Virus record (IMG/VR): IMGVR_UViG_3300009702_000023
Span: 1-64,000 of that record
Direction: 5' to 3' (one strand)
Origin: a virus
DNA: 64,000 nucleotides
Shown here: piece after piece, positions 1 through 64,000 of the stretch
Layout of the letters: the number at the start of each line of letters is the position of its first letter
Position numbering within the stretch: the stretch's first letter is position 1
The notes under the pieces: generated by a model
What the model saw: the letters and a program-made list of their open reading frames with translations, nothing else
Told to the model about the DNA's origin: nothing
Databases searched by the model: none
Made by a program: the position numbers and the translations under genes

Positions 1-2579
1 GTTGAGAAATCTGGTTGTTCTGTAATAGTCCACCAATCTCTTAAAACGGATGATCCTTTATTTATAGAGACTCCACTATTTTGAAAATAGGTAATTCTTA
101 CTACATCACCTTTTTTTAAATCTAAAAGAACTGACCCATTTGCATTAACTCTACTTGCATGAGTAGAATCTGACGTAGCTTCAAATATTCTAACTGATGC
201 TGAGTTTACTTCTACGTTAACATTAAACTGTTCACCAATATTCCAACTGCTGGCAGTACTCTCGAGAGAGCCTGAAACAGAAATAAGATATTGACCAGAT
301 TTAGGTATAGTATAATTGCCTGAATTAAAAGCGTTATGAGTATCTAATTCTAATGAGACTGCTCCAGTATATATTTGTGTTGCAGGAGATCCTGTAGGGA
401 TAGTTGTTCCAATAATATCACTGACAATAAGCTTTGCTGTACTAAATAAACTCTCAGTGGTAGATAATAAAGCTCCAGATGTCCAATTACTTATAGGAAC
501 AACTGCTCGCGCTGAAAAGCTATCGTTATTTGCTACATTCCAAACAAAAGGGTTAGATGCGTTCCATGAACCACCGTTATTTTCAGTATAAATTGCTAAT
601 GTTGTAGAACTTGCGTGTACAACTTGTCCTACATGAAATGCTGTGCCAACATCAACTGCCCAAGCACTACCAAATACTTGATTTGCTCCGCCGCCTATGC
701 CTGTTTTGTTTGTATCAATAATTTTAGAATCAGGAATAGTTAATAATATTGATCCAGGAAATGACGTAGTAGATCCAAATTGTACATTGTATTCTATCTC
801 CATAGAATCGCCTACACGTCTATGAGTGACCTTGATAGTTCCATTACCAATGGTTCCATTCCATAAAGCATCAGGATTAGATGAAATCTGCCAATCTTCT
901 ATTATTGATCCAGGAACAGGCACATCAGGACCTACACTAATATTGTCTATAATTATGTTACTTGTTGTTGCTGGCACTGAGTTAATGACAAACCTTGGTG
1001 CGTAGGTATTGTCTACACTATCTATTTCTGCAACACCTACAAACTTTCTCCTAGATGTGACGCTGCCAGTAGCTTGTATTAATCCGTCATTGTCATCCGA
1101 AACCATTACGTCTACACCACTATCTAGATTGCGGAGGATAACTTTAACATCTCCAGAGACATAGTTGGTATCAGTAGCATAATCAAATTTAACAAAGACA
1201 CGTTTACCAAGATCCTGATTGTCAACATCGTCCATGCCATGCTGAATATACTCACCGCCTAACGCAGTACTTTTGAACTGCATATTTAAAGATTGAGTGC
1301 CGCGCAAAGGATTAATAGTCTCTGCACTAGACACAGCATTACCTGACCCATCATTAGTGATGCCAGTAGTTACGTCAATTTCAAAATCAGGATTAGTTAT
1401 ATAGTTAATTCCACCTTGACCGCCAGACCCAATTTCATTTAAATTAACACCATCATCTGCGAAAAGTTTATCAAGATCAGTTGAATAAACTAAAGTGCCT
1501 TGTTTTCGAGTTAAAGCATCTAAATTTGCTTTGGTATTATTTGGGATTGTTAATCTGTTTGTGTTTGATGCAGTTCCACCATCAATATCTTTATTTGTTA
1601 TTACTTGAGCACTTGATATGTCGGCAACTTCAACTTCAGTGCCAACTGGGCCAATTTTAAATTTACTCGCCGCAGCATCGGCATAAATTAATGATCCATT
1701 AGTGGTGGTACGTTCAACTGTAACACCAGCACCTTCAGATGCAGCATCATTACCGCCCTTATTAACTGTAATATTTGTATCAGTGACATCTAATGTCGCG
1801 GTATTTACTGTTGTGGTTGTGCCATTAATTGTTAAATCCCCGCCAACAGTTAAATTATTTACGCCAGTAATATTATCTAAATCATCAATAATAATATTAC
1901 TATCTTGAACAGCGCCGCCTAATACACCATTAGTTCTAACTAATGCATTATCTGTTGTTGAAGTGAAATCATCAAGTTTAGCATCAAGTTGGGTTTGAAT
2001 TGCACTAGTTGTGCCATTTAAATAACCAAATTCTATATTTGTTATAGAACCATCCGCAATTTTTGTTGCATCTATTGCTGCCAGAGCTTTAATATCTGCA
2101 TTTTCAATGTTAGAAATTGAATTTCCAGTGCCATTAGCATCAAATGTTTTATTTGTAAGTGTATCAGTTGTTGCTCTACCCATGAGAGTATCTGTCGCAT
2201 CTGGGATAGTTATTACTCTATTTGCGGTTTGTGATGAAGTAACTGTTGTTTTTGTTCCGGTTGTTGCCCCGGAAATGTCGAAATCAACTTGTTTTGTTCC
2301 ATCAGTAGCATCATCAACTGTAAAAGCGTCACTTTGTGCATTAATTGTATTTGTGTCGCCAAGAGTTTTATTAGTAAGAGTATCAGTTGTGGCTTTACCT
2401 ACTAAGGTATCGGTGGCATCAGGGATTGAAACTGTTCTATTTGCAGTTTGTGCCGCCGAAATGGTTGTTTTGGTGCCAGTCGTAGCCCCAGAATTAATTT
2501 CTAAACTAACTTGTTTTGTTCTATCTGTTTCTTCTTGAACTAAGAGACCTTTTAATACGCCCCAGAACCCGATTGCCAT
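1..2579 (-). CDS. Tail fibre-like protein (3' end cut by window edge)
   Basis: The frame is open from an ATG at 2579 to the left window edge (about 859 codons), so the C-terminus is missing. GGAG lies 7 bases upstream of the start. The N-terminal part holds two near-copies of a fibre repeat (positions about 2107-2538 and neighbours) with the words DATDTL and TLTNKT, typical of phage tail fibres and tail-associated shaft proteins. The part nearest the window edge has a beta-rich jelly-roll pattern resembling C1q-like domains (YTIPKSGQYLISVSG), often used for receptor binding. Probable role: host recognition at the virion surface. The fibre class is supported by composition and repeats; the exact family is inferred. 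Confidence 0.85.
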   Translation of the reverse strand, partial: MAIGFWGVLKGLLVQEETDRTKQVSLEINSGATTGTKTTISAAQTANRTVSIPDATDTLVGKATTDTLTNKTLGDTNTINAQSDAFTVDDATDGTKQVDFDISGATTGTKTTVTSSQTANRVITIPDATDTLMGRATTDTLTNKTFDANGTGNSISNIENADIKALAAIDATKIADGSITNIEFGYLNGTTSAIQTQLDAKLDDFTSTTDNALVRTNGVLGGAVQDSNIIIDDLDNITGVNNLTVGGDLTINGTTTTVNTATLDVTDTNITVNKGGNDAASEGAGVTVERTTTNGSLIYADAAASKFKIGPVGTEVEVADISSAQVITNKDIDGGTASNTNRLTIPNNTKANLDALTRKQGTLVYSTDLDKLFADDGVNLNEIGSGGQGGINYITNPDFEIDVTTGITNDGSGNAVSSAETINPLRGTQSLNMQFKSTALGGEYIQHGMDDVDNQDLGKRVFVKFDYATDTNYVSGDVKVILRNLDSGVDVMVSDDNDGLIQATGSVTSRRKFVGVAEIDSVDNTYAPRFVINSVPATTSNIIIDNISVGPDVPVPGSIIEDWQISSNPDALWNGTIGNGTIKVTHRRVGDSMEIEYNVQFGSTTSFPGSILLTIPDSKIIDTNKTGIGGGANQVFGSAWAVDVGTAFHVGQVVHASSTTLAIYTENNGGSWNASNPFVWNVANNDSFSARAVVPISNWTSGALLSTTESLFSTAKLIVSDIIGTTIPTGSPATQIYTGAVSLELDTHNAFNSGNYTIPKSGQYLISVSGSLESTASSWNIGEQFNVNVEVNSASVRIFEATSDSTHASRVNANGSVLLDLKKGDVVRITYFQNSGVSINKGSSVLRDWWTITEQPDFS

Positions 2580-2608
2580 TGTAATTCTCCTTATCTAATC
2601 TGTTCTAT

Positions 2609-3097
2609 TTATTGTTGTAATGTTCTCGCTGTAAATTTCATCACACCATTATAATTTGTCGCACCAATATCAGTTGATTTATACTGAATTTGGCCAGCAT
2701 CAGTTATTGTAAAAGTAACACCGGCATTTCCAGCAATTCCGCTAACTACAAGTGTCCAGCGTGAGCCTGAAGCCGCACTAGTATCATAAATTAAGTGCAT
2801 AACGCCAGATTCGGCAGTCCCACTTGTTGTAGAGTCTGATTTTCGATAAATGCTATATTCAACAAAAGCCGCTCTGGCCGAAGCTATATTAAATGAAAGG
2901 CCTGTTACATTTGTTGCTACAGATATATTATTTGCTACAGTAAAAGTTGTTTGTAGTATATCATCGGAAGTTAATATACTATTTAATACATCGGTAACTT
3001 CTTGCGCCCATCCTGTTGCGGCTTCCCCCCATCCGGGTTCATCTCCGGAAGCGGGATATTCATAGGGCGTATTATTAACTGTAAGGGTAACTGACAT
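2609..3097 (-). CDS. Small virion-associated protein
   Basis: 162 residues starting MSVTLTVNN. I chose the ATG at 3097 because GGGGAAAG lies just upstream, and because a longer reading to 3166 would translate through the late-promoter element at 3130-3145. The protein is Thr/Ser/Ala-rich and beta-like with no membrane segment, typical of tail or head accessory proteins. It is followed 30 bases later by the fibre gene and is probably cotranscribed with it. No specific family was recognised. Confidence 0.8.
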   Translation of the reverse strand: MSVTLTVNNTPYEYPASGDEPGWGEAATGWAQEVTDVLNSILTSDDILQTTFTVANNISVATNVTGLSFNIASARAAFVEYSIYRKSDSTTSGTAESGVMHLIYDTSAASGSRWTLVVSGIAGNAGVTFTITDAGQIQYKSTDIGATNYNGVMKFTARTLQQ

Positions 3098-3129
3098 TAT
3101 TTCTTTCCCCTTTAAATAGAAGATATCCT

Positions 3130-3145
3130 CATAAATATTTGTTAA
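3130..3145 (-). promoter_or_regulatory. Putative late promoter element, copy 1
   Basis: Reads TTAACAAATATTTATG on the minus strand, followed by AG. It is one of five exact copies, all upstream of minus-strand virion genes. The last G is 33 bases before the start of the 2609-3097 gene. Confidence 0.7.
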
Positions 3146-3159
3146 ATCCAAGATTTTAC

Positions 3160-3188
3160 TTGACAAGTTATGAATTTTATGTTATTTT
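3160..3188 (+). promoter_or_regulatory. Sigma70-like promoter for the 3198-6100 genes
   Basis: TTGACA at 3160-3165, a 17-base spacer and TATTTT at 3183-3188. The first ATG (3198) is only 9 bases after the -10 box, so the transcript would start at or just before the start codon. Confidence 0.7.
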
Positions 3189-3197
3189 AAAGTAAAT

Positions 3198-3404
3198 ATG
3201 GTATTTTTATTAATAATTTTATTTATTATTGGATTTATTGCGTTTCAGAATCTGAATAAATTTGAACCAATGAAGAGGTATAATCATGATAAAATCCCTA
3301 ATAGGACTTGTCCACCACATCTTTGGGTTGATAATCCGTCTGGTGGGTTGGTTTGTAAAAGATGCAGGAAACAGCCGGGAGACCCATCCTTCTACACAGA
3401 TTGA
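3198..3404 (+). CDS. Small membrane protein with Cys motif
   Basis: 68 residues. Residues 2-17 form a strongly hydrophobic segment, followed by a short cytosolic or periplasmic tail with CPPHLW and CKRC, a possible metal-binding pair. There is no Shine-Dalgarno site, and the promoter places the transcription start almost at the ATG, so it is probably leaderless. The last 119 bases overlap the next gene in another frame. Function unknown. Confidence 0.65.
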   Translation: MVFLLIILFIIGFIAFQNLNKFEPMKRYNHDKIPNRTCPPHLWVDNPSGGLVCKRCRKQPGDPSFYTD

Positions 3405-3831
3405 AAATAAACCCCTAATATTATATAAAAATGAATCACCTAGGTTAGCTAAAGAATTTAAATTATTAGAGACCGAAAATAAGAATTTAAGAGATTTAGT
3501 GTTCGATTTAGCAAATTATACCTTGACAAACTTTAATAAATCTATTACTCTAACTATGGTGATTAGAACTCAACGTGAGCAAGATGAAATATATGCCGGT
3601 AAAGAGCACCATGGGCGAAAATATGATGAAAAGCCCTGGAAATCGCCACATCAGTTTGGTCAAGCTGTTGATATTAGGAGTAGGACGTTTTCGGGGGAAG
3701 AAATTAAATTAATTGAAGATTATTTGAATGCGAAATACAATATGACTAATTATTATAAATGGACAGCAAAAAATCATAATGTGGGGCTAGGGGATCATTT
3801 CCATATACAATATTATAAGGCGGAAAAATGA
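3286..3831 (+). CDS. M15-type peptidase, probable endolysin
   Basis: 181 residues. The N-terminal 27 residues are hydrophobic or amphipathic and could serve as a membrane anchor or signal-arrest segment. The core carries the zinc-site pattern of peptidase family M15 (VanY / D-Ala-D-Ala carboxypeptidase or L-Ala-D-Glu peptidase): SPHQFGQAVDIR near residues 126-137 and GDHFHI near the C-terminus. Known members cut peptidoglycan stem peptides, so lysis is the likely role. AGAGGT lies upstream of the ATG. The 5' part is embedded in the 3' part of the preceding gene, and the end overlaps the AAA gene by ATGA. Confidence 0.8.
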   Translation: MIKSLIGLVHHIFGLIIRLVGWFVKDAGNSRETHPSTQIENKPLILYKNESPRLAKEFKLLETENKNLRDLVFDLANYTLTNFNKSITLTMVIRTQREQDEIYAGKEHHGRKYDEKPWKSPHQFGQAVDIRSRTFSGEEIKLIEDYLNAKYNMTNYYKWTAKNHNVGLGDHFHIQYYKAEK

Positions 3832-4802
3832 AATTTTATGTTGAAAAAATAAATAATGTAGATTGCATAATTTTGGAACCTTTCAGGCATAAATCTCGTT
3901 ATATTAAATATAAATCATTAGATCATCTTAATGCTTTATCAAAAAGAGCCGGTAATAAAGATACCAATATTGTTGTCCAATCTTTTCAAAATAAAATAGC
4001 AAGGTATGATAGTGATATTAGTTTAAATAAAGAATTTAATATCAAAGACCATAATACATATGCATTAAAACTTGGTAATTATCCTTTTCCTTCGACATAT
4101 TTAGAAAAAATGAACATTAGATCAAATGAAAAAATCTGTGAAATTCCTATTCATAACGAATTAATTCAATATATTGATAAATTTTTAAAAAATAAAAGTT
4201 TTTATAAAGATGAGGGTCTTTTTTATAAAACGGGGCTATTATTATATGGTCCCCCAGGAAATAGCAAAACGACATTTTTAAGACATTTAGTTGCAAATTA
4301 TTTACCAAAAGAGGCCCTAGTTATTTGGTGCCAGTTATTGCCAACTCTACAAATGATTAAAAACCTAAAAGAGTATACTGGACCAAAGGTATTTATTTTT
4401 GAAGAATTAACCTCAATTTTAAGTAGATCGAATATAGGTTCTTTTTTAGATTTTATGGATGGGGAAAATTCAATTGATAATGCCATTTTTATTGCAACAA
4501 CAAACTATCCCGAAGATTTGCCCGGCAATATTGTCGAAAGGCCCGGAAGATTTGATAAAATTATGAAATTTGATAATCCCACAAATGATGTTAAGCAATA
4601 CCTATTTAAAAATATGTTTAAATTAGATATCACAACAAATGAATTGGCAGCAACTAAAGACTTTTCAATTGCGCAATTAAAAGAGATTTATTTACAAGTT
4701 AAAGTGCATAATCGTTCAATTTTGGGGGCAATTCAATATATAAATGATCACAAGAAATTTGTTAAAAATAATTTCGCTGTATCTAGGAAATTAGGTATAT
4801 GA
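3828..4802 (+). CDS. AAA-family ATPase
   Basis: 324 residues with a single AAA module in the C-terminal two thirds. Walker A is GPPGNSKTT near residue 140, Walker B is VFIFEEL near 187, a sensor-1-like ATTN follows, and RPGRFDK near 237 matches the arginine-finger region. The layout resembles BCS1/FtsH-type remodelling ATPases; the N-terminal 130 residues were not recognised. It is translationally coupled to both neighbours (ATGA overlaps) in a short plus-strand operon. Substrate unknown. Confidence 0.9.
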   Translation: MKFYVEKINNVDCIILEPFRHKSRYIKYKSLDHLNALSKRAGNKDTNIVVQSFQNKIARYDSDISLNKEFNIKDHNTYALKLGNYPFPSTYLEKMNIRSNEKICEIPIHNELIQYIDKFLKNKSFYKDEGLFYKTGLLLYGPPGNSKTTFLRHLVANYLPKEALVIWCQLLPTLQMIKNLKEYTGPKVFIFEELTSILSRSNIGSFLDFMDGENSIDNAIFIATTNYPEDLPGNIVERPGRFDKIMKFDNPTNDVKQYLFKNMFKLDITTNELAATKDFSIAQLKEIYLQVKVHNRSILGAIQYINDHKKFVKNNFAVSRKLGI

Positions 4803-5425
4803 ATCGAGTTGCTAAAACTTATTTTTGGTCAGATTTACACCTTGGTTCTTCAAATTTAATTAGATTTGACAAGCGCCCCTTTAATAGTGTTGATCATATG
4901 CATCGAGTATTGATTAATAATTATCAATCTATAGTTGCGCCTAAATCAGTTTGTTATTTTATAGGGGATATTGGGAATAAATATGCGGTAAGAGAAATTA
5001 TACCACAGATGACAAATGGCACTAAGGTATTAATACGCGGCAATCATGACAAAAGGCTGAGTGATAATTTTTTGTATAGCTATGGATTTGATGTTATACT
5101 ATATAGAGCCGATATTACAATAGCAAAAGAACCAGTGACATTAACACATTGCCCATTTTTGGGGGTATTTAGGGAGGATGTTACTGGGATGAATGGTGCC
5201 AAGGAAGGCGATAATTGGCATGGAGAGAGTTGGCATGGGCTGTATTCCTGTAAGGATGATGGTCAATTTTTATTACATGGACATATTCATTCGGGACCAC
5301 ATCGGGGGGATAAAAAAACGATTCAAGATAGGATGTGGGATGTTGGTGTGGCCGCTAATAATTATAGACCAATTAGTATTAGTAAGATTGAAAGTTGGAT
5401 TACAAAATATAAAAAGGGTGAGTAA
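4799..5425 (+). CDS. Calcineurin-like metallophosphoesterase
   Basis: 208 residues with the full metallophosphoesterase motif series: SDLHLGS near the N-terminus, GDIGNK, IRGNHDKR, a THCPF metal histidine and HGHIHSG. This family hydrolyses phosphomono- or diesters with two metals. The closest pattern is the small phage/bacterial phosphoesterases of the YfcE-like group. It overlaps the AAA gene upstream and abuts another phosphatase downstream. Confidence 0.9.
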   Translation: MNRVAKTYFWSDLHLGSSNLIRFDKRPFNSVDHMHRVLINNYQSIVAPKSVCYFIGDIGNKYAVREIIPQMTNGTKVLIRGNHDKRLSDNFLYSYGFDVILYRADITIAKEPVTLTHCPFLGVFREDVTGMNGAKEGDNWHGESWHGLYSCKDDGQFLLHGHIHSGPHRGDKKTIQDRMWDVGVAANNYRPISISKIESWITKYKKGE

Positions 5426-6100
5426 ATGAATATTATAGCCGATGTTGCCGGAAGATATGACGAATTAATGTTGCTTCTGAACCAAATGCCAAAGTCAGAT
5501 TTAACTATTTATGTCGGCGATTTAAATGATCGCGGGCCAAAATCTAAACAAGTTATTGAGTATGTTATGTCTGAGCCCAATTCTATATGTTTAAATAGCA
5601 ATCATGGTGACATGTTTGTTGATTTTTATGAAGGAATTCATCGTTATTATCGAGATGATTTTCTAAGAAACGGGGGCATTACTACATTAAAATCTTACGG
5701 TTGTGGATTACAGGATGGGGATTTACAAAAAATCGTAGATGAAGTTCAGGACAATGTGCCCAAAAAACATATTGATTGGCTTAAAAATTTACCATATTAT
5801 TATGAAAATGATAATGTATTTATATCTCATGCAGCAAAAAATCCTACATTTCCCCTGGATAGCTTATGTGTAAATGATCCCAAATCCATATATTATAATT
5901 TATTGTGGAATAGAGGCGAGCCCGGAAAAATAGAAGGTAAGTTACAAATTATGGGACATAACAGTCACTGGGGAATAAAAAAGTTCGGTAATCCCGATAA
6001 ACCGTGGGCTATCTGTATTGATGGATCAAGAAAAAATAGATTAACAGGATTACATTTAACAGATTTAAGTCTTTATCATCAAGATTATTTAAAAGATTAA
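5426..6100 (+). CDS. PPP-type Ser/Thr phosphatase-like protein
   Basis: 224 residues. It starts directly with ADVAGRYDEL and then has GDLNDRGP, the PPP-family GDxxDRG motif also seen in lambda phosphatase. The usual GNHE motif is replaced by NSNHGDM, and SHAAK and GHNSHWG supply the later histidines. Likely a bis-metal phosphatase acting on proteins or small phosphorylated molecules. The altered second motif leaves activity uncertain. Its end overlaps the convergent homing endonuclease gene by a few bases. Confidence 0.85.
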   Translation: MNIIADVAGRYDELMLLLNQMPKSDLTIYVGDLNDRGPKSKQVIEYVMSEPNSICLNSNHGDMFVDFYEGIHRYYRDDFLRNGGITTLKSYGCGLQDGDLQKIVDEVQDNVPKKHIDWLKNLPYYYENDNVFISHAAKNPTFPLDSLCVNDPKSIYYNLLWNRGEPGKIEGKLQIMGHNSHWGIKKFGNPDKPWAICIDGSRKNRLTGLHLTDLSLYHQDYLKD

Positions 6101-7512
6101 TTTTTAATCCAAACAAACTTTAAATTACCTAAATCATATACTTTAGTAAATCCATTAATCATCATATTTTCGGTTTCAGTTAATTTACTTAAAAATATTG
6201 GAATCATTTTTGGTAATTTAGATTTCATACATTTATACCTACTATATACTATATCACCCTTTTTATACCAATAATTAGGTTTTGTTTTTCCAACACAAGA
6301 CATCCCTAATATATTATATACATTTCCGTGGCTATATCGCAAATCACAATATGATATTATTGATTTAGGATTTTGCTCTTTTATAAAATGTTTAAATAAC
6401 TTAGATGCCCCGCCGATTACAACAGTGTACGGTTTCGATGACATTCGGACTATTTCCCATTCATATTGTTTAGTAAATCTGGGTTTACCGAAAGTCATAA
6501 TCATAACCAGTTCATCATCATAATAAAGACCATAAGCAATAGAAAAATTAGCATGGCCTTGCATATGGGTTTTATTTAAAAATGTTTTAGCTTCAGTTGT
6601 CATGACTCTTTTAATTTTACAACGGCGAGCATATATTCTATTTTTTAAAGAATTCTTGGAATCAATAATATCTTTATTTTCGCCCGGTAAAAGCTCATGA
6701 TATTTTAAATATATTTCTTTATTTTCAATATTAAATTTGGCACCTTTTTTTATATTATCTTTGGCCCATAGAGGTTTTAAATTTGTGTAATGATTCAATC
6801 TCGCGGCTTCATCATAATTAGAGGCTAGTGCCATTGGTATTATGTGCTCTAAATGCCAACCATTTGCGGTATTATTATCCCAAGTCATGCCAGGTAGAAA
6901 TTGTGATTCTAAGTGCCGTTTTAATTCTTCATATGTACAACCGATGTATTGATCTTTTTCCCCCGTTTTCTCCCAATTCTCTTTTCGCATTATATCATAT
7001 ATTCTGCGTTTTACTCTCTTTTTTATTAACCATAATTTATCATTTTTTTCTCTTGTTTTTTTATATTCTTGGGAAGATTTTATACACTTTTTTCGATTAT
7101 CGTAGTAATATTTTTGAGATTTGTTTTTTAACTTTTCAGAATAATTATCATTTTTTACATATTTTTGACGTAAATTATAATTTCGACACTCAGCGCATAT
7201 AGAATTAATCCCATCAAATCTTTGTGGATTTTTATGAAAAGCTGAAATATCTTTGATTTTATCACATTGATTGCATTTTTTCTGATTATTTTTCGCTAAA
7301 AGTTTTTGTTCTTGTATTCTTGCTGCTGTGGGAGAGAGAACCGATGGGTCTGTTTTTCTAGATTTTTGATATTCACTTGTTTTATTATAATAAAGTTTAC
7401 TTTGCTCACTTTGGCATATTTTACAAATAGATTTTTTACCATCTTTTGATCTTTTGTATTTATTAAATTCTTCTAATTTTTTATTTTTATTACATTTCGA
7501 ACAAATTTTCAT
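6097..7512 (-). CDS. HNH homing endonuclease
   Basis: 471 residues from the ATG at 7512 (MKICSKC). Two CxxC...CxxC zinc modules lie within the first 120 residues. An HNH core follows (WHLEHIIPM, then NLKPLWAKDNIKK). The C-terminal domain (from about MTTEAKTFL) is of the kind attached to phage homing endonucleases. It sits alone between the capsid gene and the convergent phosphatase gene, has its own sigma70-like promoter and terminates separately, all typical of a mobile free-standing endonuclease. No Shine-Dalgarno site precedes the ATG. Confidence 0.85.
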   Translation of the reverse strand: MKICSKCNKNKKLEEFNKYKRSKDGKKSICKICQSEQSKLYYNKTSEYQKSRKTDPSVLSPTAARIQEQKLLAKNNQKKCNQCDKIKDISAFHKNPQRFDGINSICAECRNYNLRQKYVKNDNYSEKLKNKSQKYYYDNRKKCIKSSQEYKKTREKNDKLWLIKKRVKRRIYDIMRKENWEKTGEKDQYIGCTYEELKRHLESQFLPGMTWDNNTANGWHLEHIIPMALASNYDEAARLNHYTNLKPLWAKDNIKKGAKFNIENKEIYLKYHELLPGENKDIIDSKNSLKNRIYARRCKIKRVMTTEAKTFLNKTHMQGHANFSIAYGLYYDDELVMIMTFGKPRFTKQYEWEIVRMSSKPYTVVIGGASKLFKHFIKEQNPKSIISYCDLRYSHGNVYNILGMSCVGKTKPNYWYKKGDIVYSRYKCMKSKLPKMIPIFLSKLTETENMMINGFTKVYDLGNLKFVWIKN

Positions 7513-7521
7513 ATTATATAT

Positions 7522-7550
7522 AATATAACACATATTCAGGGGCATGTCAA
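7522..7550 (-). promoter_or_regulatory. Sigma70-like promoter for the homing endonuclease
   Basis: On the minus strand: TTGACA at 7545-7550, preceded by an A/T tract and GC, a 17-base spacer, and TATATT at 7522-7527. The ATG at 7512 is 9 bases after the -10 box and lacks a ribosome binding site. Confidence 0.7.
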
Positions 7551-7551
7551 G

Positions 7552-7583
7552 CAAAAAAATAGCCCGATATTAAACCGGGCTAT
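7552..7583 (-). terminator. Terminator after the capsid gene
   Basis: A perfect 8-base-pair stem (ATAGCCCG with CGGGCTAT, 9-base loop), followed on the minus strand by a run of T. It lies 27 bases after the capsid stop codon and insulates the homing endonuclease promoter. Confidence 0.85.
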
Positions 7584-7609
7584 TATACTAGATGAATAAA
7601 TATTAGGAA

Positions 7610-8836
7610 TTAGTTAGAAATTCCTGAAATCAATGTATTCTTTCCGGGTGCATAACAGAACAATGCTTGATCGGTGTAGGATCTAAGCTCATATCCTGCG
7701 CTATTTTCTAGCTCACGGAAAAACTCACTTCCTTGTCCAGGTCTTTTGAAGGTGATATCGGTAGAACCGATTCGGAGCCATTCATCAAGACACATAACAT
7801 AAGAATATCCTTCTTTTACATAAATGGAAGGAACAATTTCAACCTTACCATTTTGAGCAAAGAAAGTGATCTCTTGCGCACCATTTTCTGTAACAGAGGA
7901 ACGATAAGAACTATCGTACTGTCGTAGAGCAGATTGCTCGGTCAAAAGATCAGCCCAAGAGCGAGGATTAACGAGAACCATAACATCACTGTCAAGGCCT
8001 TTTTCAACTGCGCGAGCTACAGCCTCTTGCATTGCTGCAAAAGATAGAGCGCCAGCAGGAGAAATTACATATGAATTACCTTTGAAAAGATCATATGTTC
8101 CAGCATTAATTCCGAAAATTGAACCAGTGTTAGTCAAAATTTTGTGAACACCAGCGAAATCATTTCCGTATTGACCTTTGTGCCAGATAATATCTGTAGC
8201 AACTACTCCAGCAGGAATAGAATCAACAGTAATTGTTCTAGCAGTCATGTCAACGGAGCTAATACTAGCAAAACCACGAGAAGTGGCACCAGTAGCATCA
8301 CGAATTTCAATAGGCATGTTGTTAGCACCAGCCCAAATACCGGGCGCCCACTCAGCAGTGGTAATAGTAATAACCGCACCAGATGTGGATGCAACTTTAG
8401 CTAAACCTTCTTGGCCATACAACATAACCATTTCAAGTTTTTTAGCCATTGAACGAAGCATGTTTGATACAAGAAACTTCGTGGAATCTTCAAATGCCTT
8501 TTGACCACCACCAGCAGCACGAGCCGCAGCAGCATATCCAAGCACAGAGCGAAGAACCATTTGACTACCGCGAACTTGCGCGTCACGGATCAAACCAGAA
8601 ACGGGTGCCTGAAGATTAAATGCATCATCAGTAGGACCAGCAAAGGTCACGCCGTGTTCGTGGCCGAGAATGACTGGTTGGTGATACAAATTACCAAGTT
8701 GTCGATCACGACTAGAGAAACTTATTTTATTTACGAGCTTAACGCCTTCAGGAATAAGGTTTTCGATATTATCTGCATAAACTTCCTTAAAGTTGGCGTT
8801 TAGCGTGTCAGAAAAATTATTAGAACTTGAAGCCAT
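7610..8836 (-). CDS. Major capsid protein
   Basis: 408 residues, no signal or membrane segment, with balanced composition and alternating helix and beta stretches as in HK97-fold capsid proteins. GGAGGTAAGG precedes the ATG. Its place fits: downstream of the portal, scaffold and decoration-like genes, ended by a strong terminator. An Ala/Gly-rich helix (GYAAAARAAGGG) near residue 105 and a beta-rich C-terminus agree with a capsid fold. The identification rests mainly on size, composition and gene order. Confidence 0.8.
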   Translation of the reverse strand: MASSSNNFSDTLNANFKEVYADNIENLIPEGVKLVNKISFSSRDRQLGNLYHQPVILGHEHGVTFAGPTDDAFNLQAPVSGLIRDAQVRGSQMVLRSVLGYAAAARAAGGGQKAFEDSTKFLVSNMLRSMAKKLEMVMLYGQEGLAKVASTSGAVITITTAEWAPGIWAGANNMPIEIRDATGATSRGFASISSVDMTARTITVDSIPAGVVATDIIWHKGQYGNDFAGVHKILTNTGSIFGINAGTYDLFKGNSYVISPAGALSFAAMQEAVARAVEKGLDSDVMVLVNPRSWADLLTEQSALRQYDSSYRSSVTENGAQEITFFAQNGKVEIVPSIYVKEGYSYVMCLDEWLRIGSTDITFKRPGQGSEFFRELENSAGYELRSYTDQALFCYAPGKNTLISGISN

Positions 8837-8853
8837 TTTTCCTTACCTCCTAA

Positions 8854-9312
8854 TTACGCTTCCAAATATTCAACTTCGATTCTAAAAGTGGGACTTTCGC
8901 TCGCCAAATTCAATCCAGTAGCTGCAACTTCTATTGCAATGTTACCGGCTGAAGTTAATTGGCTTGCTCCACTATTAGGGCCAGTTACGACCTCTGAAGT
9001 TGAAACAGATGAAACTTCGGTTAATGTTACGCTATAAATCTTAGTTGCTTTATTATCGCCAAGATCTAATAGCAGCCCAAATACTGAATCGCCCGTGCTA
9101 TTATCAGCAGCAGCCGTCCAGGTCAATGCTTCTACGGCATCAGCAGCCGCAGTTTTGCCTTCTGTTCTCAAAACCATAAGTCCAGGAACATCCTCAGAAT
9201 GCACCTTACTAGCGGGAGTAGCATTACCTGTAATAGTAAACTCAGCTACCAACCTTTGTTGTCGCAACAAATGGTCTTGATGGGAAGATAGGCTTTTAAA
9301 TTCAATAGACAT
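8854..9312 (-). CDS. Probable capsid decoration or accessory protein
   Basis: 152 residues from the ATG at 9312, chosen because GGAGGTAGAA lies directly upstream; a longer TTG reading has no such site. The protein is Thr/Ser/Ala/Val-rich and beta-like, and lies between the scaffold and capsid genes, where small head-decoration proteins are common. No family was recognised; the role is inferred from position. Confidence 0.75.
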   Translation of the reverse strand: MSIEFKSLSSHQDHLLRQQRLVAEFTITGNATPASKVHSEDVPGLMVLRTEGKTAAADAVEALTWTAAADNSTGDSVFGLLLDLGDNKATKIYSVTLTEVSSVSTSEVVTGPNSGASQLTSAGNIAIEVAATGLNLASESPTFRIEVEYLEA

Positions 9313-9516
9313 TTCTACCTCCAAAGAGTTAATAATAAATAGTTAAATGTATTAACTTGTCACTGCAAATTTATAATTTACCTTTTTTTATCACTAACTC
9401 AAGGGTATCATCTGGGCTTTTTACAGTTACCAGGGAGTCAAGAGTAACGGACAAAACGGGGTTATAAACCGCTTCAATAATATTTGTTAAATTAATAAAT
9501 AAAATAATACAATATA
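9313..9516 (-). other. Intergenic region with late-promoter-like variant and possible gene remnant
   Basis: About 200 bases between the scaffold and decoration genes. TTAACAAATATTATTG at 9475-9490 (minus strand) is a variant of the late element. A reading frame without a standard start runs from it to a TAA near 9380 and has a coding look (its end reads TLELVIKKGKL). It may be a decayed small gene or one using a rare start. Confidence 0.35.
9475..9490 (-). promoter_or_regulatory. Late-promoter-like variant
   Basis: TTAACAAATATTATTG on the minus strand matches the first 12 bases of the late element but loses TATG. It lies about 160 bases before the decoration and capsid genes. Confidence 0.4.
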
Positions 9517-10479
9517 TTAAAAACTTCCTAAATTTTTGAAAAAGTCTTTGGCTGACATTTTTTCTTTAGGTTTATTTTCAGCATTTGCATTAGCTTGTTT
9601 TAATTCTGATGTACCAGTTGATTGAACTTTTGGTTGAGTCGGAACTTGTTTTGCTCTACTAACCCTTCTTTTACGAAGTTTGTTTAATACATCTTTTCCG
9701 ACAACAGCCTCGACTAATTCTTCCGGCATAGCAGAGAACATATCTTTAATTTCACTACGAATGTCGTTTTCAACAACGGGGAGGATATCATTGACTGAAA
9801 TATCATCATATCCGTTATTCATGGCCAAAAGTAGGGCATCTGCAATTCTTTTAACAACATACGGGCTTTTTGGGAGCGTTTGAGCATTATCTAATGCATC
9901 TGAAATATCATTTTCTATTTGAACCGCATATTGATCTTGCATACGTTGAATTTCGGCACTACGAGCTTCTTCTTGCTCTTTTTCTCGCTCATTCTTAAGT
10001 TTTTCAATTTCTCTTTGAAGATTTTCTCGTTCCAATTGTTCGGGGGATTTTTGCATTTCTTCAATTCGGCGTTGAATATGCTGTTCGGCAAGTGCATCAA
10101 CGTCAAACCCCATTTGGTCTAAAGCTGATCCGGGATCTTGTTGCAGGGCATGGAAAAATGATTCCATTTCTTTGCGCATTCTTGAGGCTTCTTGCCACTT
10201 TTCATCAGCAGAATATCCCATTTGAGCACGTTTAATAAGCTCATCTTCATCATCAATTTCAATTTCTTTTCCACCAACTTTAAGTTTCCACGCTTTTCTT
10301 TCGGGCTCTTCAACTAATTCTTCGGTTTCTTCACCTTCGGCGGGGACTTCTTCACCGGAATCTTCGCCATTTAAACCCAGGCTATTTAGTACTTCATCAG
10401 CGGGGTTTACTGGCGTTTCTTGAGCTTGTTCGGTTGATTCAGGGGCGATTTGTGATGTTTCGGCTGCTACATCAGACAT
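9517..10479 (-). CDS. Capsid scaffolding protein
   Basis: 320 residues, highly charged. An acidic Glu-rich N-terminus (residues 1-60) is followed by a long helical coiled-coil stretch rich in Glu, Lys and Gln (about 95-190) and a basic C-terminal tail ending DFFKNLGSF. This is the classic shape of phage scaffold proteins, whose C-terminus binds the capsid protein. Position directly upstream of the decoration and capsid genes supports it. Confidence 0.8.
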   Translation of the reverse strand: MSDVAAETSQIAPESTEQAQETPVNPADEVLNSLGLNGEDSGEEVPAEGEETEELVEEPERKAWKLKVGGKEIEIDDEDELIKRAQMGYSADEKWQEASRMRKEMESFFHALQQDPGSALDQMGFDVDALAEQHIQRRIEEMQKSPEQLERENLQREIEKLKNEREKEQEEARSAEIQRMQDQYAVQIENDISDALDNAQTLPKSPYVVKRIADALLLAMNNGYDDISVNDILPVVENDIRSEIKDMFSAMPEELVEAVVGKDVLNKLRKRRVSRAKQVPTQPKVQSTGTSELKQANANAENKPKEKMSAKDFFKNLGSF

Positions 10480-10547
10480 TTTATTCTCCTTTTCTATCCC
10501 ATTTAGGGGTAAGTGATAATATATTGAGTTCTTTAATAAAGATTACT

Positions 10548-10563
10548 CATAAATATTTGTTAA
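10548..10563 (-). promoter_or_regulatory. Putative late promoter element, copy 2
   Basis: Exact TTAACAAATATTTATG on the minus strand, 69 bases before the scaffold gene and just after the upstream operon's hairpin. Confidence 0.7.
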
Positions 10564-10585
10564 ATGGTAAATTTAAGCAAATAAT

Positions 10586-10599
10586 CCTCTCGCTAGAGG
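10586..10599 (-). terminator. Weak hairpin at the end of the fibre operon
   Basis: CCTCT and AGAGG form a 5-base-pair stem with a 4-base loop, followed on the minus strand by ATTATTT. It overlaps the stop of the 49-residue gene and precedes late promoter copy 2. The U-tract is imperfect. Confidence 0.45.
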
Positions 10600-10742
10600 A
10601 ATTTGTTAATAATAAATATAACTAATAATACATTAGTTAATAAACTAAAATATAATACATATTTAGAATATTTTTTTCTACGAATATGTCTTTTTTTATA
10701 TTTTTTTGGTGCATCTTTATCTAAAAAGTATATTTTAGCCAT
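10593..10742 (-). CDS. 49-residue basic membrane protein
   Basis: Starts at the ATG overlapping the upstream stop (TAATG), so it is coupled. Residues 1-27 are very Lys/Arg-rich (KKYKKRHIRRKKY); residues 30-47 are a hydrophobic segment. A cytoplasmic-basic, single-span topology fits. Function unknown; last gene of the minus-strand fibre operon. Confidence 0.65.
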   Translation of the reverse strand: MAKIYFLDKDAPKKYKKRHIRRKKYSKYVLYFSLLTNVLLVIFIINKFL

Positions 10743-11368
10743 TATGTTCTCGTATATAGGTCCATATTAATATAAACTGTTACCGTATTAATTACATTTG
10801 TATTAGTATAATTAACTCTCATATATAATCCTGCCGCAGGTAATTCAACAGCGGAAATATCTTGCATTGAGATTGGGCCACTATTTGTTGTTGATTGCAT
10901 ATATGCTTTACTAACTGGTGTTCCTAAAATATAATTTACACCATTTCCTAAAACATTATCAATGTCAATTAATTGAATAGTCACATAATCACCTAAATTT
11001 ATATCACTAGATAAATATACAATCCCCCTAAATAAATAAGAATTGTTTAGTAAATAGTCGTGCGAAGACGTTGTATTTTTAGGTGCAGTAAATGAAAAAG
11101 CTTGTATTCCAATATTTAAATTATCTTCAGCTAAAGTTAGTGCTACTTGCTGTATAACTTGTTTATTATTTGTAATTAAAGATTTGTAATTAGTTTCAAA
11201 ATCAGTTTGATCAGAATTTGCTGGACTTGTTTTTTGTATAATAGTAAATGCACTAAAATTACCATCATTCATAACTAAACGATAATATGTTAATTTATCA
11301 AAATAATTTATAGTGCTTTTTCTTAAGACTAATTGATTTTTAAATTCAGACCAAGTTATATGAATCAT
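10742..11368 (-). CDS. Virion-associated protein, unknown
   Basis: 208 residues from MIHITWSEF. The ATG overlaps the preceding stop as ATGA; a reading two codons longer would use TTG. Beta-rich and Asn/Thr-rich composition, no signal peptide. The position between a LamG-type fibre and a small basic membrane protein suggests a tail or fibre accessory. Confidence 0.75.
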   Translation of the reverse strand: MIHITWSEFKNQLVLRKSTINYFDKLTYYRLVMNDGNFSAFTIIQKTSPANSDQTDFETNYKSLITNNKQVIQQVALTLAEDNLNIGIQAFSFTAPKNTTSSHDYLLNNSYLFRGIVYLSSDINLGDYVTIQLIDIDNVLGNGVNYILGTPVSKAYMQSTTNSGPISMQDISAVELPAAGLYMRVNYTNTNVINTVTVYINMDLYTRT

Positions 11369-11589
11369 TCCCAATCACCACTTGTATAAATTATATTTTG
11401 AATTTCAGCCTGGGTATATAGAGAATATCCTAAAATTGAAACTTCTAAAGGAATATCATTATATGCAAATTTTAAAATAACCTTTGTTCCATCTAAACTA
11501 GTTCGTAAACTAAATGGATTATCTTGTAAAACTTTATCTAAAATAGACTGAGTTAAATCTGTTTTTATTAAAATAGTATAATATATCAT
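11365..11589 (-). CDS. Small virion-operon protein
   Basis: 74 residues, coupled on both sides by overlapping start and stop codons. Mixed alpha/beta, no motif recognised. Phages often place a short fibre-assembly or linker protein after a fibre gene, but nothing in the sequence proves this. Confidence 0.7.
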   Translation of the reverse strand: MIYYTILIKTDLTQSILDKVLQDNPFSLRTSLDGTKVILKFAYNDIPLEVSILGYSLYTQAEIQNIIYTSGDWE

Positions 11590-13112
11590 GGAACATCTCC
11601 ATTGATATAATCAGTTATTTCCATATTAATTAATGTTCCATTTATTGAAGCTTTATTATCTACTTCTGTCGGAAAAGAACTGTTAGTATTTAATTTCCAC
11701 CAAGATAATAAATTGGCAGATGCACTATGAGAATTTAAATCTGCTGGACTACCGGAATTATATAATTCACTAACTTCGGCGGCACTTAATTCTTTATTCC
11801 AAACACTAATTTGGTTCATATTTCCTGAAAAATGAAAACCTGTACCTCTAGCTGCAATTGTTAATGGGTCAGTTACTGTCCAGGCATTTAAAGACTGACT
11901 AGATGGGGCCGATTCAACTGCGCCATTTATGTACGCTTTAAGCCCATTCATATTTGACCCGCCAGCATAAGTAAAACAGATATGATACCAAGTTCCGGCA
12001 GTCATAACGGTGGGGTAGGTATGTGCTCTTAATGTTCCTGAAGCTCTAACTTGAGCATATAATTTACCGGCAGAAGTATGCTGAAAACTATAACCATAAA
12101 CATTAGCGTCTTGTGCCGTTTTTGCTATAAAACATCTTTGAGATGCAAAATTGTTTGCTTTAAACCAAAAAGACCAACTAAAGGCTGTGGCCGGGCCAAA
12201 AGTATAATTATCCCCAACATTAATATATTCATCTACCCCATCAAATAATAAACTAGCTGGATTTGAAAGAACTGGCGTTGGAAAAAGACTTTCTCTATCA
12301 TCCCAAATTTGATCATATTGGCCATTATTAGCATATTCCGTAGTGACTGTATTACTCTGGGTTAATTGTCTTTGAATTTGCCAACTAGCATTACTTGTTA
12401 GTGCTGCGGTATTAAATGATTTTCCTATATATGTTATTTGTGAATTTTTTACTTCAGAAATTATTTTTGCAATTGATTCGTCATTAATATGCTCAATACC
12501 TTCTATAATAGATAATTGAGATTGAACTCTACCATTCACACTCCCATCAGCAGTACCGGCAGTACTAGTTCGAAATCTAATAGATTTTAATCCAATAATA
12601 GAACCAATTACATCTTGGGTTGTAGAAACTGAACTTGTAAATATTGAACTTTCAAGTGATCTAAATAAAATAGAAAACCAATTGGTTCCATCAAATGTCC
12701 CTTCAAAAGTTATAATACCACCAGTTGGCGGAACAACACGACATCCTATATGACTATAGCCAATAGTATTTATATATGTATAACTTGAATTTAAAGTTTG
12801 ACTAAGTGTACTTGAAAAATCCTCATACTTTTGTGTATTTGTAATAGTGTCTTGTAAATAAGATAAATCTCTAATATCTAAATTCGGAGTAATAATATTT
12901 ACATCTAAACCATGATCGGCACCAACAGTTGTTCCGGTAAATAAAGTTGTCCCATCACCAATTGCAATAGTGTCCGCTGTTTGATCTAATATAACTTCAA
13001 CCTGGCCTATTTGGGCTGATATCTGAGCATCAACTCTTATTCTATTTCCCGCAGGATCATAAATACTACGCAGTACTTGCTGACCATCAATTGTTTTTAA
13101 ATTATTTGCCAT
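11586..13112 (-). CDS. Tail fibre-like protein with LamG domain
   Basis: 508 residues. The N-terminal part is beta-rich, like head- or tail-attached adaptor domains. Residues about 285-500 match a LamG / concanavalin-A-like lectin fold: SLLFDGVDEYINVGD, then WSFWFKANN, TWYHICFTY, ISVWNKELSAAEVSELYN and LLSWWKLN. Such domains bind carbohydrates, so surface receptor binding is likely. GAAGAAG precedes the start. Confidence 0.85.
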   Translation of the reverse strand: MANNLKTIDGQQVLRSIYDPAGNRIRVDAQISAQIGQVEVILDQTADTIAIGDGTTLFTGTTVGADHGLDVNIITPNLDIRDLSYLQDTITNTQKYEDFSSTLSQTLNSSYTYINTIGYSHIGCRVVPPTGGIITFEGTFDGTNWFSILFRSLESSIFTSSVSTTQDVIGSIIGLKSIRFRTSTAGTADGSVNGRVQSQLSIIEGIEHINDESIAKIISEVKNSQITYIGKSFNTAALTSNASWQIQRQLTQSNTVTTEYANNGQYDQIWDDRESLFPTPVLSNPASLLFDGVDEYINVGDNYTFGPATAFSWSFWFKANNFASQRCFIAKTAQDANVYGYSFQHTSAGKLYAQVRASGTLRAHTYPTVMTAGTWYHICFTYAGGSNMNGLKAYINGAVESAPSSQSLNAWTVTDPLTIAARGTGFHFSGNMNQISVWNKELSAAEVSELYNSGSPADLNSHSASANLLSWWKLNTNSSFPTEVDNKASINGTLINMEITDYINGDVP

Positions 13113-13230
13113 ACTTCTTCAACTTATCTTTGAGTTTTTTAAATTTAATTGTTTTTCGTTTATTTGATTTAGGATATTGTTCTTTAAAATTTGGTTTTAA
13201 TGAAGTAAAGGTATTAGCACTATTTGCCAT
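13102..13230 (-). CDS. 42-residue basic protein
   Basis: Begins MANSANTF after a GGGGAATAAT ribosome site and follows the transglycosylase stop by a few bases. The C-terminal half is very Lys-rich (KRKTIKFKKLKDKLKKYGK). Its end overlaps the start of the LamG gene by 11 bases. Coupling and spacing support a real gene; function unknown. Confidence 0.6.
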   Translation of the reverse strand: MANSANTFTSLKPNFKEQYPKSNKRKTIKFKKLKDKLKKYGK

Positions 13231-13235
13231 TTGTA

Positions 13236-13766
13236 TTATTCCCCAAATAATTTCTTTTTAAACCTATTGTATTTTTTTACATAATCTGAGTTTTGATAAT
13301 CTCGTTGTTCAACTTCTTTTGGTTCCAAATTATGCCCATATTTCCAACTATAAGCAGCCTCTTGTTCATTCGGAAATTCAGTTAAAACTTTATCGGCTAA
13401 TCTTTGCGCAAACTCGCCTTCAACTTGAGGATTTGCCTCGATTTGTTGCTTCATTTTATCAGCAGGAAGTTGACTAATATCAAATGCTTTATTAGATAAT
13501 GGATAACCCGAATTAGCTGCGCTATGTTCAATTTCTCTAATAGTATTCGGCATTAAACCATATTGTCCCGCAGCAGTTGTTCCGGATTGTATTCCTTGGG
13601 TAATTGGCCTATGGTTAAAATTTGTTCCGCCGGATGATTCAATTTGACTAATGATTTTTAAAAAATTATCAACAGCTTTTTGACTTTCATAATCTTCTTT
13701 TTCTCTACGTTGTTGATCCATTCGTTGAGCTAAAGCTAATGCTTTTTTTAAATCATTATTAGGCAT
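13236..13766 (-). CDS. Virion lytic transglycosylase-like protein
   Basis: 176 residues. IISQIESSGG near residue 40 supplies the Glu-Ser motif of SLT-type lysozyme-fold enzymes, and AAGQYGLMPNTI near residue 66 matches the second family motif. Known members cleave the glycan backbone of peptidoglycan during DNA entry. Short for the family, possibly only the catalytic core. It lies directly after the portal gene, 3 bases apart, in the head operon. Confidence 0.75.
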   Translation of the reverse strand: MPNNDLKKALALAQRMDQQRREKEDYESQKAVDNFLKIISQIESSGGTNFNHRPITQGIQSGTTAAGQYGLMPNTIREIEHSAANSGYPLSNKAFDISQLPADKMKQQIEANPQVEGEFAQRLADKVLTEFPNEQEAAYSWKYGHNLEPKEVEQRDYQNSDYVKKYNRFKKKLFGE

Positions 13767-13769
13767 ACT

Positions 13770-15836
13770 TTATCCTTCGGTTGGCACTTCAGCCGGATTA
13801 GTTGGTAGATTTTGAAATGGTGCTGGCGGTTTAGCCGGTTCTGGTAAATTAGCTGGAGCTACATTCGGTGTAGGGGGCATTGCTGTCGGAGCTTGCGGCG
13901 GTCCCGATGGCATTTGACTTTGGTTAGGTTGCATTTGTGGCACATTTCCCGGAGCAACTGGTGAGCCGCCTTGTGGCCCTAATGGTTTTTCTCCCATCAT
14001 TGCTAATATATCTGGATCAGTTGTGCGCAGCAAATCAATGTGTTGTTGAATATGATTAGCAACTCGTTGGACCAAATCGGGGTCTTTCTTTAAATCTGCA
14101 TCAGATAAAATATATTTATGTTCTTTAATATGCAATGAATGTTGTTCAGTAAATACTGCGGGAATATCTTCACCTTCAATTAATTTTTCATTTTCAGATT
14201 TAATTAAAAGCAATTCAGATTGTGGGTTTTCTGTTAAGAAATCTAATTCCCCGGTGTTAATTACATTGAAATATTGTTCGGGTTCTGTTATTACGCCCAT
14301 TTGAATCATATCTTTGGCCATTTCAACTCGGCCCGCTGTTGTCCTCGCGAGAGCATTCCCCATATCAACAATAACTCTATTAATTTTATTTAAATCTTCG
14401 CCAGTAAATTCTTTCATTAATGTTCTATGTTTTTTACCACTAATCATTGCAATTCTGGGGACAGATGCAAATTTTTGCAGCATTTTTATCAGCCCGGTTC
14501 CAACATCTTCAATTAATTCAACATAAGATTGCTGTAAACCTGACATATATTGAATTGACATACTTTGTACTAATGCCAAAGCTGTTCCAGTTTTTAAACT
14601 TGACTCCGGATTGCCACGAGAAACAGAACTAATACCAGAGATAGTTTCCATTACTCGTTCTAACATTCCTAAATATTCAAAAACTTCTCTAGGAGTTGCT
14701 GTTAAATTTAATGCTTCTGGTTTTCCCATTTGAGCATTATACTCAATTAAATTTAGACCACCGACTAAGGTAGACGGGTTAATATCAGTTCCGCGTGGCA
14801 TTAAAATATTTTGAACACCGAAGGCATTTTGGTTACTTAAAATTGTGCTATACAATGAATTAACTGCATCTTGAATTGGGAGTAAATCAAGCATAGGAGT
14901 ATAACCATAAGGTGTGCCTAAAATATTTGATGGGGCAATACGATAAATTGGAAGCTCATCATACGGCATTACTGTGTCCATTAAAATAATATCTTTAGCT
15001 AGAAATAAAAGATATCGTCCATCGGGCATAGATTCAGTTGATCTATGAAATAATTCATATACCGGAATATCGTCAGTTTCGACATAACCTAAACTATTAA
15101 ATCTAAAACGATAGTATTCTTCCTTGGTATCCATTTTGATAATTTCATCTTCAAGTTCAGGATATTTTGCTGCTAGATCAAATTTATTTTTAAATGAACG
15201 GGTAACAATCCAATCATGAGTATCAGTATCTTCTTTTGTACTATCAACAACAACATCAAATGGTGAAAGATTTGAGAAAACAACATCGCCTTCAAAAATT
15301 GGATATCCTTCTTCTACTACATTACCTTGTGCGTCATGTTCGGGCTCAATTGTATCATACAATGGTCCCGCCATGGCATTCCATTCCATTTTAATATAAC
15401 CAGCACCCAAAACGACAGCATATTCTACCGCAGTTTGAAGATATTTTTCCAGCTTTTTCTCTCGCATATAATAATCGAGTAATCCATTAGCGAGAATTGT
15501 TTGGGATTGTGATTTGTAATCAGTATTAACTGCTCTAGCCTCAAATGTTGGTCGCGTTGCTGTAACCATAACCAACATATGTTGTGCTATATTACGAAAA
15601 TGATTAATCGGCAAATTGGCCAGTTCGCCTTGCTCACCACCAAATGTAATTTTATGCCCATCATTAAATCCGGCATAATATATTCCGTGATATGCTGCCC
15701 ACATTTCCCGAAGTTTATCTAAATATCCATTAGAATCTAAATTATTAAACCAGTTTCCGGCTTTTTCTAATAATATACCGGCAGTTTCTTCTGGATCTCT
15801 ATTTGCGAAATATTTGTCACCATGATGATTTGCCAT
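13770..15836 (-). CDS. Portal protein
   Basis: 688 residues. Long N-terminal alpha/beta body with the portal-like stretch AVEYAVVLGAGYIKMEW near residue 140 and a DVVVDS segment, a central helical region, and a Pro/Gln/Ala-rich disordered C-terminal tail (from about residue 630). Size and position directly after the large terminase fit a portal. GAGGTGTAA precedes the ATG, only 9 bases after late promoter copy 3. The portal forms the DNA-entry ring of the capsid. Confidence 0.85.
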   Translation of the reverse strand: MANHHGDKYFANRDPEETAGILLEKAGNWFNNLDSNGYLDKLREMWAAYHGIYYAGFNDGHKITFGGEQGELANLPINHFRNIAQHMLVMVTATRPTFEARAVNTDYKSQSQTILANGLLDYYMREKKLEKYLQTAVEYAVVLGAGYIKMEWNAMAGPLYDTIEPEHDAQGNVVEEGYPIFEGDVVFSNLSPFDVVVDSTKEDTDTHDWIVTRSFKNKFDLAAKYPELEDEIIKMDTKEEYYRFRFNSLGYVETDDIPVYELFHRSTESMPDGRYLLFLAKDIILMDTVMPYDELPIYRIAPSNILGTPYGYTPMLDLLPIQDAVNSLYSTILSNQNAFGVQNILMPRGTDINPSTLVGGLNLIEYNAQMGKPEALNLTATPREVFEYLGMLERVMETISGISSVSRGNPESSLKTGTALALVQSMSIQYMSGLQQSYVELIEDVGTGLIKMLQKFASVPRIAMISGKKHRTLMKEFTGEDLNKINRVIVDMGNALARTTAGRVEMAKDMIQMGVITEPEQYFNVINTGELDFLTENPQSELLLIKSENEKLIEGEDIPAVFTEQHSLHIKEHKYILSDADLKKDPDLVQRVANHIQQHIDLLRTTDPDILAMMGEKPLGPQGGSPVAPGNVPQMQPNQSQMPSGPPQAPTAMPPTPNVAPANLPEPAKPPAPFQNLPTNPAEVPTEG

Positions 15837-15844
15837 TTACACCT

Positions 15845-15860
15845 CATAAATATTTGTTAA
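15845..15860 (-). promoter_or_regulatory. Putative late promoter element, copy 3
   Basis: Exact TTAACAAATATTTATG on the minus strand. The ribosome site (AGGTG) begins immediately after its last G. If this is a promoter, the transcript must therefore start at or very near the TATG end of the motif. Confidence 0.7.
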
Positions 15861-15869
15861 TTCAAACAT

Positions 15870-18503
15870 TTAATGCTTTTTTAAACTTGATCGGGGTTTA
15901 AATATATTAATAAATGCCTCATATTCTTTATTTTTCTCGGCATTAGTTTTAATAAATAAATCTTTATTTTCGCCTAAACCATATCCAGGGGGGTATGGAT
16001 TTTTAGATTCTTGAACATTTCGTATAAAATATGTAATTGCATCGCAATTATGAACGGCAATATCATTAACGGTATAACTATTGTCTTCTTCAACTTCCAG
16101 ATTATATACTTTTCCCGTATATAAACTCTCACTTTTTGTTAATTTTTTAAAATTCGATGGGTAATTATACTTATTTTTCGAAATTATATCATGTATTAAC
16201 TTATCTTCAAATATATAAGCTAAATCTTCATTTTTATTAATGTTTGTTATTAGATCTATGGCTTGTTGCTTATCTAAGTGCCAAATATATTGATCTTTTG
16301 CCGAAGGAGAAGATTTCCATCTTCCTTCCCGCTTTTGAAATGTAATATTACCCACTAATCCTAATTTTCTAGATAATATATCAACCCCATGTATAATTTC
16401 TTTACTAATGCTATTACCGATTATTCCGGTTTTAGAAAAATAACCATCGCCAAATAAATAACCAAGTAACATATACATAGATTGTTCTTTATTCAAATCA
16501 TATATAAATGGGGGAAAATGTTTTTGGGTACTAGTGCCTAATTTTTTCAACTCTGATCTAAGTTCGGATTGTGTAACACATATAATTCTACCATTATCAC
16601 TGTCTTTTTTATAATATCGGGCCTTCGTGCTTCGAGGTTTACACTCTCCATTTTTATGTCGGTTAATAGATCGCCTAGATACGCCACGTTTACCTTTTCC
16701 ATATGTATTATGTACTGCCTTTTCTAATATACCTAAAACATTTTTTTCTCTTTTATGACCGGCAAAAGATATTTGGTGCCCATTCCCACCAACAGATCCT
16801 TCGGCAACATAATATCCGTATAAAAAACATAATTCTTTTGTAATATTAATATTTCCTTCTTCAATAAAAGGAATATAAGCTTTATGATTTTCAAAATTTA
16901 ATTCAGCAGCGGGACTCCAGTTAGTGCCAGTAATTATTTTTTGACCAGTAAAACCTTCTTTTCTATTTTTTTCAACATTGCCAACATATAACCGATGATT
17001 AGGTGTACATTGCATCAACTCTCTTCCCGGAACTTTTATGTCACAAATTTCCCCAGAATAATCTCTATTCATAGTATTTGTAACTTTTTTAAATCTACCT
17101 TGGTGAGTTAATACTTGATCTCCGATAACAATATCTTCTATTTTTTTATACCCAGCATTGGTTAAAACTTTTTGGCCAGGCAAAAAACAGGCATCGTAAT
17201 GTCCTGAAGGAATAAAAATTGTATTATTTTCTTCATCATATAAAGTTACAGCGGGAGATTTAACATATTTCTTTCGATTTTTATCCCATGTAGCATTTTT
17301 TAAATGATGTATTAAAACTTTGCATCTGGGGTGTATTATAATTTTTTCTGATGCAATCCTCATCCTGAGATTGTTTAATGCAGCGTCTTTATTATCTTTT
17401 GCTGTAGGAATAAATAATAAATTATGTTTATAATTTAAATCATTCAATAAAATTAAGTTATTATTATCAGATACTCTTAAATATGGCTCTTTATATTCTC
17501 CCGATGCCGGGTTAGAATATACTTTCTGTTCTTTTTTCTTAATTTCCTTAGCTAATACATCTGTACGTAATGCTTGACCTTTAATATAAAATTCATCCTC
17601 AATAACGGTAACGGCATTTTTAAAATCATAATATCCAAACAAAACCACTGTTAAATCATCAAATCCTATGTCCATTGACACATAGGCGTCATAAAATGGG
17701 GGTCTTGGCCAGGCTTTTATACATTTTTCTTGAATAGCTGTTGTAAATTCGGGAATTACGGCTTTTTCAGAGTCAATAATAATTTCACAAAGGTATTCTC
17801 GGCGGAAATCATCATCTTTTTCTTTTAAAGGGTAACGATTAATGATTTTTTGTCTTTTTTCGGGAGTCATCATGGGATTATCAAATAACGTGTACTTAAT
17901 TAACTCCCCCGTCAACTCGTTTGGTTGAACAAACTCCGTTATAAATTCATGATCGGGCTTAGGTGATGGTGTAGAAGCTAAAATGCCCCGACCGCCGGTA
18001 GTATCCGCCGTTGGAGCAAGGACAGAATTAACAATATCCTTCAATTCATCGCAAAAACCTGCCTCATCGACAATCCATAGATCGGATTTACCTCCGCGAA
18101 GTGATTGGTAGTGGCCATTATCTGTTCCTGCTATCTGAATTTGACTTCCATTAGGAAAAAGGTACATTTTGGCATTAGTTTTATATTCTGGGCGCAATTC
18201 CGGGGGGCAATCTTTAAAAATATCTTGCATAATCGGTTTAATAATCTTTTGCACCATGTCTTGCTTAGGACAAACATATTTAACAATAGAATCTGGTTTT
18301 TTGAGACACTGTTCAACAGATAATACACATAATAAATAACTTTTGCCCAATCTTCGGGCACAAGTAATAACCGTTATTTCTTTATTGAAATCATTAATAG
18401 AGTTATACATGCGTTTTTGAACTTCATGTAATTTCCAATGAATAACCCCTCGTCGCCAAAGAGTAAATAATGCCTCTTTAGGTGTTGGTTTTTTTATTTC
18501 CAT
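15870..18503 (-). CDS. Terminase large subunit with intein
   Basis: 877 residues from MEIKKPTPK. This ATG has GGGA upstream; a TTG start 5 codons earlier is possible. The packaging ATPase has Walker A CARRLGKS (residues 48-55) and Walker B LWIVDEAG (near 142-149). The RNase-H-like nuclease has VSMDIGFDDLT. A 381-residue intein interrupts the protein after GHYDA (residue 438); after splicing the extein reads GHYDA-CDAITYF, the third nuclease motif, giving a mature protein of 496 residues. The gene overlaps the probable small terminase gene upstream. Confidence 0.95.
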   Translation of the reverse strand: MEIKKPTPKEALFTLWRRGVIHWKLHEVQKRMYNSINDFNKEITVITCARRLGKSYLLCVLSVEQCLKKPDSIVKYVCPKQDMVQKIIKPIMQDIFKDCPPELRPEYKTNAKMYLFPNGSQIQIAGTDNGHYQSLRGGKSDLWIVDEAGFCDELKDIVNSVLAPTADTTGGRGILASTPSPKPDHEFITEFVQPNELTGELIKYTLFDNPMMTPEKRQKIINRYPLKEKDDDFRREYLCEIIIDSEKAVIPEFTTAIQEKCIKAWPRPPFYDAYVSMDIGFDDLTVVLFGYYDFKNAVTVIEDEFYIKGQALRTDVLAKEIKKKEQKVYSNPASGEYKEPYLRVSDNNNLILLNDLNYKHNLLFIPTAKDNKDAALNNLRMRIASEKIIIHPRCKVLIHHLKNATWDKNRKKYVKSPAVTLYDEENNTIFIPSGHYDACFLPGQKVLTNAGYKKIEDIVIGDQVLTHQGRFKKVTNTMNRDYSGEICDIKVPGRELMQCTPNHRLYVGNVEKNRKEGFTGQKIITGTNWSPAAELNFENHKAYIPFIEEGNINITKELCFLYGYYVAEGSVGGNGHQISFAGHKREKNVLGILEKAVHNTYGKGKRGVSRRSINRHKNGECKPRSTKARYYKKDSDNGRIICVTQSELRSELKKLGTSTQKHFPPFIYDLNKEQSMYMLLGYLFGDGYFSKTGIIGNSISKEIIHGVDILSRKLGLVGNITFQKREGRWKSSPSAKDQYIWHLDKQQAIDLITNINKNEDLAYIFEDKLIHDIISKNKYNYPSNFKKLTKSESLYTGKVYNLEVEEDNSYTVNDIAVHNCDAITYFIRNVQESKNPYPPGYGLGENKDLFIKTNAEKNKEYEAFINIFKPRSSLKKH
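16047..17189 (-). mobile_element. Intein with LAGLIDADG endonuclease in the terminase
   Basis: 381 residues. It begins with Cys (CFLPGQKVLTNAGYK, block A) and ends AVHN before Cys+1, with block B around QCTPNHRLYV and block F around YNLEVEEDNSYTVND. Two dodecapeptide motifs, LYGYYVAEGSV and LLGYLFGDGYF, mark an embedded LAGLIDADG homing endonuclease. Both keep their acidic residue, so it may be active. In-frame and intact. Confidence 0.93.
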
Positions 18504-18942
18504 TAGCAGATCCCGCAATTTGAATTAATTCGGTTTCACTTAGATTTTTATATTGAGTATTATCTAGATTAATAGTGCTTTGTTCTCTTGATAATCGTTT
18601 ATTTTTAACTAAAAGATCATATTGGCGGGTTTCTTCTAAAGTCAATTTACGATTTCGAGCATCTTGTCGGAGTTTTTCTAATTGCAATTCTGCAATTTCT
18701 TCTTCGGGGGCAATCTCAATACTAATTATTTTTTGTTCTTTTTTATTTTCAATTAGAACTGGGACATTTTGTTCGACAAGAGATTTTAAATGAACGATTT
18801 CTTCATCTTTTTTTCTTGCATTACGAATTAATTTATCAATTGTCTTAAAAGCTGCCTTATTTTCTCGTTTTAAACGGGCCAATTCAGTTTGTAACTCAGC
18901 AACTTCCTTCAACTCTGTTATATTTTTAACATTTTTATTCAT
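18478..18942 (-). CDS. Probable terminase small subunit
   Basis: 154 residues, almost wholly helical. A coiled coil spans roughly residues 10-65, then Glu-rich helices and LTLEETRQYDLL. It lies immediately upstream of the large terminase with a 26-base overlap, the usual place for the DNA-recognition subunit. No helix-turn-helix was obvious, so this rests on position and helical character. Confidence 0.6.
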   Translation of the reverse strand: MNKNVKNITELKEVAELQTELARLKRENKAAFKTIDKLIRNARKKDEEIVHLKSLVEQNVPVLIENKKEQKIISIEIAPEEEIAELQLEKLRQDARNRKLTLEETRQYDLLVKNKRLSREQSTINLDNTQYKNLSETELIQIAGSANGNKKTNT

Positions 18943-18949
18943 TTTTTAA

Positions 18950-19249
18950 TTACCATTTTAAAGTTCGGGGTTTTATATTATTTTCCATTTGCGTATCCCG
19001 AATTCTTTTTTGAATTTCATTAATTTGCGCTTGCACTTCAGCATTAATTTGAATTGGTTCGGGCTTTTTGGATTTTAAATAAAGAGTATATCCATAGAGA
19101 GCCGAAGCTGCAATAAAAATAAAAGCATCAGCTAAGACTGCCCCGCGATAAATTGCGTGAAATGTATAAGAGAGAAGAATGAAAAGCGCAAAATTCATGC
19201 CAAATACGGCATTTTTAAACAAAATAGATAAATTTTTCAATTTTTCCAC
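18950..19249 (-). CDS. Two-span membrane protein
   Basis: 99 residues, GTG start with AAAGGA upstream. Hydrophobic segments at about residues 13-33 and 38-57, then a charged Gln/Glu-rich tail. First gene of the head operon downstream of late promoter copy 4. Holin-like topology is possible, but lysis genes lie elsewhere. Function not assigned. Confidence 0.75.
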   Translation of the reverse strand: MEKLKNLSILFKNAVFGMNFALFILLSYTFHAIYRGAVLADAFIFIAASALYGYTLYLKSKKPEPIQINAEVQAQINEIQKRIRDTQMENNIKPRTLKW

Positions 19250-19375
19250 ACGACAATCCTTTTTTTGGGTATGTTATATTAAGTTAATATATGCATCGCA
19301 GCGTGATAGCTGGTTTATTCTTACTTCCCCGTTGGGCCAAGCCCGTTGCTGTGGAGGCAAAATAATAACTCTATT

Positions 19376-19391
19376 CATAAATATTTGTTAA
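19376..19391 (-). promoter_or_regulatory. Putative late promoter element, copy 4
   Basis: Exact TTAACAAATATTTATG on the minus strand, followed by AATAGAG. It lies 126 bases before the first head-operon gene and about 25 bases from the divergent early promoter. Confidence 0.7.
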
Positions 19392-19415
19392 AAGGTAATT
19401 TTGGGCAAAAAAAGC

Positions 19416-19444
19416 TTGACAAATAAAATAATATGTATTATATT
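19416..19444 (+). promoter_or_regulatory. Sigma70-like early promoter
   Basis: TTGACA at 19416-19421 after an A-tract and GC, 17-base spacer, TATATT at 19439-19444. Drives the ATP-grasp gene, whose ATG follows an AAGGAG site 24 bases downstream. Confidence 0.8.
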
Positions 19445-19467
19445 AATTACAACACATAAGGAGCAAA

Positions 19468-20388
19468 ATGCATAATTTAAAACTATACCCATATAAAATG
19501 GCCAGCGAATCTGGAAAAGACTTATCCCGACTACTTGGTATTAAACGGGTAAAACCAAATGGGAATTATGTGCCGAAAAGGGGCCATACTGTTGTAAATT
19601 GGGGAAATAGTCGATTTCCCGATTGGCTTGAACTAGCAAATAGACGAAACGTAACTATCCTAAATGATGTTGGTGCTGTAGGAAATGCTACCAATAAACT
19701 TACCACTTTGAGAATTTTAAATGAAGCAAGGGTAAATATTCCACGGTTTACAGTAGATAAGCAAAGTGCTATGATCTGGTTAGAAGATTGCAATACCGTT
19801 ATAGAACGACACAAATTGACCGGAAATAGCGCAGAAGGCATTCGGGTTGTAAATATAGATGATCCTGATATGCCTAGCGAATTAAATGATGCCCCACTTT
19901 ATACTAAATTTATTCCTAAATCTAATGAATTCCGTGTTCATGTTTTTCGTGGAGAAATTATTGATTACCGCGAAAAAAAGAAACGAAAATTAGAAAATCG
20001 CCCAGAGAATTTTAATAAATATATTTCTTCTCATACTATGGGCTGGGTTTTTTGTAAAAATAATATTAAACATATTGATAGTGTCAAAGAAGAGGCAATT
20101 AAAGCGGTTAATGCTTTGGGCCTTGATTTCGCTGCGGTTGATGTTATTTTTTATGAAGGCACCCCATATGTATTAGAGGCAAATACTGCGCCCGGAATTA
20201 TGGGTACAACTCTAGCAATATATGCTAATACTTTTCGAAATTTTATGGGCCTACCCAGTATTGAAATTATAAATGATAATAATGTAACTTCCGAAGCTGT
20301 CGTCGAGACATTAGACTCCGGTTTAGTTACCTTAACACTCGATTATACTACGGCAAGAAAACTGAAGGCATTACTTGCTGATGTATAG
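19468..20388 (+). CDS. ATP-grasp carboxylate-amine ligase
   Basis: 306 residues. ATP-grasp signatures: KLTTLRILNEARVNIPRF (N-terminal lobe), LYTKFIPKSNEFRVHVF (central lobe with the conserved Lys and Glu), and YVLEANTAPGI near residue 236, the Mg-ATP-binding Glu-x-Asn pattern of RimK-like ligases. Family enzymes join a carboxylate to an amine through an acyl-phosphate. First gene after a strong early promoter with AAGGAG. Related phage gene sets combine this enzyme with amidoligases and class II glutamine amidotransferases, both present here at 27975-30021 and 37810. Substrates unknown. Confidence 0.88.
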   Translation: MHNLKLYPYKMASESGKDLSRLLGIKRVKPNGNYVPKRGHTVVNWGNSRFPDWLELANRRNVTILNDVGAVGNATNKLTTLRILNEARVNIPRFTVDKQSAMIWLEDCNTVIERHKLTGNSAEGIRVVNIDDPDMPSELNDAPLYTKFIPKSNEFRVHVFRGEIIDYREKKKRKLENRPENFNKYISSHTMGWVFCKNNIKHIDSVKEEAIKAVNALGLDFAAVDVIFYEGTPYVLEANTAPGIMGTTLAIYANTFRNFMGLPSIEIINDNNVTSEAVVETLDSGLVTLTLDYTTARKLKALLADV

Positions 20389-20415
20389 ATTAATACTCCT
20401 ATTAGTTGTTTGCTG

Positions 20416-20437
20416 CCCCGGAAAAGGAATTCTGGGG
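20416..20437 (+). other. Hairpin after the ATP-grasp gene
   Basis: CCCCGGAA pairs with TTCTGGGG (one G-U pair) around a 6-base loop, 28 bases after the ATP-grasp stop. No T-run follows, so it is not a standard terminator; it may protect the transcript's 3' end or attenuate. Confidence 0.45.
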
Positions 20438-20471
20438 TAGTAATTTAACTGATATAAAAAGGATTTAAAAA

Positions 20472-20621
20472 ATGATTAGTATAATAATAGCATTATCAAT
20501 AATTACAATAATCTCTTTATTAATTACTCAATTAGTAATGAGTGTAAATGATTTATATGATAAAATATATGAATTAGAATATTATATTAATGATTTGGAG
20601 GCTTTTATATGTGGCGAATGA
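20472..20621 (+). CDS. 49-residue single-span membrane protein
   Basis: Starts after AAGGA. Residues 2-22 are a membrane segment (MISIIIALSIITIISLLI); the rest is acidic and Tyr-rich. Its end overlaps the following lipoprotein gene by 13 bases. The inner-membrane plus lipoprotein pairing resembles spanins in layout but is much too short to be convincing. Confidence 0.6.
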   Translation: MISIIIALSIITIISLLITQLVMSVNDLYDKIYELEYYINDLEAFICGE

Positions 20622-20845
20622 TATTAATTTGTTTATTTTGTATTGGCTGCGGAAGTTTAAATTCAAAAAATACAAGTTATCATATTTGGCAGCTTAAAAA
20701 ATATAATCGGCAAATGACATCTATTGAAAAGGTAACATTTAGTGGGTGCAGTTCAACTGTAATTGATATTAAAAGAGGGCCAATCCACTATATAGTTGTT
20801 ATATGTAAAAATTCAATTAAATTTATTCCGGGAATAGGGCGATAA
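20609..20845 (+). CDS. Small lipoprotein
   Basis: 78 residues. Signal sequence with a lipobox-like CIGC at residues 11-14. The mature part has two further Cys that could form a disulfide and a hydrophobic IVVICKN stretch. GGAGG lies upstream. Likely lodged in the cell envelope. Function unknown; the next gene is coupled by TAATG. Confidence 0.7.
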   Translation: MWRMILICLFCIGCGSLNSKNTSYHIWQLKKYNRQMTSIEKVTFSGCSSTVIDIKRGPIHYIVVICKNSIKFIPGIGR

Positions 20846-20967
20846 TGATTTTATTATCAACAAGTGACTATTTCCACCAAATCGGAAGGATTTCAATACC
20901 CATGGATGGGTTTTTATTTTGGTATATTATAATTGGTATTATATTATTAATAATCATAAGGAGTTAA
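20845..20967 (+). CDS. 40-residue membrane protein
   Basis: ATG overlaps the preceding stop (TAATG). Residues about 22-38 are a strong membrane segment (GFLFWYIIIGIILLIII). The next gene follows after one base with AAGGAG inside this gene's end. Coupling supports reality; role unknown. Confidence 0.55.
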   Translation: MILLSTSDYFHQIGRISIPMDGFLFWYIIIGIILLIIIRS

Positions 20968-20968
20968 T

Positions 20969-21208
20969 ATGGATAATGTTGTATTGTTGGGAAGTTTAGT
21001 TGCAGTTTTTAGCGCAGTTGCTGGATTTTTATTCCGAGGTTTATTTGGGTCAAAAGGAAAATTAAATAAAGAATTAATCAATGCTGTAGCTTCGGGAAGA
21101 GAGGTAATGATTTTAATTGATCGAGAGGGAGTCGCATATAAAAAAGAAAATAATAAACTCAATACTTATCGTATTGTATTAGGTGAAGAAGAAAATGTCA
21201 ATAATTAA
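20969..21208 (+). CDS. Small membrane-anchored protein
   Basis: 79 residues. One membrane span at residues about 5-27 and a soluble C-terminal domain with a basic/acidic mix. AAGGAG six bases upstream. No family recognised. Confidence 0.75.
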   Translation: MDNVVLLGSLVAVFSAVAGFLFRGLFGSKGKLNKELINAVASGREVMILIDREGVAYKKENNKLNTYRIVLGEEENVNN

Positions 21209-21389
21209 TATGGTATGGTTATTCTGTGCAATTTTTAATATAGTGGATTTTGTTTCTTTTTTGTTGACAAATATCTCTAAACATAGTAAAGTAAATTATG
21301 GATGGGCGTTATTTTTTTCAATTTTTGCATTATTATTAGGCCCAGTTTGGACACTTGGTGTCATTTACTATAAAGGAGTAATACAATGA
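21195..21389 (+). CDS. Two-span membrane protein
   Basis: 64 residues from MSIINMVW; an in-frame GTG four codons earlier is possible. Two hydrophobic spans (about residues 4-24 and 38-58). Overlaps genes on both sides (14 bases upstream, ATGA-type downstream). Confidence 0.65.
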   Translation: MSIINMVWLFCAIFNIVDFVSFLLTNISKHSKVNYGWALFFSIFALLLGPVWTLGVIYYKGVIQ

Positions 21390-21565
21390 AAACAATTGAC
21401 AATGTGATAGAAGAAATAATGGCCAATTCTGATAAAAAAGAATTTAAACTTGATATTACGGGATTAAATCCTGTAGATCGGGCAACTATTATTGATGGTT
21501 TGGAATGTGAAGGTTTTTTGGTAGACACATATCACGGTAGTGATTATTTGGAGGTTCATAAATAA
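21386..21565 (+). CDS. 59-residue soluble protein
   Basis: Starts inside the preceding stop, with AAGGAG upstream. Acidic, alpha/beta, no membrane segment or motif recognised. Ends in TAATG with the next gene. Confidence 0.65.
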   Translation: MKTIDNVIEEIMANSDKKEFKLDITGLNPVDRATIIDGLECEGFLVDTYHGSDYLEVHK

Positions 21566-21843
21566 TGGATGGATTTTATACATACCCTAATAGAACAATA
21601 TGTGACGTATTAGAAGAAATGCGAAAATTAAATAAAACTCGAAATTATTCTGCTTTAGCTGGATTAATTGAAGAAATTCAATCTATGGCAAATAAGATGG
21701 AAGCCGCGTTAGGTGATAAAAAAGATGTAAAACTGTGGACTAAAAAACGTGCAAGTCTTAAGGAAGAAATTAAAAAATTAATTAAAATAAAAGAAGGACT
21801 AGATGAAAATAATAATTCTGACAATCGGACTGATGACAATTAG
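21565..21843 (+). CDS. Helical protein, unknown
   Basis: 92 residues, coupled to the gene upstream by TAATG. Charged helices between about residues 15 and 80, with an Asn/Asp-rich end. No recognised family. Confidence 0.7.
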   Translation: MDGFYTYPNRTICDVLEEMRKLNKTRNYSALAGLIEEIQSMANKMEAALGDKKDVKLWTKKRASLKEEIKKLIKIKEGLDENNNSDNRTDDN

Positions 21844-21964
21844 TTTTGCAAGTTTTTATCTTGGGGCTAATCATGGTTATACCATAGGTTATAAAACAGC
21901 AATTGCGAATAAAACTGTTGTAGGAATAAAAAATGGAAAAGTTGAGTGTCATTATATTAAATAG
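21803..21964 (+). CDS. 53-residue exported or membrane protein
   Basis: Begins 41 bases before the end of the preceding gene with GAAGGA upstream. The N-terminal MKIIILTIGLMTISFASFYL is a signal or anchor; the short tail is Gly/Tyr/Lys-rich. The next gene starts inside it in another frame. Confidence 0.6.
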   Translation: MKIIILTIGLMTISFASFYLGANHGYTIGYKTAIANKTVVGIKNGKVECHYIK

Positions 21965-22160
21965 TTTGGTTGTTTTAAATGTGTGTGTTCCACCAAAAAT
22001 TATTAACACAACAAATGTTTGGAATAATTTCGATACAAGACAATTAAAATTTTCATTAACTAGGTGCCCATCATTATATAAGGATGCCCCTTGTCTTAAA
22101 TTATTTTGGAAATATGAAGAAAACAGCTATAGAGCTATATGCGGGAGAAATGAGAAATGA
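21933..22160 (+). CDS. Small secreted Cys protein
   Basis: 75 residues with an N-terminal hydrophobic signal (SVIILNSLVVLNVCVP). The mature part holds three Cys (RCPSLY, APCLKLF, RAICGR), suggesting disulfides. AGGAA precedes the ATG. Like the 20609 lipoprotein it points to an envelope role for this cluster. Confidence 0.65.
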   Translation: MEKLSVIILNSLVVLNVCVPPKIINTTNVWNNFDTRQLKFSLTRCPSLYKDAPCLKLFWKYEENSYRAICGRNEK

Positions 22161-22351
22161 AATTTTTTACTATAAAACGGGGGGAAAATCGGTATGAAGG
22201 AATGTTTATCGCCCCTAATGAAATTGTGGCGCGAGAGATTGCCCGAAAAAATGGGTTTAAAATTGATGATGATACTGTATTCGAAGATGTGTCAGTTGAA
22301 AGAACCGAAGCTGAGAAAAAAAATAGCCCAATTCTAGGGGGAAGTAAATGA
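22157..22351 (+). CDS. Hypothetical phage protein
   Basis: 64 residues, ATGA coupling to its neighbours. Compact alpha/beta sequence with a basic start and acidic end; no motif recognised. Confidence 0.7.
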   Translation: MKFFTIKRGENRYEGMFIAPNEIVAREIARKNGFKIDDDTVFEDVSVERTEAEKKNSPILGGSK

Positions 22352-22656
22352 ATTTATTAAATTTTAAAGCAAAAAATTGCGAATATTGTGGTGCTGTCTT
22401 AAATGGAAATAACCAATTAGAATTAGACAATCATTATACTTCTTGTAAAAAACGAAAAGAAAAAATTGATAAACTTATGAAAAAAAATAAAGATATTTTA
22501 GAAAAATTAGCAGATGGTTTAGATAATACATATGTTCGTCATTTAGAAGATGAATTATTACAATTAAAAGAAAAAATAAAAGAATTAACAAAAGAACGAG
22601 ATGCTGCTCGGCAAATCGCATATGAAGCAAAACACGGAGTATTTGAAAAACCATAA
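22348..22656 (+). CDS. Zinc-finger and coiled-coil protein
   Basis: 102 residues. CEYCG near residue 11 and HYTSCKKR near 29 form a CxxC...HxxxC zinc site, followed by a long coiled coil (about residues 35-90). Preceded by GGGG. Could bind nucleic acid; partner unknown. Confidence 0.7.
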   Translation: MNLLNFKAKNCEYCGAVLNGNNQLELDNHYTSCKKRKEKIDKLMKKNKDILEKLADGLDNTYVRHLEDELLQLKEKIKELTKERDAARQIAYEAKHGVFEKP

Positions 22657-22665
22657 GGAAATGTT

Positions 22666-22998
22666 ATGAATATAAATGAATTAGCAAATAAATGTTATGG
22701 AGATGCAAAATCTTTGGGTTGGTATGATGACAATAAAACTAAATCCGATGTAGAATCGTTAATGCTGACGGTCTCTGAACTATCTGAAGCAGTTGAAGAA
22801 CTTCGTAAACCTGAAACACAAATTGAGTATGAAGGTAAAAATGGTAAACCGGAGGGTTATGGTGTTGAACTTGCTGATGCCATAATTAGATTACTAGATT
22901 TAGCTGCCTTTCGGGGAATTGATATTGGCGGAATAATTGAACGGAAATTGGCTTATAATCTAAAACGCGGCTACCGTCATGGGAATAAAAAATATTAA
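22666..22998 (+). CDS. MazG-like nucleotide pyrophosphohydrolase
   Basis: 110 residues. SELSEAVEELRK and VELADAIIRLLDLA carry the Glu/Asp metal ligands of the all-alpha NTP pyrophosphohydrolase superfamily, in the usual ExxE ... ExxD order. Such enzymes hydrolyse dNTPs or alarmone-type nucleotides. The next phosphoesterase gene overlaps by one base. Confidence 0.85.
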   Translation: MNINELANKCYGDAKSLGWYDDNKTKSDVESLMLTVSELSEAVEELRKPETQIEYEGKNGKPEGYGVELADAIIRLLDLAAFRGIDIGGIIERKLAYNLKRGYRHGNKKY

Positions 22999-23648
22999 TG
23001 GAACTTGTATTTTTAAGTGATACTCATTATTGCCATAAAGAATTTGATGTTGGTCAAGGTGATGTATTAATTCATTCTGGGGATGCGGAAATTAACAGTA
23101 AAGATGCTTGTGTTAGTTTCGCCCAGTGGATGGATCAACAGAAATTTAAATATAAAATATTTGTTCCCGGAAATCATGATAGTTATTTAGCCGATAAAAC
23201 ACAAGAGGCTATTTCAATATTTCATGATTATGGAATTAATGTTTTAATTGATGATGGAATTAAAATTAATGACTATTTATTTTGGGGAACACCGTATGTG
23301 CCACAATTTGGTCGCTGGGATTTTATGAAAAAAGAAAGTGAACTTCTAGCTCACTACAAACAAATCCCACCAGAAGTAGATGTATTAATTACTCATGGCC
23401 CTCCGAAATATATCTTAGATCAGAATCATCGAGGTGATTGGTGTGGAAGTGAATTTTTATCACAATTAGTTATGCAAAAAAAACCAATTGTCCATGCTTT
23501 TGGCCATATACACGATAGTTATGGTTATAAAAGTTTTCATGATATTTTATTTATTAATTCGGCAGTAGCGCCAACATTTGATATGGGACCTAATGAGCCA
23601 ATCAGAGTTATCTTAGAATATAAAAAAGTAGTTGATATTATTTCTTAA
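22998..23648 (+). CDS. Calcineurin-like metallophosphoesterase
   Basis: 216 residues with SDTHYCH, HSGDAE, VPGNHDSY, ITHGPP and FGHIHDSYG in order, the complete two-metal site of the calcineurin-like family. The pattern fits the bacterial and metazoan MPPED-like subgroup. Coupled to the MazG gene, so nucleotide metabolism is a reasonable context. Its end overlaps the convergent virion gene by 11 bases. Confidence 0.88.
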   Translation: MELVFLSDTHYCHKEFDVGQGDVLIHSGDAEINSKDACVSFAQWMDQQKFKYKIFVPGNHDSYLADKTQEAISIFHDYGINVLIDDGIKINDYLFWGTPYVPQFGRWDFMKKESELLAHYKQIPPEVDVLITHGPPKYILDQNHRGDWCGSEFLSQLVMQKKPIVHAFGHIHDSYGYKSFHDILFINSAVAPTFDMGPNEPIRVILEYKKVVDIIS

Positions 23649-24372
23649 GAAGTTTTTTCGGAACTATAACTTTTTTTTGTCCATAACCAAAACGATTTGC
23701 AATTCCAGGAAATTGATCATATAAATTTTGAGTTTCTTCTTGACCAAAGATGTTATTGAGATTAGTTTCTACTTTAGATTCCGGCAATCCTGCTCTATAT
23801 TGATTTATAACATTAGCTTTTATCGGACCTTCCTCTAAACCAGTTTGAATTACTTTACCATAATCTTTCGGGCCTTCTTCTAAGCCCTTTCTAATAACTT
23901 TCCCTAAAGCGGGTTCTTCTTCCAAACCAGTCCTAATAACTTTTCCCAAGGCCGGGGTTTCTTCTAAACCAGTTTGAATTAATTTGCCAAATTTTCCGCC
24001 CTGTTTAATAAATGGGGCGACAGCAGCTAGAGCTTTAACACCTTTACCAACTTCAGCTAATTTACCTAAAGGAGTTGGATCAAATACATCGGCACTTGTG
24101 GCAATGGCAGTTTTAATATATGGATTTTCTAAACCAGTTCGTTCTGCTATATCATAACCTGTGGGGGCTTCACTCGAAGGTCTCGTAAGTTGATGAGCAA
24201 ATGCTCGACCTGCGGCTAAAGGATCACTAGGGTTAAAGTCTTGTGCCGCATAAATGCCGCTACGAGATGCCGCCCCCATTCGATCAAGATAATCTAGGAT
24301 TTTATCTCCTACCCCTTGATTTTGGGATAATTGTTGTAGGGCTTTTTTCTTAGCATCTTTAGGATCAGCCAT
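23638..24372 (-). CDS. Virion-associated protein with internal repeats
   Basis: 244 residues. Residues about 130-200 consist of five or so degenerate repeats of the form GKVIxTGLEExPAL. The N-terminal part is helical and Ala/Gly-rich; the C-terminus is basic. It sits last in a three-gene minus-strand operon downstream of late promoter copy 5, so it is probably a structural or packaged protein. Confidence 0.7.
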   Translation of the reverse strand: MADPKDAKKKALQQLSQNQGVGDKILDYLDRMGAASRSGIYAAQDFNPSDPLAAGRAFAHQLTRPSSEAPTGYDIAERTGLENPYIKTAIATSADVFDPTPLGKLAEVGKGVKALAAVAPFIKQGGKFGKLIQTGLEETPALGKVIRTGLEEEPALGKVIRKGLEEGPKDYGKVIQTGLEEGPIKANVINQYRAGLPESKVETNLNNIFGQEETQNLYDQFPGIANRFGYGQKKVIVPKKLLKK

Positions 24373-24557
24373 TATTTTGCGCCTTTCATCTTTTTTCTTA
24401 ATTTAGCAAATCTTTTAGATTTTTTTTCTGGCAGACTTTTCGGAGATTGACCTTTGACATACTCTGCTGCTTTTTTTCTTGATAGGCCGGGGGCTTTAAT
24501 ACTTCCGTGGGCCACTCCCTGCATAAAACGAAATTGGGCTTTGGATTTAGCTGGCAT
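24372..24557 (-). CDS. DUF3008-like basic protein
   Basis: 61 residues starting MPAKSKAQFRFMQGVAHG, the characteristic opening of small DUF3008-type phage and bacterial proteins. Very rich in Lys and Arg, so DNA or acidic-partner binding is possible. Coupled by TAATG upstream and by a one-base overlap downstream. Confidence 0.75.
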   Translation of the reverse strand: MPAKSKAQFRFMQGVAHGSIKAPGLSRKKAAEYVKGQSPKSLPEKKSKRFAKLRKKMKGAK

Positions 24558-24727
24558 TATTTCTTTTTACCTTTGGCTGCTATTTTTTGGAATTTCTTTT
24601 TTCCATATTTTTTACGACCAATGGAAGCGGCAAGAGCTTCGGGGTGTTCTATGCCTTTTTGGCGTGATAATTGTTTTTTCAAATTAGAAAATCTTTTTCC
24701 GGAACCAAGTTTGGGTTTACGCGACAT
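24557..24727 (-). CDS. 56-residue basic protein
   Basis: Starts MSRKPKLGSGKRF after GGAGGAATTGT. Extremely basic, ending KIAAKGKKK, with an EALAASIGRKKYG motif reminiscent of the next gene's composition. First gene after late promoter copy 5, so probably a late, packaged or DNA-binding protein. Confidence 0.7.
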   Translation of the reverse strand: MSRKPKLGSGKRFSNLKKQLSRQKGIEHPEALAASIGRKKYGKKKFQKIAAKGKKK

Positions 24728-24744
24728 AATACAATTCCTCCATT

Positions 24745-24760
24745 CATAAATATTTGTTAA
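24745..24760 (-). promoter_or_regulatory. Putative late promoter element, copy 5
   Basis: Exact TTAACAAATATTTATG on the minus strand, followed by AATGGAGGAATT. Its last G is 17 bases before the ATG of the basic protein gene and 4 bases before GGAGG. Confidence 0.7.
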
Positions 24761-24781
24761 TATATATAAAGAAACTATATT

Positions 24782-25216
24782 TTAAAATGTTTGTTTTTTT
24801 ACTCGGCCAAATAATTCGTCATTATAATAATCTCGATGGCGCTCATATTCAGAACCATTGATGTGATAAACCTCCATAATTGACGCTGGTCCGGTATGAT
24901 TACGATTTAGGTCACAATGGCCCAATTCATGAAATATTAATGTCTGTTTATCATTATCAGTAGTATTAAACCAGAATTCGGGATCAATTTGAATATATCT
25001 CTCGCCATTATCATAAATAGTACATAGACCTATAGTATGGCCCGGTAGTGTACTGAATAGCATAGAAATCTGTTTATTAATATATCCATGCTTTAATTTT
25101 TGATAATTAACTATGTATTTATTAAATGCCGGATCAATATTTGTATTATTTATTGAAGTAAATCCGGCGGTACAACCAATTAATATAAAAAATAATATAT
25201 TTAGGATTTTTTTCAT
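24782..25216 (-). CDS. Secreted zinc metalloprotease lipoprotein
   Basis: 144 residues. N-terminal signal with lipobox LIGC (Cys15). HELGHCDLNRNH at residues 96-107 gives the HExxH zinc site plus a third histidine, and a downstream SIM resembles the Met-turn of zincins; the pattern is close to matrixin-like small metallopeptidases. Transcribed alone from its own sigma70-like promoter, between late and early blocks, like a moron gene. Likely acts in the periplasm or outer membrane. Confidence 0.8.
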   Translation of the reverse strand: MKKILNILFFILIGCTAGFTSINNTNIDPAFNKYIVNYQKLKHGYINKQISMLFSTLPGHTIGLCTIYDNGERYIQIDPEFWFNTTDNDKQTLIFHELGHCDLNRNHTGPASIMEVYHINGSEYERHRDYYNDELFGRVKKQTF

Positions 25217-25235
25217 TTTAGCCCCTTCTATTAAA

Positions 25236-25264
25236 AATGTACCACAATATTTTTATATTGTCAA
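25236..25264 (-). promoter_or_regulatory. Sigma70-like promoter for the zinc protease
   Basis: On the minus strand: TTGACA at 25259-25264, 17-base spacer, TACATT at 25236-25241. It is divergent from the plus promoter 10 bases away. Confidence 0.75.
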
Positions 25265-25273
25265 GTATTTTTC

Positions 25274-25302
25274 TTGACAGATTATTTTATATGTGTTAAT
25301 GT
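25274..25302 (+). promoter_or_regulatory. Sigma70-like promoter
   Basis: TTGACA at 25274-25279, 17-base spacer, TAATGT at 25297-25302. Serves the two small genes that follow. Confidence 0.7.
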
Positions 25303-25324
25303 TAATAACATAAAAGGAGATATT

Positions 25325-25501
25325 ATGCTAACAGTTTATATATTATGTTCCTTTCTATCTAGTGATATGGTCACATTAAATAATGTCAACCTTGTTGCCA
25401 AAGAAGATTCAACCTATAAAATAGTTACCCCCGAAAAGGTGTATTATTTTCCAATAAACTCCTGCGCAATAAGTTTTAAGAGGAAATATGAAAAAAGGTG
25501 A
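25325..25501 (+). CDS. 58-residue protein with possible signal
   Basis: ATG at 25325 follows AAAGGAG; an earlier start would lie inside the promoter. The N-terminus (MLTVYILCSFLSS) is weakly hydrophobic. Overlaps the next gene by 14 bases. Function unknown. Confidence 0.65.
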   Translation: MLTVYILCSFLSSDMVTLNNVNLVAKEDSTYKIVTPEKVYYFPINSCAISFKRKYEKR

Positions 25502-25796
25502 TAAAGTAAGACATACCGTCAGTGGAAAAACTGGAATTATTATTAAAGTGGAGGCTAACCCATATATTATTATGGGCTCCCCACAATCTAGCTTATATAC
25601 TGTCGAATTTCAGGATAAATCAACTTTAGTCTGTTCTGCCGGGGACATATGGCCAGAAGATAATGGGGTGCTCCCGAAATCCGGAGATAATACACCCAAA
25701 GCCGGGGCTAATACAATTAAGAAAAAAACATGCAGTTGCGGGGTAAGCTCAGCCAGAGCCGGGGGCAGACATAGCGATTGGTGCGATTTATTTTAA
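25488..25796 (+). CDS. Small protein with C-terminal Cys motif
   Basis: 102 residues. The N-terminal 60 resemble a small SH3/KOW-like beta barrel (GDKVRHTVSGKTGIIIKV). The C-terminus has CSCG and HSDWCDLF, a putative zinc-binding tail found on various phage proteins. GAGG upstream. Confidence 0.7.
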   Translation: MKKGDKVRHTVSGKTGIIIKVEANPYIIMGSPQSSLYTVEFQDKSTLVCSAGDIWPEDNGVLPKSGDNTPKAGANTIKKKTCSCGVSSARAGGRHSDWCDLF

Positions 25797-25840
25797 CGGA
25801 GCCAACCACGTTTTTCGATTTAGCGATCACGCTTTATGGC

Positions 25841-25868
25841 ACTTAATACATGATTAATGTGTTTTTTT
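25841..25868 (+). terminator. Terminator-like hairpin
   Basis: Near 25840-25868: CAC-TTAAT pairs with ATTAA-T-GTG around ACATG, followed by seven T. It ends the short plus unit at 25325-25796. Confidence 0.6.
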
Positions 25869-25899
25869 AGGATATTTTTTTCATTTTTCTTTAAACATA

Positions 25900-26064
25900 T
25901 CAATAATTAATAAAAAATTGTGCCCACATAGACCCAACCATAATAATCAAAAATATGATCAATGATAAAAAGCCTAAATCTACGATTTTATTTAAGAATA
26001 TGTGTAAAAATCCGTAAATTATTGGCAAAATAAAAATGAATATTAAAACTATAAATACTACCAT
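25900..26064 (-). CDS. 54-residue two-span membrane protein
   Basis: Starts MVVFIVLIFIFIL. Two hydrophobic spans (about residues 2-24 and 30-48). A sigma70-like promoter lies just upstream with the ATG 6 bases after the -10 box, so the mRNA would be leaderless. A longer frame reaches 26172 but crosses the promoter. Short and low-complexity, so moderate confidence. Confidence 0.45.
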   Translation of the reverse strand: MVVFIVLIFIFILPIIYGFLHIFLNKIVDLGFLSLIIFLIIMVGSMWAQFFINY

Positions 26065-26070
26065 GTATAA

Positions 26071-26099
26071 AGTATATAATACTTCGATTAATTTGTCAA
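26071..26099 (-). promoter_or_regulatory. Sigma70-like promoter for the 54-residue gene
   Basis: On the minus strand: TTGACA at 26094-26099, 17-base spacer, TATACT at 26071-26076. Confidence 0.55.
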
Positions 26100-26620
26100 G
26101 ATTTATTATTTTGTGTGCTCCCGAAAGCATAATTGACCCACATATTGTGTCAATTACCCCCGATTCGCCCATATTTGGCCTGTACCAGGTTTTTAGTAGG
26201 TAAGACGGGTACTTATGTGCCTTTACTATTTTTATTCAATCTAGGGCATTCTAAGCCCTCGAACATGTATTAACTTAAAAATCTATTTTAAATTTTTTTC
26301 AGGATTTTATTTTATCTTAATGTTTTCAACATTATAGCCCCGATGTATTAAGTTTATTTTCCCCTATACGCGCTCTGAGATACTCAACGTAAACATCGAG
26401 TTCAAAGTAACCCTACCCCCCCCTGGCACAACAATTGCAATTACAAAATCCATACCAAAAAACAATCCTAAAATGAGACATAAAAAAGTTGGCATGAAAA
26501 TTGCTAATGCAAAGTCTGGGCCGGGAACTGGTGAGAATGTTGGTTGAGAATTTTGGCACGAAAATTGAATGCAATCTACTTCAAAACTATACTGTCCACA
26601 AAAAATAATATTAAAGTTTA

Positions 26621-26650
26621 TATACATTGCGCCGATATATATGATATATT
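26621..26650 (+). promoter_or_regulatory. Probable promoter of the amidoligase operon
   Basis: TATATT at 26645-26650 with a weaker -35, TATACA at 26621-26626 (18-base spacer). The first gene starts at 26672 after CGGGAGAG. Confidence 0.45.
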
Positions 26651-26671
26651 AAGTAAATCGGGAGAGATAAT

Positions 26672-27091
26672 ATGATCAAATATATAAATCAAATAATATT
26701 GAATGAGAGTCAAAAAATAAAATATATTGTCAAAGATGATGCACCAAATACATTTGAGAGCCTTGTAAACACTCCTAGCTTAGTTGTATGGTCGGGAGAG
26801 AGCCACAACACAATATTTCAAGATAAAACCGTCAATTGGGCATTTCGTGCGTTACATGATACGGTACATCTTGCAACTAGGATAGGGTTTGCTCCTGAAG
26901 AAGAAGTTAGACTGGCTAAAATTCAGGCAAATAAATACTCAAAAAATTGCCAACAACTAATTGCAGACTTAATATATATTGAAGTTGCGGAACAAGCCAA
27001 ATATTATAAACAATTTAATCAATTTCTAGGTGACAAACAAATACAATTCACTATGAAACATTTAAATAAATTAGGCTATGTATTTAATTAA
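26672..27091 (+). CDS. Hypothetical phage protein
   Basis: 139 residues, mostly helical after residue 65. RALHDTVHLATRIGF contains two histidines and an Asp in a helix, which could be a metal site but is not a full HD domain. First gene of the operon that contains the amidoligase; CGGGAGAG ribosome site. Not recognised further. Confidence 0.75.
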   Translation: MIKYINQIILNESQKIKYIVKDDAPNTFESLVNTPSLVVWSGESHNTIFQDKTVNWAFRALHDTVHLATRIGFAPEEEVRLAKIQANKYSKNCQQLIADLIYIEVAEQAKYYKQFNQFLGDKQIQFTMKHLNKLGYVFN

Positions 27092-27106
27092 ACCGGGAGA
27101 AAAAAC

Positions 27107-27457
27107 ATGAAAATAATACTTGCGCTTAATACAGATCATCCAAGCGAAGAGGCTATAATTAAGTCACTAGACTTACCATATCAAAAACTAATTGGTTGTT
27201 ACAAGGGTCAATGTGAAGATAGCTATATGGTTGAATACAAAAATCTATGTGATTTATATAAAATTGTGGCTTTGGCTCAAAAACATAACCAAGAATCAAT
27301 CCTAAGTATTGGTGATGATCTTAGTTGTATCCTGAAATACATCAAATTGACTCAGGATGATGTTTCATTGGGAACATGGACTCAAGTACCCAAAGCTGAA
27401 GCATTCAACTGTGACGCTTGGAGCTTGATTGACGGTCAATATTATATTTGTAAATAA
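27107..27457 (+). CDS. Hypothetical protein, possibly truncated by a stop
   Basis: 116 residues after ACCGGGAG. Mixed alpha/beta with several Cys. Directly after the TAA the same frame stays open for 38 more codons (27458-27571) with coding-like residues (HKLWIEFHESNEAKCL). The stop may therefore be a recent nonsense change shortening a protein of about 155 residues. No family recognised. Confidence 0.75.
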   Translation: MKIILALNTDHPSEEAIIKSLDLPYQKLIGCYKGQCEDSYMVEYKNLCDLYKIVALAQKHNQESILSIGDDLSCILKYIKLTQDDVSLGTWTQVPKAEAFNCDAWSLIDGQYYICK

Positions 27458-27574
27458 AATAATCATAAGTTATGGATTGAATTTCATGAGTCAAATGAAG
27501 CCAAATGTTTAAGTAATATGTTAGATAATTTATCTAATAAAGATGAAGAAAAATTGAAAAATTATTTATTTTAA
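27458..27574 (+). pseudogene. In-frame extension of the 27107 gene beyond its TAA
   Basis: 38 codons then TAA, in the same frame as the upstream gene, with no start codon or ribosome site of its own near the beginning. Reads as the lost C-terminus of the preceding protein, or as a readthrough product. Confidence 0.45.
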
Positions 27575-27602
27575 TCAATGATTGAAAATCGGGAGATAAA
27601 TA

Positions 27603-27779
27603 ATGTATAAACTAATTGCTTTAAATGATGGAACATGGGAGATTAAATTCTATTACAGCAATGGCATTCCTTGGAATAAATCATTTGTCAAGGCGACGCC
27701 AACGGATTGTTTAAGTATTGCTGCGGGTTTAGGCATTCATTTAGAACCCCAGCACAAAATATTATTAACGCTTGTTTAA
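27603..27779 (+). CDS. 58-residue hypothetical protein
   Basis: Starts MYKLIALNDGTWEI after ATCGGGAG. Beta-rich opening with WEIKFYY. No motif recognised. Confidence 0.65.
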   Translation: MYKLIALNDGTWEIKFYYSNGIPWNKSFVKATPTDCLSIAAGLGIHLEPQHKILLTLV

Positions 27780-27828
27780 TTGTATTAAATATGTAATAAT
27801 CGAATAATATTAAACCGGGAGAAAAATA

Positions 27829-27978
27829 ATGTCAGCAAAAATAATAGGCTTTAAAACAAAAAGATTGATTGAAAACCAAACCGAGTTAAATACTGAATTG
27901 TCTCTATGGGAGAAACAAAAACCAAAAAAGAGACGTCGTGTTAAATTATCATCTTTAACTTCCGGAGGTGTAAAGTGA
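27829..27978 (+). CDS. 49-residue basic protein
   Basis: Starts MSAKIIGFKTKR after ACCGGGAG. Basic patch KKRRRVK near the end. The final codons contain the GGAGGT that serves the amidoligase GTG start, and the stop overlaps that GTG, so translation is coupled. Confidence 0.65.
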   Translation: MSAKIIGFKTKRLIENQTELNTELSLWEKQKPKKRRRVKLSSLTSGGVK

Positions 27979-29015
27979 AAACGGAGCTTAAGTTAAATAA
28001 AAACATAAAATTGAGTAAAACCCAATTGCATTATTACAATAAATTGTCGAGTAAAGACAAACAAAAATATCTATTGTCAAAATTGGGAGTGAAATTTGGT
28101 GTTCCTATGAAGGTTGATAAACTTCATAATTATAAAATTGATAAATTATGTCAAAAAGGGAGAAATAGCATATTGCGTCAATTTCGGGAGATAACTAATT
28201 GTTCCAGTTGTGCGGAGCACAAACCAATAAATGGACTTAAAGGTTCATTCTGGGTGGGAGTGGAAATTGAATGCAATATACCTGATTATATTGGGGAATG
28301 CACTGAATGTGGTGGAACTAGTGAGGTAACATGTTATGATTGTGGCGGTAATGGTTGTGAAGAATGTGGTGGTTATGGTGAAATTAATTGTCTCGAATGT
28401 GATAGCGGGAGCATGGGTTTTAATTATTTAAGAGACAAAATTAAACAAGCCGGGATTAGACGAGCTTCAGTGCGTCGAGATGCGTCTCTATGCTCAGTTT
28501 GTGGTGGGGTGGAGATTACCCTTCTCTTTAATGCTGCGCGTAGCTATGAGCCTCTCAGGCGCTTGTGCGACCTTTTGGGTGACCTAGATGCTGAAATTGA
28601 TTCTGATTGCGGTTTACATGTTCATTTAGATATGAAAGATAGGACAAAAAGACAAGTTATGTATATGAGTAAAAAAATAGAAAAATACATTATTCCTCTG
28701 TCTCTTATGGTCCCTGCGTCAAGACGAGATAATAGATATTGTAGATTAAAAGCCGGAGATATTGATAAACATAATGATAGATATAACGCAATTAATACTG
28801 ACTCGTGGAGAAAACATAAAACAATTGAGATTAGACTGCATTCCGGGAGCACTAATTTTAAGAAAATTAAGAATTGGATTGAATTATTGCGAAAAATTGT
28901 TAATAAACCCGGTCCTAAGGTTAAATTAAACGAAACTAATGAAATGATCCGACATTTGGGCATTAAATACCCATTGGCAAGATATATTAAACAGCGGGAG
29001 AAAAAACATGTGTAA
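27975..29015 (+). CDS. Amidoligase (COOH-NH2 ligase) with zinc-finger insert
   Basis: 346 residues, GTG start with GGAGGT. The core matches the phage/bacterial Amidoligase_2 family of the glutamine-synthetase-like fold: VGVEIE at residues 94-99, DCGLHVHLD near 211-219, and RKHKTIEIRLHSGSTN near 278-293. Inserted after the first strand are four CxxC pairs (109-142: CTEC, CYDC, CEEC, CLEC, three followed by GG), a DnaJ-like double zinc module, plus CSVC at 173. It probably forms an amide between an ATP-activated carboxylate and an amine. Overlaps the glutamine amidotransferase gene by 8 bases. Confidence 0.88.
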   Translation: MKTELKLNKNIKLSKTQLHYYNKLSSKDKQKYLLSKLGVKFGVPMKVDKLHNYKIDKLCQKGRNSILRQFREITNCSSCAEHKPINGLKGSFWVGVEIECNIPDYIGECTECGGTSEVTCYDCGGNGCEECGGYGEINCLECDSGSMGFNYLRDKIKQAGIRRASVRRDASLCSVCGGVEITLLFNAARSYEPLRRLCDLLGDLDAEIDSDCGLHVHLDMKDRTKRQVMYMSKKIEKYIIPLSLMVPASRRDNRYCRLKAGDIDKHNDRYNAINTDSWRKHKTIEIRLHSGSTNFKKIKNWIELLRKIVNKPGPKVKLNETNEMIRHLGIKYPLARYIKQREKKHV

Positions 29016-30021
29016 AATATTAACATTTACAAACGGCGCTAAGCTTAATACGAGTGATATACAAAAAATCGGTCAAGAAATGTTATACCTTGACCCAGAC
29101 GGTTTTGGTTATGCAATTAAAGGAACTAAAGGCATATTCGGTGAGAAATATATCGGTTCTAAATTCACGGTCAGTATTACCAATACTAAGCCTCTCCCTA
29201 AAATGCTATTAGAGCCTTTAAGAGAAACATTCGGCGAATACTCCAAGATTGATGGCCCCGCGTTGTTCCATGGCCGGACTTCGACTAATTGTCTTAATCT
29301 TAATAATACTCATCCTATACAAAAAAATAATTGGAATTTAATACATAATGGTGTCGTAACCGATCATGGTCCTAAATATAAAATGATTACAACTAATGAC
29401 TCGGAACATGTATTAGAACATTTGATAAACGGTGGCATTAAAGAGGTCTCCGAACATCTCAGCGGGTATTATGCATTTACAGCCATTGACCCTAACGGAT
29501 TACTCCACATTTGTCGTGACGATGTTGCTAAACTCTTCTCCACTTGGTCCCCATCTCACGAAACATATATATTTAGTACCACTCCCGATTTGCTGACTAA
29601 TATAGCTAAATTGTGTAATATTACAATTGACTCAATAGAATTAGTAAAATCAGAAACTTATTCAACCTGGAATAATAATGAATTGATTAATGCCGAGACT
29701 TTTAACTCTCGTGGGTTTACATCACATGAACAAAAACATTCTAAACGCTCATTGGGGTATGATCTCCCGAATTCCGGGGATAATATAGTCGATGTTACAG
29801 ATACGGGTGATAATTATAACTATGATGATTATAATGACGATTATTATAATGAACTGGACTATTTAGACGATGAATATAAAATCTACGACGATCATGGCTC
29901 CCGAATGACGGTCTCCGAATTTTATCAATTAGATGATATTAATCAATTATTATGTACTATTGTGCGTCCTGATGGTACGGAGATTAATTTAACTAAATAC
30001 GAAAAATATTATGCGGGGTGA
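29008..30021 (+). CDS. Class II glutamine amidotransferase-like protein
   Basis: 337 residues starting MCKIL: Cys2 is the N-terminal nucleophile of class II (Ntn) glutamine amidotransferases. Further family features: HGRTST near residue 91, NTHPI near 103, LIHNGVV near 112 and GYYAFTAID near 155. It would release ammonia from glutamine. The C-terminal third is Asp/Tyr-rich and low in complexity. CGGGAGAAAAAAC precedes the ATG, and the start overlaps the amidoligase end, so ammonia transfer to an amidoligase partner is likely. Confidence 0.88.
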   Translation: MCKILTFTNGAKLNTSDIQKIGQEMLYLDPDGFGYAIKGTKGIFGEKYIGSKFTVSITNTKPLPKMLLEPLRETFGEYSKIDGPALFHGRTSTNCLNLNNTHPIQKNNWNLIHNGVVTDHGPKYKMITTNDSEHVLEHLINGGIKEVSEHLSGYYAFTAIDPNGLLHICRDDVAKLFSTWSPSHETYIFSTTPDLLTNIAKLCNITIDSIELVKSETYSTWNNNELINAETFNSRGFTSHEQKHSKRSLGYDLPNSGDNIVDVTDTGDNYNYDDYNDDYYNELDYLDDEYKIYDDHGSRMTVSEFYQLDDINQLLCTIVRPDGTEINLTKYEKYYAG

Positions 30022-30024
30022 TTT

Positions 30025-30219
30025 ATGGACCACATTATAATTGCATTTACTATATGTTTATTATTATATAAATACTTTGGTTTATCATTATTAGGTTGTT
30101 TTTTTATATTAATGTTTCTAGGTATAGGTAAAGAATTTACTGATACTTATGTTTCATATGTTGATTTATTATGCAATACAATCGGTTTTATGTTATTTTA
30201 TGTTTTTACTGAACATTAA
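30025..30219 (+). CDS. Two-span membrane protein
   Basis: 64 residues with hydrophobic spans at about 3-33 and 45-61, Cys in each span. Preceded by GCGGGGTGATTT. Last gene of the amidoligase operon. Function unknown. Confidence 0.65.
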   Translation: MDHIIIAFTICLLLYKYFGLSLLGCFFILMFLGIGKEFTDTYVSYVDLLCNTIGFMLFYVFTEH

Positions 30220-30266
30220 ATCCTAAAATGACGTATAAAACGATTTATAACATACTTCTCCCTTTA

Positions 30267-30298
30267 ATATCCCGGTCTTATATGATCGGGGTATTTTT
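30267..30298 (+). terminator. Terminator of the amidoligase operon
   Basis: ATATCCCGGTC pairs with GATCGGGGTAT (11 pairs, two G-U) around TTATAT, followed by a T-run. Confidence 0.8.
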
Positions 30299-30299
30299 A

Positions 30300-30727
30300 A
30301 CTCTAGAGGTAATTTCTCCCGAAACTCGTATTGAGGCAAGTCACTCAAAAATTGTGGTAATTTTTTTCGTTTATATTTTTTTCTTGTTGATTCGTCCCGG
30401 CTATCGCTGCTCCCGCTTTTGGCTCCGCAGCGGCCTGACTTATTATTTTGAATTAGCTTTTGGTTTACATTTAATAAAGCTGTCGCTATACCTTATATAT
30501 ATAAAAGGGATGTTTGGATCGCCCCGGTGGCACCTATTTAAGGCTCCTGAGTTTCTTTCTACCCCGTTTGCCCCCACTTATGTATTAGGCTGGTCGACGA
30601 ATAAGCTTTACAGCACTTATTTGCATGCCTGTCTTTAACTCCGATCTTTTAAGACTTCTAGAGTAGGTAGGCTTACCCCTTACATGGTCTTTACAGTAAT
30701 ATTTGTTAATCAACAACACTACTATAC
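30300..30727 (-). ncRNA. Candidate minus-strand structured RNA
   Basis: A strong minus promoter predicts a start near 30727. The following 300-400 bases are much richer in G and C than the neighbourhood, hold no plausible coding frame, and show several hairpins: nested ACUC/GAGU with GUCUU/AAGAU (near 30630-30660), AAUAA..GCU/AGC..UUAUU (near 30600-30620), CGCUGC/GCAGCG (near 30410-30440). The 3' end is not defined. Could act in trans or be antisense to the amidoligase operon end. Confidence 0.5.
30696..30711 (-). promoter_or_regulatory. Late-promoter-like variant
   Basis: TTAACAAATATTACTG on the minus strand, matching the first 12 bases of the late element. It lies just downstream of the sigma70-like minus promoter and could give the candidate RNA a second, late start. 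Confidence 0.4.
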
Positions 30728-30733
30728 ACATAT

Positions 30734-30762
30734 ACTATAGCATAGTGGGTTTAGGATGTCAA
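30734..30762 (-). promoter_or_regulatory. Strong minus-strand sigma70-like promoter
   Basis: On the minus strand: TTGACA at 30757-30762, 17-base spacer, TATAGT at 30734-30739. No minus-strand gene follows, which points to a non-coding transcript. Confidence 0.7.
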
Positions 30763-30785
30763 GAATTATTTTTAATATAATAAAG

Positions 30786-30814
30786 TTGTATTAAAATAAA
30801 AGATGTATTATATT
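30786..30814 (+). promoter_or_regulatory. Sigma70-like promoter for the repeat-protein locus
   Basis: TTGTAT at 30786-30791, 17-base spacer, TATATT at 30809-30814. AAAGGAG and the first ATG (30834) follow. Confidence 0.7.
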
Positions 30815-30833
30815 ATGTATAAAGGAGTGATAA

Positions 30834-31037
30834 ATGAAACGAGTCTTAAAACGCTTTAAAAGCCTTATAGGATGTGTTGATAGTTATGTGTGTGAAACAC
30901 TAGCCCCGGATGGTAAAAAGGCCGTGTGCAGCCAATGTGGCCTTGTGACGAATAGTTGTGACTCACTTCCATTTTTTCAAAAAAGAGTAGACAAACCCAC
31001 CGACATATATTATTGTGGTTGTCGTGGTTGGAACTAA
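30834..31037 (+). CDS. Cys-rich small protein
   Basis: 67 residues with CSQCG, CDS and CGCRGW, a probable zinc ribbon, after a basic N-terminus (MKRVLKRFKSL). AAAGGAG site. First gene of the locus; function unknown. Confidence 0.7.
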   Translation: MKRVLKRFKSLIGCVDSYVCETLAPDGKKAVCSQCGLVTNSCDSLPFFQKRVDKPTDIYYCGCRGWN

Positions 31038-31054
31038 AAACGGGAGAATATAAT

Positions 31055-31279
31055 ATGAAATACATAATACATGATGTGATATTAATAATTTTGATTATTA
31101 TTATTACGGCAATTGGTAATAATTTAATATATGCGGCACAGACTAAAAGGTGTAGCCCCGAAATTACACAACTAGAAAGAACAAGACAAATTAAACAAAT
31201 TGTGGTAAAATTAGATGAGGCAATTAAAAGAGCCAAACTAGACCAGAAAAAAAGAGAAATTGAGTTAAAATTGAGGTAA
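31055..31279 (+). CDS. Single-span membrane protein with coiled coil
   Basis: 74 residues from the ATG at 31055 after CGGGAGAAT. Membrane segment at about residues 5-25 and then a charged helix (residues 35-74) likely to form a coiled coil. A longer frame upstream has no ribosome site. Confidence 0.7.
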   Translation: MKYIIHDVILIILIIIITAIGNNLIYAAQTKRCSPEITQLERTRQIKQIVVKLDEAIKRAKLDQKKREIELKLR

Positions 31280-31286
31280 ATAAAAT

Positions 31287-31610
31287 ATGAAAATTTGTAA
31301 TGGTAATTTAACCATAAATAAAGACAATGTTAATGATTTTAAAAACCTTGAAGTTGTAATAGGACGTATAAAATTTGAAAATAAAGTTAAATTTAATGCA
31401 CCTAAATTAAAAATTGTTGGCTCTTGGATTTTTATGAATGAAGGTATGGAGTTTAATGCGCCAAAATTACAAATTATTATGGGAGCTATTAAGATGGTTA
31501 ATAATGCCAAGTTTAATGCACCGAAATTAGAAATAGTCTGTGACTATGTTGGTTTATATAATGGCGCTAAATTAATAGCCCCAAAATTAAAAATAAAGGC
31601 AGGTAAATAA
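31287..31610 (+). CDS. APKL-repeat protein (short paralogue)
   Basis: 107 residues. After an N-terminal INKDNVNDF segment come three to four units of about 23 residues of the form KFNAPKLxIVG, a leucine-rich-like beta solenoid pattern. The N-terminus closely matches that of the 36081 protein (MKI..G.L.INKDNVNDF), so the two are paralogues; this copy lacks the long C-terminal domain. Role unknown, perhaps binding. Confidence 0.75.
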   Translation: MKICNGNLTINKDNVNDFKNLEVVIGRIKFENKVKFNAPKLKIVGSWIFMNEGMEFNAPKLQIIMGAIKMVNNAKFNAPKLEIVCDYVGLYNGAKLIAPKLKIKAGK

Positions 31611-32167
31611 TGAAATATCTATTAATTGTATTATCTTTTAGTTTGCTTTATTGTGGCAAATCTCTTCACTACGGGCCGGTATGCCATAGTGAGCTAAGAC
31701 CAGGGGCATTAGACACAGTGCCAACATTGGGCCGTTATGGAGCAATGAGCACCTATCCACTATACTCCTGTGTTAATTCCCCGGACAATGTTGTTGTGGA
31801 GCGAGATGCGAGGGTTATATACTCAGTTTATATACCCAGGGGTCGGAAGCATCGTAAAATATCGTATTCGGCTTATGGCGAATTAACTAATGACGTGGGT
31901 AAACAAATGGAAGTGGATTGGTATTTTGTTTTATCTGATAGCCCGACTAATGTATTAGGCACAGAGATTACAAGACGAAAGGGATATAATATTAGCCCCG
32001 AAATGCACCATGGGATTGTTGGAGAGTCGGGGGTATATGTATTCCCTAAAGAGTTTCATGGTTATTTAAATTTTGTTGTATATTCTGCAAGTGGCGAGTT
32101 AAATTATTTTAACGAGATGGTGAAAGTTGAAACCTATGGTCAAATGTCAGTAGTTAATTTACACTAA
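31610..32167 (+). CDS. Secreted protein, possible lipoprotein
   Basis: 185 residues. N-terminal signal (MKYLLIVLSFSLLYCGKS) with Cys at residue 15, a non-standard lipobox. The remainder is beta-rich with two more Cys, likely an extracellular or periplasmic domain. Overlaps the upstream stop by one base. Confidence 0.7.
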   Translation: MKYLLIVLSFSLLYCGKSLHYGPVCHSELRPGALDTVPTLGRYGAMSTYPLYSCVNSPDNVVVERDARVIYSVYIPRGRKHRKISYSAYGELTNDVGKQMEVDWYFVLSDSPTNVLGTEITRRKGYNISPEMHHGIVGESGVYVFPKEFHGYLNFVVYSASGELNYFNEMVKVETYGQMSVVNLH

Positions 32168-32178
32168 GGGAATATAAT

Positions 32179-33249
32179 ATGAAAGGATATAAAGCATTTA
32201 ATAAAGATTTAACTTGTCGAAAGTTTCAGTTTGAAATTGGCAAAACTTATGAGCATTCGGGAGAATTAAGTTTATGTAACTCGGGTTTTCATTTTTGCAC
32301 CAAATTGGCAGATTGTTTTAGTTATTATATTTTTAGTGATAAACCTATTATTTGCGAAGTTGAAATATTGGGTAAAGTATTAACAGATAGTCAACGAGAC
32401 TCTAAAGCCTGTACTGATAAAATAAAAATTATTAGAAAATTATCATGGGATGAAGTTTTAAATTTAAGCAATTCGGGCTATAATAATTCGGGCTATAATA
32501 ATTCGGGCAATTATAATTCGGGCAATTATAATTCGGGCGATTATAATTCTGGTCATTATAATTCGGGCTATCGTAATTCGGGTCATTATAATTCGGGCAA
32601 TCGTAATTCGGGCAATTATAATTCGGGCGATTATAATTCTGGTCATTATAATTCGGGCTATCGTAATTCGGGCAATTATAATTCGGGCGATTATAATTCG
32701 GGCGATTATAATTCGGGCTATCGTAATTCGGGCAATTATAATTCGGGCTATCGTAATTCGGGCGATTATAATTCGGGCGATTATAATTCGGGCGATTATA
32801 ATTCGGGCTATCGTAATTCGGGCAATTATAATTCGGGCGATTATAATTCGGGCTATCGTAATTCGGGCAATTATAATTCGGGCAATTATAATTCGGGCAA
32901 TTATAATTCGGGCAATTGTAATTCGGGTTTTTTTAACACTAACAATCCTAAACTTAGATTATTTAATAAAGAAACAAATTATGAATCTAGTAATGAGATA
33001 TATAATAAATTACAAAAATTACAAAAATATAGTAAACCCATTTTAATATGGGTTTCAGAAAATAAAATGACTGATCAAGAAAAAAAAGACAATCCTAAAT
33101 ATGAAACAACTAAAGGATATTTAAAATATACTGGCAAACAAAAATGGGATAAATTAAGTAAAGAGGATGAGGATTGGCTTACATCATTGCCCGAATTTGA
33201 CTCTGATATATTTTTTGAATTAACAGGACTAAAACTGGAGAAAAAATAA
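32179..33249 (+). CDS. NSGxx pentapeptide-repeat protein with DUF7666-like head
   Basis: 356 residues. Residues 1-95 resemble DUF7666 (KAFNKDLTCRKFQFEIGKTY, then CNSGFHFC and EVEILGKV). Residues 98-252 are 31 units of N-S-G-x-x, matching the Asn/Gly pentapeptide repeats of PPE-MPTR-type proteins, which can form a beta solenoid. The C-terminal domain (from about 255) has NKMTDQEKKDNP and LPEFDSDIFFELTG and is shared with the 52036 protein. Function unknown. Confidence 0.8.
   Translation: MKGYKAFNKDLTCRKFQFEIGKTYEHSGELSLCNSGFHFCTKLADCFSYYIFSDKPIICEVEILGKVLTDSQRDSKACTDKIKIIRKLSWDEVLNLSNSGYNNSGYNNSGNYNSGNYNSGDYNSGHYNSGYRNSGHYNSGNRNSGNYNSGDYNSGHYNSGYRNSGNYNSGDYNSGDYNSGYRNSGNYNSGYRNSGDYNSGDYNSGDYNSGYRNSGNYNSGDYNSGYRNSGNYNSGNYNSGNYNSGNCNSGFFNTNNPKLRLFNKETNYESSNEIYNKLQKLQKYSKPILIWVSENKMTDQEKKDNPKYETTKGYLKYTGKQKWDKLSKEDEDWLTSLPEFDSDIFFELTGLKLEKK
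32470..32934 (+). repeat. 31 tandem 15-base repeats (coding)
   Basis: Units of AATTCGGGC plus six variable bases, e.g. AATTCGGGCAATTAT, in perfect 15-base register. Encodes N-S-G-x-x. Near-identical units recur at 52054-52338. Confidence 0.95.
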
Positions 33250-33395
33250 TGACATGGATTATGTTAGCACTTTGTTTACATGGTAGTCCCATGATTGTCA
33301 ATTTCGGGAGTGATAAAAATAAATGTGAGGTTGTTGCTAACGAATTTATAAGGTCAGGCATGAAATGTGATTTTAAATGTTTGAGAATAAAATAA
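33249..33395 (+). CDS. 48-residue hypothetical protein
   Basis: ATG overlaps the upstream stop (TAATG). Starts MTWIMLALCLHGSPM, weakly hydrophobic, and has three Cys in CDFKCLR and NKCEVV. The pattern may be a short exported protein. Function unknown. Confidence 0.55.
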   Translation: MTWIMLALCLHGSPMIVNFGSDKNKCEVVANEFIRSGMKCDFKCLRIK

Positions 33396-33411
33396 AAGAG
33401 GAGATTAAATA

Positions 33412-34686
33412 ATGATTGAAAAATTAACAGATAAACAAGAAAAATTAGTTTCGGTTTATAGAGATAAATGGCTGGAAATCGGGAGATCAGTTAAACCTAT
33501 AGATAAAGAAAAAACCACAAAGTCAATTAATTGGCTATATAAATTTGGGAAACGTAGTGAAACCCCTTATATGTGGTTTTGTGATAGCCCATTACAAATG
33601 CAATTAATAATTAATTTATTGCGAGATGAAGATTTTAAAAAAGTATTGGTGGAAAATCTTAGGTCTAATCTAGGGTCTAATCTTAGGTCTAATCTTAGGT
33701 TTAATCTAGGGTCTAATTTAGAGTCTAATCTTAGGTCTAATCTAGGGTCTAATCTAGGGTCTAATCTTAGGTCTAATCTAGGGTCTAATCTTAGGTCTAA
33801 TCTAGGGTCTAATTTAGAGTCTAATCTTTGGTCTAATCTAGGGTCTAATCTTTGGTCTAATCTAGGGTCTAATCTTTGGTCTAATCTTAGGTCTAATCTT
33901 AGGTCTAATCTTAGGTCTAATCTAGGGTCTAATCTTAGGTCTAATCTAGGGTCTAATCTTAGGTCTAATCTTTGGTCTAATCTAGGGTCTAATCTTTGGT
34001 CTAATCTAGGGTCTAATTTAGAGTCTAATCTTTGGTCTAATCTTAGGTCTAAAAATTTAAAATTTGAACATTTTTTTAGTCCCAATATTGAATCGTATTG
34101 GGTCGGATATTATGATTATATTTTACATGAATTATTTCCGGAAAAAATAAATGAATTTGAAGAATTTAGTAAAAATTGTATAAATTTTTATAAAAATACA
34201 TATTTAATTGTCCCATTTGAAAATATTTGTTTTATTTCAGAAAGGCCAATAGAATATAATTTAAATGAAGAAGGTAGATTACATAGTTTAGATAAACCAT
34301 CAATGAAATTTAAAGATGGATATGAATTTTATAGTTTAGATGGTATAACTATAGATAAAACAATTATTGATGCTTGTAATGAAAAAACGGAGCCCAATAA
34401 AATATTAAGTTTAAAAAATGTAGAGCAAAGATTAGTTGGAATTAAATATTTTGGAATTGAGAATATGTTAGAACAATTGGGGGGTAAAATTATAGATGAA
34501 TATAAATATTATAAATTATTAGAGGTTGAAATCGAGGGTAGCAAAGAAAAACTATTGCAGATGGAAAATCAAAGTGGTAATCAAATACATTACGAATTTG
34601 TAACTCCCGATATTACTACTTGCAAAAAAGCATTATCTTGGAGAATAGGATTAGATATATATAATGAACCAAAAGCAATCTCATAA
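33412..34686 (+). CDS. DUF6745-like protein with SNLx repeat insert
   Basis: 424 residues. The N-terminal 80 and C-terminal 210 residues match the DUF6745 pattern: YWVGYYDYI, then IVPFENICFISERP, NEEGRLHS, KDGYEFYSLDGI and a C-terminal PDITTCKKALSWRIGL. Between them are 33 units of N-L-x-S (x = R, G, E, W or F). Family members often carry short tandem repeats of V-x-D-Q type at this point; here the repeat sequence is different. Function of the family unknown. Confidence 0.8.
   Translation: MIEKLTDKQEKLVSVYRDKWLEIGRSVKPIDKEKTTKSINWLYKFGKRSETPYMWFCDSPLQMQLIINLLRDEDFKKVLVENLRSNLGSNLRSNLRFNLGSNLESNLRSNLGSNLGSNLRSNLGSNLRSNLGSNLESNLWSNLGSNLWSNLGSNLWSNLRSNLRSNLRSNLGSNLRSNLGSNLRSNLWSNLGSNLWSNLGSNLESNLWSNLRSKNLKFEHFFSPNIESYWVGYYDYILHELFPEKINEFEEFSKNCINFYKNTYLIVPFENICFISERPIEYNLNEEGRLHSLDKPSMKFKDGYEFYSLDGITIDKTIIDACNEKTEPNKILSLKNVEQRLVGIKYFGIENMLEQLGGKIIDEYKYYKLLEVEIEGSKEKLLQMENQSGNQIHYEFVTPDITTCKKALSWRIGLDIYNEPKAIS
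33655..34050 (+). repeat. 33 tandem 12-base repeats (coding)
   Basis: Units such as AATCTTAGGTCT and AATCTAGGGTCT in a 12-base register, encoding N-L-x-S. All units are the same length, so copy-number change keeps the frame. Confidence 0.95.
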
Positions 34687-34697
34687 AGGAGAAAATT

Positions 34698-35072
34698 ATG
34701 AAACCATTTAATGAAAGTAAAAAACCGCGAGTTCCAGAAATGAAAAATGCTGGAGATTATGTGCTACACGGAGATGTAGTAATTGAAAAAGTTTCCGAAG
34801 TATCAACGGAATTTTGTGATTTAAAAAAATCTAAAGATTCGACTTTGGCATACGGCGAAGTAACTGGCCATATTCATCAACTAAGCGGGGGTGAATTTGA
34901 TTTGCGTATTGATAAAAAGAACCCAGCAAATAGGCATTTAAAGGTTGTAACGCCCGTTCTATTAAGACATCAAGAACATTTGCCAATTTTATTGCCGCCG
35001 GGAGAATATATTACCAGAATTCAAAAAGAATATGATCCATTTGAAAAAAAGATTAGAGAGGTTCAAGACTAA
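34698..35072 (+). CDS. Conserved phage protein beside DUF6745
   Basis: 124 residues. LAYGEVTGHIHQL, VTPVLLRHQEHLPILLPPG and a C-terminal RIQKEYDP...REVQD form a compact beta-barrel-like domain with three His in conserved-looking positions. It follows the DUF6745 gene by 11 bases after AAAGGAG, so a joint role is plausible. Not assigned. Confidence 0.7.
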   Translation: MKPFNESKKPRVPEMKNAGDYVLHGDVVIEKVSEVSTEFCDLKKSKDSTLAYGEVTGHIHQLSGGEFDLRIDKKNPANRHLKVVTPVLLRHQEHLPILLPPGEYITRIQKEYDPFEKKIREVQD

Positions 35073-35416
35073 TGGATTATAAAAAAGTGACACCGGAGAC
35101 ATTTGCTATATATTTAAAAATTGCCAATCAACGAGATAAATTATATCGCCATAAAACGTGTTATATAGCTTATGATTGTAACTCCGGTTTCGCTATCACT
35201 AATAGTGGTCTATTGTGCCATGTATTTAGTTTAAAGCCGGGAGCGGGGCGACTGGCAGTAAAAAAAGCAATTAAACTTGGTGCAATTAGATTATCATGCT
35301 ATAATAAACAACAAGAGATGTATTATGGAACATTTGGGTTCTATACTACCTTTAGATCAAATAATAAATATTGGATGTGTAGAAAAAATATAGGAGGTGC
35401 CGCATGCATAGAATAA
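35072..35416 (+). CDS. Possible GNAT-like protein
   Basis: 114 residues. The order of a central GxxAVKKAIKLGA helix and a following IRLSCYN strand with YYGTFGF resembles the C-terminal half of GNAT acetyltransferases, but the acetyl-CoA loop is not clear. Overlaps the upstream stop; the next gene starts inside its end. Confidence 0.65.
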   Translation: MDYKKVTPETFAIYLKIANQRDKLYRHKTCYIAYDCNSGFAITNSGLLCHVFSLKPGAGRLAVKKAIKLGAIRLSCYNKQQEMYYGTFGFYTTFRSNNKYWMCRKNIGGAACIE

Positions 35417-35766
35417 ATAAACCAAAAGTAATTTTAATCCCAGTTTCAAGACTACAGAAACTAACATTTATTAGTAAATTAGTTAAACTTAAATCCGAAC
35501 ACTGGTCGGGGGAATTGGCGTTGGCCGCATATAATAATAGTGATGAAATTAAACCAATGCTCCAGGAATTGGGGGCTACAGACTACTTCCTAATTGATAA
35601 AGAAAGATTCATTAGTTATGTTAACTTGCATGATCCCGATCTTATGAAAAAAATGAAAAAGGGTTTAGCCGATAAAAGGATTAAATTTGACACAGCGCAC
35701 AATGCTAAAAAAGAGGATTTTATGATTTATGATGTAACTTATGATACATATTGGACATTAGTGTGA
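35404..35766 (+). CDS. Hypothetical protein
   Basis: 120 residues, alpha/beta, starting MHRINKPKVILIPVSRL after AGGAGGTG. Overlaps the preceding gene by 13 bases. No motif recognised. Confidence 0.7.
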   Translation: MHRINKPKVILIPVSRLQKLTFISKLVKLKSEHWSGELALAAYNNSDEIKPMLQELGATDYFLIDKERFISYVNLHDPDLMKKMKKGLADKRIKFDTAHNAKKEDFMIYDVTYDTYWTLV

Positions 35767-35769
35767 TAT

Positions 35770-36024
35770 ATGAAATATTCAATTGAACTTATAAAATTAT
35801 CAAAATCGGGAAGGGCGGTTAGTCGAAAAGAAAAATTCTTTTATAATATTAAAGATGTAAAAGAATATTATAATCAAGCTAAAAAAGAATTTAATACATT
35901 AATTAATGTTAAATTATATGATAGTACACAAAGCCCTAAATGGACAAAAAAGTGCGATTATATTATTAGTTTACAACAAGATAAAGGTACTTTTTATATT
36001 AGTGAACAAAAAGCGAAAGGATAG
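35770..36024 (+). CDS. Hypothetical protein
   Basis: 84 residues, Lys/Tyr-rich alpha/beta. Three bases after the previous stop. No family recognised. An 18-codon frame at 36028-36084 follows and overlaps the next start (ATGA), perhaps a coupling leader. Confidence 0.65.
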   Translation: MKYSIELIKLSKSGRAVSRKEKFFYNIKDVKEYYNQAKKEFNTLINVKLYDSTQSPKWTKKCDYIISLQQDKGTFYISEQKAKG

Positions 36025-36080
36025 AAGATGAATTGGTATTATTTTCAAACAGATACCAGTTTGATAAAAAGGAGTATTTT

Positions 36081-37106
36081 ATGAAAATTCATAAAGGCGA
36101 TTTGTTAATTAATAAAGATAATGTTAATGATTTTAAAGATCTCGAAATTGTAACTGGTTGTGTTTCTATACATGAAAGAGTAAAGTTTATCGCCCCGAAA
36201 TTAAAAACAATTGGTAAATATACCTCGATATCTTATGGGGCAGAATTTACTGCTCCGAAATTAAAAACTATTGGCGGTGATGTATTTATTCAATCGGGGG
36301 GAGAATTTAATGCTCCGAAATTAGAAATTATTAGACAAGAAGTTTATATTAATCCGCAAGGAAAATTTGTAGCCCCCGAATTAGAAATAATTGGGAAGTA
36401 CTTATCACTATATAATGGGGCAGAGTTTAATGTTCCGAGGTTAGAGGCTATCGGAGGCAGAGTCGCCTTATCTAAGGGGGCAAAGCTTCGGGCGGAGAGG
36501 TTGGAGGTTGTCGGAGGTTCTGTCTACGTTTATAGGGGGGCGGAGGCTCGGGCGCCGAGGCTGGGGGTCGTCGGGCATTATGTGTGCTTGTTGGGAGGGG
36601 GTAAGTTGGAGGCACCGGGGTTGGAGATAGACCTATCTTTGGAAGGTCCACTGATCGCAGAGATGAACCTGCGGTTATTATTGTGGCGAAAGGGCTTCGT
36701 TTTAATAGATGGCATCTTATCTAAATTATTAAGTGAGAAAACTGTTGGCGATGTTAATGTAATGAAAGTATTAAACATTGGAGATACTAAACCGTCATAT
36801 ATTGTGGAAAGGAATAATGCATTTGCTCATGGCAATACTATTAAAAAGGCAATAGAGGATATTCGCTACAAAATCGGAGACAGGAATGTATCAGAATTCG
36901 GGGGGTGGAAAGACAATCTTGATCAAGAGATTAGTTTGGATGTCGCTATTACAGGTTATCGAGTTATCACTGGGGCTTGTGAAGCGGGAGTGAGGGGGTT
37001 TATTAATTCAATTAAAGTGCCGAAGAAATTAACGCCTAATGTAATACTTAAATTAACCGAAGGTCAATATGGTAATGACACATTTCGGGAGTTTTTAAAC
37101 AATTAA
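36081..37106 (+). CDS. APKL-repeat (leucine-rich-like) protein
   Basis: 341 residues from the ATG after AAAAAGGAG. Residues about 20-185 form seven or more units of roughly 20-24 residues (GAEFxAPKLKTIGG), a beta-solenoid pattern. The C-terminal 150 residues are alpha/beta with VERNNAFAHGNTIKKAIEDIRYKI. Bases 36441-36690 are abruptly GC-rich and shift the repeats to Arg/Gly/Val codons, unlike the rest of the gene. Paralogue of the 31287 gene. Confidence 0.8.
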   Translation: MKIHKGDLLINKDNVNDFKDLEIVTGCVSIHERVKFIAPKLKTIGKYTSISYGAEFTAPKLKTIGGDVFIQSGGEFNAPKLEIIRQEVYINPQGKFVAPELEIIGKYLSLYNGAEFNVPRLEAIGGRVALSKGAKLRAERLEVVGGSVYVYRGAEARAPRLGVVGHYVCLLGGGKLEAPGLEIDLSLEGPLIAEMNLRLLLWRKGFVLIDGILSKLLSEKTVGDVNVMKVLNIGDTKPSYIVERNNAFAHGNTIKKAIEDIRYKIGDRNVSEFGGWKDNLDQEISLDVAITGYRVITGACEAGVRGFINSIKVPKKLTPNVILKLTEGQYGNDTFREFLNN

Positions 37107-37122
37107 TTTGGGAGAAAAAACA

Positions 37123-37809
37123 ATGTTTTTAGGTCAAGAATTTAATGACGGTGATATTGTAAGAGTGAGATTGAAAACCGAAGAACAATTGGATATAGTA
37201 ATGATAAATATGGATGACTATGATAAATTTTCATTTTATACCGCAGAGTTTTGGGGCTTTTTAGGAACAGAGATTGATTGTATTTATAATCAAGAATCGG
37301 GTTTAAAATTTCATGGTGTTGTAATTCCTCAATTTATATGTGACGAAATTATTTCTGGCTATATTAATTGGGCGGAAGTTGAAGATGGGGCGCACTTAAA
37401 TGTTATGTTATTAAGTCCGTATGAAATAGGATATAAAGATCTATATAATATTAATAGTAATGGCAATTTAACTTCTACGGATAACAAAACTATATATAAC
37501 ATTCCAATAGACAATTTTTATCAAAAAAATGTTGAAATCATTTTTAATAAAGAATCAAATAGTTTTTGTTTACGCGGTTATAATCAAAAGCTCCCTTTAG
37601 ACTTGATTAAAAAAATTAATAATCCGGTAAAATCTACACCGAAAACGCCAAATAAATATAAAAAATTAAGATTACCTATTAGTAGAACAGCTTTAATATT
37701 TAAAGAAGATGGTAAAATGCAATTAGGCACTTTAAGTATTAAGAAAAAAGATGCTTTGTTTTTACTTCGCAAATTGGCTATTGAATATAATTATTTAGAG
37801 GAAGAATAA
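37123..37809 (+). CDS. Hypothetical protein
   Basis: 228 residues from MFLGQEFNDG, chosen for the GGGAGAAAAAAC site. An N-terminal beta-rich domain and a basic C-terminal segment (KYKKLRLPISRT). Abuts the second amidoligase gene. Not recognised. Confidence 0.7.
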   Translation: MFLGQEFNDGDIVRVRLKTEEQLDIVMINMDDYDKFSFYTAEFWGFLGTEIDCIYNQESGLKFHGVVIPQFICDEIISGYINWAEVEDGAHLNVMLLSPYEIGYKDLYNINSNGNLTSTDNKTIYNIPIDNFYQKNVEIIFNKESNSFCLRGYNQKLPLDLIKKINNPVKSTPKTPNKYKKLRLPISRTALIFKEDGKMQLGTLSIKKKDALFLLRKLAIEYNYLEEE

Positions 37810-39054
37810 ATGCAATTTAGTAAAAAATATCCACTAGAAATTAGTTTTATTGAGCATAGTAATCCGAATATTTCAGCTATTCATATGGATGCTATTAAAA
37901 AAATTAGAAAATGTCGAAAGACATTAAAAAATGATTATTCTAAAATGTCGGATAATTTAAAAGAACAATTGATTGAAGAAATTCAGAAATATAGAGGAAG
38001 AATACATTTTCATAAAGCCAAACGGCGTAAAGCTAAATTAAAATATAAAGATGTTGAAATGATTGTTCCGGTAAATTCAATGGGAATGATTCTCCCTAGT
38101 AAATTTCGGGGGTATAAAAAAGAAATTATTAATCAATTACAAAAAAATAGAGAAGATAGAAAAAAACAAAATGAAAAAGTGACATTTATTGGTAGAATAG
38201 ATTATTCCTTATACGGTGGGGTTCATAAAAAACAGAAAACGATTTTAAAACTTTTTAGAGAAATTGCCAAGAATAGAGTTAATAGTCCAAGAAATCCTAA
38301 AGCCGAAGAAAATCATGTGGGACTTGAAATAGAATTTTTTTCAAATTATGATAGAGATACAGTTTGTAATTTTTTTATTGATGCAAAATTATCACAGTTT
38401 GTTAGAATAATGACAGATGTTTCAATTAAACCTTCTAGCGAAAAACCTGTTGGTTTAGAATTATGTCTGATTGCCCCCGAAAGTCGTTTAGAAGAGATTG
38501 TTCGGCGAGCTTGTGAGGTATTAACTGATCTTGATGCCAAAACTAATGAAAGCTGCGGCCTACACGTTCATCTCGATTGTCGAAATCGCAGTCAAGTAAC
38601 ACTTTTTTATAATATGGTTAAATGTCAAGATTTATTATTTAAATTGGTTGATCCTTCAAGAACGGGTAATAAGTTTTGTTTAAAGCAAAGAAGTCCTATT
38701 TGGGAAAAAGCAAATACAGGCCATTATGCTGCTATTAATAAAGGTTCATATTTAAAACATAAAACTATTGAAATCAGAATGCATCACGGAACAACAAATT
38801 ATAATGAAATTATCTTATGGGTTAAATTATTAATAAAAATTGCCAATTATAATAAACATTTTAAGGATATTAACTCAGTTGATAGAATTTCGAAGATATT
38901 AAAATTAGATAATAATTTAAAACAGAAATTAAATACAAAAATGAGTATAAATAAAAAGAATCCAGAGCAAGGGAGAGTTACTGCTACTGAATTGATGTTT
39001 GATACTGCCCGCGATTTTTATTATACGAGACAGTGGTTGGACTGGGGGATGTAA
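37810..39054 (+). CDS. Second amidoligase (COOH-NH2 ligase)
   Basis: 414 residues. A basic helical N-terminus of about 160 residues precedes the amidoligase core: HVGLEIEFF near residue 170, ESCGLHVHLDCRNRS near 247, KHKTIEIRMHHGTTN near 315. These match the 27975 protein motif for motif, but no zinc insert is present; the gap between the first two motifs is much shorter. Probably the same chemistry on a different substrate. It directly follows the 37123 gene. Confidence 0.85.
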   Translation: MQFSKKYPLEISFIEHSNPNISAIHMDAIKKIRKCRKTLKNDYSKMSDNLKEQLIEEIQKYRGRIHFHKAKRRKAKLKYKDVEMIVPVNSMGMILPSKFRGYKKEIINQLQKNREDRKKQNEKVTFIGRIDYSLYGGVHKKQKTILKLFREIAKNRVNSPRNPKAEENHVGLEIEFFSNYDRDTVCNFFIDAKLSQFVRIMTDVSIKPSSEKPVGLELCLIAPESRLEEIVRRACEVLTDLDAKTNESCGLHVHLDCRNRSQVTLFYNMVKCQDLLFKLVDPSRTGNKFCLKQRSPIWEKANTGHYAAINKGSYLKHKTIEIRMHHGTTNYNEIILWVKLLIKIANYNKHFKDINSVDRISKILKLDNNLKQKLNTKMSINKKNPEQGRVTATELMFDTARDFYYTRQWLDWGM

Positions 39055-39068
39055 TTTTGGGAGGTTTT

Positions 39069-39131
39069 ATGTGGTTTTTATTATATTTGGGTTTATTTTT
39101 ATTAACTGAACTTTTAATTGGGAGTTTATAA
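39069..39131 (+). CDS. 20-residue membrane micropeptide
   Basis: MWFLLYLGLFLLTELLIGSL, essentially one membrane helix. It has a strong GGGAGG site and ends in TAATG with the next gene. Either a true micropeptide or a coupling leader. Confidence 0.5.
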   Translation: MWFLLYLGLFLLTELLIGSL

Positions 39132-39361
39132 TGTCAATATTGTTAATATTATTTATTAATACACAATGTTTTTCTCAGGAATATATAGATATTAAAGACA
39201 CATCAAATGGTTATACGCAAATTATATACCATACAGATAATGGTAAAAGTTATAATTTGGAATTAAAAATCAAAGATTTAAAAAATGAGAAAAAAATAAA
39301 GGAATGGTTTGATGAAGTTGCCCCCGATGATAGTATGTTTACAGATGATCTATTGAAATAA
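39131..39361 (+). CDS. Small secreted protein
   Basis: 76 residues. Signal peptide MSILLILFINTQCFSQ with probable cleavage near residue 16, then an acidic alpha/beta domain. Coupled to the micropeptide upstream. Last gene before a new promoter. Confidence 0.65.
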   Translation: MSILLILFINTQCFSQEYIDIKDTSNGYTQIIYHTDNGKSYNLELKIKDLKNEKKIKEWFDEVAPDDSMFTDDLLK

Positions 39362-39373
39362 TAAACTTTTTTC

Positions 39374-39402
39374 TTGACAAAGCTTTTTTATTAATATATA
39401 AT
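39374..39402 (+). promoter_or_regulatory. Sigma70-like promoter
   Basis: TTGACA at 39374-39379, 17-base spacer, TATAAT at 39397-39402. Opens the recombination and replication block. Confidence 0.85.
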
Positions 39403-39428
39403 ATTAATTATGACAAGGACGATGTATT

Positions 39429-39824
39429 ATGAAAAAAAACACAAGTGATTTTCCATTATTGGATGACGATGAAAATTTTCTAGATTTTTCAAACATAGAC
39501 CCAGAACAAATGGAGCGAGTGTTTCAAGTCATTGATTTTTTGGCGAATAAAAAACAATTAATGATGAAATTTAGTCCAGAGGTTATTCATTTTCTAGACA
39601 AAAATGATAATATAACAGAAATCGCGTCAGATTATGAATTTAATGATCTTATAATTGGTCTTATAAAAAATGAGCTTGTTGATCATTTTAATTTTAATCC
39701 AGAAGAAATTATGATATTAACGGAATTTGATTTTTTAGATCTTGTTACTGATGGATATTTTTTTGATAAAAACAATTATTTACGAGGAGATAATAATGAC
39801 AAATACAAGAATTCGGTACACTAA
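39429..39824 (+). CDS. Acidic hypothetical protein
   Basis: 131 residues, rich in Asp/Glu/Phe with a helical centre. Starts after AAGGACGATGT. Its acidic, DNA-mimic-like composition is notable, but no family was recognised. The next gene begins inside its 3' end. Confidence 0.75.
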   Translation: MKKNTSDFPLLDDDENFLDFSNIDPEQMERVFQVIDFLANKKQLMMKFSPEVIHFLDKNDNITEIASDYEFNDLIIGLIKNELVDHFNFNPEEIMILTEFDFLDLVTDGYFFDKNNYLRGDNNDKYKNSVH

Positions 39825-40059
39825 AGCTGGGGTTAATCTAGTTTCCAGGCAAGCATTTCAAGTTAATGAAACTACTTCAGTTAAAGTTGTTCTTAACTCG
39901 GAAACAATGAAATACGACATTGTAGATGCAACAGATGAATCAAATGTACTAGCGAGCGGGGGTAACACAAAAAACCTGTCTGTGCTTAAGATTCAAGCAA
40001 AACGTAATCTTAAAGCTATGGGATTAGAGTTTAATACGGAATCGAGAAATCGTGGATAA
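39796..40059 (+). CDS. Hypothetical protein
   Basis: 87 residues from MTNTRIRYTKAG with GAGGAGAT upstream. Small beta-sheet domain followed by a basic helix (KIQAKRNLKAMGL). Common kind of phage early protein; function unknown. Confidence 0.75.
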   Translation: MTNTRIRYTKAGVNLVSRQAFQVNETTSVKVVLNSETMKYDIVDATDESNVLASGGNTKNLSVLKIQAKRNLKAMGLEFNTESRNRG

Positions 40060-40264
40060 AAAGCTCTTACATCCTAATATTCTTAAAAAAACTAGAGAAT
40101 TGGCCCAGCATGATTATGTAGATCGGGCCTTTGATTTGGATCATCCGGAGCATTTTTTAGCTAAATGTTATGCTTGCGGTTATATTGGGGCATTAGTAAA
40201 TGCTGGGTATACTATTACAATTGAAAAAGATAACGAAAAATATATTTATCCAAAGGAAAAATAG
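40052..40264 (+). CDS. Hypothetical protein
   Basis: 70 residues, GTG start overlapping the previous gene. DYVDRAF and CYACGYIGALVNAG; a single CxxC. No family recognised. Confidence 0.65.
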   Translation: MDKKLLHPNILKKTRELAQHDYVDRAFDLDHPEHFLAKCYACGYIGALVNAGYTITIEKDNEKYIYPKEK

Positions 40265-41166
40265 TGGTACAATTAAGCTATTCTGCATCTGAAAAATATC
40301 AAATGTCACCCATGTCATATTATTTACATTATATTTTACGACTTAGACCTGAGAAAATTGGGAGTGCTCTTGTTTTCGGGAGCGCCGTTGATGTTGGTAT
40401 TAATACTTTGTTAGAAAATAAAATGAATAATGAAAATAAATTACCACATGAGGCTTTTTTAAAATTGTGGACAAAAGCATCAATTAACGGAATTGAAACT
40501 GATTTACGATATACAGATTTAATCAAATATTCAAAATCCGATTATGATGAAAATATTTTAACTGAGCAAGATAAAGAAGCAATTGAAGGTGGGTTAAATA
40601 AAAGTTGGGTTAGTTTACATCGTAAAGGTATTTTAATGATGGAAGCTTATGAAAAGCAAGTATTACCCCACATTAAAGAAGTTTTGGCTGTTCAGAAATA
40701 TGTTCAACTATCAAATTCACATGGGGATAAATTTATTGGTTGGATTGATTTTGTCTGCAAATGGGAGGATGATAAAATTTATATTGTTGATAATAAGACC
40801 ACATCAATAAAATATAAAGAAGATTCAGTAAAAACAAGCCCCCAGCTTGCGACTTATTTTGAAGGTGTTAAAAAAGAAATTAAAGCTGACGGGGCAATGT
40901 ATATCGCTGTGCCTAAGAAATTCAGAAAGAGAAAAGAACCGTTAATCCCAATTGATATTATCAAAGACAAAATTCCCGAAGAACTTATAGAATCGACATT
41001 TGATAGATATGATGACACACTTCATGGAATTAAAATGGGGGAGTTTCATTGTACCGGATGTGAAAAAAATGTATTCGGATGTCCATATAAAGGATATTGT
41101 GAGAGTAATGGAGAAGATACCACGGGACTTATTTATGTTAAAGACAAACCTAGAAAAACTTATTAA
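40264..41166 (+). CDS. Cas4/RecB-like PD-(D/E)XK exonuclease
   Basis: 300 residues, GTG start. LSYSASEKYQMSPMSYYLHY is the helix opening of Cas4/AddB-type nucleases; GWIDFVCKWEDDKIYIVDNKTT near residues 160-178 holds the D...DxK catalytic motif. The C-terminal CTGCEKNVFGCPYKGYC could bind an iron-sulfur cluster with other Cys. Probably makes single-stranded ends for recombination, with the putative annealing protein at 42598. Confidence 0.82.
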   Translation: MVQLSYSASEKYQMSPMSYYLHYILRLRPEKIGSALVFGSAVDVGINTLLENKMNNENKLPHEAFLKLWTKASINGIETDLRYTDLIKYSKSDYDENILTEQDKEAIEGGLNKSWVSLHRKGILMMEAYEKQVLPHIKEVLAVQKYVQLSNSHGDKFIGWIDFVCKWEDDKIYIVDNKTTSIKYKEDSVKTSPQLATYFEGVKKEIKADGAMYIAVPKKFRKRKEPLIPIDIIKDKIPEELIESTFDRYDDTLHGIKMGEFHCTGCEKNVFGCPYKGYCESNGEDTTGLIYVKDKPRKTY

Positions 41167-41332
41167 ACTTATGCCTGATAATACTAATATGGTATATGAT
41201 GATAAGAATCAAATTTTAACAATTGAGTTAAATAATGAAAAAGGTAATTTGATTTATTCATTTCATATTAAAGATGAAAGTCGCATAGATGAAATATTAA
41301 AATTGCTAGAAGATAGAAAAGCCAATAACTAA
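41108..41332 (+). CDS. Hypothetical protein
   Basis: 74 residues from MEKIPRDLF; overlaps the nuclease 3' end. Alpha/beta, acidic end. The exact start is uncertain because the frame is open further upstream. Confidence 0.6.
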   Translation: MEKIPRDLFMLKTNLEKLIKLMPDNTNMVYDDKNQILTIELNNEKGNLIYSFHIKDESRIDEILKLLEDRKANN

Positions 41333-41952
41333 TGAAAAATAATTATTACTGTGATACTAAGATTTGGAATAAGGTATGTGAAGATGATTTATGGATCTTT
41401 GATAAATTAATAGTATCTAAAAAATTAGGATATGTTTGTGGCCCCAAAGGAGTAAATGTCCCCGAACCCGGCTTATATGTAGCGCGACCTTGTGTAAATC
41501 TTATGGGAATGGGGCGCGGAGCACGATTCGTAATCTTAGTAGATGAAACTGATTATTTGATAACTGATGGAACATTTTGGTCTCAAGTATTTAAAGGAAA
41601 ACATTTGAGTGTTGATTACTATAAAGGCGAGCAAAAGTTATGTGTTGAAGGTATAAGATCTGATATAAGTAATATACAGAAATGGGACATGTGGAAAAAG
41701 GTTAAAGACAAAATGCCTTATCCTAATATATTAAATAGTTTAAAAGGTAATTATGATTGGGTAAATGTTGAATTTATTGGCGATAAAATAATTGAAATCC
41801 ATCTCCGAAGAAATCCAGATTTTAAAGATCATAATGCTGATTGCATAATTCCAGTATATGCCGGAGAAGAAATAAAAGATAAACCTTTTATTAAATCGGT
41901 AGATTCAAATAGAGTAGGATTTTATTTACAAGAAGGAGATAATAATGATTGA
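41332..41952 (+). CDS. Conserved phage protein, unknown
   Basis: 206 residues. Strong motif-like stretches YVARPCVNLMGMGRGARF and GTFWSQVFKGKHLSVDYY are typical of a family seen in phages, but its activity is not known to me. Overlaps the upstream gene by one base and the cytochrome gene by 8 bases. Confidence 0.75.
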   Translation: MKNNYYCDTKIWNKVCEDDLWIFDKLIVSKKLGYVCGPKGVNVPEPGLYVARPCVNLMGMGRGARFVILVDETDYLITDGTFWSQVFKGKHLSVDYYKGEQKLCVEGIRSDISNIQKWDMWKKVKDKMPYPNILNSLKGNYDWVNVEFIGDKIIEIHLRRNPDFKDHNADCIIPVYAGEEIKDKPFIKSVDSNRVGFYLQEGDNND

Positions 41953-42223
41953 AATAATATTTATCGGAGTGCTTGCTATGGCAGCGCCAACTTATACAAA
42001 AGATATTAGGCCAATAGTTATGAATAGATGTACACCATGCCATACTGGACAGGTGCAAGGATTGCCTAATTTTTCCAAGTATGAAGTGGCTTTCAAAAAA
42101 AGAGATAAAATAATGCTTAGAGTAGTAACTCAAAAAAGCATGCCCCCTGGAAATTTTACAAATATAACAGATAAAGAACGGAATTTAATTAAGCAATGGA
42201 TTGACGCTGGGGCAAAGAAATAG
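41945..42223 (+). CDS. Small c-type cytochrome domain protein
   Basis: 92 residues. N-terminal signal-like segment (IIFIGVLAMAAP), then IRPIVMNRCTPCHTG with the CxxCH heme-attachment motif at residues 29-33, MPPG with a candidate axial Met at 66, and a C-terminal helix KQWIDAGAKK. The order matches the short cytochrome c domains of Planctomycetes type. AAGGAGAT precedes the ATG. It would need export and host heme ligation. Overlaps the gene upstream. Confidence 0.8.
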   Translation: MIEIIFIGVLAMAAPTYTKDIRPIVMNRCTPCHTGQVQGLPNFSKYEVAFKKRDKIMLRVVTQKSMPPGNFTNITDKERNLIKQWIDAGAKK

Positions 42224-42252
42224 AAAATACTTGGCCTGTATCGAGAAAAAGC

Positions 42253-42281
42253 TTGACAAACAAAATTAAATGTGTTACTTT
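42253..42281 (+). promoter_or_regulatory. Sigma70-like promoter
   Basis: TTGACA at 42253-42258 after AAAAAGC, 17-base spacer, TACTTT at 42276-42281. Confidence 0.7.
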
Positions 42282-42301
42282 AAATATAACGGAGAAAATG
42301 A

Positions 42302-42586
42302 ATGGCAAATCAATATGAGAAACGTAAAGCGCGAGAAGCTGAATTATTAAATGAAGTCTCAAAAAAACGAGAAGCCAAACGAAAAAAAATTAATACCGAT
42401 TTAACAAATATAGCCTTTGATATTATTAAAGATGAAAAAGGTAAATATTTGTTGGTCGTTATTAAATATAATTCCGCAACAAAACTTGCTGAAGTTCAGG
42501 AAATTAAACCGCTCGGAAATCGAGCTTTGGGGTTGATGTTTGAACAAAAGAAAACTGCATTAAAAACATTAAGTAATATAAAATAA
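42302..42586 (+). CDS. Hypothetical protein
   Basis: 94 residues. Basic helical N-terminus (KRKAREAELL, KKREAKRKK) then a small beta domain. Heads the annealing-protein operon. GGAGAAAATGA precedes the ATG. Confidence 0.7.
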   Translation: MANQYEKRKAREAELLNEVSKKREAKRKKINTDLTNIAFDIIKDEKGKYLLVVIKYNSATKLAEVQEIKPLGNRALGLMFEQKKTALKTLSNIK

Positions 42587-42597
42587 GGAGGCAATAC

Positions 42598-43059
42598 ATG
42601 GCCAAAATTTATGGCACATTTAAAACACCGAAAGGTAGCGAGTTACAATTAATTAGTTTGAAAGGTAAACCCTATCTATTGGCGGCAGATCGCCTATTGT
42701 GGTTTCGGGAAGTTAATCCCAATGGCATCGTTAAAACCCAGCTTATGTCGCACCAAGATGATACTGCGATTTTTCGTGCAGAAGTTTATACTCTCGGTCA
42801 AGATGGTCAAGCACTTCTAGTTGCCACAGCGCATAAAATGGAGAGTAAAAGTACTTTCCCGGATTATATCGAAAAAGCTGAGACCTCGGCTCTAGCTAGA
42901 GCATTGGCAATGGCGGGATTTGGTACACAGTTCACAGGGGACGAATTAACCGAGGGTGATAGATTAGCTGATGCTCCAATTGTTCCAGCAAAGCGTAGCG
43001 TAAAAGCTAGGAAGGCATCCGGTTTTCGTGATGAAGCGTCCGTTGGGGATGATTTGTAA
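42598..43059 (+). CDS. Putative single-strand annealing or ssDNA-binding protein
   Basis: 153 residues. A beta-rich N-terminal half, then YIEKAETSALARALAMAGFGTQF, a helix signature shared by phage Erf/Rad52-type annealing proteins and relatives. The C-terminal tail is basic then acidic (ending SVGDDL), as in ssDNA-binding proteins. AAGGAGG site. The Cas4-like nuclease nearby supports a recombination role; the family call is tentative. Confidence 0.6.
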   Translation: MAKIYGTFKTPKGSELQLISLKGKPYLLAADRLLWFREVNPNGIVKTQLMSHQDDTAIFRAEVYTLGQDGQALLVATAHKMESKSTFPDYIEKAETSALARALAMAGFGTQFTGDELTEGDRLADAPIVPAKRSVKARKASGFRDEASVGDDL

Positions 43060-43418
43060 TGGATGAAAAAACAGAGGTGGAAAATAAAGATTTAGGATTT
43101 TCTAAAGAAGTTGAGCAAGCATCATATGCTTTTTCGCATGGATTTCCTGAGTTTAAAAAATTGCTTCAAGGTATTAATAGTTTAAATAGTTTGGCTAGAG
43201 TATTTTGCGCAGTTTTAGAATTTCCATTAGCTAAAGAAATACCACAATTTAAAAGTGATGCTGAAACTAAATTATTTTTAGCTTTTAACGAAATGCTACA
43301 ACATAAATCAGTTATTATGTCGGCGTTTTTAAATGAAATGTTGAATAAAAAAGGAGAAAATAATGTCAACAAACAAGAAGAAGTCGTGGCCCAAGATCGG
43401 GACAATCAGGAAAAGTGA
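43059..43418 (+). CDS. Helical hypothetical protein
   Basis: 119 residues, largely helical, with a Gln/Glu-rich C-terminus. One-base overlap with the annealing gene. The next gene begins inside its 3' end. Confidence 0.7.
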   Translation: MDEKTEVENKDLGFSKEVEQASYAFSHGFPEFKKLLQGINSLNSLARVFCAVLEFPLAKEIPQFKSDAETKLFLAFNEMLQHKSVIMSAFLNEMLNKKGENNVNKQEEVVAQDRDNQEK

Positions 43419-43647
43419 TAGCGGTAATTACATTAAACTAGAAGAGAATGTCTCTATTCTTGTTGATGGTGAGCCCGTTGAACTTAATCGAAGCCGAACA
43501 GTTCGATTGGAAGATCCACGCAAAAAAATTGAATTTTTGTTCGAAAAAGGTCATATTGACGAAAAAACATATAATAAACGTGCCGAAGTTCTGGCGGAAA
43601 ATACTTGGTTGCGTTATGAATTGATAGTTCCTCCTGATAGAAAATAA
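43363..43647 (+). CDS. Hypothetical protein
   Basis: 94 residues with AAAGGAGAA upstream. Begins MSTNKKKSWPKIGTIRK; resembles phage single-strand-binding-like small beta domains in composition, but no motif is decisive. Overlaps the upstream gene by 56 bases. A terminator follows. Confidence 0.7.
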   Translation: MSTNKKKSWPKIGTIRKSDSGNYIKLEENVSILVDGEPVELNRSRTVRLEDPRKKIEFLFEKGHIDEKTYNKRAEVLAENTWLRYELIVPPDRK

Positions 43648-43683
43648 TATTCCTCATTGTTAGCCTCCTATGGTCAAAAGTGC

Positions 43684-43713
43684 GGTCGGGGGTAATACCC
43701 CGGCCATTTTTTT
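43684..43713 (+). terminator. Rho-independent terminator
   Basis: GGTCGGGG pairs with CCCCGGCC (8 pairs, one G-U) around GTAATA, followed by seven T. It lies between the annealing-protein operon and the primase-helicase gene, with no promoter seen between, so it may only attenuate. Confidence 0.85.
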
Positions 43714-43731
43714 GAAAAGTCAAGGATTGAT

Positions 43732-45714
43732 ATGTCTAAAGAAGAGGAAAAAGATATGAAGTATGTTGCTATAGCTGACGGGTTACATAGCAGAGAATTA
43801 GTCCCTATAACATATGATTTTAAGAAATATATATCCAAGAAATCAGATAAGGATATTTATTTTTCACTTTATAAATACAATAAACGTCATTATGATAAAT
43901 TTAAAGAAACCCGGTCTTTGGCTGGAATAACTGATGTTAAAACTGATAAGCTATTGTTTGATTTCGATGATTCAGCAAATTTAGATAATGCTAGAGCCGA
44001 TGCTATTGAAATTACAAATAGATTAATTCAACACGGAATTCCTAAAGATAAAATCGGTATATATTTTTCTGGCGGCAAGGGGTTTCATGTTGAAGTTAAA
44101 ACCCAAGAAGAATTTAATAGAACTGAATTTGAAAACATTGTTTATAACTTAAGTGACGGGTTACAAACATATGATACCGCAATTGTTGATGAACAACGAA
44201 TTGTAAGAGCGCCGCTAACAAAACATCCCCACAGTAACTTATATAAAATTCCAATTAGCATTAATCAATTAAATAATCTTAATTGTGAAAAAATAAAAGT
44301 AATGGCAGGGCACCCAGAGCAAGTAAGTAAAACTTTAATGGATCGTTGGGATGAAGTTAGTTTGCCCGATTCAATATTAGAATTAAAAACCAAATCAACA
44401 AAAAAACAAAAAACGGAAATTATTCTTGATGAAACTCTTTCATTTGAAAAGTATCAATTAGATTTAACTAAATGCCCTAAATGGTTATCCCCCGAACGAT
44501 ATGCTCTTCAGGAAGGATTTTTTTATGGTAGCGAATCGGTTTCTGTTGGTGAGCGTAATAATGCTTTTATGATTTTAGCATCAACGTATTTAAAAAATGG
44601 AATTAATAAAAACATTGCATTAAATATGCTAAAGGCGACTGCGGAGTTACAATCGGCCCGAACGGGGGAAAGTGTATTTCCTGAATCTGAATTGAAAAAA
44701 ACTATTATAGATGTTGTTTATAAAAATAGTTGGAATGGCGGGATCTATTCAGCAGACCATATGTTATTGAAAAAAACAAGGCAGAGATTTGATATTCCCG
44801 AAATTAAACAAGCCACTGATTTTATATCATCAACTAATATGTTTTCGTCTTTTGTTAAATATGCATCGAACATTGACGGTAATACTATTAAAACCGGCCT
44901 ACCAATTGATAACTATATTAAATTAACTATTGGGATGCCTGTGGCTCTTCTGGGCGCACCATCAAGTGGTAAAACTACATGTGCGTTAAATATTTTACGC
45001 AATACGTCTAAACAAGGTATTCATTCTCTATTCTTTTCAATGGATATGCACCGGGCACTGGTTTGTCAAAAGCAATTACAACTATTATACAAAGACACTC
45101 CTGAACAAATTTATAGAAAAATATTAGATCCTAAAAAAGCTGAAAAATATGTAAAGGGTTTAGATGAAAATTTTAAAAATGTATCTTATATTACAAAAGC
45201 CGGATTAACTATTGATGAAATTAGGAATTTAATAGAAAAGAAAAAAGAACAAATTGGCGATTCATTAAAATTAGTAATGATAGATTATATGGAATGTATA
45301 CGCGGCCCATTTTCAGATGCAACATCGAATAGCGCAATTATTGCTGATGGAATTAAAAATATAGCAGTCGAACTAGATGTATGTGTAATTTTATTAGTTC
45401 AGCCCCCAAAGATTACTGGCGGTGCGGCATACCCTTTAACTAATATGTATAATATTAAAGGCTCAAGTATGGTCGCTCAAGCAATGCGAGTAATTATTGG
45501 TATATATCGGGAGGGATTTAGCCCCGATACTCCATATGATGATAATTTTATAACCTTTGTTGGTTTAAAAAATACTATGGGCAATCTATTTAAACAAGAC
45601 TGTGCCTGGAATGGCAGCCGGGGAGAAATTACATTACTTGATGAAATTGGCGAAATGGAATTAAAAAATTTAAGGGATAGATTAAAACAAGAAAGATCTA
45701 ATAATGACTTCTAA
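43732..45714 (+). CDS. Primase-helicase
   Basis: 660 residues. N-terminal archaeo-eukaryotic primase-like domain: FDFDDS near residues 76-81, YFSGGKGFHVEV near 111-122, and LTKHPHSNLYKIPI. C-terminal RecA-like DnaB-type helicase: Walker A GAPSSGKTT near 407-415, Walker B LVMIDY near 513. Such fusions prime and unwind at the fork. Starts after CAAGGATTGAT; followed by overlapping gene 45704. Works with the polymerase at 46003. Confidence 0.9.
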   Translation: MSKEEEKDMKYVAIADGLHSRELVPITYDFKKYISKKSDKDIYFSLYKYNKRHYDKFKETRSLAGITDVKTDKLLFDFDDSANLDNARADAIEITNRLIQHGIPKDKIGIYFSGGKGFHVEVKTQEEFNRTEFENIVYNLSDGLQTYDTAIVDEQRIVRAPLTKHPHSNLYKIPISINQLNNLNCEKIKVMAGHPEQVSKTLMDRWDEVSLPDSILELKTKSTKKQKTEIILDETLSFEKYQLDLTKCPKWLSPERYALQEGFFYGSESVSVGERNNAFMILASTYLKNGINKNIALNMLKATAELQSARTGESVFPESELKKTIIDVVYKNSWNGGIYSADHMLLKKTRQRFDIPEIKQATDFISSTNMFSSFVKYASNIDGNTIKTGLPIDNYIKLTIGMPVALLGAPSSGKTTCALNILRNTSKQGIHSLFFSMDMHRALVCQKQLQLLYKDTPEQIYRKILDPKKAEKYVKGLDENFKNVSYITKAGLTIDEIRNLIEKKKEQIGDSLKLVMIDYMECIRGPFSDATSNSAIIADGIKNIAVELDVCVILLVQPPKITGGAAYPLTNMYNIKGSSMVAQAMRVIIGIYREGFSPDTPYDDNFITFVGLKNTMGNLFKQDCAWNGSRGEITLLDEIGEMELKNLRDRLKQERSNNDF

Positions 45715-46003
45715 AACTATTAAAAAACTTAAAGATATTTTTCTAGAGGAACTTGTTGTTTTTTATTTAAAAGAAATGAAGGTTGCCGCTTATGATGAAG
45801 AAAATGAAGAATTAAAAATAAGTGGTATGGTGGAAGGTTATGTAATTGATATAGATGAGGATTTTTATTATTTAGGAAATGAAGAACATGATTTTGAAAA
45901 AGTAATAAGTCATAATGTTATTGCTATGGTTGAAATAGCTCAATTAGATTTAACCGCAATTGAGGGGCTTAATTACCCCGAAGATAAAGGAGACTTACAT
46001 TGA
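45704..46003 (+). CDS. Acidic hypothetical protein
   Basis: 99 residues, strongly acidic with helical start. Overlaps the primase-helicase end by 11 bases and meets the polymerase start. Not recognised. Confidence 0.7.
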   Translation: MTSKTIKKLKDIFLEELVVFYLKEMKVAAYDEENEELKISGMVEGYVIDIDEDFYYLGNEEHDFEKVISHNVIAMVEIAQLDLTAIEGLNYPEDKGDLH

Positions 46004-48474
46004 TGTCAGATATGATTTCATTTGGTAAATATAAAGGACAAAAACTGAAAAATATTCCAATTGATTATATTAAATGGGCAGCCAAGAATATTACACAAAA
46101 TGATACTCGGAAACTTTTTGAAACTGAATTGCAAAATCGGGAGACCAAAAATTATAACCCTTTGATTTTCGGAAAGAACCAAACAGAAAAAATTATTAAT
46201 ATAACTATTGAACCAGGCAATGCTATTATATATAAAGCAGATAATACCCGTGAAATAATCGAATATGATCCGTGGGTTTTAACCCCATATCCTGCGAAAA
46301 AATATCAATCTGAAGAACTTAAAGGAGATCAGTATTATAAATATTTAACACATGTCCCAGATAATCACTACAAAGAATTAATAGCAAATCGGTTTAAACG
46401 TGATATGTGGGTGCCACGCAGTCTTGAAGAAGGCTTTATGTTAAAATACGGATATACATATTTCAAGGGAATGAAAGTTTCCGATGTTTCACTTTTAAGC
46501 TTTGATATAGAAGCAACTGGACTTAATCCGAAAGCCAATAACGCTGAAGTTATTTTAATTTCAAATACATTTAGAGATCGAACTGGCGAGATTAAAACCC
46601 AATTATTCAGTATTAAAGATTATGATACTTGTAAAGAAATGATCGAAGATTGGTGTAAATGGGTTAGATTAGTAAACCCAGATATCATGTTAGGACATAA
46701 TGTATTTGCATATGACCTGCCCTACTTAAGTGAACATGCCGAATTGTCTTTGGGGCGAGATGGTTCTGAAATTACTTTTGAAGAGAAAGACTCTAAATTT
46801 CGTAAAGATGGGAGCCAATCTTATACTTATAATAATGCGCATATTAATGGTAGAGAAATTATTGATACAATGTTTTTAAGTATTAAATATGATATCGGCA
46901 GAAACTTTCCCAGCTATGGATTAAAGCGAATTGAAAAATATTTAGATCTAGTCGATGATGACCGTATTGAATGGGATTTTAATAAGTATCCAACAAATAA
47001 ATATAAAGAGTTTAGTGAAGAAACTTGGAATAGTTTTGTTGAATATTGTAATGCTGATAGTGATAGTCCAATTAAAATGTTTGATTTAATGGTTCCGTCA
47101 TTTTTTTACTTGAACCAATCGGTGCCTAAAACATTACAACAAATGATTAATGAAGCCGCCGGGGGGCAGCTAGATAGCCTCATGATTAGGTCTTATCTTC
47201 AGGATGGGTATAGTCAGCCTAAGTCATCAAATCGAGAATCATTTCAAGGGGCAATTTCAATGGGAACCCCCGGTATATATAAGAATGTTAAAAAAGTGGA
47301 TGTTGCCAGTCTATATCCATCTATTATGCTTGAATATAATATATATAACAAACAAAAAGATCCTAATCGGCATATGCTAGAAATGCTAGAGTATTTTAGG
47401 AATGAAAGATTAACCAATAAAAAACTAGCTAAAGAAACTAAAGATAGTTATTATGTTGATATGCAATCCAGCCAAAAGATTATCATAAATTCAATGTATG
47501 GATTTATGGGCGCAGGTTATGTATTATACAACTATCCAGAAGGCGCATCTAATGTGACTAGTCATGGCCGGGAGATTTTACAAAAAGGTGTTGAATGGGC
47601 AACTGGGGCTAGATTAAAAAAAGTTGTCAAACAAATAAGGAATAAAGGTAAAGAAAATGAAGAAATAAAATATGAATGGGTTTTGGGAGATAAAGTTAGT
47701 GAAGGCCGGGGATATGCATTGGTAAATGTAGACACAGATTCCTTTTCAGTTACAAATGGAATTAAACCAACGCAAGATGAATTTAATCAAGAAGTTGAGG
47801 AACTAAATTCAATATATCCGAAATTAATTCGATGGGAGAATGATGGCCTCTTCGACAAAGTGATTGTAATAAAAGCTAAGAATTATATTCTTGAGCATGA
47901 TGGTAAAATTAAGTATAAGGGCAGTTCATTAACTGATCAAAAGAAAGAACCAATATTACTTGAATTTCTAGAAAAAATGATTAATTGTTTATTAGAAAAT
48001 GATTTAGATAAAATTGTAGGATTGTATGATAATTATTGTTTGGACGCTTTAACTCTCAATGATATTTCAGCTTGGGTTACTAAAAAGACTATCACAAAAT
48101 CTGTCTTAAATCCTGAAAGACTTAATGAGCAAAAAGTATTAGATGCTTGTAATGAAGCTATAGAAAAAAATGTAATTTCGGGGGTACAAGAAGGAGATAA
48201 GGTTTGGCTTTATCAAGCGATTGACGGAGAAATAGAAAAGCGGGCTAAAGGTGAAGTTGTGACATTAAAAGATGGCACACCAAAAATGATAGAAAAAACT
48301 GTATTAAGATTTCCGGAGCTATATAAAAATGATCACGATAAATGGTATTATGTTGCCCGTGTTTATAAAACATTGAAAATATTAGAAAATGTTGTCGATA
48401 TAAGCCAATTCACAAAATATAATTTAAAAGCAAACCGGAGTAAATTAAAAAAACCCTTGACAAATGAGAAATAA
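46003..48474 (+). CDS. Family B DNA polymerase
   Basis: 823 residues. The first 45 residues form a DUF3820-like module (ISFGKYKGQKLKNIP). 3'-5' exonuclease: SFDIEATGL near residue 165, GHNVFAYDLPYL near 230, YCNADSDSPIKMFD near 348. Polymerase: DVASLYPSIM near 432, KIIINSMYGFMG near 491, NVDTDSFS near 575 and KAKNYIL. GGAG lies upstream of the ATG; a TTG one codon earlier is also possible. Replicative polymerase of the phage. Confidence 0.95.
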   Translation: MSDMISFGKYKGQKLKNIPIDYIKWAAKNITQNDTRKLFETELQNRETKNYNPLIFGKNQTEKIINITIEPGNAIIYKADNTREIIEYDPWVLTPYPAKKYQSEELKGDQYYKYLTHVPDNHYKELIANRFKRDMWVPRSLEEGFMLKYGYTYFKGMKVSDVSLLSFDIEATGLNPKANNAEVILISNTFRDRTGEIKTQLFSIKDYDTCKEMIEDWCKWVRLVNPDIMLGHNVFAYDLPYLSEHAELSLGRDGSEITFEEKDSKFRKDGSQSYTYNNAHINGREIIDTMFLSIKYDIGRNFPSYGLKRIEKYLDLVDDDRIEWDFNKYPTNKYKEFSEETWNSFVEYCNADSDSPIKMFDLMVPSFFYLNQSVPKTLQQMINEAAGGQLDSLMIRSYLQDGYSQPKSSNRESFQGAISMGTPGIYKNVKKVDVASLYPSIMLEYNIYNKQKDPNRHMLEMLEYFRNERLTNKKLAKETKDSYYVDMQSSQKIIINSMYGFMGAGYVLYNYPEGASNVTSHGREILQKGVEWATGARLKKVVKQIRNKGKENEEIKYEWVLGDKVSEGRGYALVNVDTDSFSVTNGIKPTQDEFNQEVEELNSIYPKLIRWENDGLFDKVIVIKAKNYILEHDGKIKYKGSSLTDQKKEPILLEFLEKMINCLLENDLDKIVGLYDNYCLDALTLNDISAWVTKKTITKSVLNPERLNEQKVLDACNEAIEKNVISGVQEGDKVWLYQAIDGEIEKRAKGEVVTLKDGTPKMIEKTVLRFPELYKNDHDKWYYVARVYKTLKILENVVDISQFTKYNLKANRSKLKKPLTNEK

Positions 48475-48727
48475 TGTGACAAAATTAAAGAAGAAGGGAG
48501 AAAAATTTAATTTAATTGATTATAGATATGCAAAAGACATAGTGGATGATTACCCAAAGTTATTAAGTGTTTTGGATAAATTAATTCCAATTTTGCGAGA
48601 GAGATCACAATATATGGCAGTATGGCAATTATTACAAACCGCCGAAGAAAGTAGATTATTATTAAGAAATCAATTTGAATATTATCGAGAAATATATAAA
48701 AAGAAAGGTAAGGTAACTCGTGGCTAA
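48464..48727 (+). CDS. Helical hypothetical protein
   Basis: 87 residues, helical and basic. Overlaps the polymerase gene end by 11 bases and the next gene by 8. A TTGACA within the polymerase end has no good -10 box. Confidence 0.7.
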   Translation: MRNNVTKLKKKGEKFNLIDYRYAKDIVDDYPKLLSVLDKLIPILRERSQYMAVWQLLQTAEESRLLLRNQFEYYREIYKKKGKVTRG

Positions 48728-50006
48728 TGTTTTAAGAGATATAGATAGAATTAAAAACGCCATTGAAAAAGCCGCATCTAATGCTAATATACATCCACGT
48801 CAAGTCACTAAAACACAAATTTTCGAAACTGATTCGGAGATTAGCGATTGGATGATTCGAAAGGCTGGCGGGATTAGTGCAATCAAAAATAATTTTGCAA
48901 TTACAACAAAAGATTTGGCAGAGATTCAGAGTTATAAAGATGTTAATAAATATATTGCATCTTTGGAAAAACGGGTGGCTCAAAAAGAGTTATTTGAAAA
49001 GGAAGTTAAAGAAAAAATAAACTCACTATTGACCCCAATTAAAGTAAAACCATATAAAGCTAATAGAAAAGCATCAAAATTAAAAAGAGAAAATGTTGTT
49101 ATGCTTAATGATGTTCACTACGGATTAATTGTTAACCCTGATGAAGTCGGGGGCTCAAATAAATTTAGCTGGACTGAAGCTTGTCGTCGAACTGCATTTT
49201 TAACTAAACAAGTTTGTGAGTATAAACTAGATAAACGCAATGAAGTTGATCGGCTACATGTAATTTTAAATGGCGATATGTTACAAGGAGTAATTCACGA
49301 TTTAACAGCTAGAACCGCAGAATTATTAATTCATCAAGTTAATGGTGCCGTTCATATTTTGGGATATATGATTTCTAATTTAGCTACCAACTATAGAGAA
49401 GTTGTGGTTCATGGTGTATCGGGTAATCATGATGATGCTCATCACCGGCGCGAAGGTGGGCGAGTTTTATCGCATAAATATGATTCATATACCAATATGG
49501 TTTATTTTGCATTAAGTGCAATGTTTAAAGATCAACCTAATGTGAAGTTTGATTTTCCTAAGAATTTATATGGAGCAGTTGATTTGCCAAATGGCCGAAT
49601 TATTTATACACATGGTGATACAATGTTCTCTTCCGAACTAGGAAATCCGGGTAAAAGTTTAAATACTAAATCTTTAGGAGATTCATTGAGTAGGTTCAAT
49701 TCGGGGGAAATAGACAAAAACAATCCTAAAGCTAAAATGTTTTTATTTGGTCATGTACATTCTCATGCCGAATTTACCGCATTTGATGGAACTAAAGTTA
49801 TGATTGCGCCAAGTTTATCGGGGGTTGATAGTTTCGCCGCATCTTTGGCGATTAATCATAATCAAATTGGTCAATTACTATTTGAATCAACAAGTGAGTA
49901 TATTGCTGGAGATAAGAGATTAATTGAATTACTTAAAGCCGATAAAGATGAATCATTGGATAAAATTATCCCTATTTTTAAGAATAAATTATCATGGATG
50001 AAGTAA
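48720..50006 (+). CDS. Mre11/SbcD-like metallophosphoesterase
   Basis: 428 residues, GTG start. The N-terminal 110 residues are helical. The C-terminal part has the phosphoesterase series MLNDVHYGL (near residue 135), LNGDMLQG, GVSGNHDDAHH, YTHGDT and FGHVHSHAEF. Size and context within the replication block fit an SbcD/Mre11-type DNA nuclease rather than a small phosphatase. Confidence 0.85.
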   Translation: MANVLRDIDRIKNAIEKAASNANIHPRQVTKTQIFETDSEISDWMIRKAGGISAIKNNFAITTKDLAEIQSYKDVNKYIASLEKRVAQKELFEKEVKEKINSLLTPIKVKPYKANRKASKLKRENVVMLNDVHYGLIVNPDEVGGSNKFSWTEACRRTAFLTKQVCEYKLDKRNEVDRLHVILNGDMLQGVIHDLTARTAELLIHQVNGAVHILGYMISNLATNYREVVVHGVSGNHDDAHHRREGGRVLSHKYDSYTNMVYFALSAMFKDQPNVKFDFPKNLYGAVDLPNGRIIYTHGDTMFSSELGNPGKSLNTKSLGDSLSRFNSGEIDKNNPKAKMFLFGHVHSHAEFTAFDGTKVMIAPSLSGVDSFAASLAINHNQIGQLLFESTSEYIAGDKRLIELLKADKDESLDKIIPIFKNKLSWMK

Positions 50007-50251
50007 CACTTACCGATCTATCAAAAGAAGAGATTATTCAATTATACGAAGAATTACGTAAAGAATGCGCTAGGATTAAATCAAAATCTAGTGCTAGAAA
50101 AAGACATCTTCGGGATATGAATAAAAAAATTGAATTATATATAGCAATGATTGATGCAAGTATTTCTGATGCAGCACGTTTTAAGGCTGAAACAGAATTA
50201 TGGAAAAATAGATATTTTGCGTTATTGGAGAAAAAAGATGGCCTCGACTAG
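49994..50251 (+). CDS. Coiled-coil protein
   Basis: 85 residues, charged helices (EEIIQLYEELRKECARIK and on). Overlaps genes on both sides by 13-14 bases. Function unknown. Confidence 0.7.
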   Translation: MDEVTLTDLSKEEIIQLYEELRKECARIKSKSSARKRHLRDMNKKIELYIAMIDASISDAARFKAETELWKNRYFALLEKKDGLD

Positions 50252-50822
50252 TGTTAAAACTGACGAACTAGATCAATGGCATGAATACGGAGTTTATACC
50301 CCCGCTAGATTAATTGATTGTGGCGGCGATATTGATGAAGCTAAAGCCACTGAATTAATTAAAAATATTCGTTTATTAGATTATGTTAATAATAATGATA
50401 TTGTTATATTGATTAATACACAAGGTGGGGACGTTCATCAAGGAATGGCAATTTTTGATGCAATCAAAGAATGTAATAGTAAAGTAATTACTCATGCTGT
50501 GGGACCATGTTGGTCGATGGGAAGCATAATATTACAAGCTGGGGATATTAGAAAAATATCAGCAAACGCAACATTAATGTTACATATTGGAACTGAGGAA
50601 ATGCCGGAAAATCATCCGACTATTAATAGACGATGGATGAAAGAAAATGATCGAATTGAAAAAGTAATTGTTGACATATTATATAAAAAAATAAAACAAA
50701 AGAAAACGAGATTTCAAAAAAAACAGTTGAATGAGATGATAGTTTTTGATACAATATTAACATCGAAGCAAGTTATTGAATATGGATTAGTTGATACTAT
50801 TGAGGAACATAAAGAGTTATAA
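50238..50822 (+). CDS. ClpP-like serine protease
   Basis: 194 residues from MASTSVKTDEL after GGAG. Crotonase/ClpP fold: INTQGGDVHQGMAIFDAI, then CWSMGSIILQAGD with the catalytic Ser in SMG, and LMLHIG with the catalytic His. In phages such proteases mature heads, but this one lies in the replication block, so control of a host or phage protein is also possible. GGAGGAAT follows for the next gene. Confidence 0.85.
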   Translation: MASTSVKTDELDQWHEYGVYTPARLIDCGGDIDEAKATELIKNIRLLDYVNNNDIVILINTQGGDVHQGMAIFDAIKECNSKVITHAVGPCWSMGSIILQAGDIRKISANATLMLHIGTEEMPENHPTINRRWMKENDRIEKVIVDILYKKIKQKKTRFQKKQLNEMIVFDTILTSKQVIEYGLVDTIEEHKEL

Positions 50823-50833
50823 CCGGAGGAATA

Positions 50834-51220
50834 ATGAATAAAGATGACAGCATTGATTGCAAAAAAATAGTTACAGAAATTAAAGTCGGTAATAGATTTA
50901 ATGATGATAAAGTTCGTTGGAGAAATTTTCCTTTGTGGCTGCTCGAAGATTTAATGAAAGTCGGGGCCAAGGGAGAATATAAATACGGAACTTATAATTT
51001 TTTAAAAGGATTATATATTAATGACACCCTCGATTCACTAAAGCGGCATTTGATGAAATTTGAAAGCCCATATTTGCCCGACATAGATGATGAAAGTGGT
51101 TTAAATCATTTGTACCACATTGCGTGGAATGCTCTTGTTGCGGCCCATATGATGCGAACTAGGCCCGAATTAGATGATAGATACAAACTAGAGGAAAAAG
51201 ATGAGAAATCTAATTTATAA
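50834..51220 (+). CDS. dATP/dGTP pyrophosphohydrolase-like protein
   Basis: 128 residues. Pattern DDKVRWRNFP, GAKGEYKYGTYNFLKG, LDSLKRHLMKF, DIDDESGLNHLYHIAWNAL matches the DUF5664 / dATP-dGTP diphosphohydrolase N-terminal family, whose known phage members shape dNTP pools. AACCGGAGGA site. Second nucleotide hydrolase in the window after the MazG-like protein. Confidence 0.8.
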   Translation: MNKDDSIDCKKIVTEIKVGNRFNDDKVRWRNFPLWLLEDLMKVGAKGEYKYGTYNFLKGLYINDTLDSLKRHLMKFESPYLPDIDDESGLNHLYHIAWNALVAAHMMRTRPELDDRYKLEEKDEKSNL

Positions 51221-51407
51221 ATTATTTGTTAAATATTTTTTACCAAAGCACCAGTTAGTAATTGGCGATTATATAAAAGATTTAGCTGATCAAAGATATA
51301 GAGTTGAAGCACTTTATTATGATACATCATTACAATCAGTTGTCATAGCCGTAGATGAAAATGGTAATTTAAGATCATTTGTTGAAAAAGGAATTGATAA
51401 AATATGA
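51201..51407 (+). CDS. Hypothetical small protein
   Basis: 68 residues, overlapping the previous gene end by 20 bases, with AGAGG upstream. Beta-rich small domain (VIGDYIKDL, VVIAVDENGNLRSF). Not recognised. Confidence 0.65.
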   Translation: MRNLIYKLFVKYFLPKHQLVIGDYIKDLADQRYRVEALYYDTSLQSVVIAVDENGNLRSFVEKGIDKI

Positions 51408-51574
51408 AAACTCAATCTATTTGGTATTCGCCCGAAGAAGATAAAATTAGGCTGTCTACAAGAGAAGATGGTTATATCTTTAAAGATGAATTTGGGGAGT
51501 TTCATTGTTGGTTGAGTATGGATTTATATAAAGCATATAAACAAGTGAAATATTATTATATAGGTAAATTATGA
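51404..51574 (+). CDS. 56-residue hypothetical protein
   Basis: Starts MKTQSIWYSPEEDKIRL, coupled on both sides by ATGA overlaps. Beta-rich with several Trp and Tyr. Function unknown. Confidence 0.65.
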   Translation: MKTQSIWYSPEEDKIRLSTREDGYIFKDEFGEFHCWLSMDLYKAYKQVKYYYIGKL

Positions 51575-51783
51575 AAATATATAAAAAGGGGACAAAAGTT
51601 AGATTTTATTGGTGTGCTAATATGGTGGGAACAGAGGATTATGAGGAAGAAGTATTAGAAACTGATTGTACTACGGAAGAACTAGATGAAATAGCAAGAG
51701 AATATATGGAGAATAATCTTCGACCGGAATCGTGGTTTGTTTCCGAAGATAAAGATGGATTTGAACGTGAATCTAGATGGTAA
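51571..51783 (+). CDS. Small acidic protein
   Basis: 70 residues. KKGTKVRFYWCANMVGTEDYEEEV, acidic helix, then ESWFVSEDKDG; resembles a small phage protein family without known role. Ends just before the candidate structured RNA. Confidence 0.7.
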   Translation: MKIYKKGTKVRFYWCANMVGTEDYEEEVLETDCTTEELDEIAREYMENNLRPESWFVSEDKDGFERESRW

Positions 51784-51815
51784 TAAAAATTAGTAGATTA
51801 AAAATAAAATATATT

Positions 51816-51938
51816 GCAAGGCAGTGGGGAGTTTGTGGATTATCTTGGCGGGGTTCGGTAGCCTTAGTCATCGAGTGTAGGGTAGAGGCTATACAAAGCA
51901 AACTAGTCAGAGTCGCGTCTGGCCCTTGCGCCTTTTTT
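51816..51938 (+). ncRNA. Candidate structured RNA with terminator
   Basis: Three nested helices close the whole segment. P1: GCAAGG (51816-51821) plus CAG with CTG plus CCTTGC (51919-51929). P2: AGTTTG (51830-51835) with CAAACT (51899-51904). P3: TAGCCT (51859-51864) with AGGCTA (51886-51891), extended by G-U pairs. A large asymmetric internal loop lies between P2 and P3. P1 is followed by GCC and six T (terminator). The segment is far richer in GC than its surroundings, and its only reading frame has no ribosome site. Not matched to a known class. Confidence 0.7.
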
Positions 51939-51984
51939 ATTAACCTTCCGGATAGTTCAATACTAAAAATTTATAAATAAATCA

Positions 51985-52012
51985 TTGACTTCTCTGACTA
52001 ATCATGTATAAT
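51985..52012 (+). promoter_or_regulatory. Sigma70-like promoter
   Basis: TTGACT at 51985-51990, 16-base spacer, TATAAT at 52007-52012, ahead of the second NSGxx gene. Confidence 0.75.
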
Positions 52013-52035
52013 AAAGGTATATAAAGGAGAAAATC

Positions 52036-52713
52036 ATGAGTAATTCAAAAAATAATTCGGGTCATGATAATTCGGGCGATTATAATTCGGGCAATTATAA
52101 TTCGGGCTATCGTAATTCGGGCTATCGTAATTCGGGCGATGATAATTCGGGCAATCGTAATTCGGGCTATCGTAATTCGGGCAATTATAATTCTGGTCAT
52201 TATAATTCGGGCTATAATAATTCGGGCAATTATAATTCGGGCGATTATAATTCGGGCAATTATAATTCGGGCAATTATAATTCGGGCTATCGTAATTCGG
52301 GCCATAATAATTCGGGCGATTATAATTCCGGTTTTTTTAACACGAATAGTCCTAAACTTAGATTATTTAATAAAGAAACAAATATGAAAAAATCTGATAT
52401 AGTTATTCCATATTTAAATTTACCAATTACCGAATGGATTTCTGAAAAAAATATGACTGATAAACAGAAAAAGGATAACCCAGATTTTCATACTAAGGAA
52501 GGAATTTTAATTACCAGATCATATAAAGAGGCATGGCAAATTGCATGGGCTAAGGCTACTCCAGAGCAAAAACAAGAATTCCTAGATTTACCCAATTTTG
52601 ATGCCGATATCTTCTTAGAGATAACCGGAGTAGATGTTAGGAAGAAAGATTCGTGTGATGGTAAGGTTGTTGAAATTGATGGTAAAAAATATAAACTAAG
52701 TGAGATAAAATGA
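52036..52713 (+). CDS. NSGxx pentapeptide-repeat protein (paralogue)
   Basis: 225 residues. Residues 7-101 are 19 N-S-G-x-x units; then FFNTNSPKLRLFNKETN and a C-terminal domain with NMTDKQKKDNP and LPNFDADIFLEITG, all shared with the 32179 protein. It lacks that protein's DUF7666-like head. A 33-base stretch after the repeats is identical in both genes. AAAGGAGAAAATC site. Confidence 0.8.
   Translation: MSNSKNNSGHDNSGDYNSGNYNSGYRNSGYRNSGDDNSGNRNSGYRNSGNYNSGHYNSGYNNSGNYNSGDYNSGNYNSGNYNSGYRNSGHNNSGDYNSGFFNTNSPKLRLFNKETNMKKSDIVIPYLNLPITEWISEKNMTDKQKKDNPDFHTKEGILITRSYKEAWQIAWAKATPEQKQEFLDLPNFDADIFLEITGVDVRKKDSCDGKVVEIDGKKYKLSEIK
52054..52338 (+). repeat. 19 tandem 15-base repeats (coding)
   Basis: Same AATTCGGGC-based unit as at 32470-32934. 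Confidence 0.95.
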
Positions 52714-53003
52714 CCAAAGATGAATTAGAAGTGGGAATGATTATATGTCGTAAAAATTTTTGTTCAAGAACTATACTTGACATAGGTGAAAAAATGTATT
52801 TTTATAAAAATATAGCGGGTGAAGCTACGGCTAATATATCAGAATTAGGACCATGGCAACCAAAAAAGAAAACTAAGACTGTGGAGGTTTTTGAATGGTA
52901 TTATGTTAATGATGGTGTAGTATCTATATGCTGGAATAGTAAACAAATGTTCCCTAATTTTAAAAAGACTGGTAATTCTAAAATGATTGAGGTAGAAGTA
53001 TGA
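52710..53003 (+). CDS. Hypothetical protein
   Basis: 97 residues, beta-rich, ATGA coupling on both sides. KKKTKTVEVFEWYYVNDG and a Trp/Tyr-rich end. Function unknown. Confidence 0.65.
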   Translation: MTKDELEVGMIICRKNFCSRTILDIGEKMYFYKNIAGEATANISELGPWQPKKKTKTVEVFEWYYVNDGVVSICWNSKQMFPNFKKTGNSKMIEVEV

Positions 53004-53197
53004 AATATATTAACTCAAAGATATATATTAATCGAATTACTGGCCATATAGTAGAAGCTGGTACATATCAGAAACCTATATCTCGCTATAGTGGTGTGAT
53101 AATGATAGGATCTTATGTCAAATACGGCAATCATGGCAAGCAAATATTTATTGATTATGCTGTAGGAAAAGACTATAGATATGTTGGAAAATTATAG
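53000..53197 (+). CDS. Hypothetical protein
   Basis: 65 residues, coupled to the gene upstream. Beta-rich, Gly/Tyr-rich. No family recognised. Confidence 0.6.
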   Translation: MKYINSKIYINRITGHIVEAGTYQKPISRYSGVIMIGSYVKYGNHGKQIFIDYAVGKDYRYVGKL

Positions 53198-53215
53198 AAA
53201 GTTAAAGGGGAAGAA

Positions 53216-53416
53216 ATGAGCCAAGGATACTGTTATAACCCCGATTGCCCAATAAGGACGAAAGAACGTCCCTGGCCTAGGAGCGACTGGAAGTTTAGAT
53301 ATAAAAAAGTTACATCCAAGAACGGCAAAAAGTATTACAGAAGACTGCCATTATGTAACCATTGCAATGAGCGGATCACTTTTGTAACGCATATGCAATC
53401 AGAACCTTGGTGGTAA
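53216..53416 (+). CDS. Small zinc-binding protein
   Basis: 66 residues. CYNPDCP near residue 6 and CNHCNER near 48 form two CxxxxC/CxxC knuckles, with a basic middle. AAGGGGAAGAA site. Possibly nucleic-acid binding. Confidence 0.65.
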   Translation: MSQGYCYNPDCPIRTKERPWPRSDWKFRYKKVTSKNGKKYYRRLPLCNHCNERITFVTHMQSEPWW

Positions 53417-53439
53417 AATGATTAAAATAAAGGAGTAGA

Positions 53440-53565
53440 ATGATGACAGATATTACATATTCAATACAGATTGAAAGTAAATTTGTAGGTTATGCATCTA
53501 AAATAGATGAAATATTTATATATTGGTGTGATGGCGATATTATACATTGTCTTGGTGAATTATGA
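53440..53565 (+). CDS. 41-residue hypothetical protein
   Basis: Starts MMTDITYSIQ after AAAGGAGTAG. Short acidic beta sequence ending CLGEL. Function unknown; moderate support from the ribosome site. Confidence 0.5.
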   Translation: MMTDITYSIQIESKFVGYASKIDEIFIYWCDGDIIHCLGEL

Positions 53566-53682
53566 TAGTCGATATGAGTTTTGGTGCAGTTCTAAAAAGA
53601 ATATGATTTGTTAAGGACAGCGGCGATTAATCATCATATTGCTAAAGTTGTCGCTAAATTTTAATAAGGAAAGAAATTTAAT

Positions 53683-53949
53683 ATGGCAAATTTTAAATTT
53701 GAAACTATGACAGTTAATCTTACTTGCGAGGAAATGTGGACAATTATGTGGGCTCTTTGTAGACAGATAAAAAGTTGTATAGATAACCCTCACTATAAAA
53801 GATATCCAGATTCTTTTGAATCAAATATGGAGGATCGAATTACTTTAGCAAAACAATTTGGATTAGCATTAGGTCGTCCTGATATACCAGAATCTAGTAT
53901 TAATGATTTTATAGAATGGTGTAAAAAAATTAAAAAGGAGATTGATTAG
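53683..53949 (+). CDS. Hypothetical protein
   Basis: 88 residues, helical (CEEMWTIMWALCRQIKSC), with AAGGAAAGAAA upstream. A 19-codon frame follows at 53950-54009 with GGAG upstream and overlaps the next gene; it may be a micropeptide. Confidence 0.65.
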   Translation: MANFKFETMTVNLTCEEMWTIMWALCRQIKSCIDNPHYKRYPDSFESNMEDRITLAKQFGLALGRPDIPESSINDFIEWCKKIKKEID

Positions 53950-54001
53950 ATGAAAATTTATGAATCTATACCTTTTGATTTAAAAATATTAAATTATAAT
54001 A

Positions 54002-54274
54002 ATGATTAATTTGATAGGATGGTTTGCTAGTTTATCTTTCAGTTTATCAGCATTGCCACAGGCATATTATTGTTATAAACATGGTAATGCAAATGGTATA
54101 TCTTTTTTATTTATTTTATTATGGGGAAGTGGTGAGATATTAACTTTGGTTTATGTATTATTGAAACATGGTTATGATTTACCATTAGTTACAAATTATT
54201 TAATGAATTTATTATTTTTATTTATAATACTGAAATATAAATTATTTCCGAGGAGGAATAATGAAAGTAAATAA
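54002..54274 (+). CDS. PQ-loop / SemiSWEET-like membrane protein
   Basis: 90 residues, three membrane spans (about 3-22, 32-55, 60-81). SALPQAYYCYKHGNANGISF carries the PQ-loop motif at the end of span 1. Single three-helix PQ-loop units dimerise to transport sugars or other small solutes in bacteria. Rare cargo for a phage. The HAD gene overlaps its end. Confidence 0.75.
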   Translation: MINLIGWFASLSFSLSALPQAYYCYKHGNANGISFLFILLWGSGEILTLVYVLLKHGYDLPLVTNYLMNLLFLFIILKYKLFPRRNNESK

Positions 54275-54650
54275 GAATGAACTTAGATCGGCATTTGATT
54301 GTGATGGGACATTGGTTTTGTGGCCCGACGATCATATGATGCCAAAAGAGGGTAGAGTTAAATTTGACTGTCCCTATGAACCGGGAGTATCATTTTATTT
54401 AATTCCGCATAAACAACATATTAATTATCTAATCGCCAAGAAGAAGCGAGGCTATGAGGTTACCGTATGGTCACAGAACGGGTTTGCTTGGGCCGAGACA
54501 GTAGTTAATACACTGGGATTAAAAGAATATGTTGATAATGTTGAAACTAAATTTGATACTTATTTTGATGATTTACCAGCAGATCAATGGATGAGTCGAG
54601 TGTTTGTTAAACAAAATGTTGATTCAATTGAAAAAAAGCTTGACAAATGA
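54261..54650 (+). CDS. HAD-superfamily phosphatase-like protein
   Basis: 129 residues. FDCDGTLV near residue 12 is the HAD nucleophile motif, VTVWSQNG near 69 the Ser/Thr motif, and TYFDDLP near 99 the acidic motif. Small size fits a capless HAD acting on nucleotides or nucleic-acid ends. GAGGAGGAAT site. Confidence 0.82.
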   Translation: MKVNKNELRSAFDCDGTLVLWPDDHMMPKEGRVKFDCPYEPGVSFYLIPHKQHINYLIAKKKRGYEVTVWSQNGFAWAETVVNTLGLKEYVDNVETKFDTYFDDLPADQWMSRVFVKQNVDSIEKKLDK

Positions 54651-54668
54651 TTAATCTTATGATATATT
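54640..54668 (+). promoter_or_regulatory. Sigma70-like promoter inside the HAD gene end
   Basis: TTGACA at 54640-54645 after AAAAAAAGC, 17-base spacer, TATATT at 54663-54668. The next ATG (54676) is 7 bases after the -10 box. Confidence 0.75.
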
Positions 54669-54675
54669 GGTAATT

Positions 54676-54864
54676 ATGGAAATAAATAAATTAAAAAGTG
54701 ACATAAATAATTGTGATATTTGCGGAGAAAAGTCTAATCACGGGGTACATCATTTCGAAGGCCAAGTGGTTAAAAATCAATATTATTGTGAAAAACACTT
54801 TTTAAGTGAGGTAAGATATCGTGGGCGAAAAAGTAAAAGTCATAGAAATATTCAAAAAAAGTGA
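54676..54864 (+). CDS. Small zinc-binding protein
   Basis: 62 residues. CDICGEKSNHGVHHF and YYCEKHF make a CxxC...H...CxxxH site. No ribosome site; probably leaderless because the promoter sits directly upstream. Overlaps the next gene by 44 bases. Confidence 0.65.
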   Translation: MEINKLKSDINNCDICGEKSNHGVHHFEGQVVKNQYYCEKHFLSEVRYRGRKSKSHRNIQKK

Positions 54865-55090
54865 AAAGGTACAACCAACCGGAGTTATCACTTTTCATAC
54901 CGGATTAGATAATTTGCTTGAGCCGGGGGAATACGGTATATTAACCCCCGAAGCTGATAATACCGATAAAATTATTCTTAACCCTTTATACACCGGGGGG
55001 GAGCTTTTAGTTAAAATGCGCATTATTGGTCAACCCGCAAAAATGTTTAAAAATGGAGATAAAATAGCTAATCTTGTCATTATGGGATAG
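54821..55090 (+). CDS. dUTPase-fold-like protein
   Basis: 89 residues, GTG start with GAGGT upstream. LEPGEYGILTPE and a C-terminal NGDKIANLVIM resemble the beta-barrel end motifs of dUTPase-type proteins, but the catalytic motif 3 Asp is not seen. Function uncertain. Confidence 0.55.
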   Translation: MGEKVKVIEIFKKSEKVQPTGVITFHTGLDNLLEPGEYGILTPEADNTDKIILNPLYTGGELLVKMRIIGQPAKMFKNGDKIANLVIMG

Positions 55091-55092
55091 TT

Positions 55093-55353
55093 ATGTCTAA
55101 AAGCAAAAATAAGAATAAAACGGAAGTTGAACATCTTCGCGGAATAATTAGGCAATTAAAAGCTCAATTAAAATATTATAGAAAACGCGAGCACCTAAAT
55201 GAAAAAGATACAGAAGAAGATGAAACAATTGAGATTAACGCAAATTGCCCAGAATGCGGTAAAGGAGTATTGGAAGAAGTTGATTTACATTTAATCAAAT
55301 TAATTCGATGTCCAGTTTGTAAATATGAAAAACGCGAAAGAAATAAAAGATAA
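55093..55353 (+). CDS. Coiled-coil zinc-ribbon protein
   Basis: 86 residues. Coiled coil (residues 8-45), acidic linker, then CPECGKG and CPVCKYE, a zinc ribbon. The HNH gene begins inside its 3' end. Confidence 0.7.
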   Translation: MSKSKNKNKTEVEHLRGIIRQLKAQLKYYRKREHLNEKDTEEDETIEINANCPECGKGVLEEVDLHLIKLIRCPVCKYEKRERNKR

Positions 55354-55705
55354 ATTTTTACGTAATTGGCTTATACAAAAATTAAGACGTATGAGCTATC
55401 AATGGCCCGCCAGAAAAGCGGCTCTTAAAAAAGCTCGTGTATCTCGTGGCAAATATAGATGTGCTATGTGTGAAGATGCAGGAGTTGATGCATTATATGG
55501 CCCTAAACAAATTAATGTCGATCATATTATACCAGTTATATCAGTTGATGATGGATTTGTTGATTGGAATATATATATAGAAAGATTATTCTGTTCCGAA
55601 GATGGATTTCAAATATTATGTAAACCCTGCCACGAAATCAAAACGTATTTGGAAAATGATATTAGACGCCAAGTAAATAGTGAAAAAAATGACGACGATT
55701 TATAA
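55325..55705 (+). CDS. HNH endonuclease-like protein
   Basis: 126 residues. CAMCEDAG near residue 46, VDHIIPVI near 66 and CKPCHEIKT near 102 form a Cys-framed HNH/beta-beta-alpha-metal nuclease. Basic N-terminus. Could cut recombination or packaging intermediates, or be a small homing enzyme. Confidence 0.82.
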   Translation: MKNAKEIKDKFLRNWLIQKLRRMSYQWPARKAALKKARVSRGKYRCAMCEDAGVDALYGPKQINVDHIIPVISVDDGFVDWNIYIERLFCSEDGFQILCKPCHEIKTYLENDIRRQVNSEKNDDDL

Positions 55706-55713
55706 AAAAAAGC

Positions 55714-55742
55714 TTGACAACCGATAAAATCTATGCTACATT
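55714..55742 (+). promoter_or_regulatory. Sigma70-like promoter for the lysis-type cluster
   Basis: TTGACA at 55714-55719 after an A-tract and GC, 17-base spacer, TACATT at 55737-55742. Confidence 0.8.
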
Positions 55743-55760
55743 AAAATAAAGGATTAAACT

Positions 55761-56063
55761 ATGTTCAAAGGATTGAAACAGTTCTGGGTTGATGGGAGCG
55801 TCAAAGGTTGGCATTTTCCTTTTGCATTTGACCCCCGAACTCAAAAACCATCAATAACTTTATTGTTTCCTTATATTACTTTCGTATTATCTGTAATATC
55901 AGTAATCGCTCTACATTTTAAACCAACCTTAATTATTGCAACAACCACCACTCTAGTTTTTTGGGCAGTGTCTGTTGTATTTTATATGTTACGTAAATTA
56001 TCAAAAGCAAAATTCGATTTAGATGACAAATCATTTGAACTAGAGTCAGGAGAAAAAAAATGA
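55761..56063 (+). CDS. Two-span membrane protein, possible holin
   Basis: 100 residues. Spans at about residues 34-52 and 56-76, with a soluble N-terminus and a charged C-terminal tail. First gene after its promoter and followed by envelope-acting genes, so a holin role is plausible. No family recognised. Confidence 0.65.
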   Translation: MFKGLKQFWVDGSVKGWHFPFAFDPRTQKPSITLLFPYITFVLSVISVIALHFKPTLIIATTTTLVFWAVSVVFYMLRKLSKAKFDLDDKSFELESGEKK

Positions 56064-56980
56064 TGATGAATAGATTAAAAAGATTAAATGAACAGGTTTT
56101 GTCTTTTATGACAAGAAACATTGCTAAAATTATGGGAGTAGTGGTAGCCGCAGTACTGAGCTTATATGCATTTTCATATGTGCATTACAGCAGGCCAGAA
56201 ACCGCAGCAGACTTTGCTAATGTATCAGTAATGATAGTAAACCTGGCTGAAAATTCGGGGGGATCGGGGGTAATACTATCTTCTAGTCCGTTCCGCAGTA
56301 GAATTCTAACGAATAAACATATTTGTCGAATTATTGAAAAGGGCGGCTATGTTATTCACAATGGTCAAGAATTTATGGTTGATACATACAAAAAATATCC
56401 TAAACATGATTTATGCCTAATAACTGTTATTTATGATTTAGGTGTAAATACAAAAGTTGCTAGTCATCGTCCTGCTAATTTTTCTGAAGTAAATGTAACT
56501 GGTCATCCCGGCCTTATGCCCCCAGTTTTAACTAAAGGTTATTTTTCTGGTAGAGAAAGAATTCAACTAATTACCGGCCTTAAAAAATGTACTGAAAAAA
56601 CACCAATACGATATAGAATTTATTGCCTATTTTTCGGGGGTCTACCAATTGTCGAATCATTTGATGCCCAATTAGTAACTGCAACAATTTCACCAGGAAG
56701 CAGCGGTAGCGGCGTATTTAACAAAGAGGGCGAGTTATCTGGTTTGGTATTTGCTGGTCGCGGTAAAGGTTTGGGATATGGTTATATTGTTCCGCACGAA
56801 TATATTGTTAATTTCTTAAGAGAAGAAAAACATATTAAAGCTAAAAGAGCGGGCATGGGTTATAACTATAAAGACTTCTTTCAACGTATTTTTAATTTCC
56901 AAAATAAATGTCAGCAACACGATGTAAAATTTAAAAACCTTTGTAATTATGTGGAGACATATTTGATATGGAATATTTAG
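56060..56980 (+). CDS. Membrane-anchored trypsin-like serine protease
   Basis: 306 residues. One membrane span at about 22-42, then a chymotrypsin-fold domain: TNKHIC (His87), KHDLCLI (Asp117) and SPGSSGSG (Ser216) give the S1 triad. Several Cys suggest disulfides on the periplasmic side. No PDZ domain. It may process envelope or lysis proteins. GGAGAAAAAAA site, overlapping the preceding stop. Confidence 0.82.
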   Translation: MMMNRLKRLNEQVLSFMTRNIAKIMGVVVAAVLSLYAFSYVHYSRPETAADFANVSVMIVNLAENSGGSGVILSSSPFRSRILTNKHICRIIEKGGYVIHNGQEFMVDTYKKYPKHDLCLITVIYDLGVNTKVASHRPANFSEVNVTGHPGLMPPVLTKGYFSGRERIQLITGLKKCTEKTPIRYRIYCLFFGGLPIVESFDAQLVTATISPGSSGSGVFNKEGELSGLVFAGRGKGLGYGYIVPHEYIVNFLREEKHIKAKRAGMGYNYKDFFQRIFNFQNKCQQHDVKFKNLCNYVETYLIWNI

Positions 56981-57237
56981 TAGGCTTATTAGTTCTCGCA
57001 TTGGGGGCTATTTTTTATTATAAGAATAAATTTGATAAAGCACATCTAGATACATTACTAAAAGATACATCAACTAAAGATGCTCAACTTAAAAAAGATC
57101 AAAAAGAAGTAGATCAATCTATTCTGGAAATGCAAAAAAGAATACGAGATCTTCGGGCTGAACGAGCTAAAAGACGTAAAGAGGCAGTATCAAAGACTAG
57201 AGAGGAACGGGCTAAGGATTGGAATAATGGACAATAA
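56968..57237 (+). CDS. Membrane-anchored coiled-coil protein
   Basis: 89 residues. N-terminal span at about 3-19, then a long, very charged coiled coil. The type II topology with a helical tail resembles inner-membrane spanins, although it is basic and short. Overlaps genes on both sides. Confidence 0.6.
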   Translation: MEYLVGLLVLALGAIFYYKNKFDKAHLDTLLKDTSTKDAQLKKDQKEVDQSILEMQKRIRDLRAERAKRRKEAVSKTREERAKDWNNGQ

Positions 57238-57652
57238 TATCCGGATTACCTTAAATAGTCTCTCTATATTTCTTCTAAGTTTAGCTTTTATCTTTAATTC
57301 CTGTAATAAAGCACATGCATCTGAATGTGTTAAACCTGTTCAAGTAATCTCGGAGAACCAAAAAGCTCAATGTTCAGGATTTTTGTTTTCAGATAAAGCA
57401 GAAAAAACTGCGGCCCAAGATCGAGATGACGCTATCTATTATAAGAAATTAGTCCCACAATTAGAGCAATTGAATAAGCTAAAAACTGACGAAAACACAA
57501 TCCTAAATAAAAGATTAGAACTATATATAACTGAATCAAATGCATTAATAAAATATAAAGAAAGAACTGAAAATATGAAATTTTGGCAGCAAGCCAGTAT
57601 GTTTTTTCTCGGAGTAATCGTTACAAGCGCGGCGGTGAATCTTGCCAGATAA
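57227..57652 (+). CDS. Candidate unimolecular spanin-like protein
   Basis: 141 residues. N-terminal signal with FNSC (lipobox-like) or signal-peptidase site near HASEC, a helical periplasmic region (residues 55-115), and a C-terminal membrane span (FWQQASMFFLGVIVTSAAV). Outer-membrane anchor plus inner-membrane tail is the layout of u-spanins. The lipobox is imperfect. Confidence 0.55.
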   Translation: MDNNIRITLNSLSIFLLSLAFIFNSCNKAHASECVKPVQVISENQKAQCSGFLFSDKAEKTAAQDRDDAIYYKKLVPQLEQLNKLKTDENTILNKRLELYITESNALIKYKERTENMKFWQQASMFFLGVIVTSAAVNLAR

Positions 57653-58028
57653 TGAATTAAATGATGAAGAACTTATTGAGATTTTAAAATCGTCTGATGA
57701 ACCCATTGTTATAGAATCATTAGATGACGTGCATGAGTTTGTTTTAGCATTTAATATTAAAGAAGTGGAAGAAAAATCACATGTTCGTTGTAAAGATATT
57801 TATAATTTGTATAAAAAATGGCGAGCACAAAGCATGTATATTCAATACTATAATATTTTTTTTAAGAAGTTTTCAAAACATTTTCAAAAATGCCATAATA
57901 GAAAATATGTATATTATAATCTAGACCCAAAACCTTTTGACTTGACTAATGAGGAATCTAAATACAATCTAGAAGAAGCAATTAAAAATAAACGGAAGAG
58001 AAATGCAAATGGGAAAGAAATCGACTAA
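57642..58028 (+). CDS. Hypothetical protein
   Basis: 128 residues with a TTG start inside the preceding gene and GGCGGTG upstream. Acidic N-terminus, basic helical end. Not recognised; start choice uncertain. Confidence 0.6.
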   Translation: MPDNELNDEELIEILKSSDEPIVIESLDDVHEFVLAFNIKEVEEKSHVRCKDIYNLYKKWRAQSMYIQYYNIFFKKFSKHFQKCHNRKYVYYNLDPKPFDLTNEESKYNLEEAIKNKRKRNANGKEID

Positions 58029-58470
58029 AAGAAGTAAGCAAAAATATCCTTACTTAAAAAAGAGAGTCAATTCTAGGGTTCGTCAAGAAGTCATAGATTA
58101 TGATTATATTGATAAATTGTCTGATGAAGAGAAACAATGGTTAAATGATTTTAGCAGCGAATATTATGGTGCCGATGTTGGTAAACAAGCTGATGAAGGT
58201 AAGAATAATAGATTTATTAAAGGCCGAGATAAAGTAAAAGAAATTCAAGATGAAAATAATGCTCGCAATCGTGATTTATTTGGCCGAGTGAGGAACAAGG
58301 TCGGGGCTACTAAACTTTTAAATTATGATGATGTTATTAATATAGTTGAGGAGTCTTTATCTAGAGACATCAATCCTGAAAATTTGGAGGATGCTTTGAA
58401 TGAATTCCTAGACAAAAAATTTGTAGATAGCGGCAGTAACTCCAATGATAGTGGAAAGAAGTCCGAGTAA
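58003..58470 (+). CDS. Conserved phage hypothetical protein
   Basis: 155 residues. Basic start, then LSDEEKQWLNDFSSEYYGADV, a motif common in phage proteins near the end of late or packaging blocks; acidic and Ser/Asn-rich tail. Overlaps the convergent membrane gene by 63 bases. Confidence 0.7.
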   Translation: MQMGKKSTKRSKQKYPYLKKRVNSRVRQEVIDYDYIDKLSDEEKQWLNDFSSEYYGADVGKQADEGKNNRFIKGRDKVKEIQDENNARNRDLFGRVRNKVGATKLLNYDDVINIVEESLSRDINPENLEDALNEFLDKKFVDSGSNSNDSGKKSE

Positions 58471-58707
58471 TTTTAATGCACCATCTACTCTATTAACATG
58501 TTGTTTGATTGGTTCGATTTGTTTTTGAACATCTTTAATAGTATTTTCTGTATAAATTTCGTGTTTATCTAATCTATCTTCCTGTAAATCGCTTCTATAT
58601 ACGTGATGTTTTAATGTTTCATTTTGGGCCACAAGAATCTTATCAATAGAATCTAATCTATCGTCAAGTTTCTCTAACCGATCAAAAAGTTTATTTTGGA
58701 AGTCCAT
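58408..58707 (-). CDS. Coiled-coil membrane protein
   Basis: 99 residues. Coiled coil through residues 5-75, then a C-terminal membrane span (LLGLLSTIIGVTAAIYKFFV). Typical of phage DUF-type tail-anchored proteins. Its 3' end overlaps the convergent plus gene by 63 bases; its start overlaps the large virion gene. Confidence 0.7.
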   Translation of the reverse strand: MDFQNKLFDRLEKLDDRLDSIDKILVAQNETLKHHVYRSDLQEDRLDKHEIYTENTIKDVQKQIEPIKQHVNRVDGALKLLGLLSTIIGVTAAIYKFFV

Positions 58708-60928
58708 CGCTTAAACCTTGTTCTTGTTCATTCCGTATAAGTTCCCTATATTGGGGATTTTGCATAATATTAAATAAAATAGCTTGTCGTGCTCTTTTTC
58801 TTAAATACGGAACTTTTCGTAATTCCGCTGCTAATCTGCTACTTGATTGATCGCCACGTTGGGATAATTTAGCTGCTATTTTTTGTGCAAATTCCGGTGT
58901 TATATCTCTTACGGTTTCGCCAGCAGCTTTCATAGTTCGGCCAGCAATATTACCTACCGCTATTGGTGCGCCAGCTAGGCCAGTTCTGAGTGTTGTGCCA
59001 GATTTACCAGCAACAAGGGCCGGGGCCATTCTTTCGTAGGCTAAATCCATACGAGTTGCAACATCTTTTAATTTTGCTGATAATTGTCCAGCTAAGTTAG
59101 GATCAGCTTTTTGTAGTTCGCCAATAAATTCATCCATAATAGCGCCATGTAGATTTCCAGCAGCAGTATCTTTTGCTATTTTATCAATCTTTGGCCCAAG
59201 ATTTTTAATAACAGCAGCGGCCTTATCATTTCTACTAATTCCTAAACTATCTAATGCATTCATAAAATCTGCATATGCTTGGTTCGCTTGTTGTACCCCC
59301 GGAATTTGGGTTTCAACAGTTTCTCCCAATTTATTTGTAATATCTAAAACTTGAGTTGCCCCTTCCCCTGTCATTGGTTTAGATCCAAATGGTGTATATT
59401 TTTGAAAGGTTTGTCGTAGTTTTCTTATTTCCGTAGGACTTACTTCAGGTTTAGGATTGACTCTTTCAATTACTTTTTTATATTTTGTAATCTCATTTTC
59501 GGGAACAATTTTTTGATATACTTTACCAGTATTCTTATCGTGAAATTGAAGAAAACTCAAATTACTTTCAGGATCTTTAACTAGTTGTATATCAGTTAAA
59601 TCTGGATTTTGTATAATGTCTGCTATATTTTGTGTTCCTTCTTCTGTCAATTTTTGACTAACCATTGCAGGTTTATTTGCCTCAGTCATGACTTGTTCTG
59701 GTGGAGTAAATTCGGGGGGAGTACCGAGTGTTTGTGCCTGTTCTTTTGCTTGACGAGTTAATATCTTTTGTTCGGCAACATTTGTTGGTTCCCCGGCTTG
59801 GAGCTTAGCTTGTATTCCTGCCCGTTTTTGTTGCATTTGAGTCATAGCTTTTTGTGCACCAGTTTCGGCGGGAACTAATCTTGTTACTTCTTTACCTTGC
59901 AGTTGATTATCAATAATGTCCATTAATTGCTTAGCTTCGGTAATATCAGTTGGGTCGGGACTAGTTTCAACTATAGATTGTAATTTTTGTTTTACACCAT
60001 TAAGATCGTCAGCAACATTTATTGTAATACCTTTTTCTTCGGCATCTTTTAAAATATTTTCAATATTAGTATTTAAATCATTTCCCAATTGTTTCATTTG
60101 CGGTTGAATGCTTTTTAAAGTATCAACTAATTCGGCTGTTGCTTGTTTGCGAGCTTCGGGGCCATTTAGTAGTTGACCCATTTTGCCGCGTCTATATGAT
60201 TCTAGGAGATTTTGATATGCATCAGTATTTTTAATTGCCCTACTTAATTTTTGAGCACCCTTTGCTAATACAGGAAAAGCACCGCCAAGTGCTGCGCCAT
60301 ATTTGGCCCCTTGTTTTATATCTTCACCTAACATCCCAATATCAGGATTAGGTTTCATAAGCTCGGCTTCACTTTCGCCACCGCCGACTAAACCGCCAGT
60401 AGCAGCACCGGCAAGAGCACTTCGCACAATTTGTTGACCCAAGTTAGCACCTTTACCTATAAAAGACGTAGTTTCTCCCGCAGGTAATGCAAATCCCCCG
60501 GCCATTTCTGATGCGAATTCTGTTTTAGGATATTGTTCTTTTGCCGCTGTTTGACGGGCTCTTTGTAAATCGCGATATTCTTTATATAAATCACTATAAG
60601 ATTTTTTTTCAGCAGGAATGCCCTCGATTTTTCCACCTTGAGCTTTTATTTTAGCTAATACTTCAGGACTGAGATTTTTAGCAATAGCCTCGGCTGGTAT
60701 ATCCATTCCGCCAGTTTGTCGGGACAGATACTCAGACCCCCCACCTAAAAGTCCAGCCAATTCATCAGAAAGCCCTAAAGTACCGCCGCGAGCTAAACCT
60801 GTTCCAGCAGCTTCTAATTGTGACAATTGTTGTTCTTGTGGGGGATTTAGTTGTTGATTTATATCAGAAGTTTGTTCAAATTCTGGTATAATTTCTTCAG
60901 TATCATTCCATTTAGGTGTATTGGCCAT
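58691..60928 (-). CDS. Large internal virion / ejection-like protein
   Basis: 745 residues. Gly/Ala zipper stretches (GTGLARGGTLGLSDELAG near residue 42; ALAGAATGGLVGGG near 175) that can insert in membranes, then long helical and coiled-coil regions and a basic C-terminus. These are features of ejection proteins of short-tailed phages. Coupled by one base to the gene upstream. Confidence 0.65.
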   Translation of the reverse strand: MANTPKWNDTEEIIPEFEQTSDINQQLNPPQEQQLSQLEAAGTGLARGGTLGLSDELAGLLGGGSEYLSRQTGGMDIPAEAIAKNLSPEVLAKIKAQGGKIEGIPAEKKSYSDLYKEYRDLQRARQTAAKEQYPKTEFASEMAGGFALPAGETTSFIGKGANLGQQIVRSALAGAATGGLVGGGESEAELMKPNPDIGMLGEDIKQGAKYGAALGGAFPVLAKGAQKLSRAIKNTDAYQNLLESYRRGKMGQLLNGPEARKQATAELVDTLKSIQPQMKQLGNDLNTNIENILKDAEEKGITINVADDLNGVKQKLQSIVETSPDPTDITEAKQLMDIIDNQLQGKEVTRLVPAETGAQKAMTQMQQKRAGIQAKLQAGEPTNVAEQKILTRQAKEQAQTLGTPPEFTPPEQVMTEANKPAMVSQKLTEEGTQNIADIIQNPDLTDIQLVKDPESNLSFLQFHDKNTGKVYQKIVPENEITKYKKVIERVNPKPEVSPTEIRKLRQTFQKYTPFGSKPMTGEGATQVLDITNKLGETVETQIPGVQQANQAYADFMNALDSLGISRNDKAAAVIKNLGPKIDKIAKDTAAGNLHGAIMDEFIGELQKADPNLAGQLSAKLKDVATRMDLAYERMAPALVAGKSGTTLRTGLAGAPIAVGNIAGRTMKAAGETVRDITPEFAQKIAAKLSQRGDQSSSRLAAELRKVPYLRKRARQAILFNIMQNPQYRELIRNEQEQGLSDGLPK

Positions 60929-62181
60929 TATTGTTCATACCTCAAAAATTTCTTTGTTTTTCTATCAAAGATTGCTATTCTTCCATCTTTAGTTTTTCTT
61001 TTTACTTCACCAGATTTTTCAGTTTCGCCAAAAGTAGTATATCCTAATAAACCTTTAATTGTGTGTTCTGGTAAAGTAGGATAAGCGGTGTGCATTCTGC
61101 TAGAAGCATTATGGTATACTCGACTAATATCGCCCTTTAATTTACCAGATAATTCCCCAATATTATTAGTAATATCTTTTAATGTTTCTGGCGAAATTTC
61201 GCCTTTCATACCACCAAGATAGTAATCTTTTAACTTTCGGCCCCAACTTTTTCCAGCAACATAACGAACAACATCAGTATCAGTTAAAACGCCAACTTCA
61301 CCCATTGCTCTGGCAAGTTTTGTTCCTAAAGCAGCGACAGCCGCTTGATTTCCTGATCTAGCTAAATTAATTAAATGGTTCACATCATCAAACGCCATTC
61401 CTTGTTCTGTTGCCTTTTTAAATCTAGGATCATCTTTTAAGAACCCACGGGCCGTATTAATTTGTTGCTGATTAATCATATCTTTTTGTGCTTGTACTCG
61501 CCTAGCTTCTTCAGCTTTACGTTCTTTCAAAAGTTCTTCATTATGCCCCATCATATATTTTTGATATGGCGTCATATTGTCTTGAGGCTTTTTCATTTGT
61601 TGTAAAAGACCTTCTAATTCTGTAGCTGAGCGCCCTTGAATCATTTGTTCATATTCCGGGTATTTTTGTATAGATAATTCCTGAATAGATTTAGAATAAG
61701 CCGAATTAGGATCATTAGCTTTTTCTTTATTAGCTAAACCCAATTTAGCACTTTGATTTTTCATTTCTTGAAATTTTTGTGATAAATCTGATAATTTAGC
61801 TTTTCTTTGAGTTTCAACATTTTTAACTTCTTCTTGTGCCCGTTTTCCTAATAAACCTACGCCACTATAATCTGGCTTAAATTTACCACTTTGCCCCCCG
61901 GCTATTGCTTGACCAATTTGAAGTGCACCTTGTAATAAACCAGCATTTCTAAGCATACTGTCTTTACTGGCCAGAGCGGCCTCTAGATCGCTTTGTGGGG
62001 GCTGTTGCGGCAATTGAGGTTCGGGGGCAAGGGTTGGTTCTGCGACCACTGATGGGGCTTCTGGGGCCGATGCCATTAAAGGAATTTCGGGGCCATTAGT
62101 TAATGGGACATTCTGATCTAGTGTCTGATCATCAGGATTTTTAAGTTTATTATATTGATTTATTAAATCTGTATAATTCAT
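60928..62181 (-). CDS. Virion protein, possible ejection protein
   Basis: 417 residues. Pro/Ala/Glu-rich disordered N-terminus (residues 20-65), GQAIAGGQSGKFKPDYSGVG, long coiled coils and a basic end. One-base overlaps on both sides in a virion operon. Function inferred from context. Confidence 0.65.
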   Translation of the reverse strand: MNYTDLINQYNKLKNPDDQTLDQNVPLTNGPEIPLMASAPEAPSVVAEPTLAPEPQLPQQPPQSDLEAALASKDSMLRNAGLLQGALQIGQAIAGGQSGKFKPDYSGVGLLGKRAQEEVKNVETQRKAKLSDLSQKFQEMKNQSAKLGLANKEKANDPNSAYSKSIQELSIQKYPEYEQMIQGRSATELEGLLQQMKKPQDNMTPYQKYMMGHNEELLKERKAEEARRVQAQKDMINQQQINTARGFLKDDPRFKKATEQGMAFDDVNHLINLARSGNQAAVAALGTKLARAMGEVGVLTDTDVVRYVAGKSWGRKLKDYYLGGMKGEISPETLKDITNNIGELSGKLKGDISRVYHNASSRMHTAYPTLPEHTIKGLLGYTTFGETEKSGEVKRKTKDGRIAIFDRKTKKFLRYEQ

Positions 62182-63248
62182 TATGGCATACCATTTATCA
62201 TATAAGGGTGAATATTTGGGGCAGCAGCATTACCTATAGTTGGCGGTTGACTTGGGGCAGGTGTATTACTTGTTGATTTGGGAGCGCTTGCTACCGCACC
62301 AATTATGCCGCCTATTCCGGCCCCTACCCCAGCACCCATATTTGCGGTATTAGCGGCTTGATTAGCATAATTTTGGGCTTGATTTCCATATTGGCCAGCC
62401 ATTCCGCCAGCTAATGCAATTTGTTGATTAAATCGTTGACCAGGTAAGGCGGCTCTATGAGTTTCGGCCTGTTGTTTTAACTGAGCATTCATATTTGCAA
62501 TTTGTTGTGCATTTTGTAAATTAGTTAATTGTCCTGTATTTTGTCTATTAACATTTCTAGTTTTTAAATTTTGTTGATTGGCAGCATTCCATGCAGCGAT
62601 TGCGTCAGCAGCTTTAGCTATGTCGGCTTGTTCTCCAAATTGTTGTCGCTCCATTTGACTACCGAGATTTGCAGATTGAGTTAATGCTTGTAACGCTCTT
62701 GCCTGGGCTTGTTGTGCTAATCTATCAGATGCTTCACTACCACGTTGTGCAGATTGTTGGGAAGAATTAAGTTTCGCAGCTAATTCCATGCCACTTCCAC
62801 CAGTACCACGTCTAGCCATTTCAGCAAGAATAGCATTTTGTCTGGCTTGTTCTTGTTGGCTAACTTGACGTTGTAAACTTCTTTCAGCAGCTATATCACC
62901 GGGGGCTAATCCGGTTTGACCAAGTTCGGATAAACTTCCTAAAGCTTGCATTTGGGCAGCACGTAATCTAGGATCAGTTGTTATTCCTGCCATTTCTGAT
63001 GGACCAAGATTAACAAGTTGTTCTTGTTCAGGGGTATATTGGCCTTGGCTTTGATACATCATTTCTGGTGTAAAATTATAAAGTTGCTCAGCTATAGTTG
63101 GTACTTTAATATTTGCATATTGTGCTAAGGCCTGATTCATTGCATTATTAGCTGCATTTCGACTACCACGAGCGGCCTCATTACCAACTAATCCCCCGAC
63201 GACTGGGGCAGCTACCATTAAACCTGCGGTTACTGGATCAACGCCCAT
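62181..63248 (-). CDS. Virion protein with Gly-zipper and Gln-rich coils
   Basis: 355 residues from MGVDPVTAG, chosen for GGAGGTTTTTA upstream. N-terminal hydrophobic Gly-rich helix (GLMVAAPVVGGLVG), long Gln/Ala-rich helical body and a C-terminal GAGIGGIIGAVASA zipper. Typical of phage injection or channel proteins. Confidence 0.65.
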   Translation of the reverse strand: MGVDPVTAGLMVAAPVVGGLVGNEAARGSRNAANNAMNQALAQYANIKVPTIAEQLYNFTPEMMYQSQGQYTPEQEQLVNLGPSEMAGITTDPRLRAAQMQALGSLSELGQTGLAPGDIAAERSLQRQVSQQEQARQNAILAEMARRGTGGSGMELAAKLNSSQQSAQRGSEASDRLAQQAQARALQALTQSANLGSQMERQQFGEQADIAKAADAIAAWNAANQQNLKTRNVNRQNTGQLTNLQNAQQIANMNAQLKQQAETHRAALPGQRFNQQIALAGGMAGQYGNQAQNYANQAANTANMGAGVGAGIGGIIGAVASAPKSTSNTPAPSQPPTIGNAAAPNIHPYMINGMP

Positions 63249-63640
63249 TAAAAACCTCCACAAAGTAGTGTATGCTTATCAACTGTTCTAAAATTCTTTT
63301 TTTGAATCAATTTAGTTAATCCTTTCGAATTTGATAAACTAATTATATTTTTTATATTATAATGATTAGCTAAAGCTAATAAACCCTCTATACAAAAATT
63401 AATAGCATTATATTTTTCTTTTAATCCGGCTTTGGGGTTTGTTGTTGTCCATGCAATCTGCCCCAAGTTACATCCGGCCATAATGTATAAAAAACTAGCA
63501 CATATAGGGGTGTTATTATTATAAACAATAAAACCAAATGGACTTAAACTGTCTCGTTCCATAGAATTATGTTTATGTTCTTTCCACCACATATTAATTA
63601 AATTATAATGTTTTTCTTTATCAAATCTAATTAATTTCAT
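63248..63640 (-). CDS. GNAT-like acetyltransferase
   Basis: 130 residues. Order of FGFIVYNNNTPICASFLYI (central strands), a Gly/Gln region, and a C-terminal LIQKKNFRTVDKH matches compact GNAT folds often found in phage structural operons. Coupled by TAATG to the next virion gene. Confidence 0.6.
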   Translation of the reverse strand: MKLIRFDKEKHYNLINMWWKEHKHNSMERDSLSPFGFIVYNNNTPICASFLYIMAGCNLGQIAWTTTNPKAGLKEKYNAINFCIEGLLALANHYNIKNIISLSNSKGLTKLIQKKNFRTVDKHTLLCGGF

Positions 63641-64000
63641 TTATTTTATTGGGACAAAAGCTGGTCCCGTTTGTTCTCCATTTATTGCTGTTCCATTTTT
63701 AAGACTTGGGCCTAAAAGCGAATTCATTTGTTCCAATGATACTGGTGCGCTATTAGCCGTAGTTGCATAAGGGCTGACTTGTTGCCAAATATTATTGCGC
63801 ATAGTTGCGGCCTCTTCACCTAAAATATTTTGAAGGTCACTCAATCTATACTGACCATATGGATGTTCTTTATCTGTTATAGCACGAACTCTATTTGTTA
63901 CGGTTATTGGGTCTAAATGGTATTTATCAACAATAGATCTTAATTCTCCGCCAGTTACTAGTGCTTTATTTAAATCGCCGTATTGTTGTCGCAGTTCATC
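63641..64000 (-). CDS. Virion-operon protein (5' end beyond window)
   Basis: The frame is open without a stop from 64000 to the TAA at 63643-63641 (119 codons), so this is the 3' end of a larger minus-strand gene. Residues include GGELRSIVDKYHLDP and HPYGQYRLSD; helix-rich then Ser/Asn-rich. Probably a virion protein by position. Confidence 0.7.
   Translation of the reverse strand, partial: DELRQQYGDLNKALVTGGELRSIVDKYHLDPITVTNRVRAITDKEHPYGQYRLSDLQNILGEEAATMRNNIWQQVSPYATTANSAPVSLEQMNSLLGPSLKNGTAINGEQTGPAFVPIK

Follow-up and report, generated by a model that had tools for sequence, protein, structure and literature searches.

A putative glutamine-dependent amide-forming gene set, scattered along a phage sequence and built on two CGxHVH amidoligases

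The 64,000-base window analysed here (bases 1-64000 of IMG/VR record IMGVR_UViG_3300009702_000023, which has 73,835 bases in full) carries four plus-strand genes that probably, at a rough probability of 0.6, specify a phage glutamine-dependent amide-forming system, a scattered cassette variant whose amidoligases belong to the GATase-coupled CGxHVH clade of Amidoligase_2. The genes encode a RimK-like ATP-grasp ligase (P0001, 19468..20388, phrog_2599 E=4.8e-76), an Amidoligase_2 protein with a GTG start (P0002, 27975..29015, PF12224 E=5e-15), a class II (Ntn) glutamine amidotransferase or GATase (P0003, 29008..30021, GATase_6 E=9.2e-9) and a second Amidoligase_2 protein (P0004, 37810..39054, PF12224 E=7.4e-12). 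All four open reading frames lie exactly where the original prediction had placed them, their frames are intact, and their family matches are well beyond chance level. Profile matches and catalytic motifs confirmed the enzyme identities proposed there, namely an ATP-grasp, two amidoligases and a class II GATase. A 24 kb megablast against phages gave no match, and IMG/VR scans with P0003 or P0004 as a single protein returned nothing; relatives could be retrieved only with alignment queries. Because the 73,835-base record shows no terminal repeats and the window is only part of it, the absences reported below refer to that record.

A recurring amidoligase-GATase pair

At the level of sequence, P0002 and P0003 are the firm unit of the set. 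Their genes overlap by 8 bases (29008-29015), and they show the arrangement of a CGxHVH amidoligase followed closely, on the same strand, by a class II GATase. P0002 carries the motifs GxExE, D-S, CGLHVH, R and TIEIR, which are conserved clade-wide. P0003 has Cys2 together with H-x-R, HNG and D-S motifs, the M1-C2 nucleophile, H88/R90/T93, H113-N114-G115 and D131 being invariant; among these are the N-terminal Cys nucleophile and the residues by which class II enzymes bind glutamine (Arg90, Thr93, Asn114-Gly115, Asp131). Pairs of this kind were found at 49 distinct loci, where the two genes mostly adjoin (overlapping in 8, within 30 bases of each other in 27) and the GATase has an identifiable Met-Cys start in 48. 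The pair is also present on MAG contigs (Bacteroidales, Omnitrophica, Sulfurovaceae and others), and it is the sole neighbourhood feature common to unrelated contigs, no other gene being conserved.

The nearest pair lies on IMG/VR contig 3300000970_000009 (L095), with 36% identity across residues 4-340 of P0002 and 40% identity between the GATases. Like the window, this contig has a DnaJ-like insert, a PDDEXK protein and SAM-lyase-family genes; it differs in having no ATP-grasp and a single amidoligase in 78.9 kb. According to the available text of PMC10580990, the OM43 phages MEP401/MEP402 and their relatives carry an amidoligase (PF12224) and a GATase (PF13522) as auxiliary metabolic genes, the same two enzyme families as P0002-P0003; that text makes no mention of an ATP-grasp or of a second amidoligase.

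Residues 109-142 of P0002 (28299..28400, plus strand) form a DnaJ-like insert of the CxxCxG zinc-finger type with four CxxC motifs (CTEC, CYDC, CEEC and CLEC), which sits after the GVEIE strand in a region modelled by AlphaFold at low confidence. The equivalent insert of L095 matched PF00684 (DnaJ_CXXCXGXG) weakly, at E=8.7e-4 and under its cut-off, and Cys-rich inserts occur across the CGxHVH clade at two distinct loop positions. Adjoining the first active-site strand, the insert of P0002 is a candidate element for substrate binding.

Two amidoligases of one clade

Both P0002 and P0004 fall in the GATase-coupled CGxHVH clade (32 rows, SH-aLRT 97), yet P0004 has no GATase beside it. The cassette amidoligases form a group of their own (14 of 15 rows, SH-aLRT 96) apart from this clade, and the two window proteins scored 470 and 446 bits against a CGxHVH HMM that was built with them; with the cassette HMM their scores were 38 and 56. 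They share about 30% identity and are not sisters, so the claim that two different amidoligases reside in one phage was upheld. A recent duplication as their origin was rejected, since P0002 is sister to the L095 protein (SH-aLRT 99) and P0004 nests with L118 and others. Two ligases per phage were already known from LUZ24-like phages, which have a COOH-NH2_lig and an Amidoligase_2 (PMC3890496).

Searches by sequence found no PDB relatives of P0002, P0003 or P0004. AlphaFold models of the two amidoligases had cores at high confidence, and their top Foldseek matches in the PDB were glutamine synthetases (P0002 E=5.3e-4, P0004 E=3.4e-5, probability 1.0); together these results indicate that the ligase active site is not missing from either predicted structure. 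The models and glutamine synthetase have the same fold at 10-14% identity and a low overall TM-score (0.3-0.4). Glutamine synthetase takes free ammonia and works without a GATase, whereas P0002 is paired with one.

A distant ATP-grasp gene, and one set or several

P0001 matched Pfam ATP-grasp_3 and RimK scarcely above the cut-offs, and is at most about 40% identical to ATP-grasps from 309 phage records; N76 K77, E154/R156/H158, D225, E237 and N239 are invariant in P0001 and the cassette ATP-grasps. It clusters with ATP-grasps from other phages bearing CGxHVH amidoligases (SH-aLRT 90), which suggests common ancestry. Where an ATP-grasp locus extends 7 kb or more upstream, it holds an amidoligase in 48 of 48 cases and a GATase in 46, and the ATP-grasp family of P0001 thus accompanies amidoligases. 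Its distance to the nearest amidoligase, 7,560 bases, is the largest of 86 loci (the next largest being 4,123); the median is 0.5 kb, and 84 of the 86 lie at about 2.7 kb or less.

ATP-grasp/amidoligase/class II GATase cassettes are known from many phages, among them LUZ24, phiEco32, PA11, CW02 and phiM6. The phiEco32/LUZ24/PA11 type is credited to Iyer et al. 2009 in the available text of PMC10580990 and PMC6256558, and a further case is UFV-P2 (PMC3890496). The predicted likeness to such phage sets holds for the enzyme families, a phrog_2599 ATP-grasp, an Amidoligase_2 and a class II GATase with Cys2 being common to the window and the phiEco32/LUZ24 type. That type, however, has one cassette-clade amidoligase and a COOH-NH2_lig, whereas the window has two amidoligases of the CGxHVH type and none of the cassette-clade TSxHVH/CSTHVH type. 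Unlike the cassette, the window set is not contiguous, with its 7.6 kb gap against the 0.5 kb median, and it lies away from the primase-helicase.

With lenient profiles, the 73.8 kb record, which is possibly incomplete, gave no match to COOH-NH2_lig (PF14395), to gamma-glutamyl cyclotransferase (GGCT; AIG2/GGACT) or to a phi32_85-like gene. The absence of the first two, together with the odd spacing, would fit genes that are diverged, inactive remnants of a scattered cassette that lost its COOH-NH2 ligase and GGCT. We regard this as very improbable, because the four frames are intact and the catalytic residues conserved; moreover, COOH-NH2_lig, which 43 of the 48 ATP-grasp loci contain, is missing from four of six CGxHVH-type loci anyway, and GGCT was detected in just 14 of the 48, which makes it a weak marker of membership. 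One contig (L016/L103) holds a COOH-NH2 ligase, a CGxHVH amidoligase, a GATase and an ATP-grasp all together.

The original prediction joined the four genes in a shared set, and this stands in part. The P0002-P0003 pair recurs, and the grouping of P0001 with ATP-grasps of CGxHVH phages makes one scattered set plausible; as an obligate four-gene system the set found no support, since among 34 pair-bearing records, many of them fragments, an ATP-grasp was not seen in 31 and 32 had one amidoligase of the CGxHVH type. The same counts, the non-sister placement of P0002 and P0004 and the location of the genes in separate runs with 8 kb between them would fit two or three separate gains of genes whose functions are unrelated, in which a P0002-P0003 amidotransferase, a lone P0004 and a lone ATP-grasp would be co-resident in an accessory-gene region. 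We think this rather unlikely, given that ATP-grasps of this family hardly ever occur apart from an amidoligase, that P0001 groups with those of CGxHVH loci and that P0004 falls within the GATase-coupled clade. In addition, L118 and L180 have one GATase and three amidoligases in one stretch, so that GATase sharing has precedent. Against the reading that we prefer, a single scattered amide-forming system, stand the rarity of the ATP-grasp in pair records, the exceptional gap before P0002, the lone position of P0004 and the lack of any substrate gene conserved alongside the pair.

Proposed chemistry and candidate targets

In the preferred reading the gene products would act in a joint pathway, possibly as a complex. 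P0003, with its complete class II motif set, would free ammonia from glutamine, and P0002, as a ligase of the glutamine synthetase fold, would use ATP to phosphorylate a carboxylate and capture the ammonia to give an amide; alternatively, a small amine may take the place of ammonia. More tentatively, P0004 might share P0003 or else use an amine, and the RimK-like P0001 probably attaches an amino acid, either to the same acceptor or to a related one. The literature searched holds no reported activity for any member of the set.

By analogy, and following the proposal of earlier authors for such modules, the target is most likely a peptide of the host envelope or peptidoglycan. Bacteria use class II GATases such as AsnB/LtsA to amidate their wall peptides, which counts in favour of such a target. 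A possible, still tentative extension, compatible with the preferred reading, is that peptides of the peptidoglycan or of other envelope parts are amidated or extended by the set, which would thereby block superinfection or time lysis. A role of this kind is proposed for phiEco32-type modules in the available text of PMC10580990 and PMC6256558; direct evidence for any phage was not found in the literature searched.

A protein target, phage or host (for example in the virion or in translation), with the zinc-finger insert docking the protein and repeat-rich proteins perhaps as substrates, appears unlikely to us. P0001 is RimK-like, the Dop/Pup-ligase family has the glutamine synthetase fold and a Dop chain is among the fold matches of P0002, and the Cys-rich inserts of the clade occupy different loops; but the Dop match is weak (E=0.025), and no small peptide turned up as a conserved partner. 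For the interleaved repeat-rich and secreted proteins, which had been suggested as substrates, about 45 other contigs gave no homologue in the vicinity of the pair, and the repeat-rich proteins were rejected as conserved substrates. We are equally doubtful that the CGxHVH amidoligase and its GATase are a distinct, widespread phage machine for glutamine-dependent amidation, set apart from the phiEco32-type cassette, in which Cys-rich, zinc-finger-like inserts in different ligase loops each select another macromolecular target and the two ligases of the window, differing in specificity, share one GATase.

A SAM-lyase-family gene (27107..27457, plus strand, PF23780 E=5.9e-14) lies 0.5 kb upstream of P0002 and is a possible accessory. 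PF23780 occurs in three of 50 other amidoligase records, near the ligase in two, which is too few for the gene to be claimed as a component of the system. In record G004 it would be near the ligase only if the record were circular, and circularity was not found.

Amide-forming gene sets are present in hundreds of sequenced phages, and the literature searched reports no substrate for any of them. The two-gene unit of ligase and GATase, which recurs independently of the other cassette genes, offers a minimal system for expression and assay, and relatives with and without the ATP-grasp, with and without the zinc insert, and with one or several ligases provide a contrast set for finding the target.

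Identity and predicted folds of the ligase set

The four genes of the original prediction were each found at their positions, all on the plus strand. The ATP-grasp ligase P0001 (19468-20388) belongs to phrog_2599 (E=4.8e-76) and shares up to ~40% identity with ATP-grasps of 309 phage records. P0002 (27975-29015, GTG start) and P0004 (37810-39054) are Amidoligase_2 proteins (matches of 5e-15 and 7.4e-12). The remaining protein, P0003 (29008-30021), falls among the class II glutamine amidotransferases (GATase_6, 9.2e-9) and carries the Cys2, H-x-R-x-x-T, HNG and D-S motifs. No motif column was broken in any of the four proteins. AlphaFold models of P0002 and P0004, made from the window and IMG/VR relatives, showed high-confidence catalytic cores, with glutamine synthetases as top solved-fold matches (E=5.3e-4 and E=3.4e-5, respectively); TM-scores were modest because the N-terminal regions and insert were poorly predicted. 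P0002 displays a DnaJ-like pattern of four CxxC motifs directly after the first active-site strand. A related insert, with a weak DnaJ_CXXCXGXG match (8.7e-4), is present in the amidoligase of IMG/VR contig 3300000970_000009 (L095), and the Cys-rich inserts of three other amidoligases (L098, L106 and L109) sit in another loop.

Comparison with known phage cassettes

A contiguous cassette of COOH-NH2_lig, a small phi32_85-like protein, Amidoligase_2, class II GATase, ATP-grasp and gamma-glutamyl cyclotransferase (GGCT), usually adjoining a primase-helicase, is known from several phage groups (phiEco32, LUZ24, CW02, phiM6, 275E43-1, Slicky01 and 7-11) and was checked here with profiles; UFV-P2 is a further example (PMC3890496). 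The module has been proposed to modify host peptidoglycan (PMC6256558). PMC10580990 describes OM43 phages with amidoligase and GATase genes and restates the proposal of cell-wall modification as a guard against superinfection; it cites Iyer et al. 2009, as does PMC6256558. Because the same cassette already occurs in several phage groups, the predicted system is of a known kind; its scattered layout here is new. In contrast to the contiguous cassette, P0001 lies 7,560 bases from the nearest amidoligase, a wider gap than in any other of the 86 loci (median 526; second largest 4,123), the window amidoligases fall in a separate clade, and the 73.8 kb record as a whole yielded neither COOH-NH2_lig nor GGCT; the record lacks a terminal repeat and could be incomplete.

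In the 48 ATP-grasp loci whose upstream sequence reached 7 kb or more, partners were an amidoligase in 48, a GATase in 46, COOH-NH2_lig in 43 and a detected GGCT in 14, yet ATP-grasp was not seen in 31 of 34 pair-bearing records (many of them fragments), so that the association is one-way. P0001 clusters with the ATP-grasps of L016, L020, L033 and L059 (SH-aLRT 90, under the 95 mark), every one of which has a CGxHVH-type amidoligase, a sequence grouping consistent with one ancestral set.

On the minus strand, the 882-aa terminase large subunit (15870-18518) probably contains an intein, judging from residues ~440 onward, whose PHROG hits are to unrelated enzymes (ribonucleotide reductase, helicase, DNA polymerase). 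The portal protein (13770-15836, minus strand) is closest, at 27%, to that of a phage of Silvanigrella aquatica (CP017838), a likeness that hints at an unusual host group.

The amidoligase-GATase pair

The CGxHVH alignment, used as a scan query, retrieved 80 viral loci. Among all loci gathered for comparison, window included, there are 49 non-identical ones in which a CGxHVH-type amidoligase precedes a class II GATase. The Met-Cys start was identifiable in 48 of these (8 overlapping the amidoligase, 27 at most 30 bases away and 11 at most 100), and HNG and H-x-R-x-x-T/S were present in 49/49. Bacterial MAG contigs also hold the pair. When all ORFs around ~45 pair loci were clustered, only the amidoligase and GATase recurred across unrelated contigs, the other recurrent clusters stemming from groups of related phages. 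The P0002-P0003 pair is a unit in its own right.

In a quick IQ-TREE amidoligase tree (77 rows), P0002 and P0004 both fell inside one 32-row clade (SH-aLRT 97) with the cassette amidoligases outside; its members are mostly GATase-coupled, and several 'solo' ones are truncated by the contig end. P0002 is sister to the L095 amidoligase (support 99) and P0004 is nested with that of L118 and others (87-98); therefore, their divergence is ancient. Precedent for multiple ligases per single GATase is provided by L118 (viral, 9422-17913) and L180 (bacterial MAG, 1530-7396), in each of which a single stretch holds three Amidoligase_2 genes alongside one class II GATase.

A SAM-lyase-family gene (27107-27457, plus strand; PF23780, 5.9e-14) lies 0.5 kb upstream of the pair. 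Of 50 other amidoligase records, 3 contain PF23780, which abuts an amidoligase in L118 and flanks the pair on both sides in L095. The window gene may serve anti-restriction and share this neighbourhood, or may be linked. Elsewhere, a small c-type cytochrome-like protein (41945-42223, plus strand) with CTPCH and MPPG motifs matched PccH (1.1e-4) and Cytochrome_CBB3 (7.5e-4), both under curated cut-offs, and had zero tblastn matches among 50,697 phage records.

Proposed chemistry and candidate substrates

Beyond the identities, motifs, folds, recurrent coupling and clade observed directly, we propose that P0003 would release ammonia from glutamine and that P0002, encoded by the overlapping gene, would activate a carboxylate with ATP and then use this ammonia, in a variant of the glutamine synthetase reaction that depends on glutamine. 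P0004 may act as a second ligase, sharing P0003 or using another amine, and P0001 might catalyse RimK-like addition of an amino acid. Candidate targets are an envelope peptide, a protein or a metabolite.

The original prediction held in part, for the enzyme identities and the likeness to known phage sets. Its suggestion that the intervening repeat-rich proteins could be substrates found no support, because no homologues lie near the pair in other contigs (~45 loci clustered). Of two such plus-strand proteins (32179-33249 and 33412-34686), the first has DUF7666 plus Pentapeptide_2 repeats (YNSGNYNSG) and the second SNLGSNLR/W repeats followed by DUF6745. Two more (31287-31610 and 36033-37106, plus strand) have a common 'FNAPKLKxIGG' repeat pattern and are apparently paralogues of one family, with no good Pfam match. 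The separable, compact GATase-coupled amidoligase pair is a more useful finding than the scattered set.
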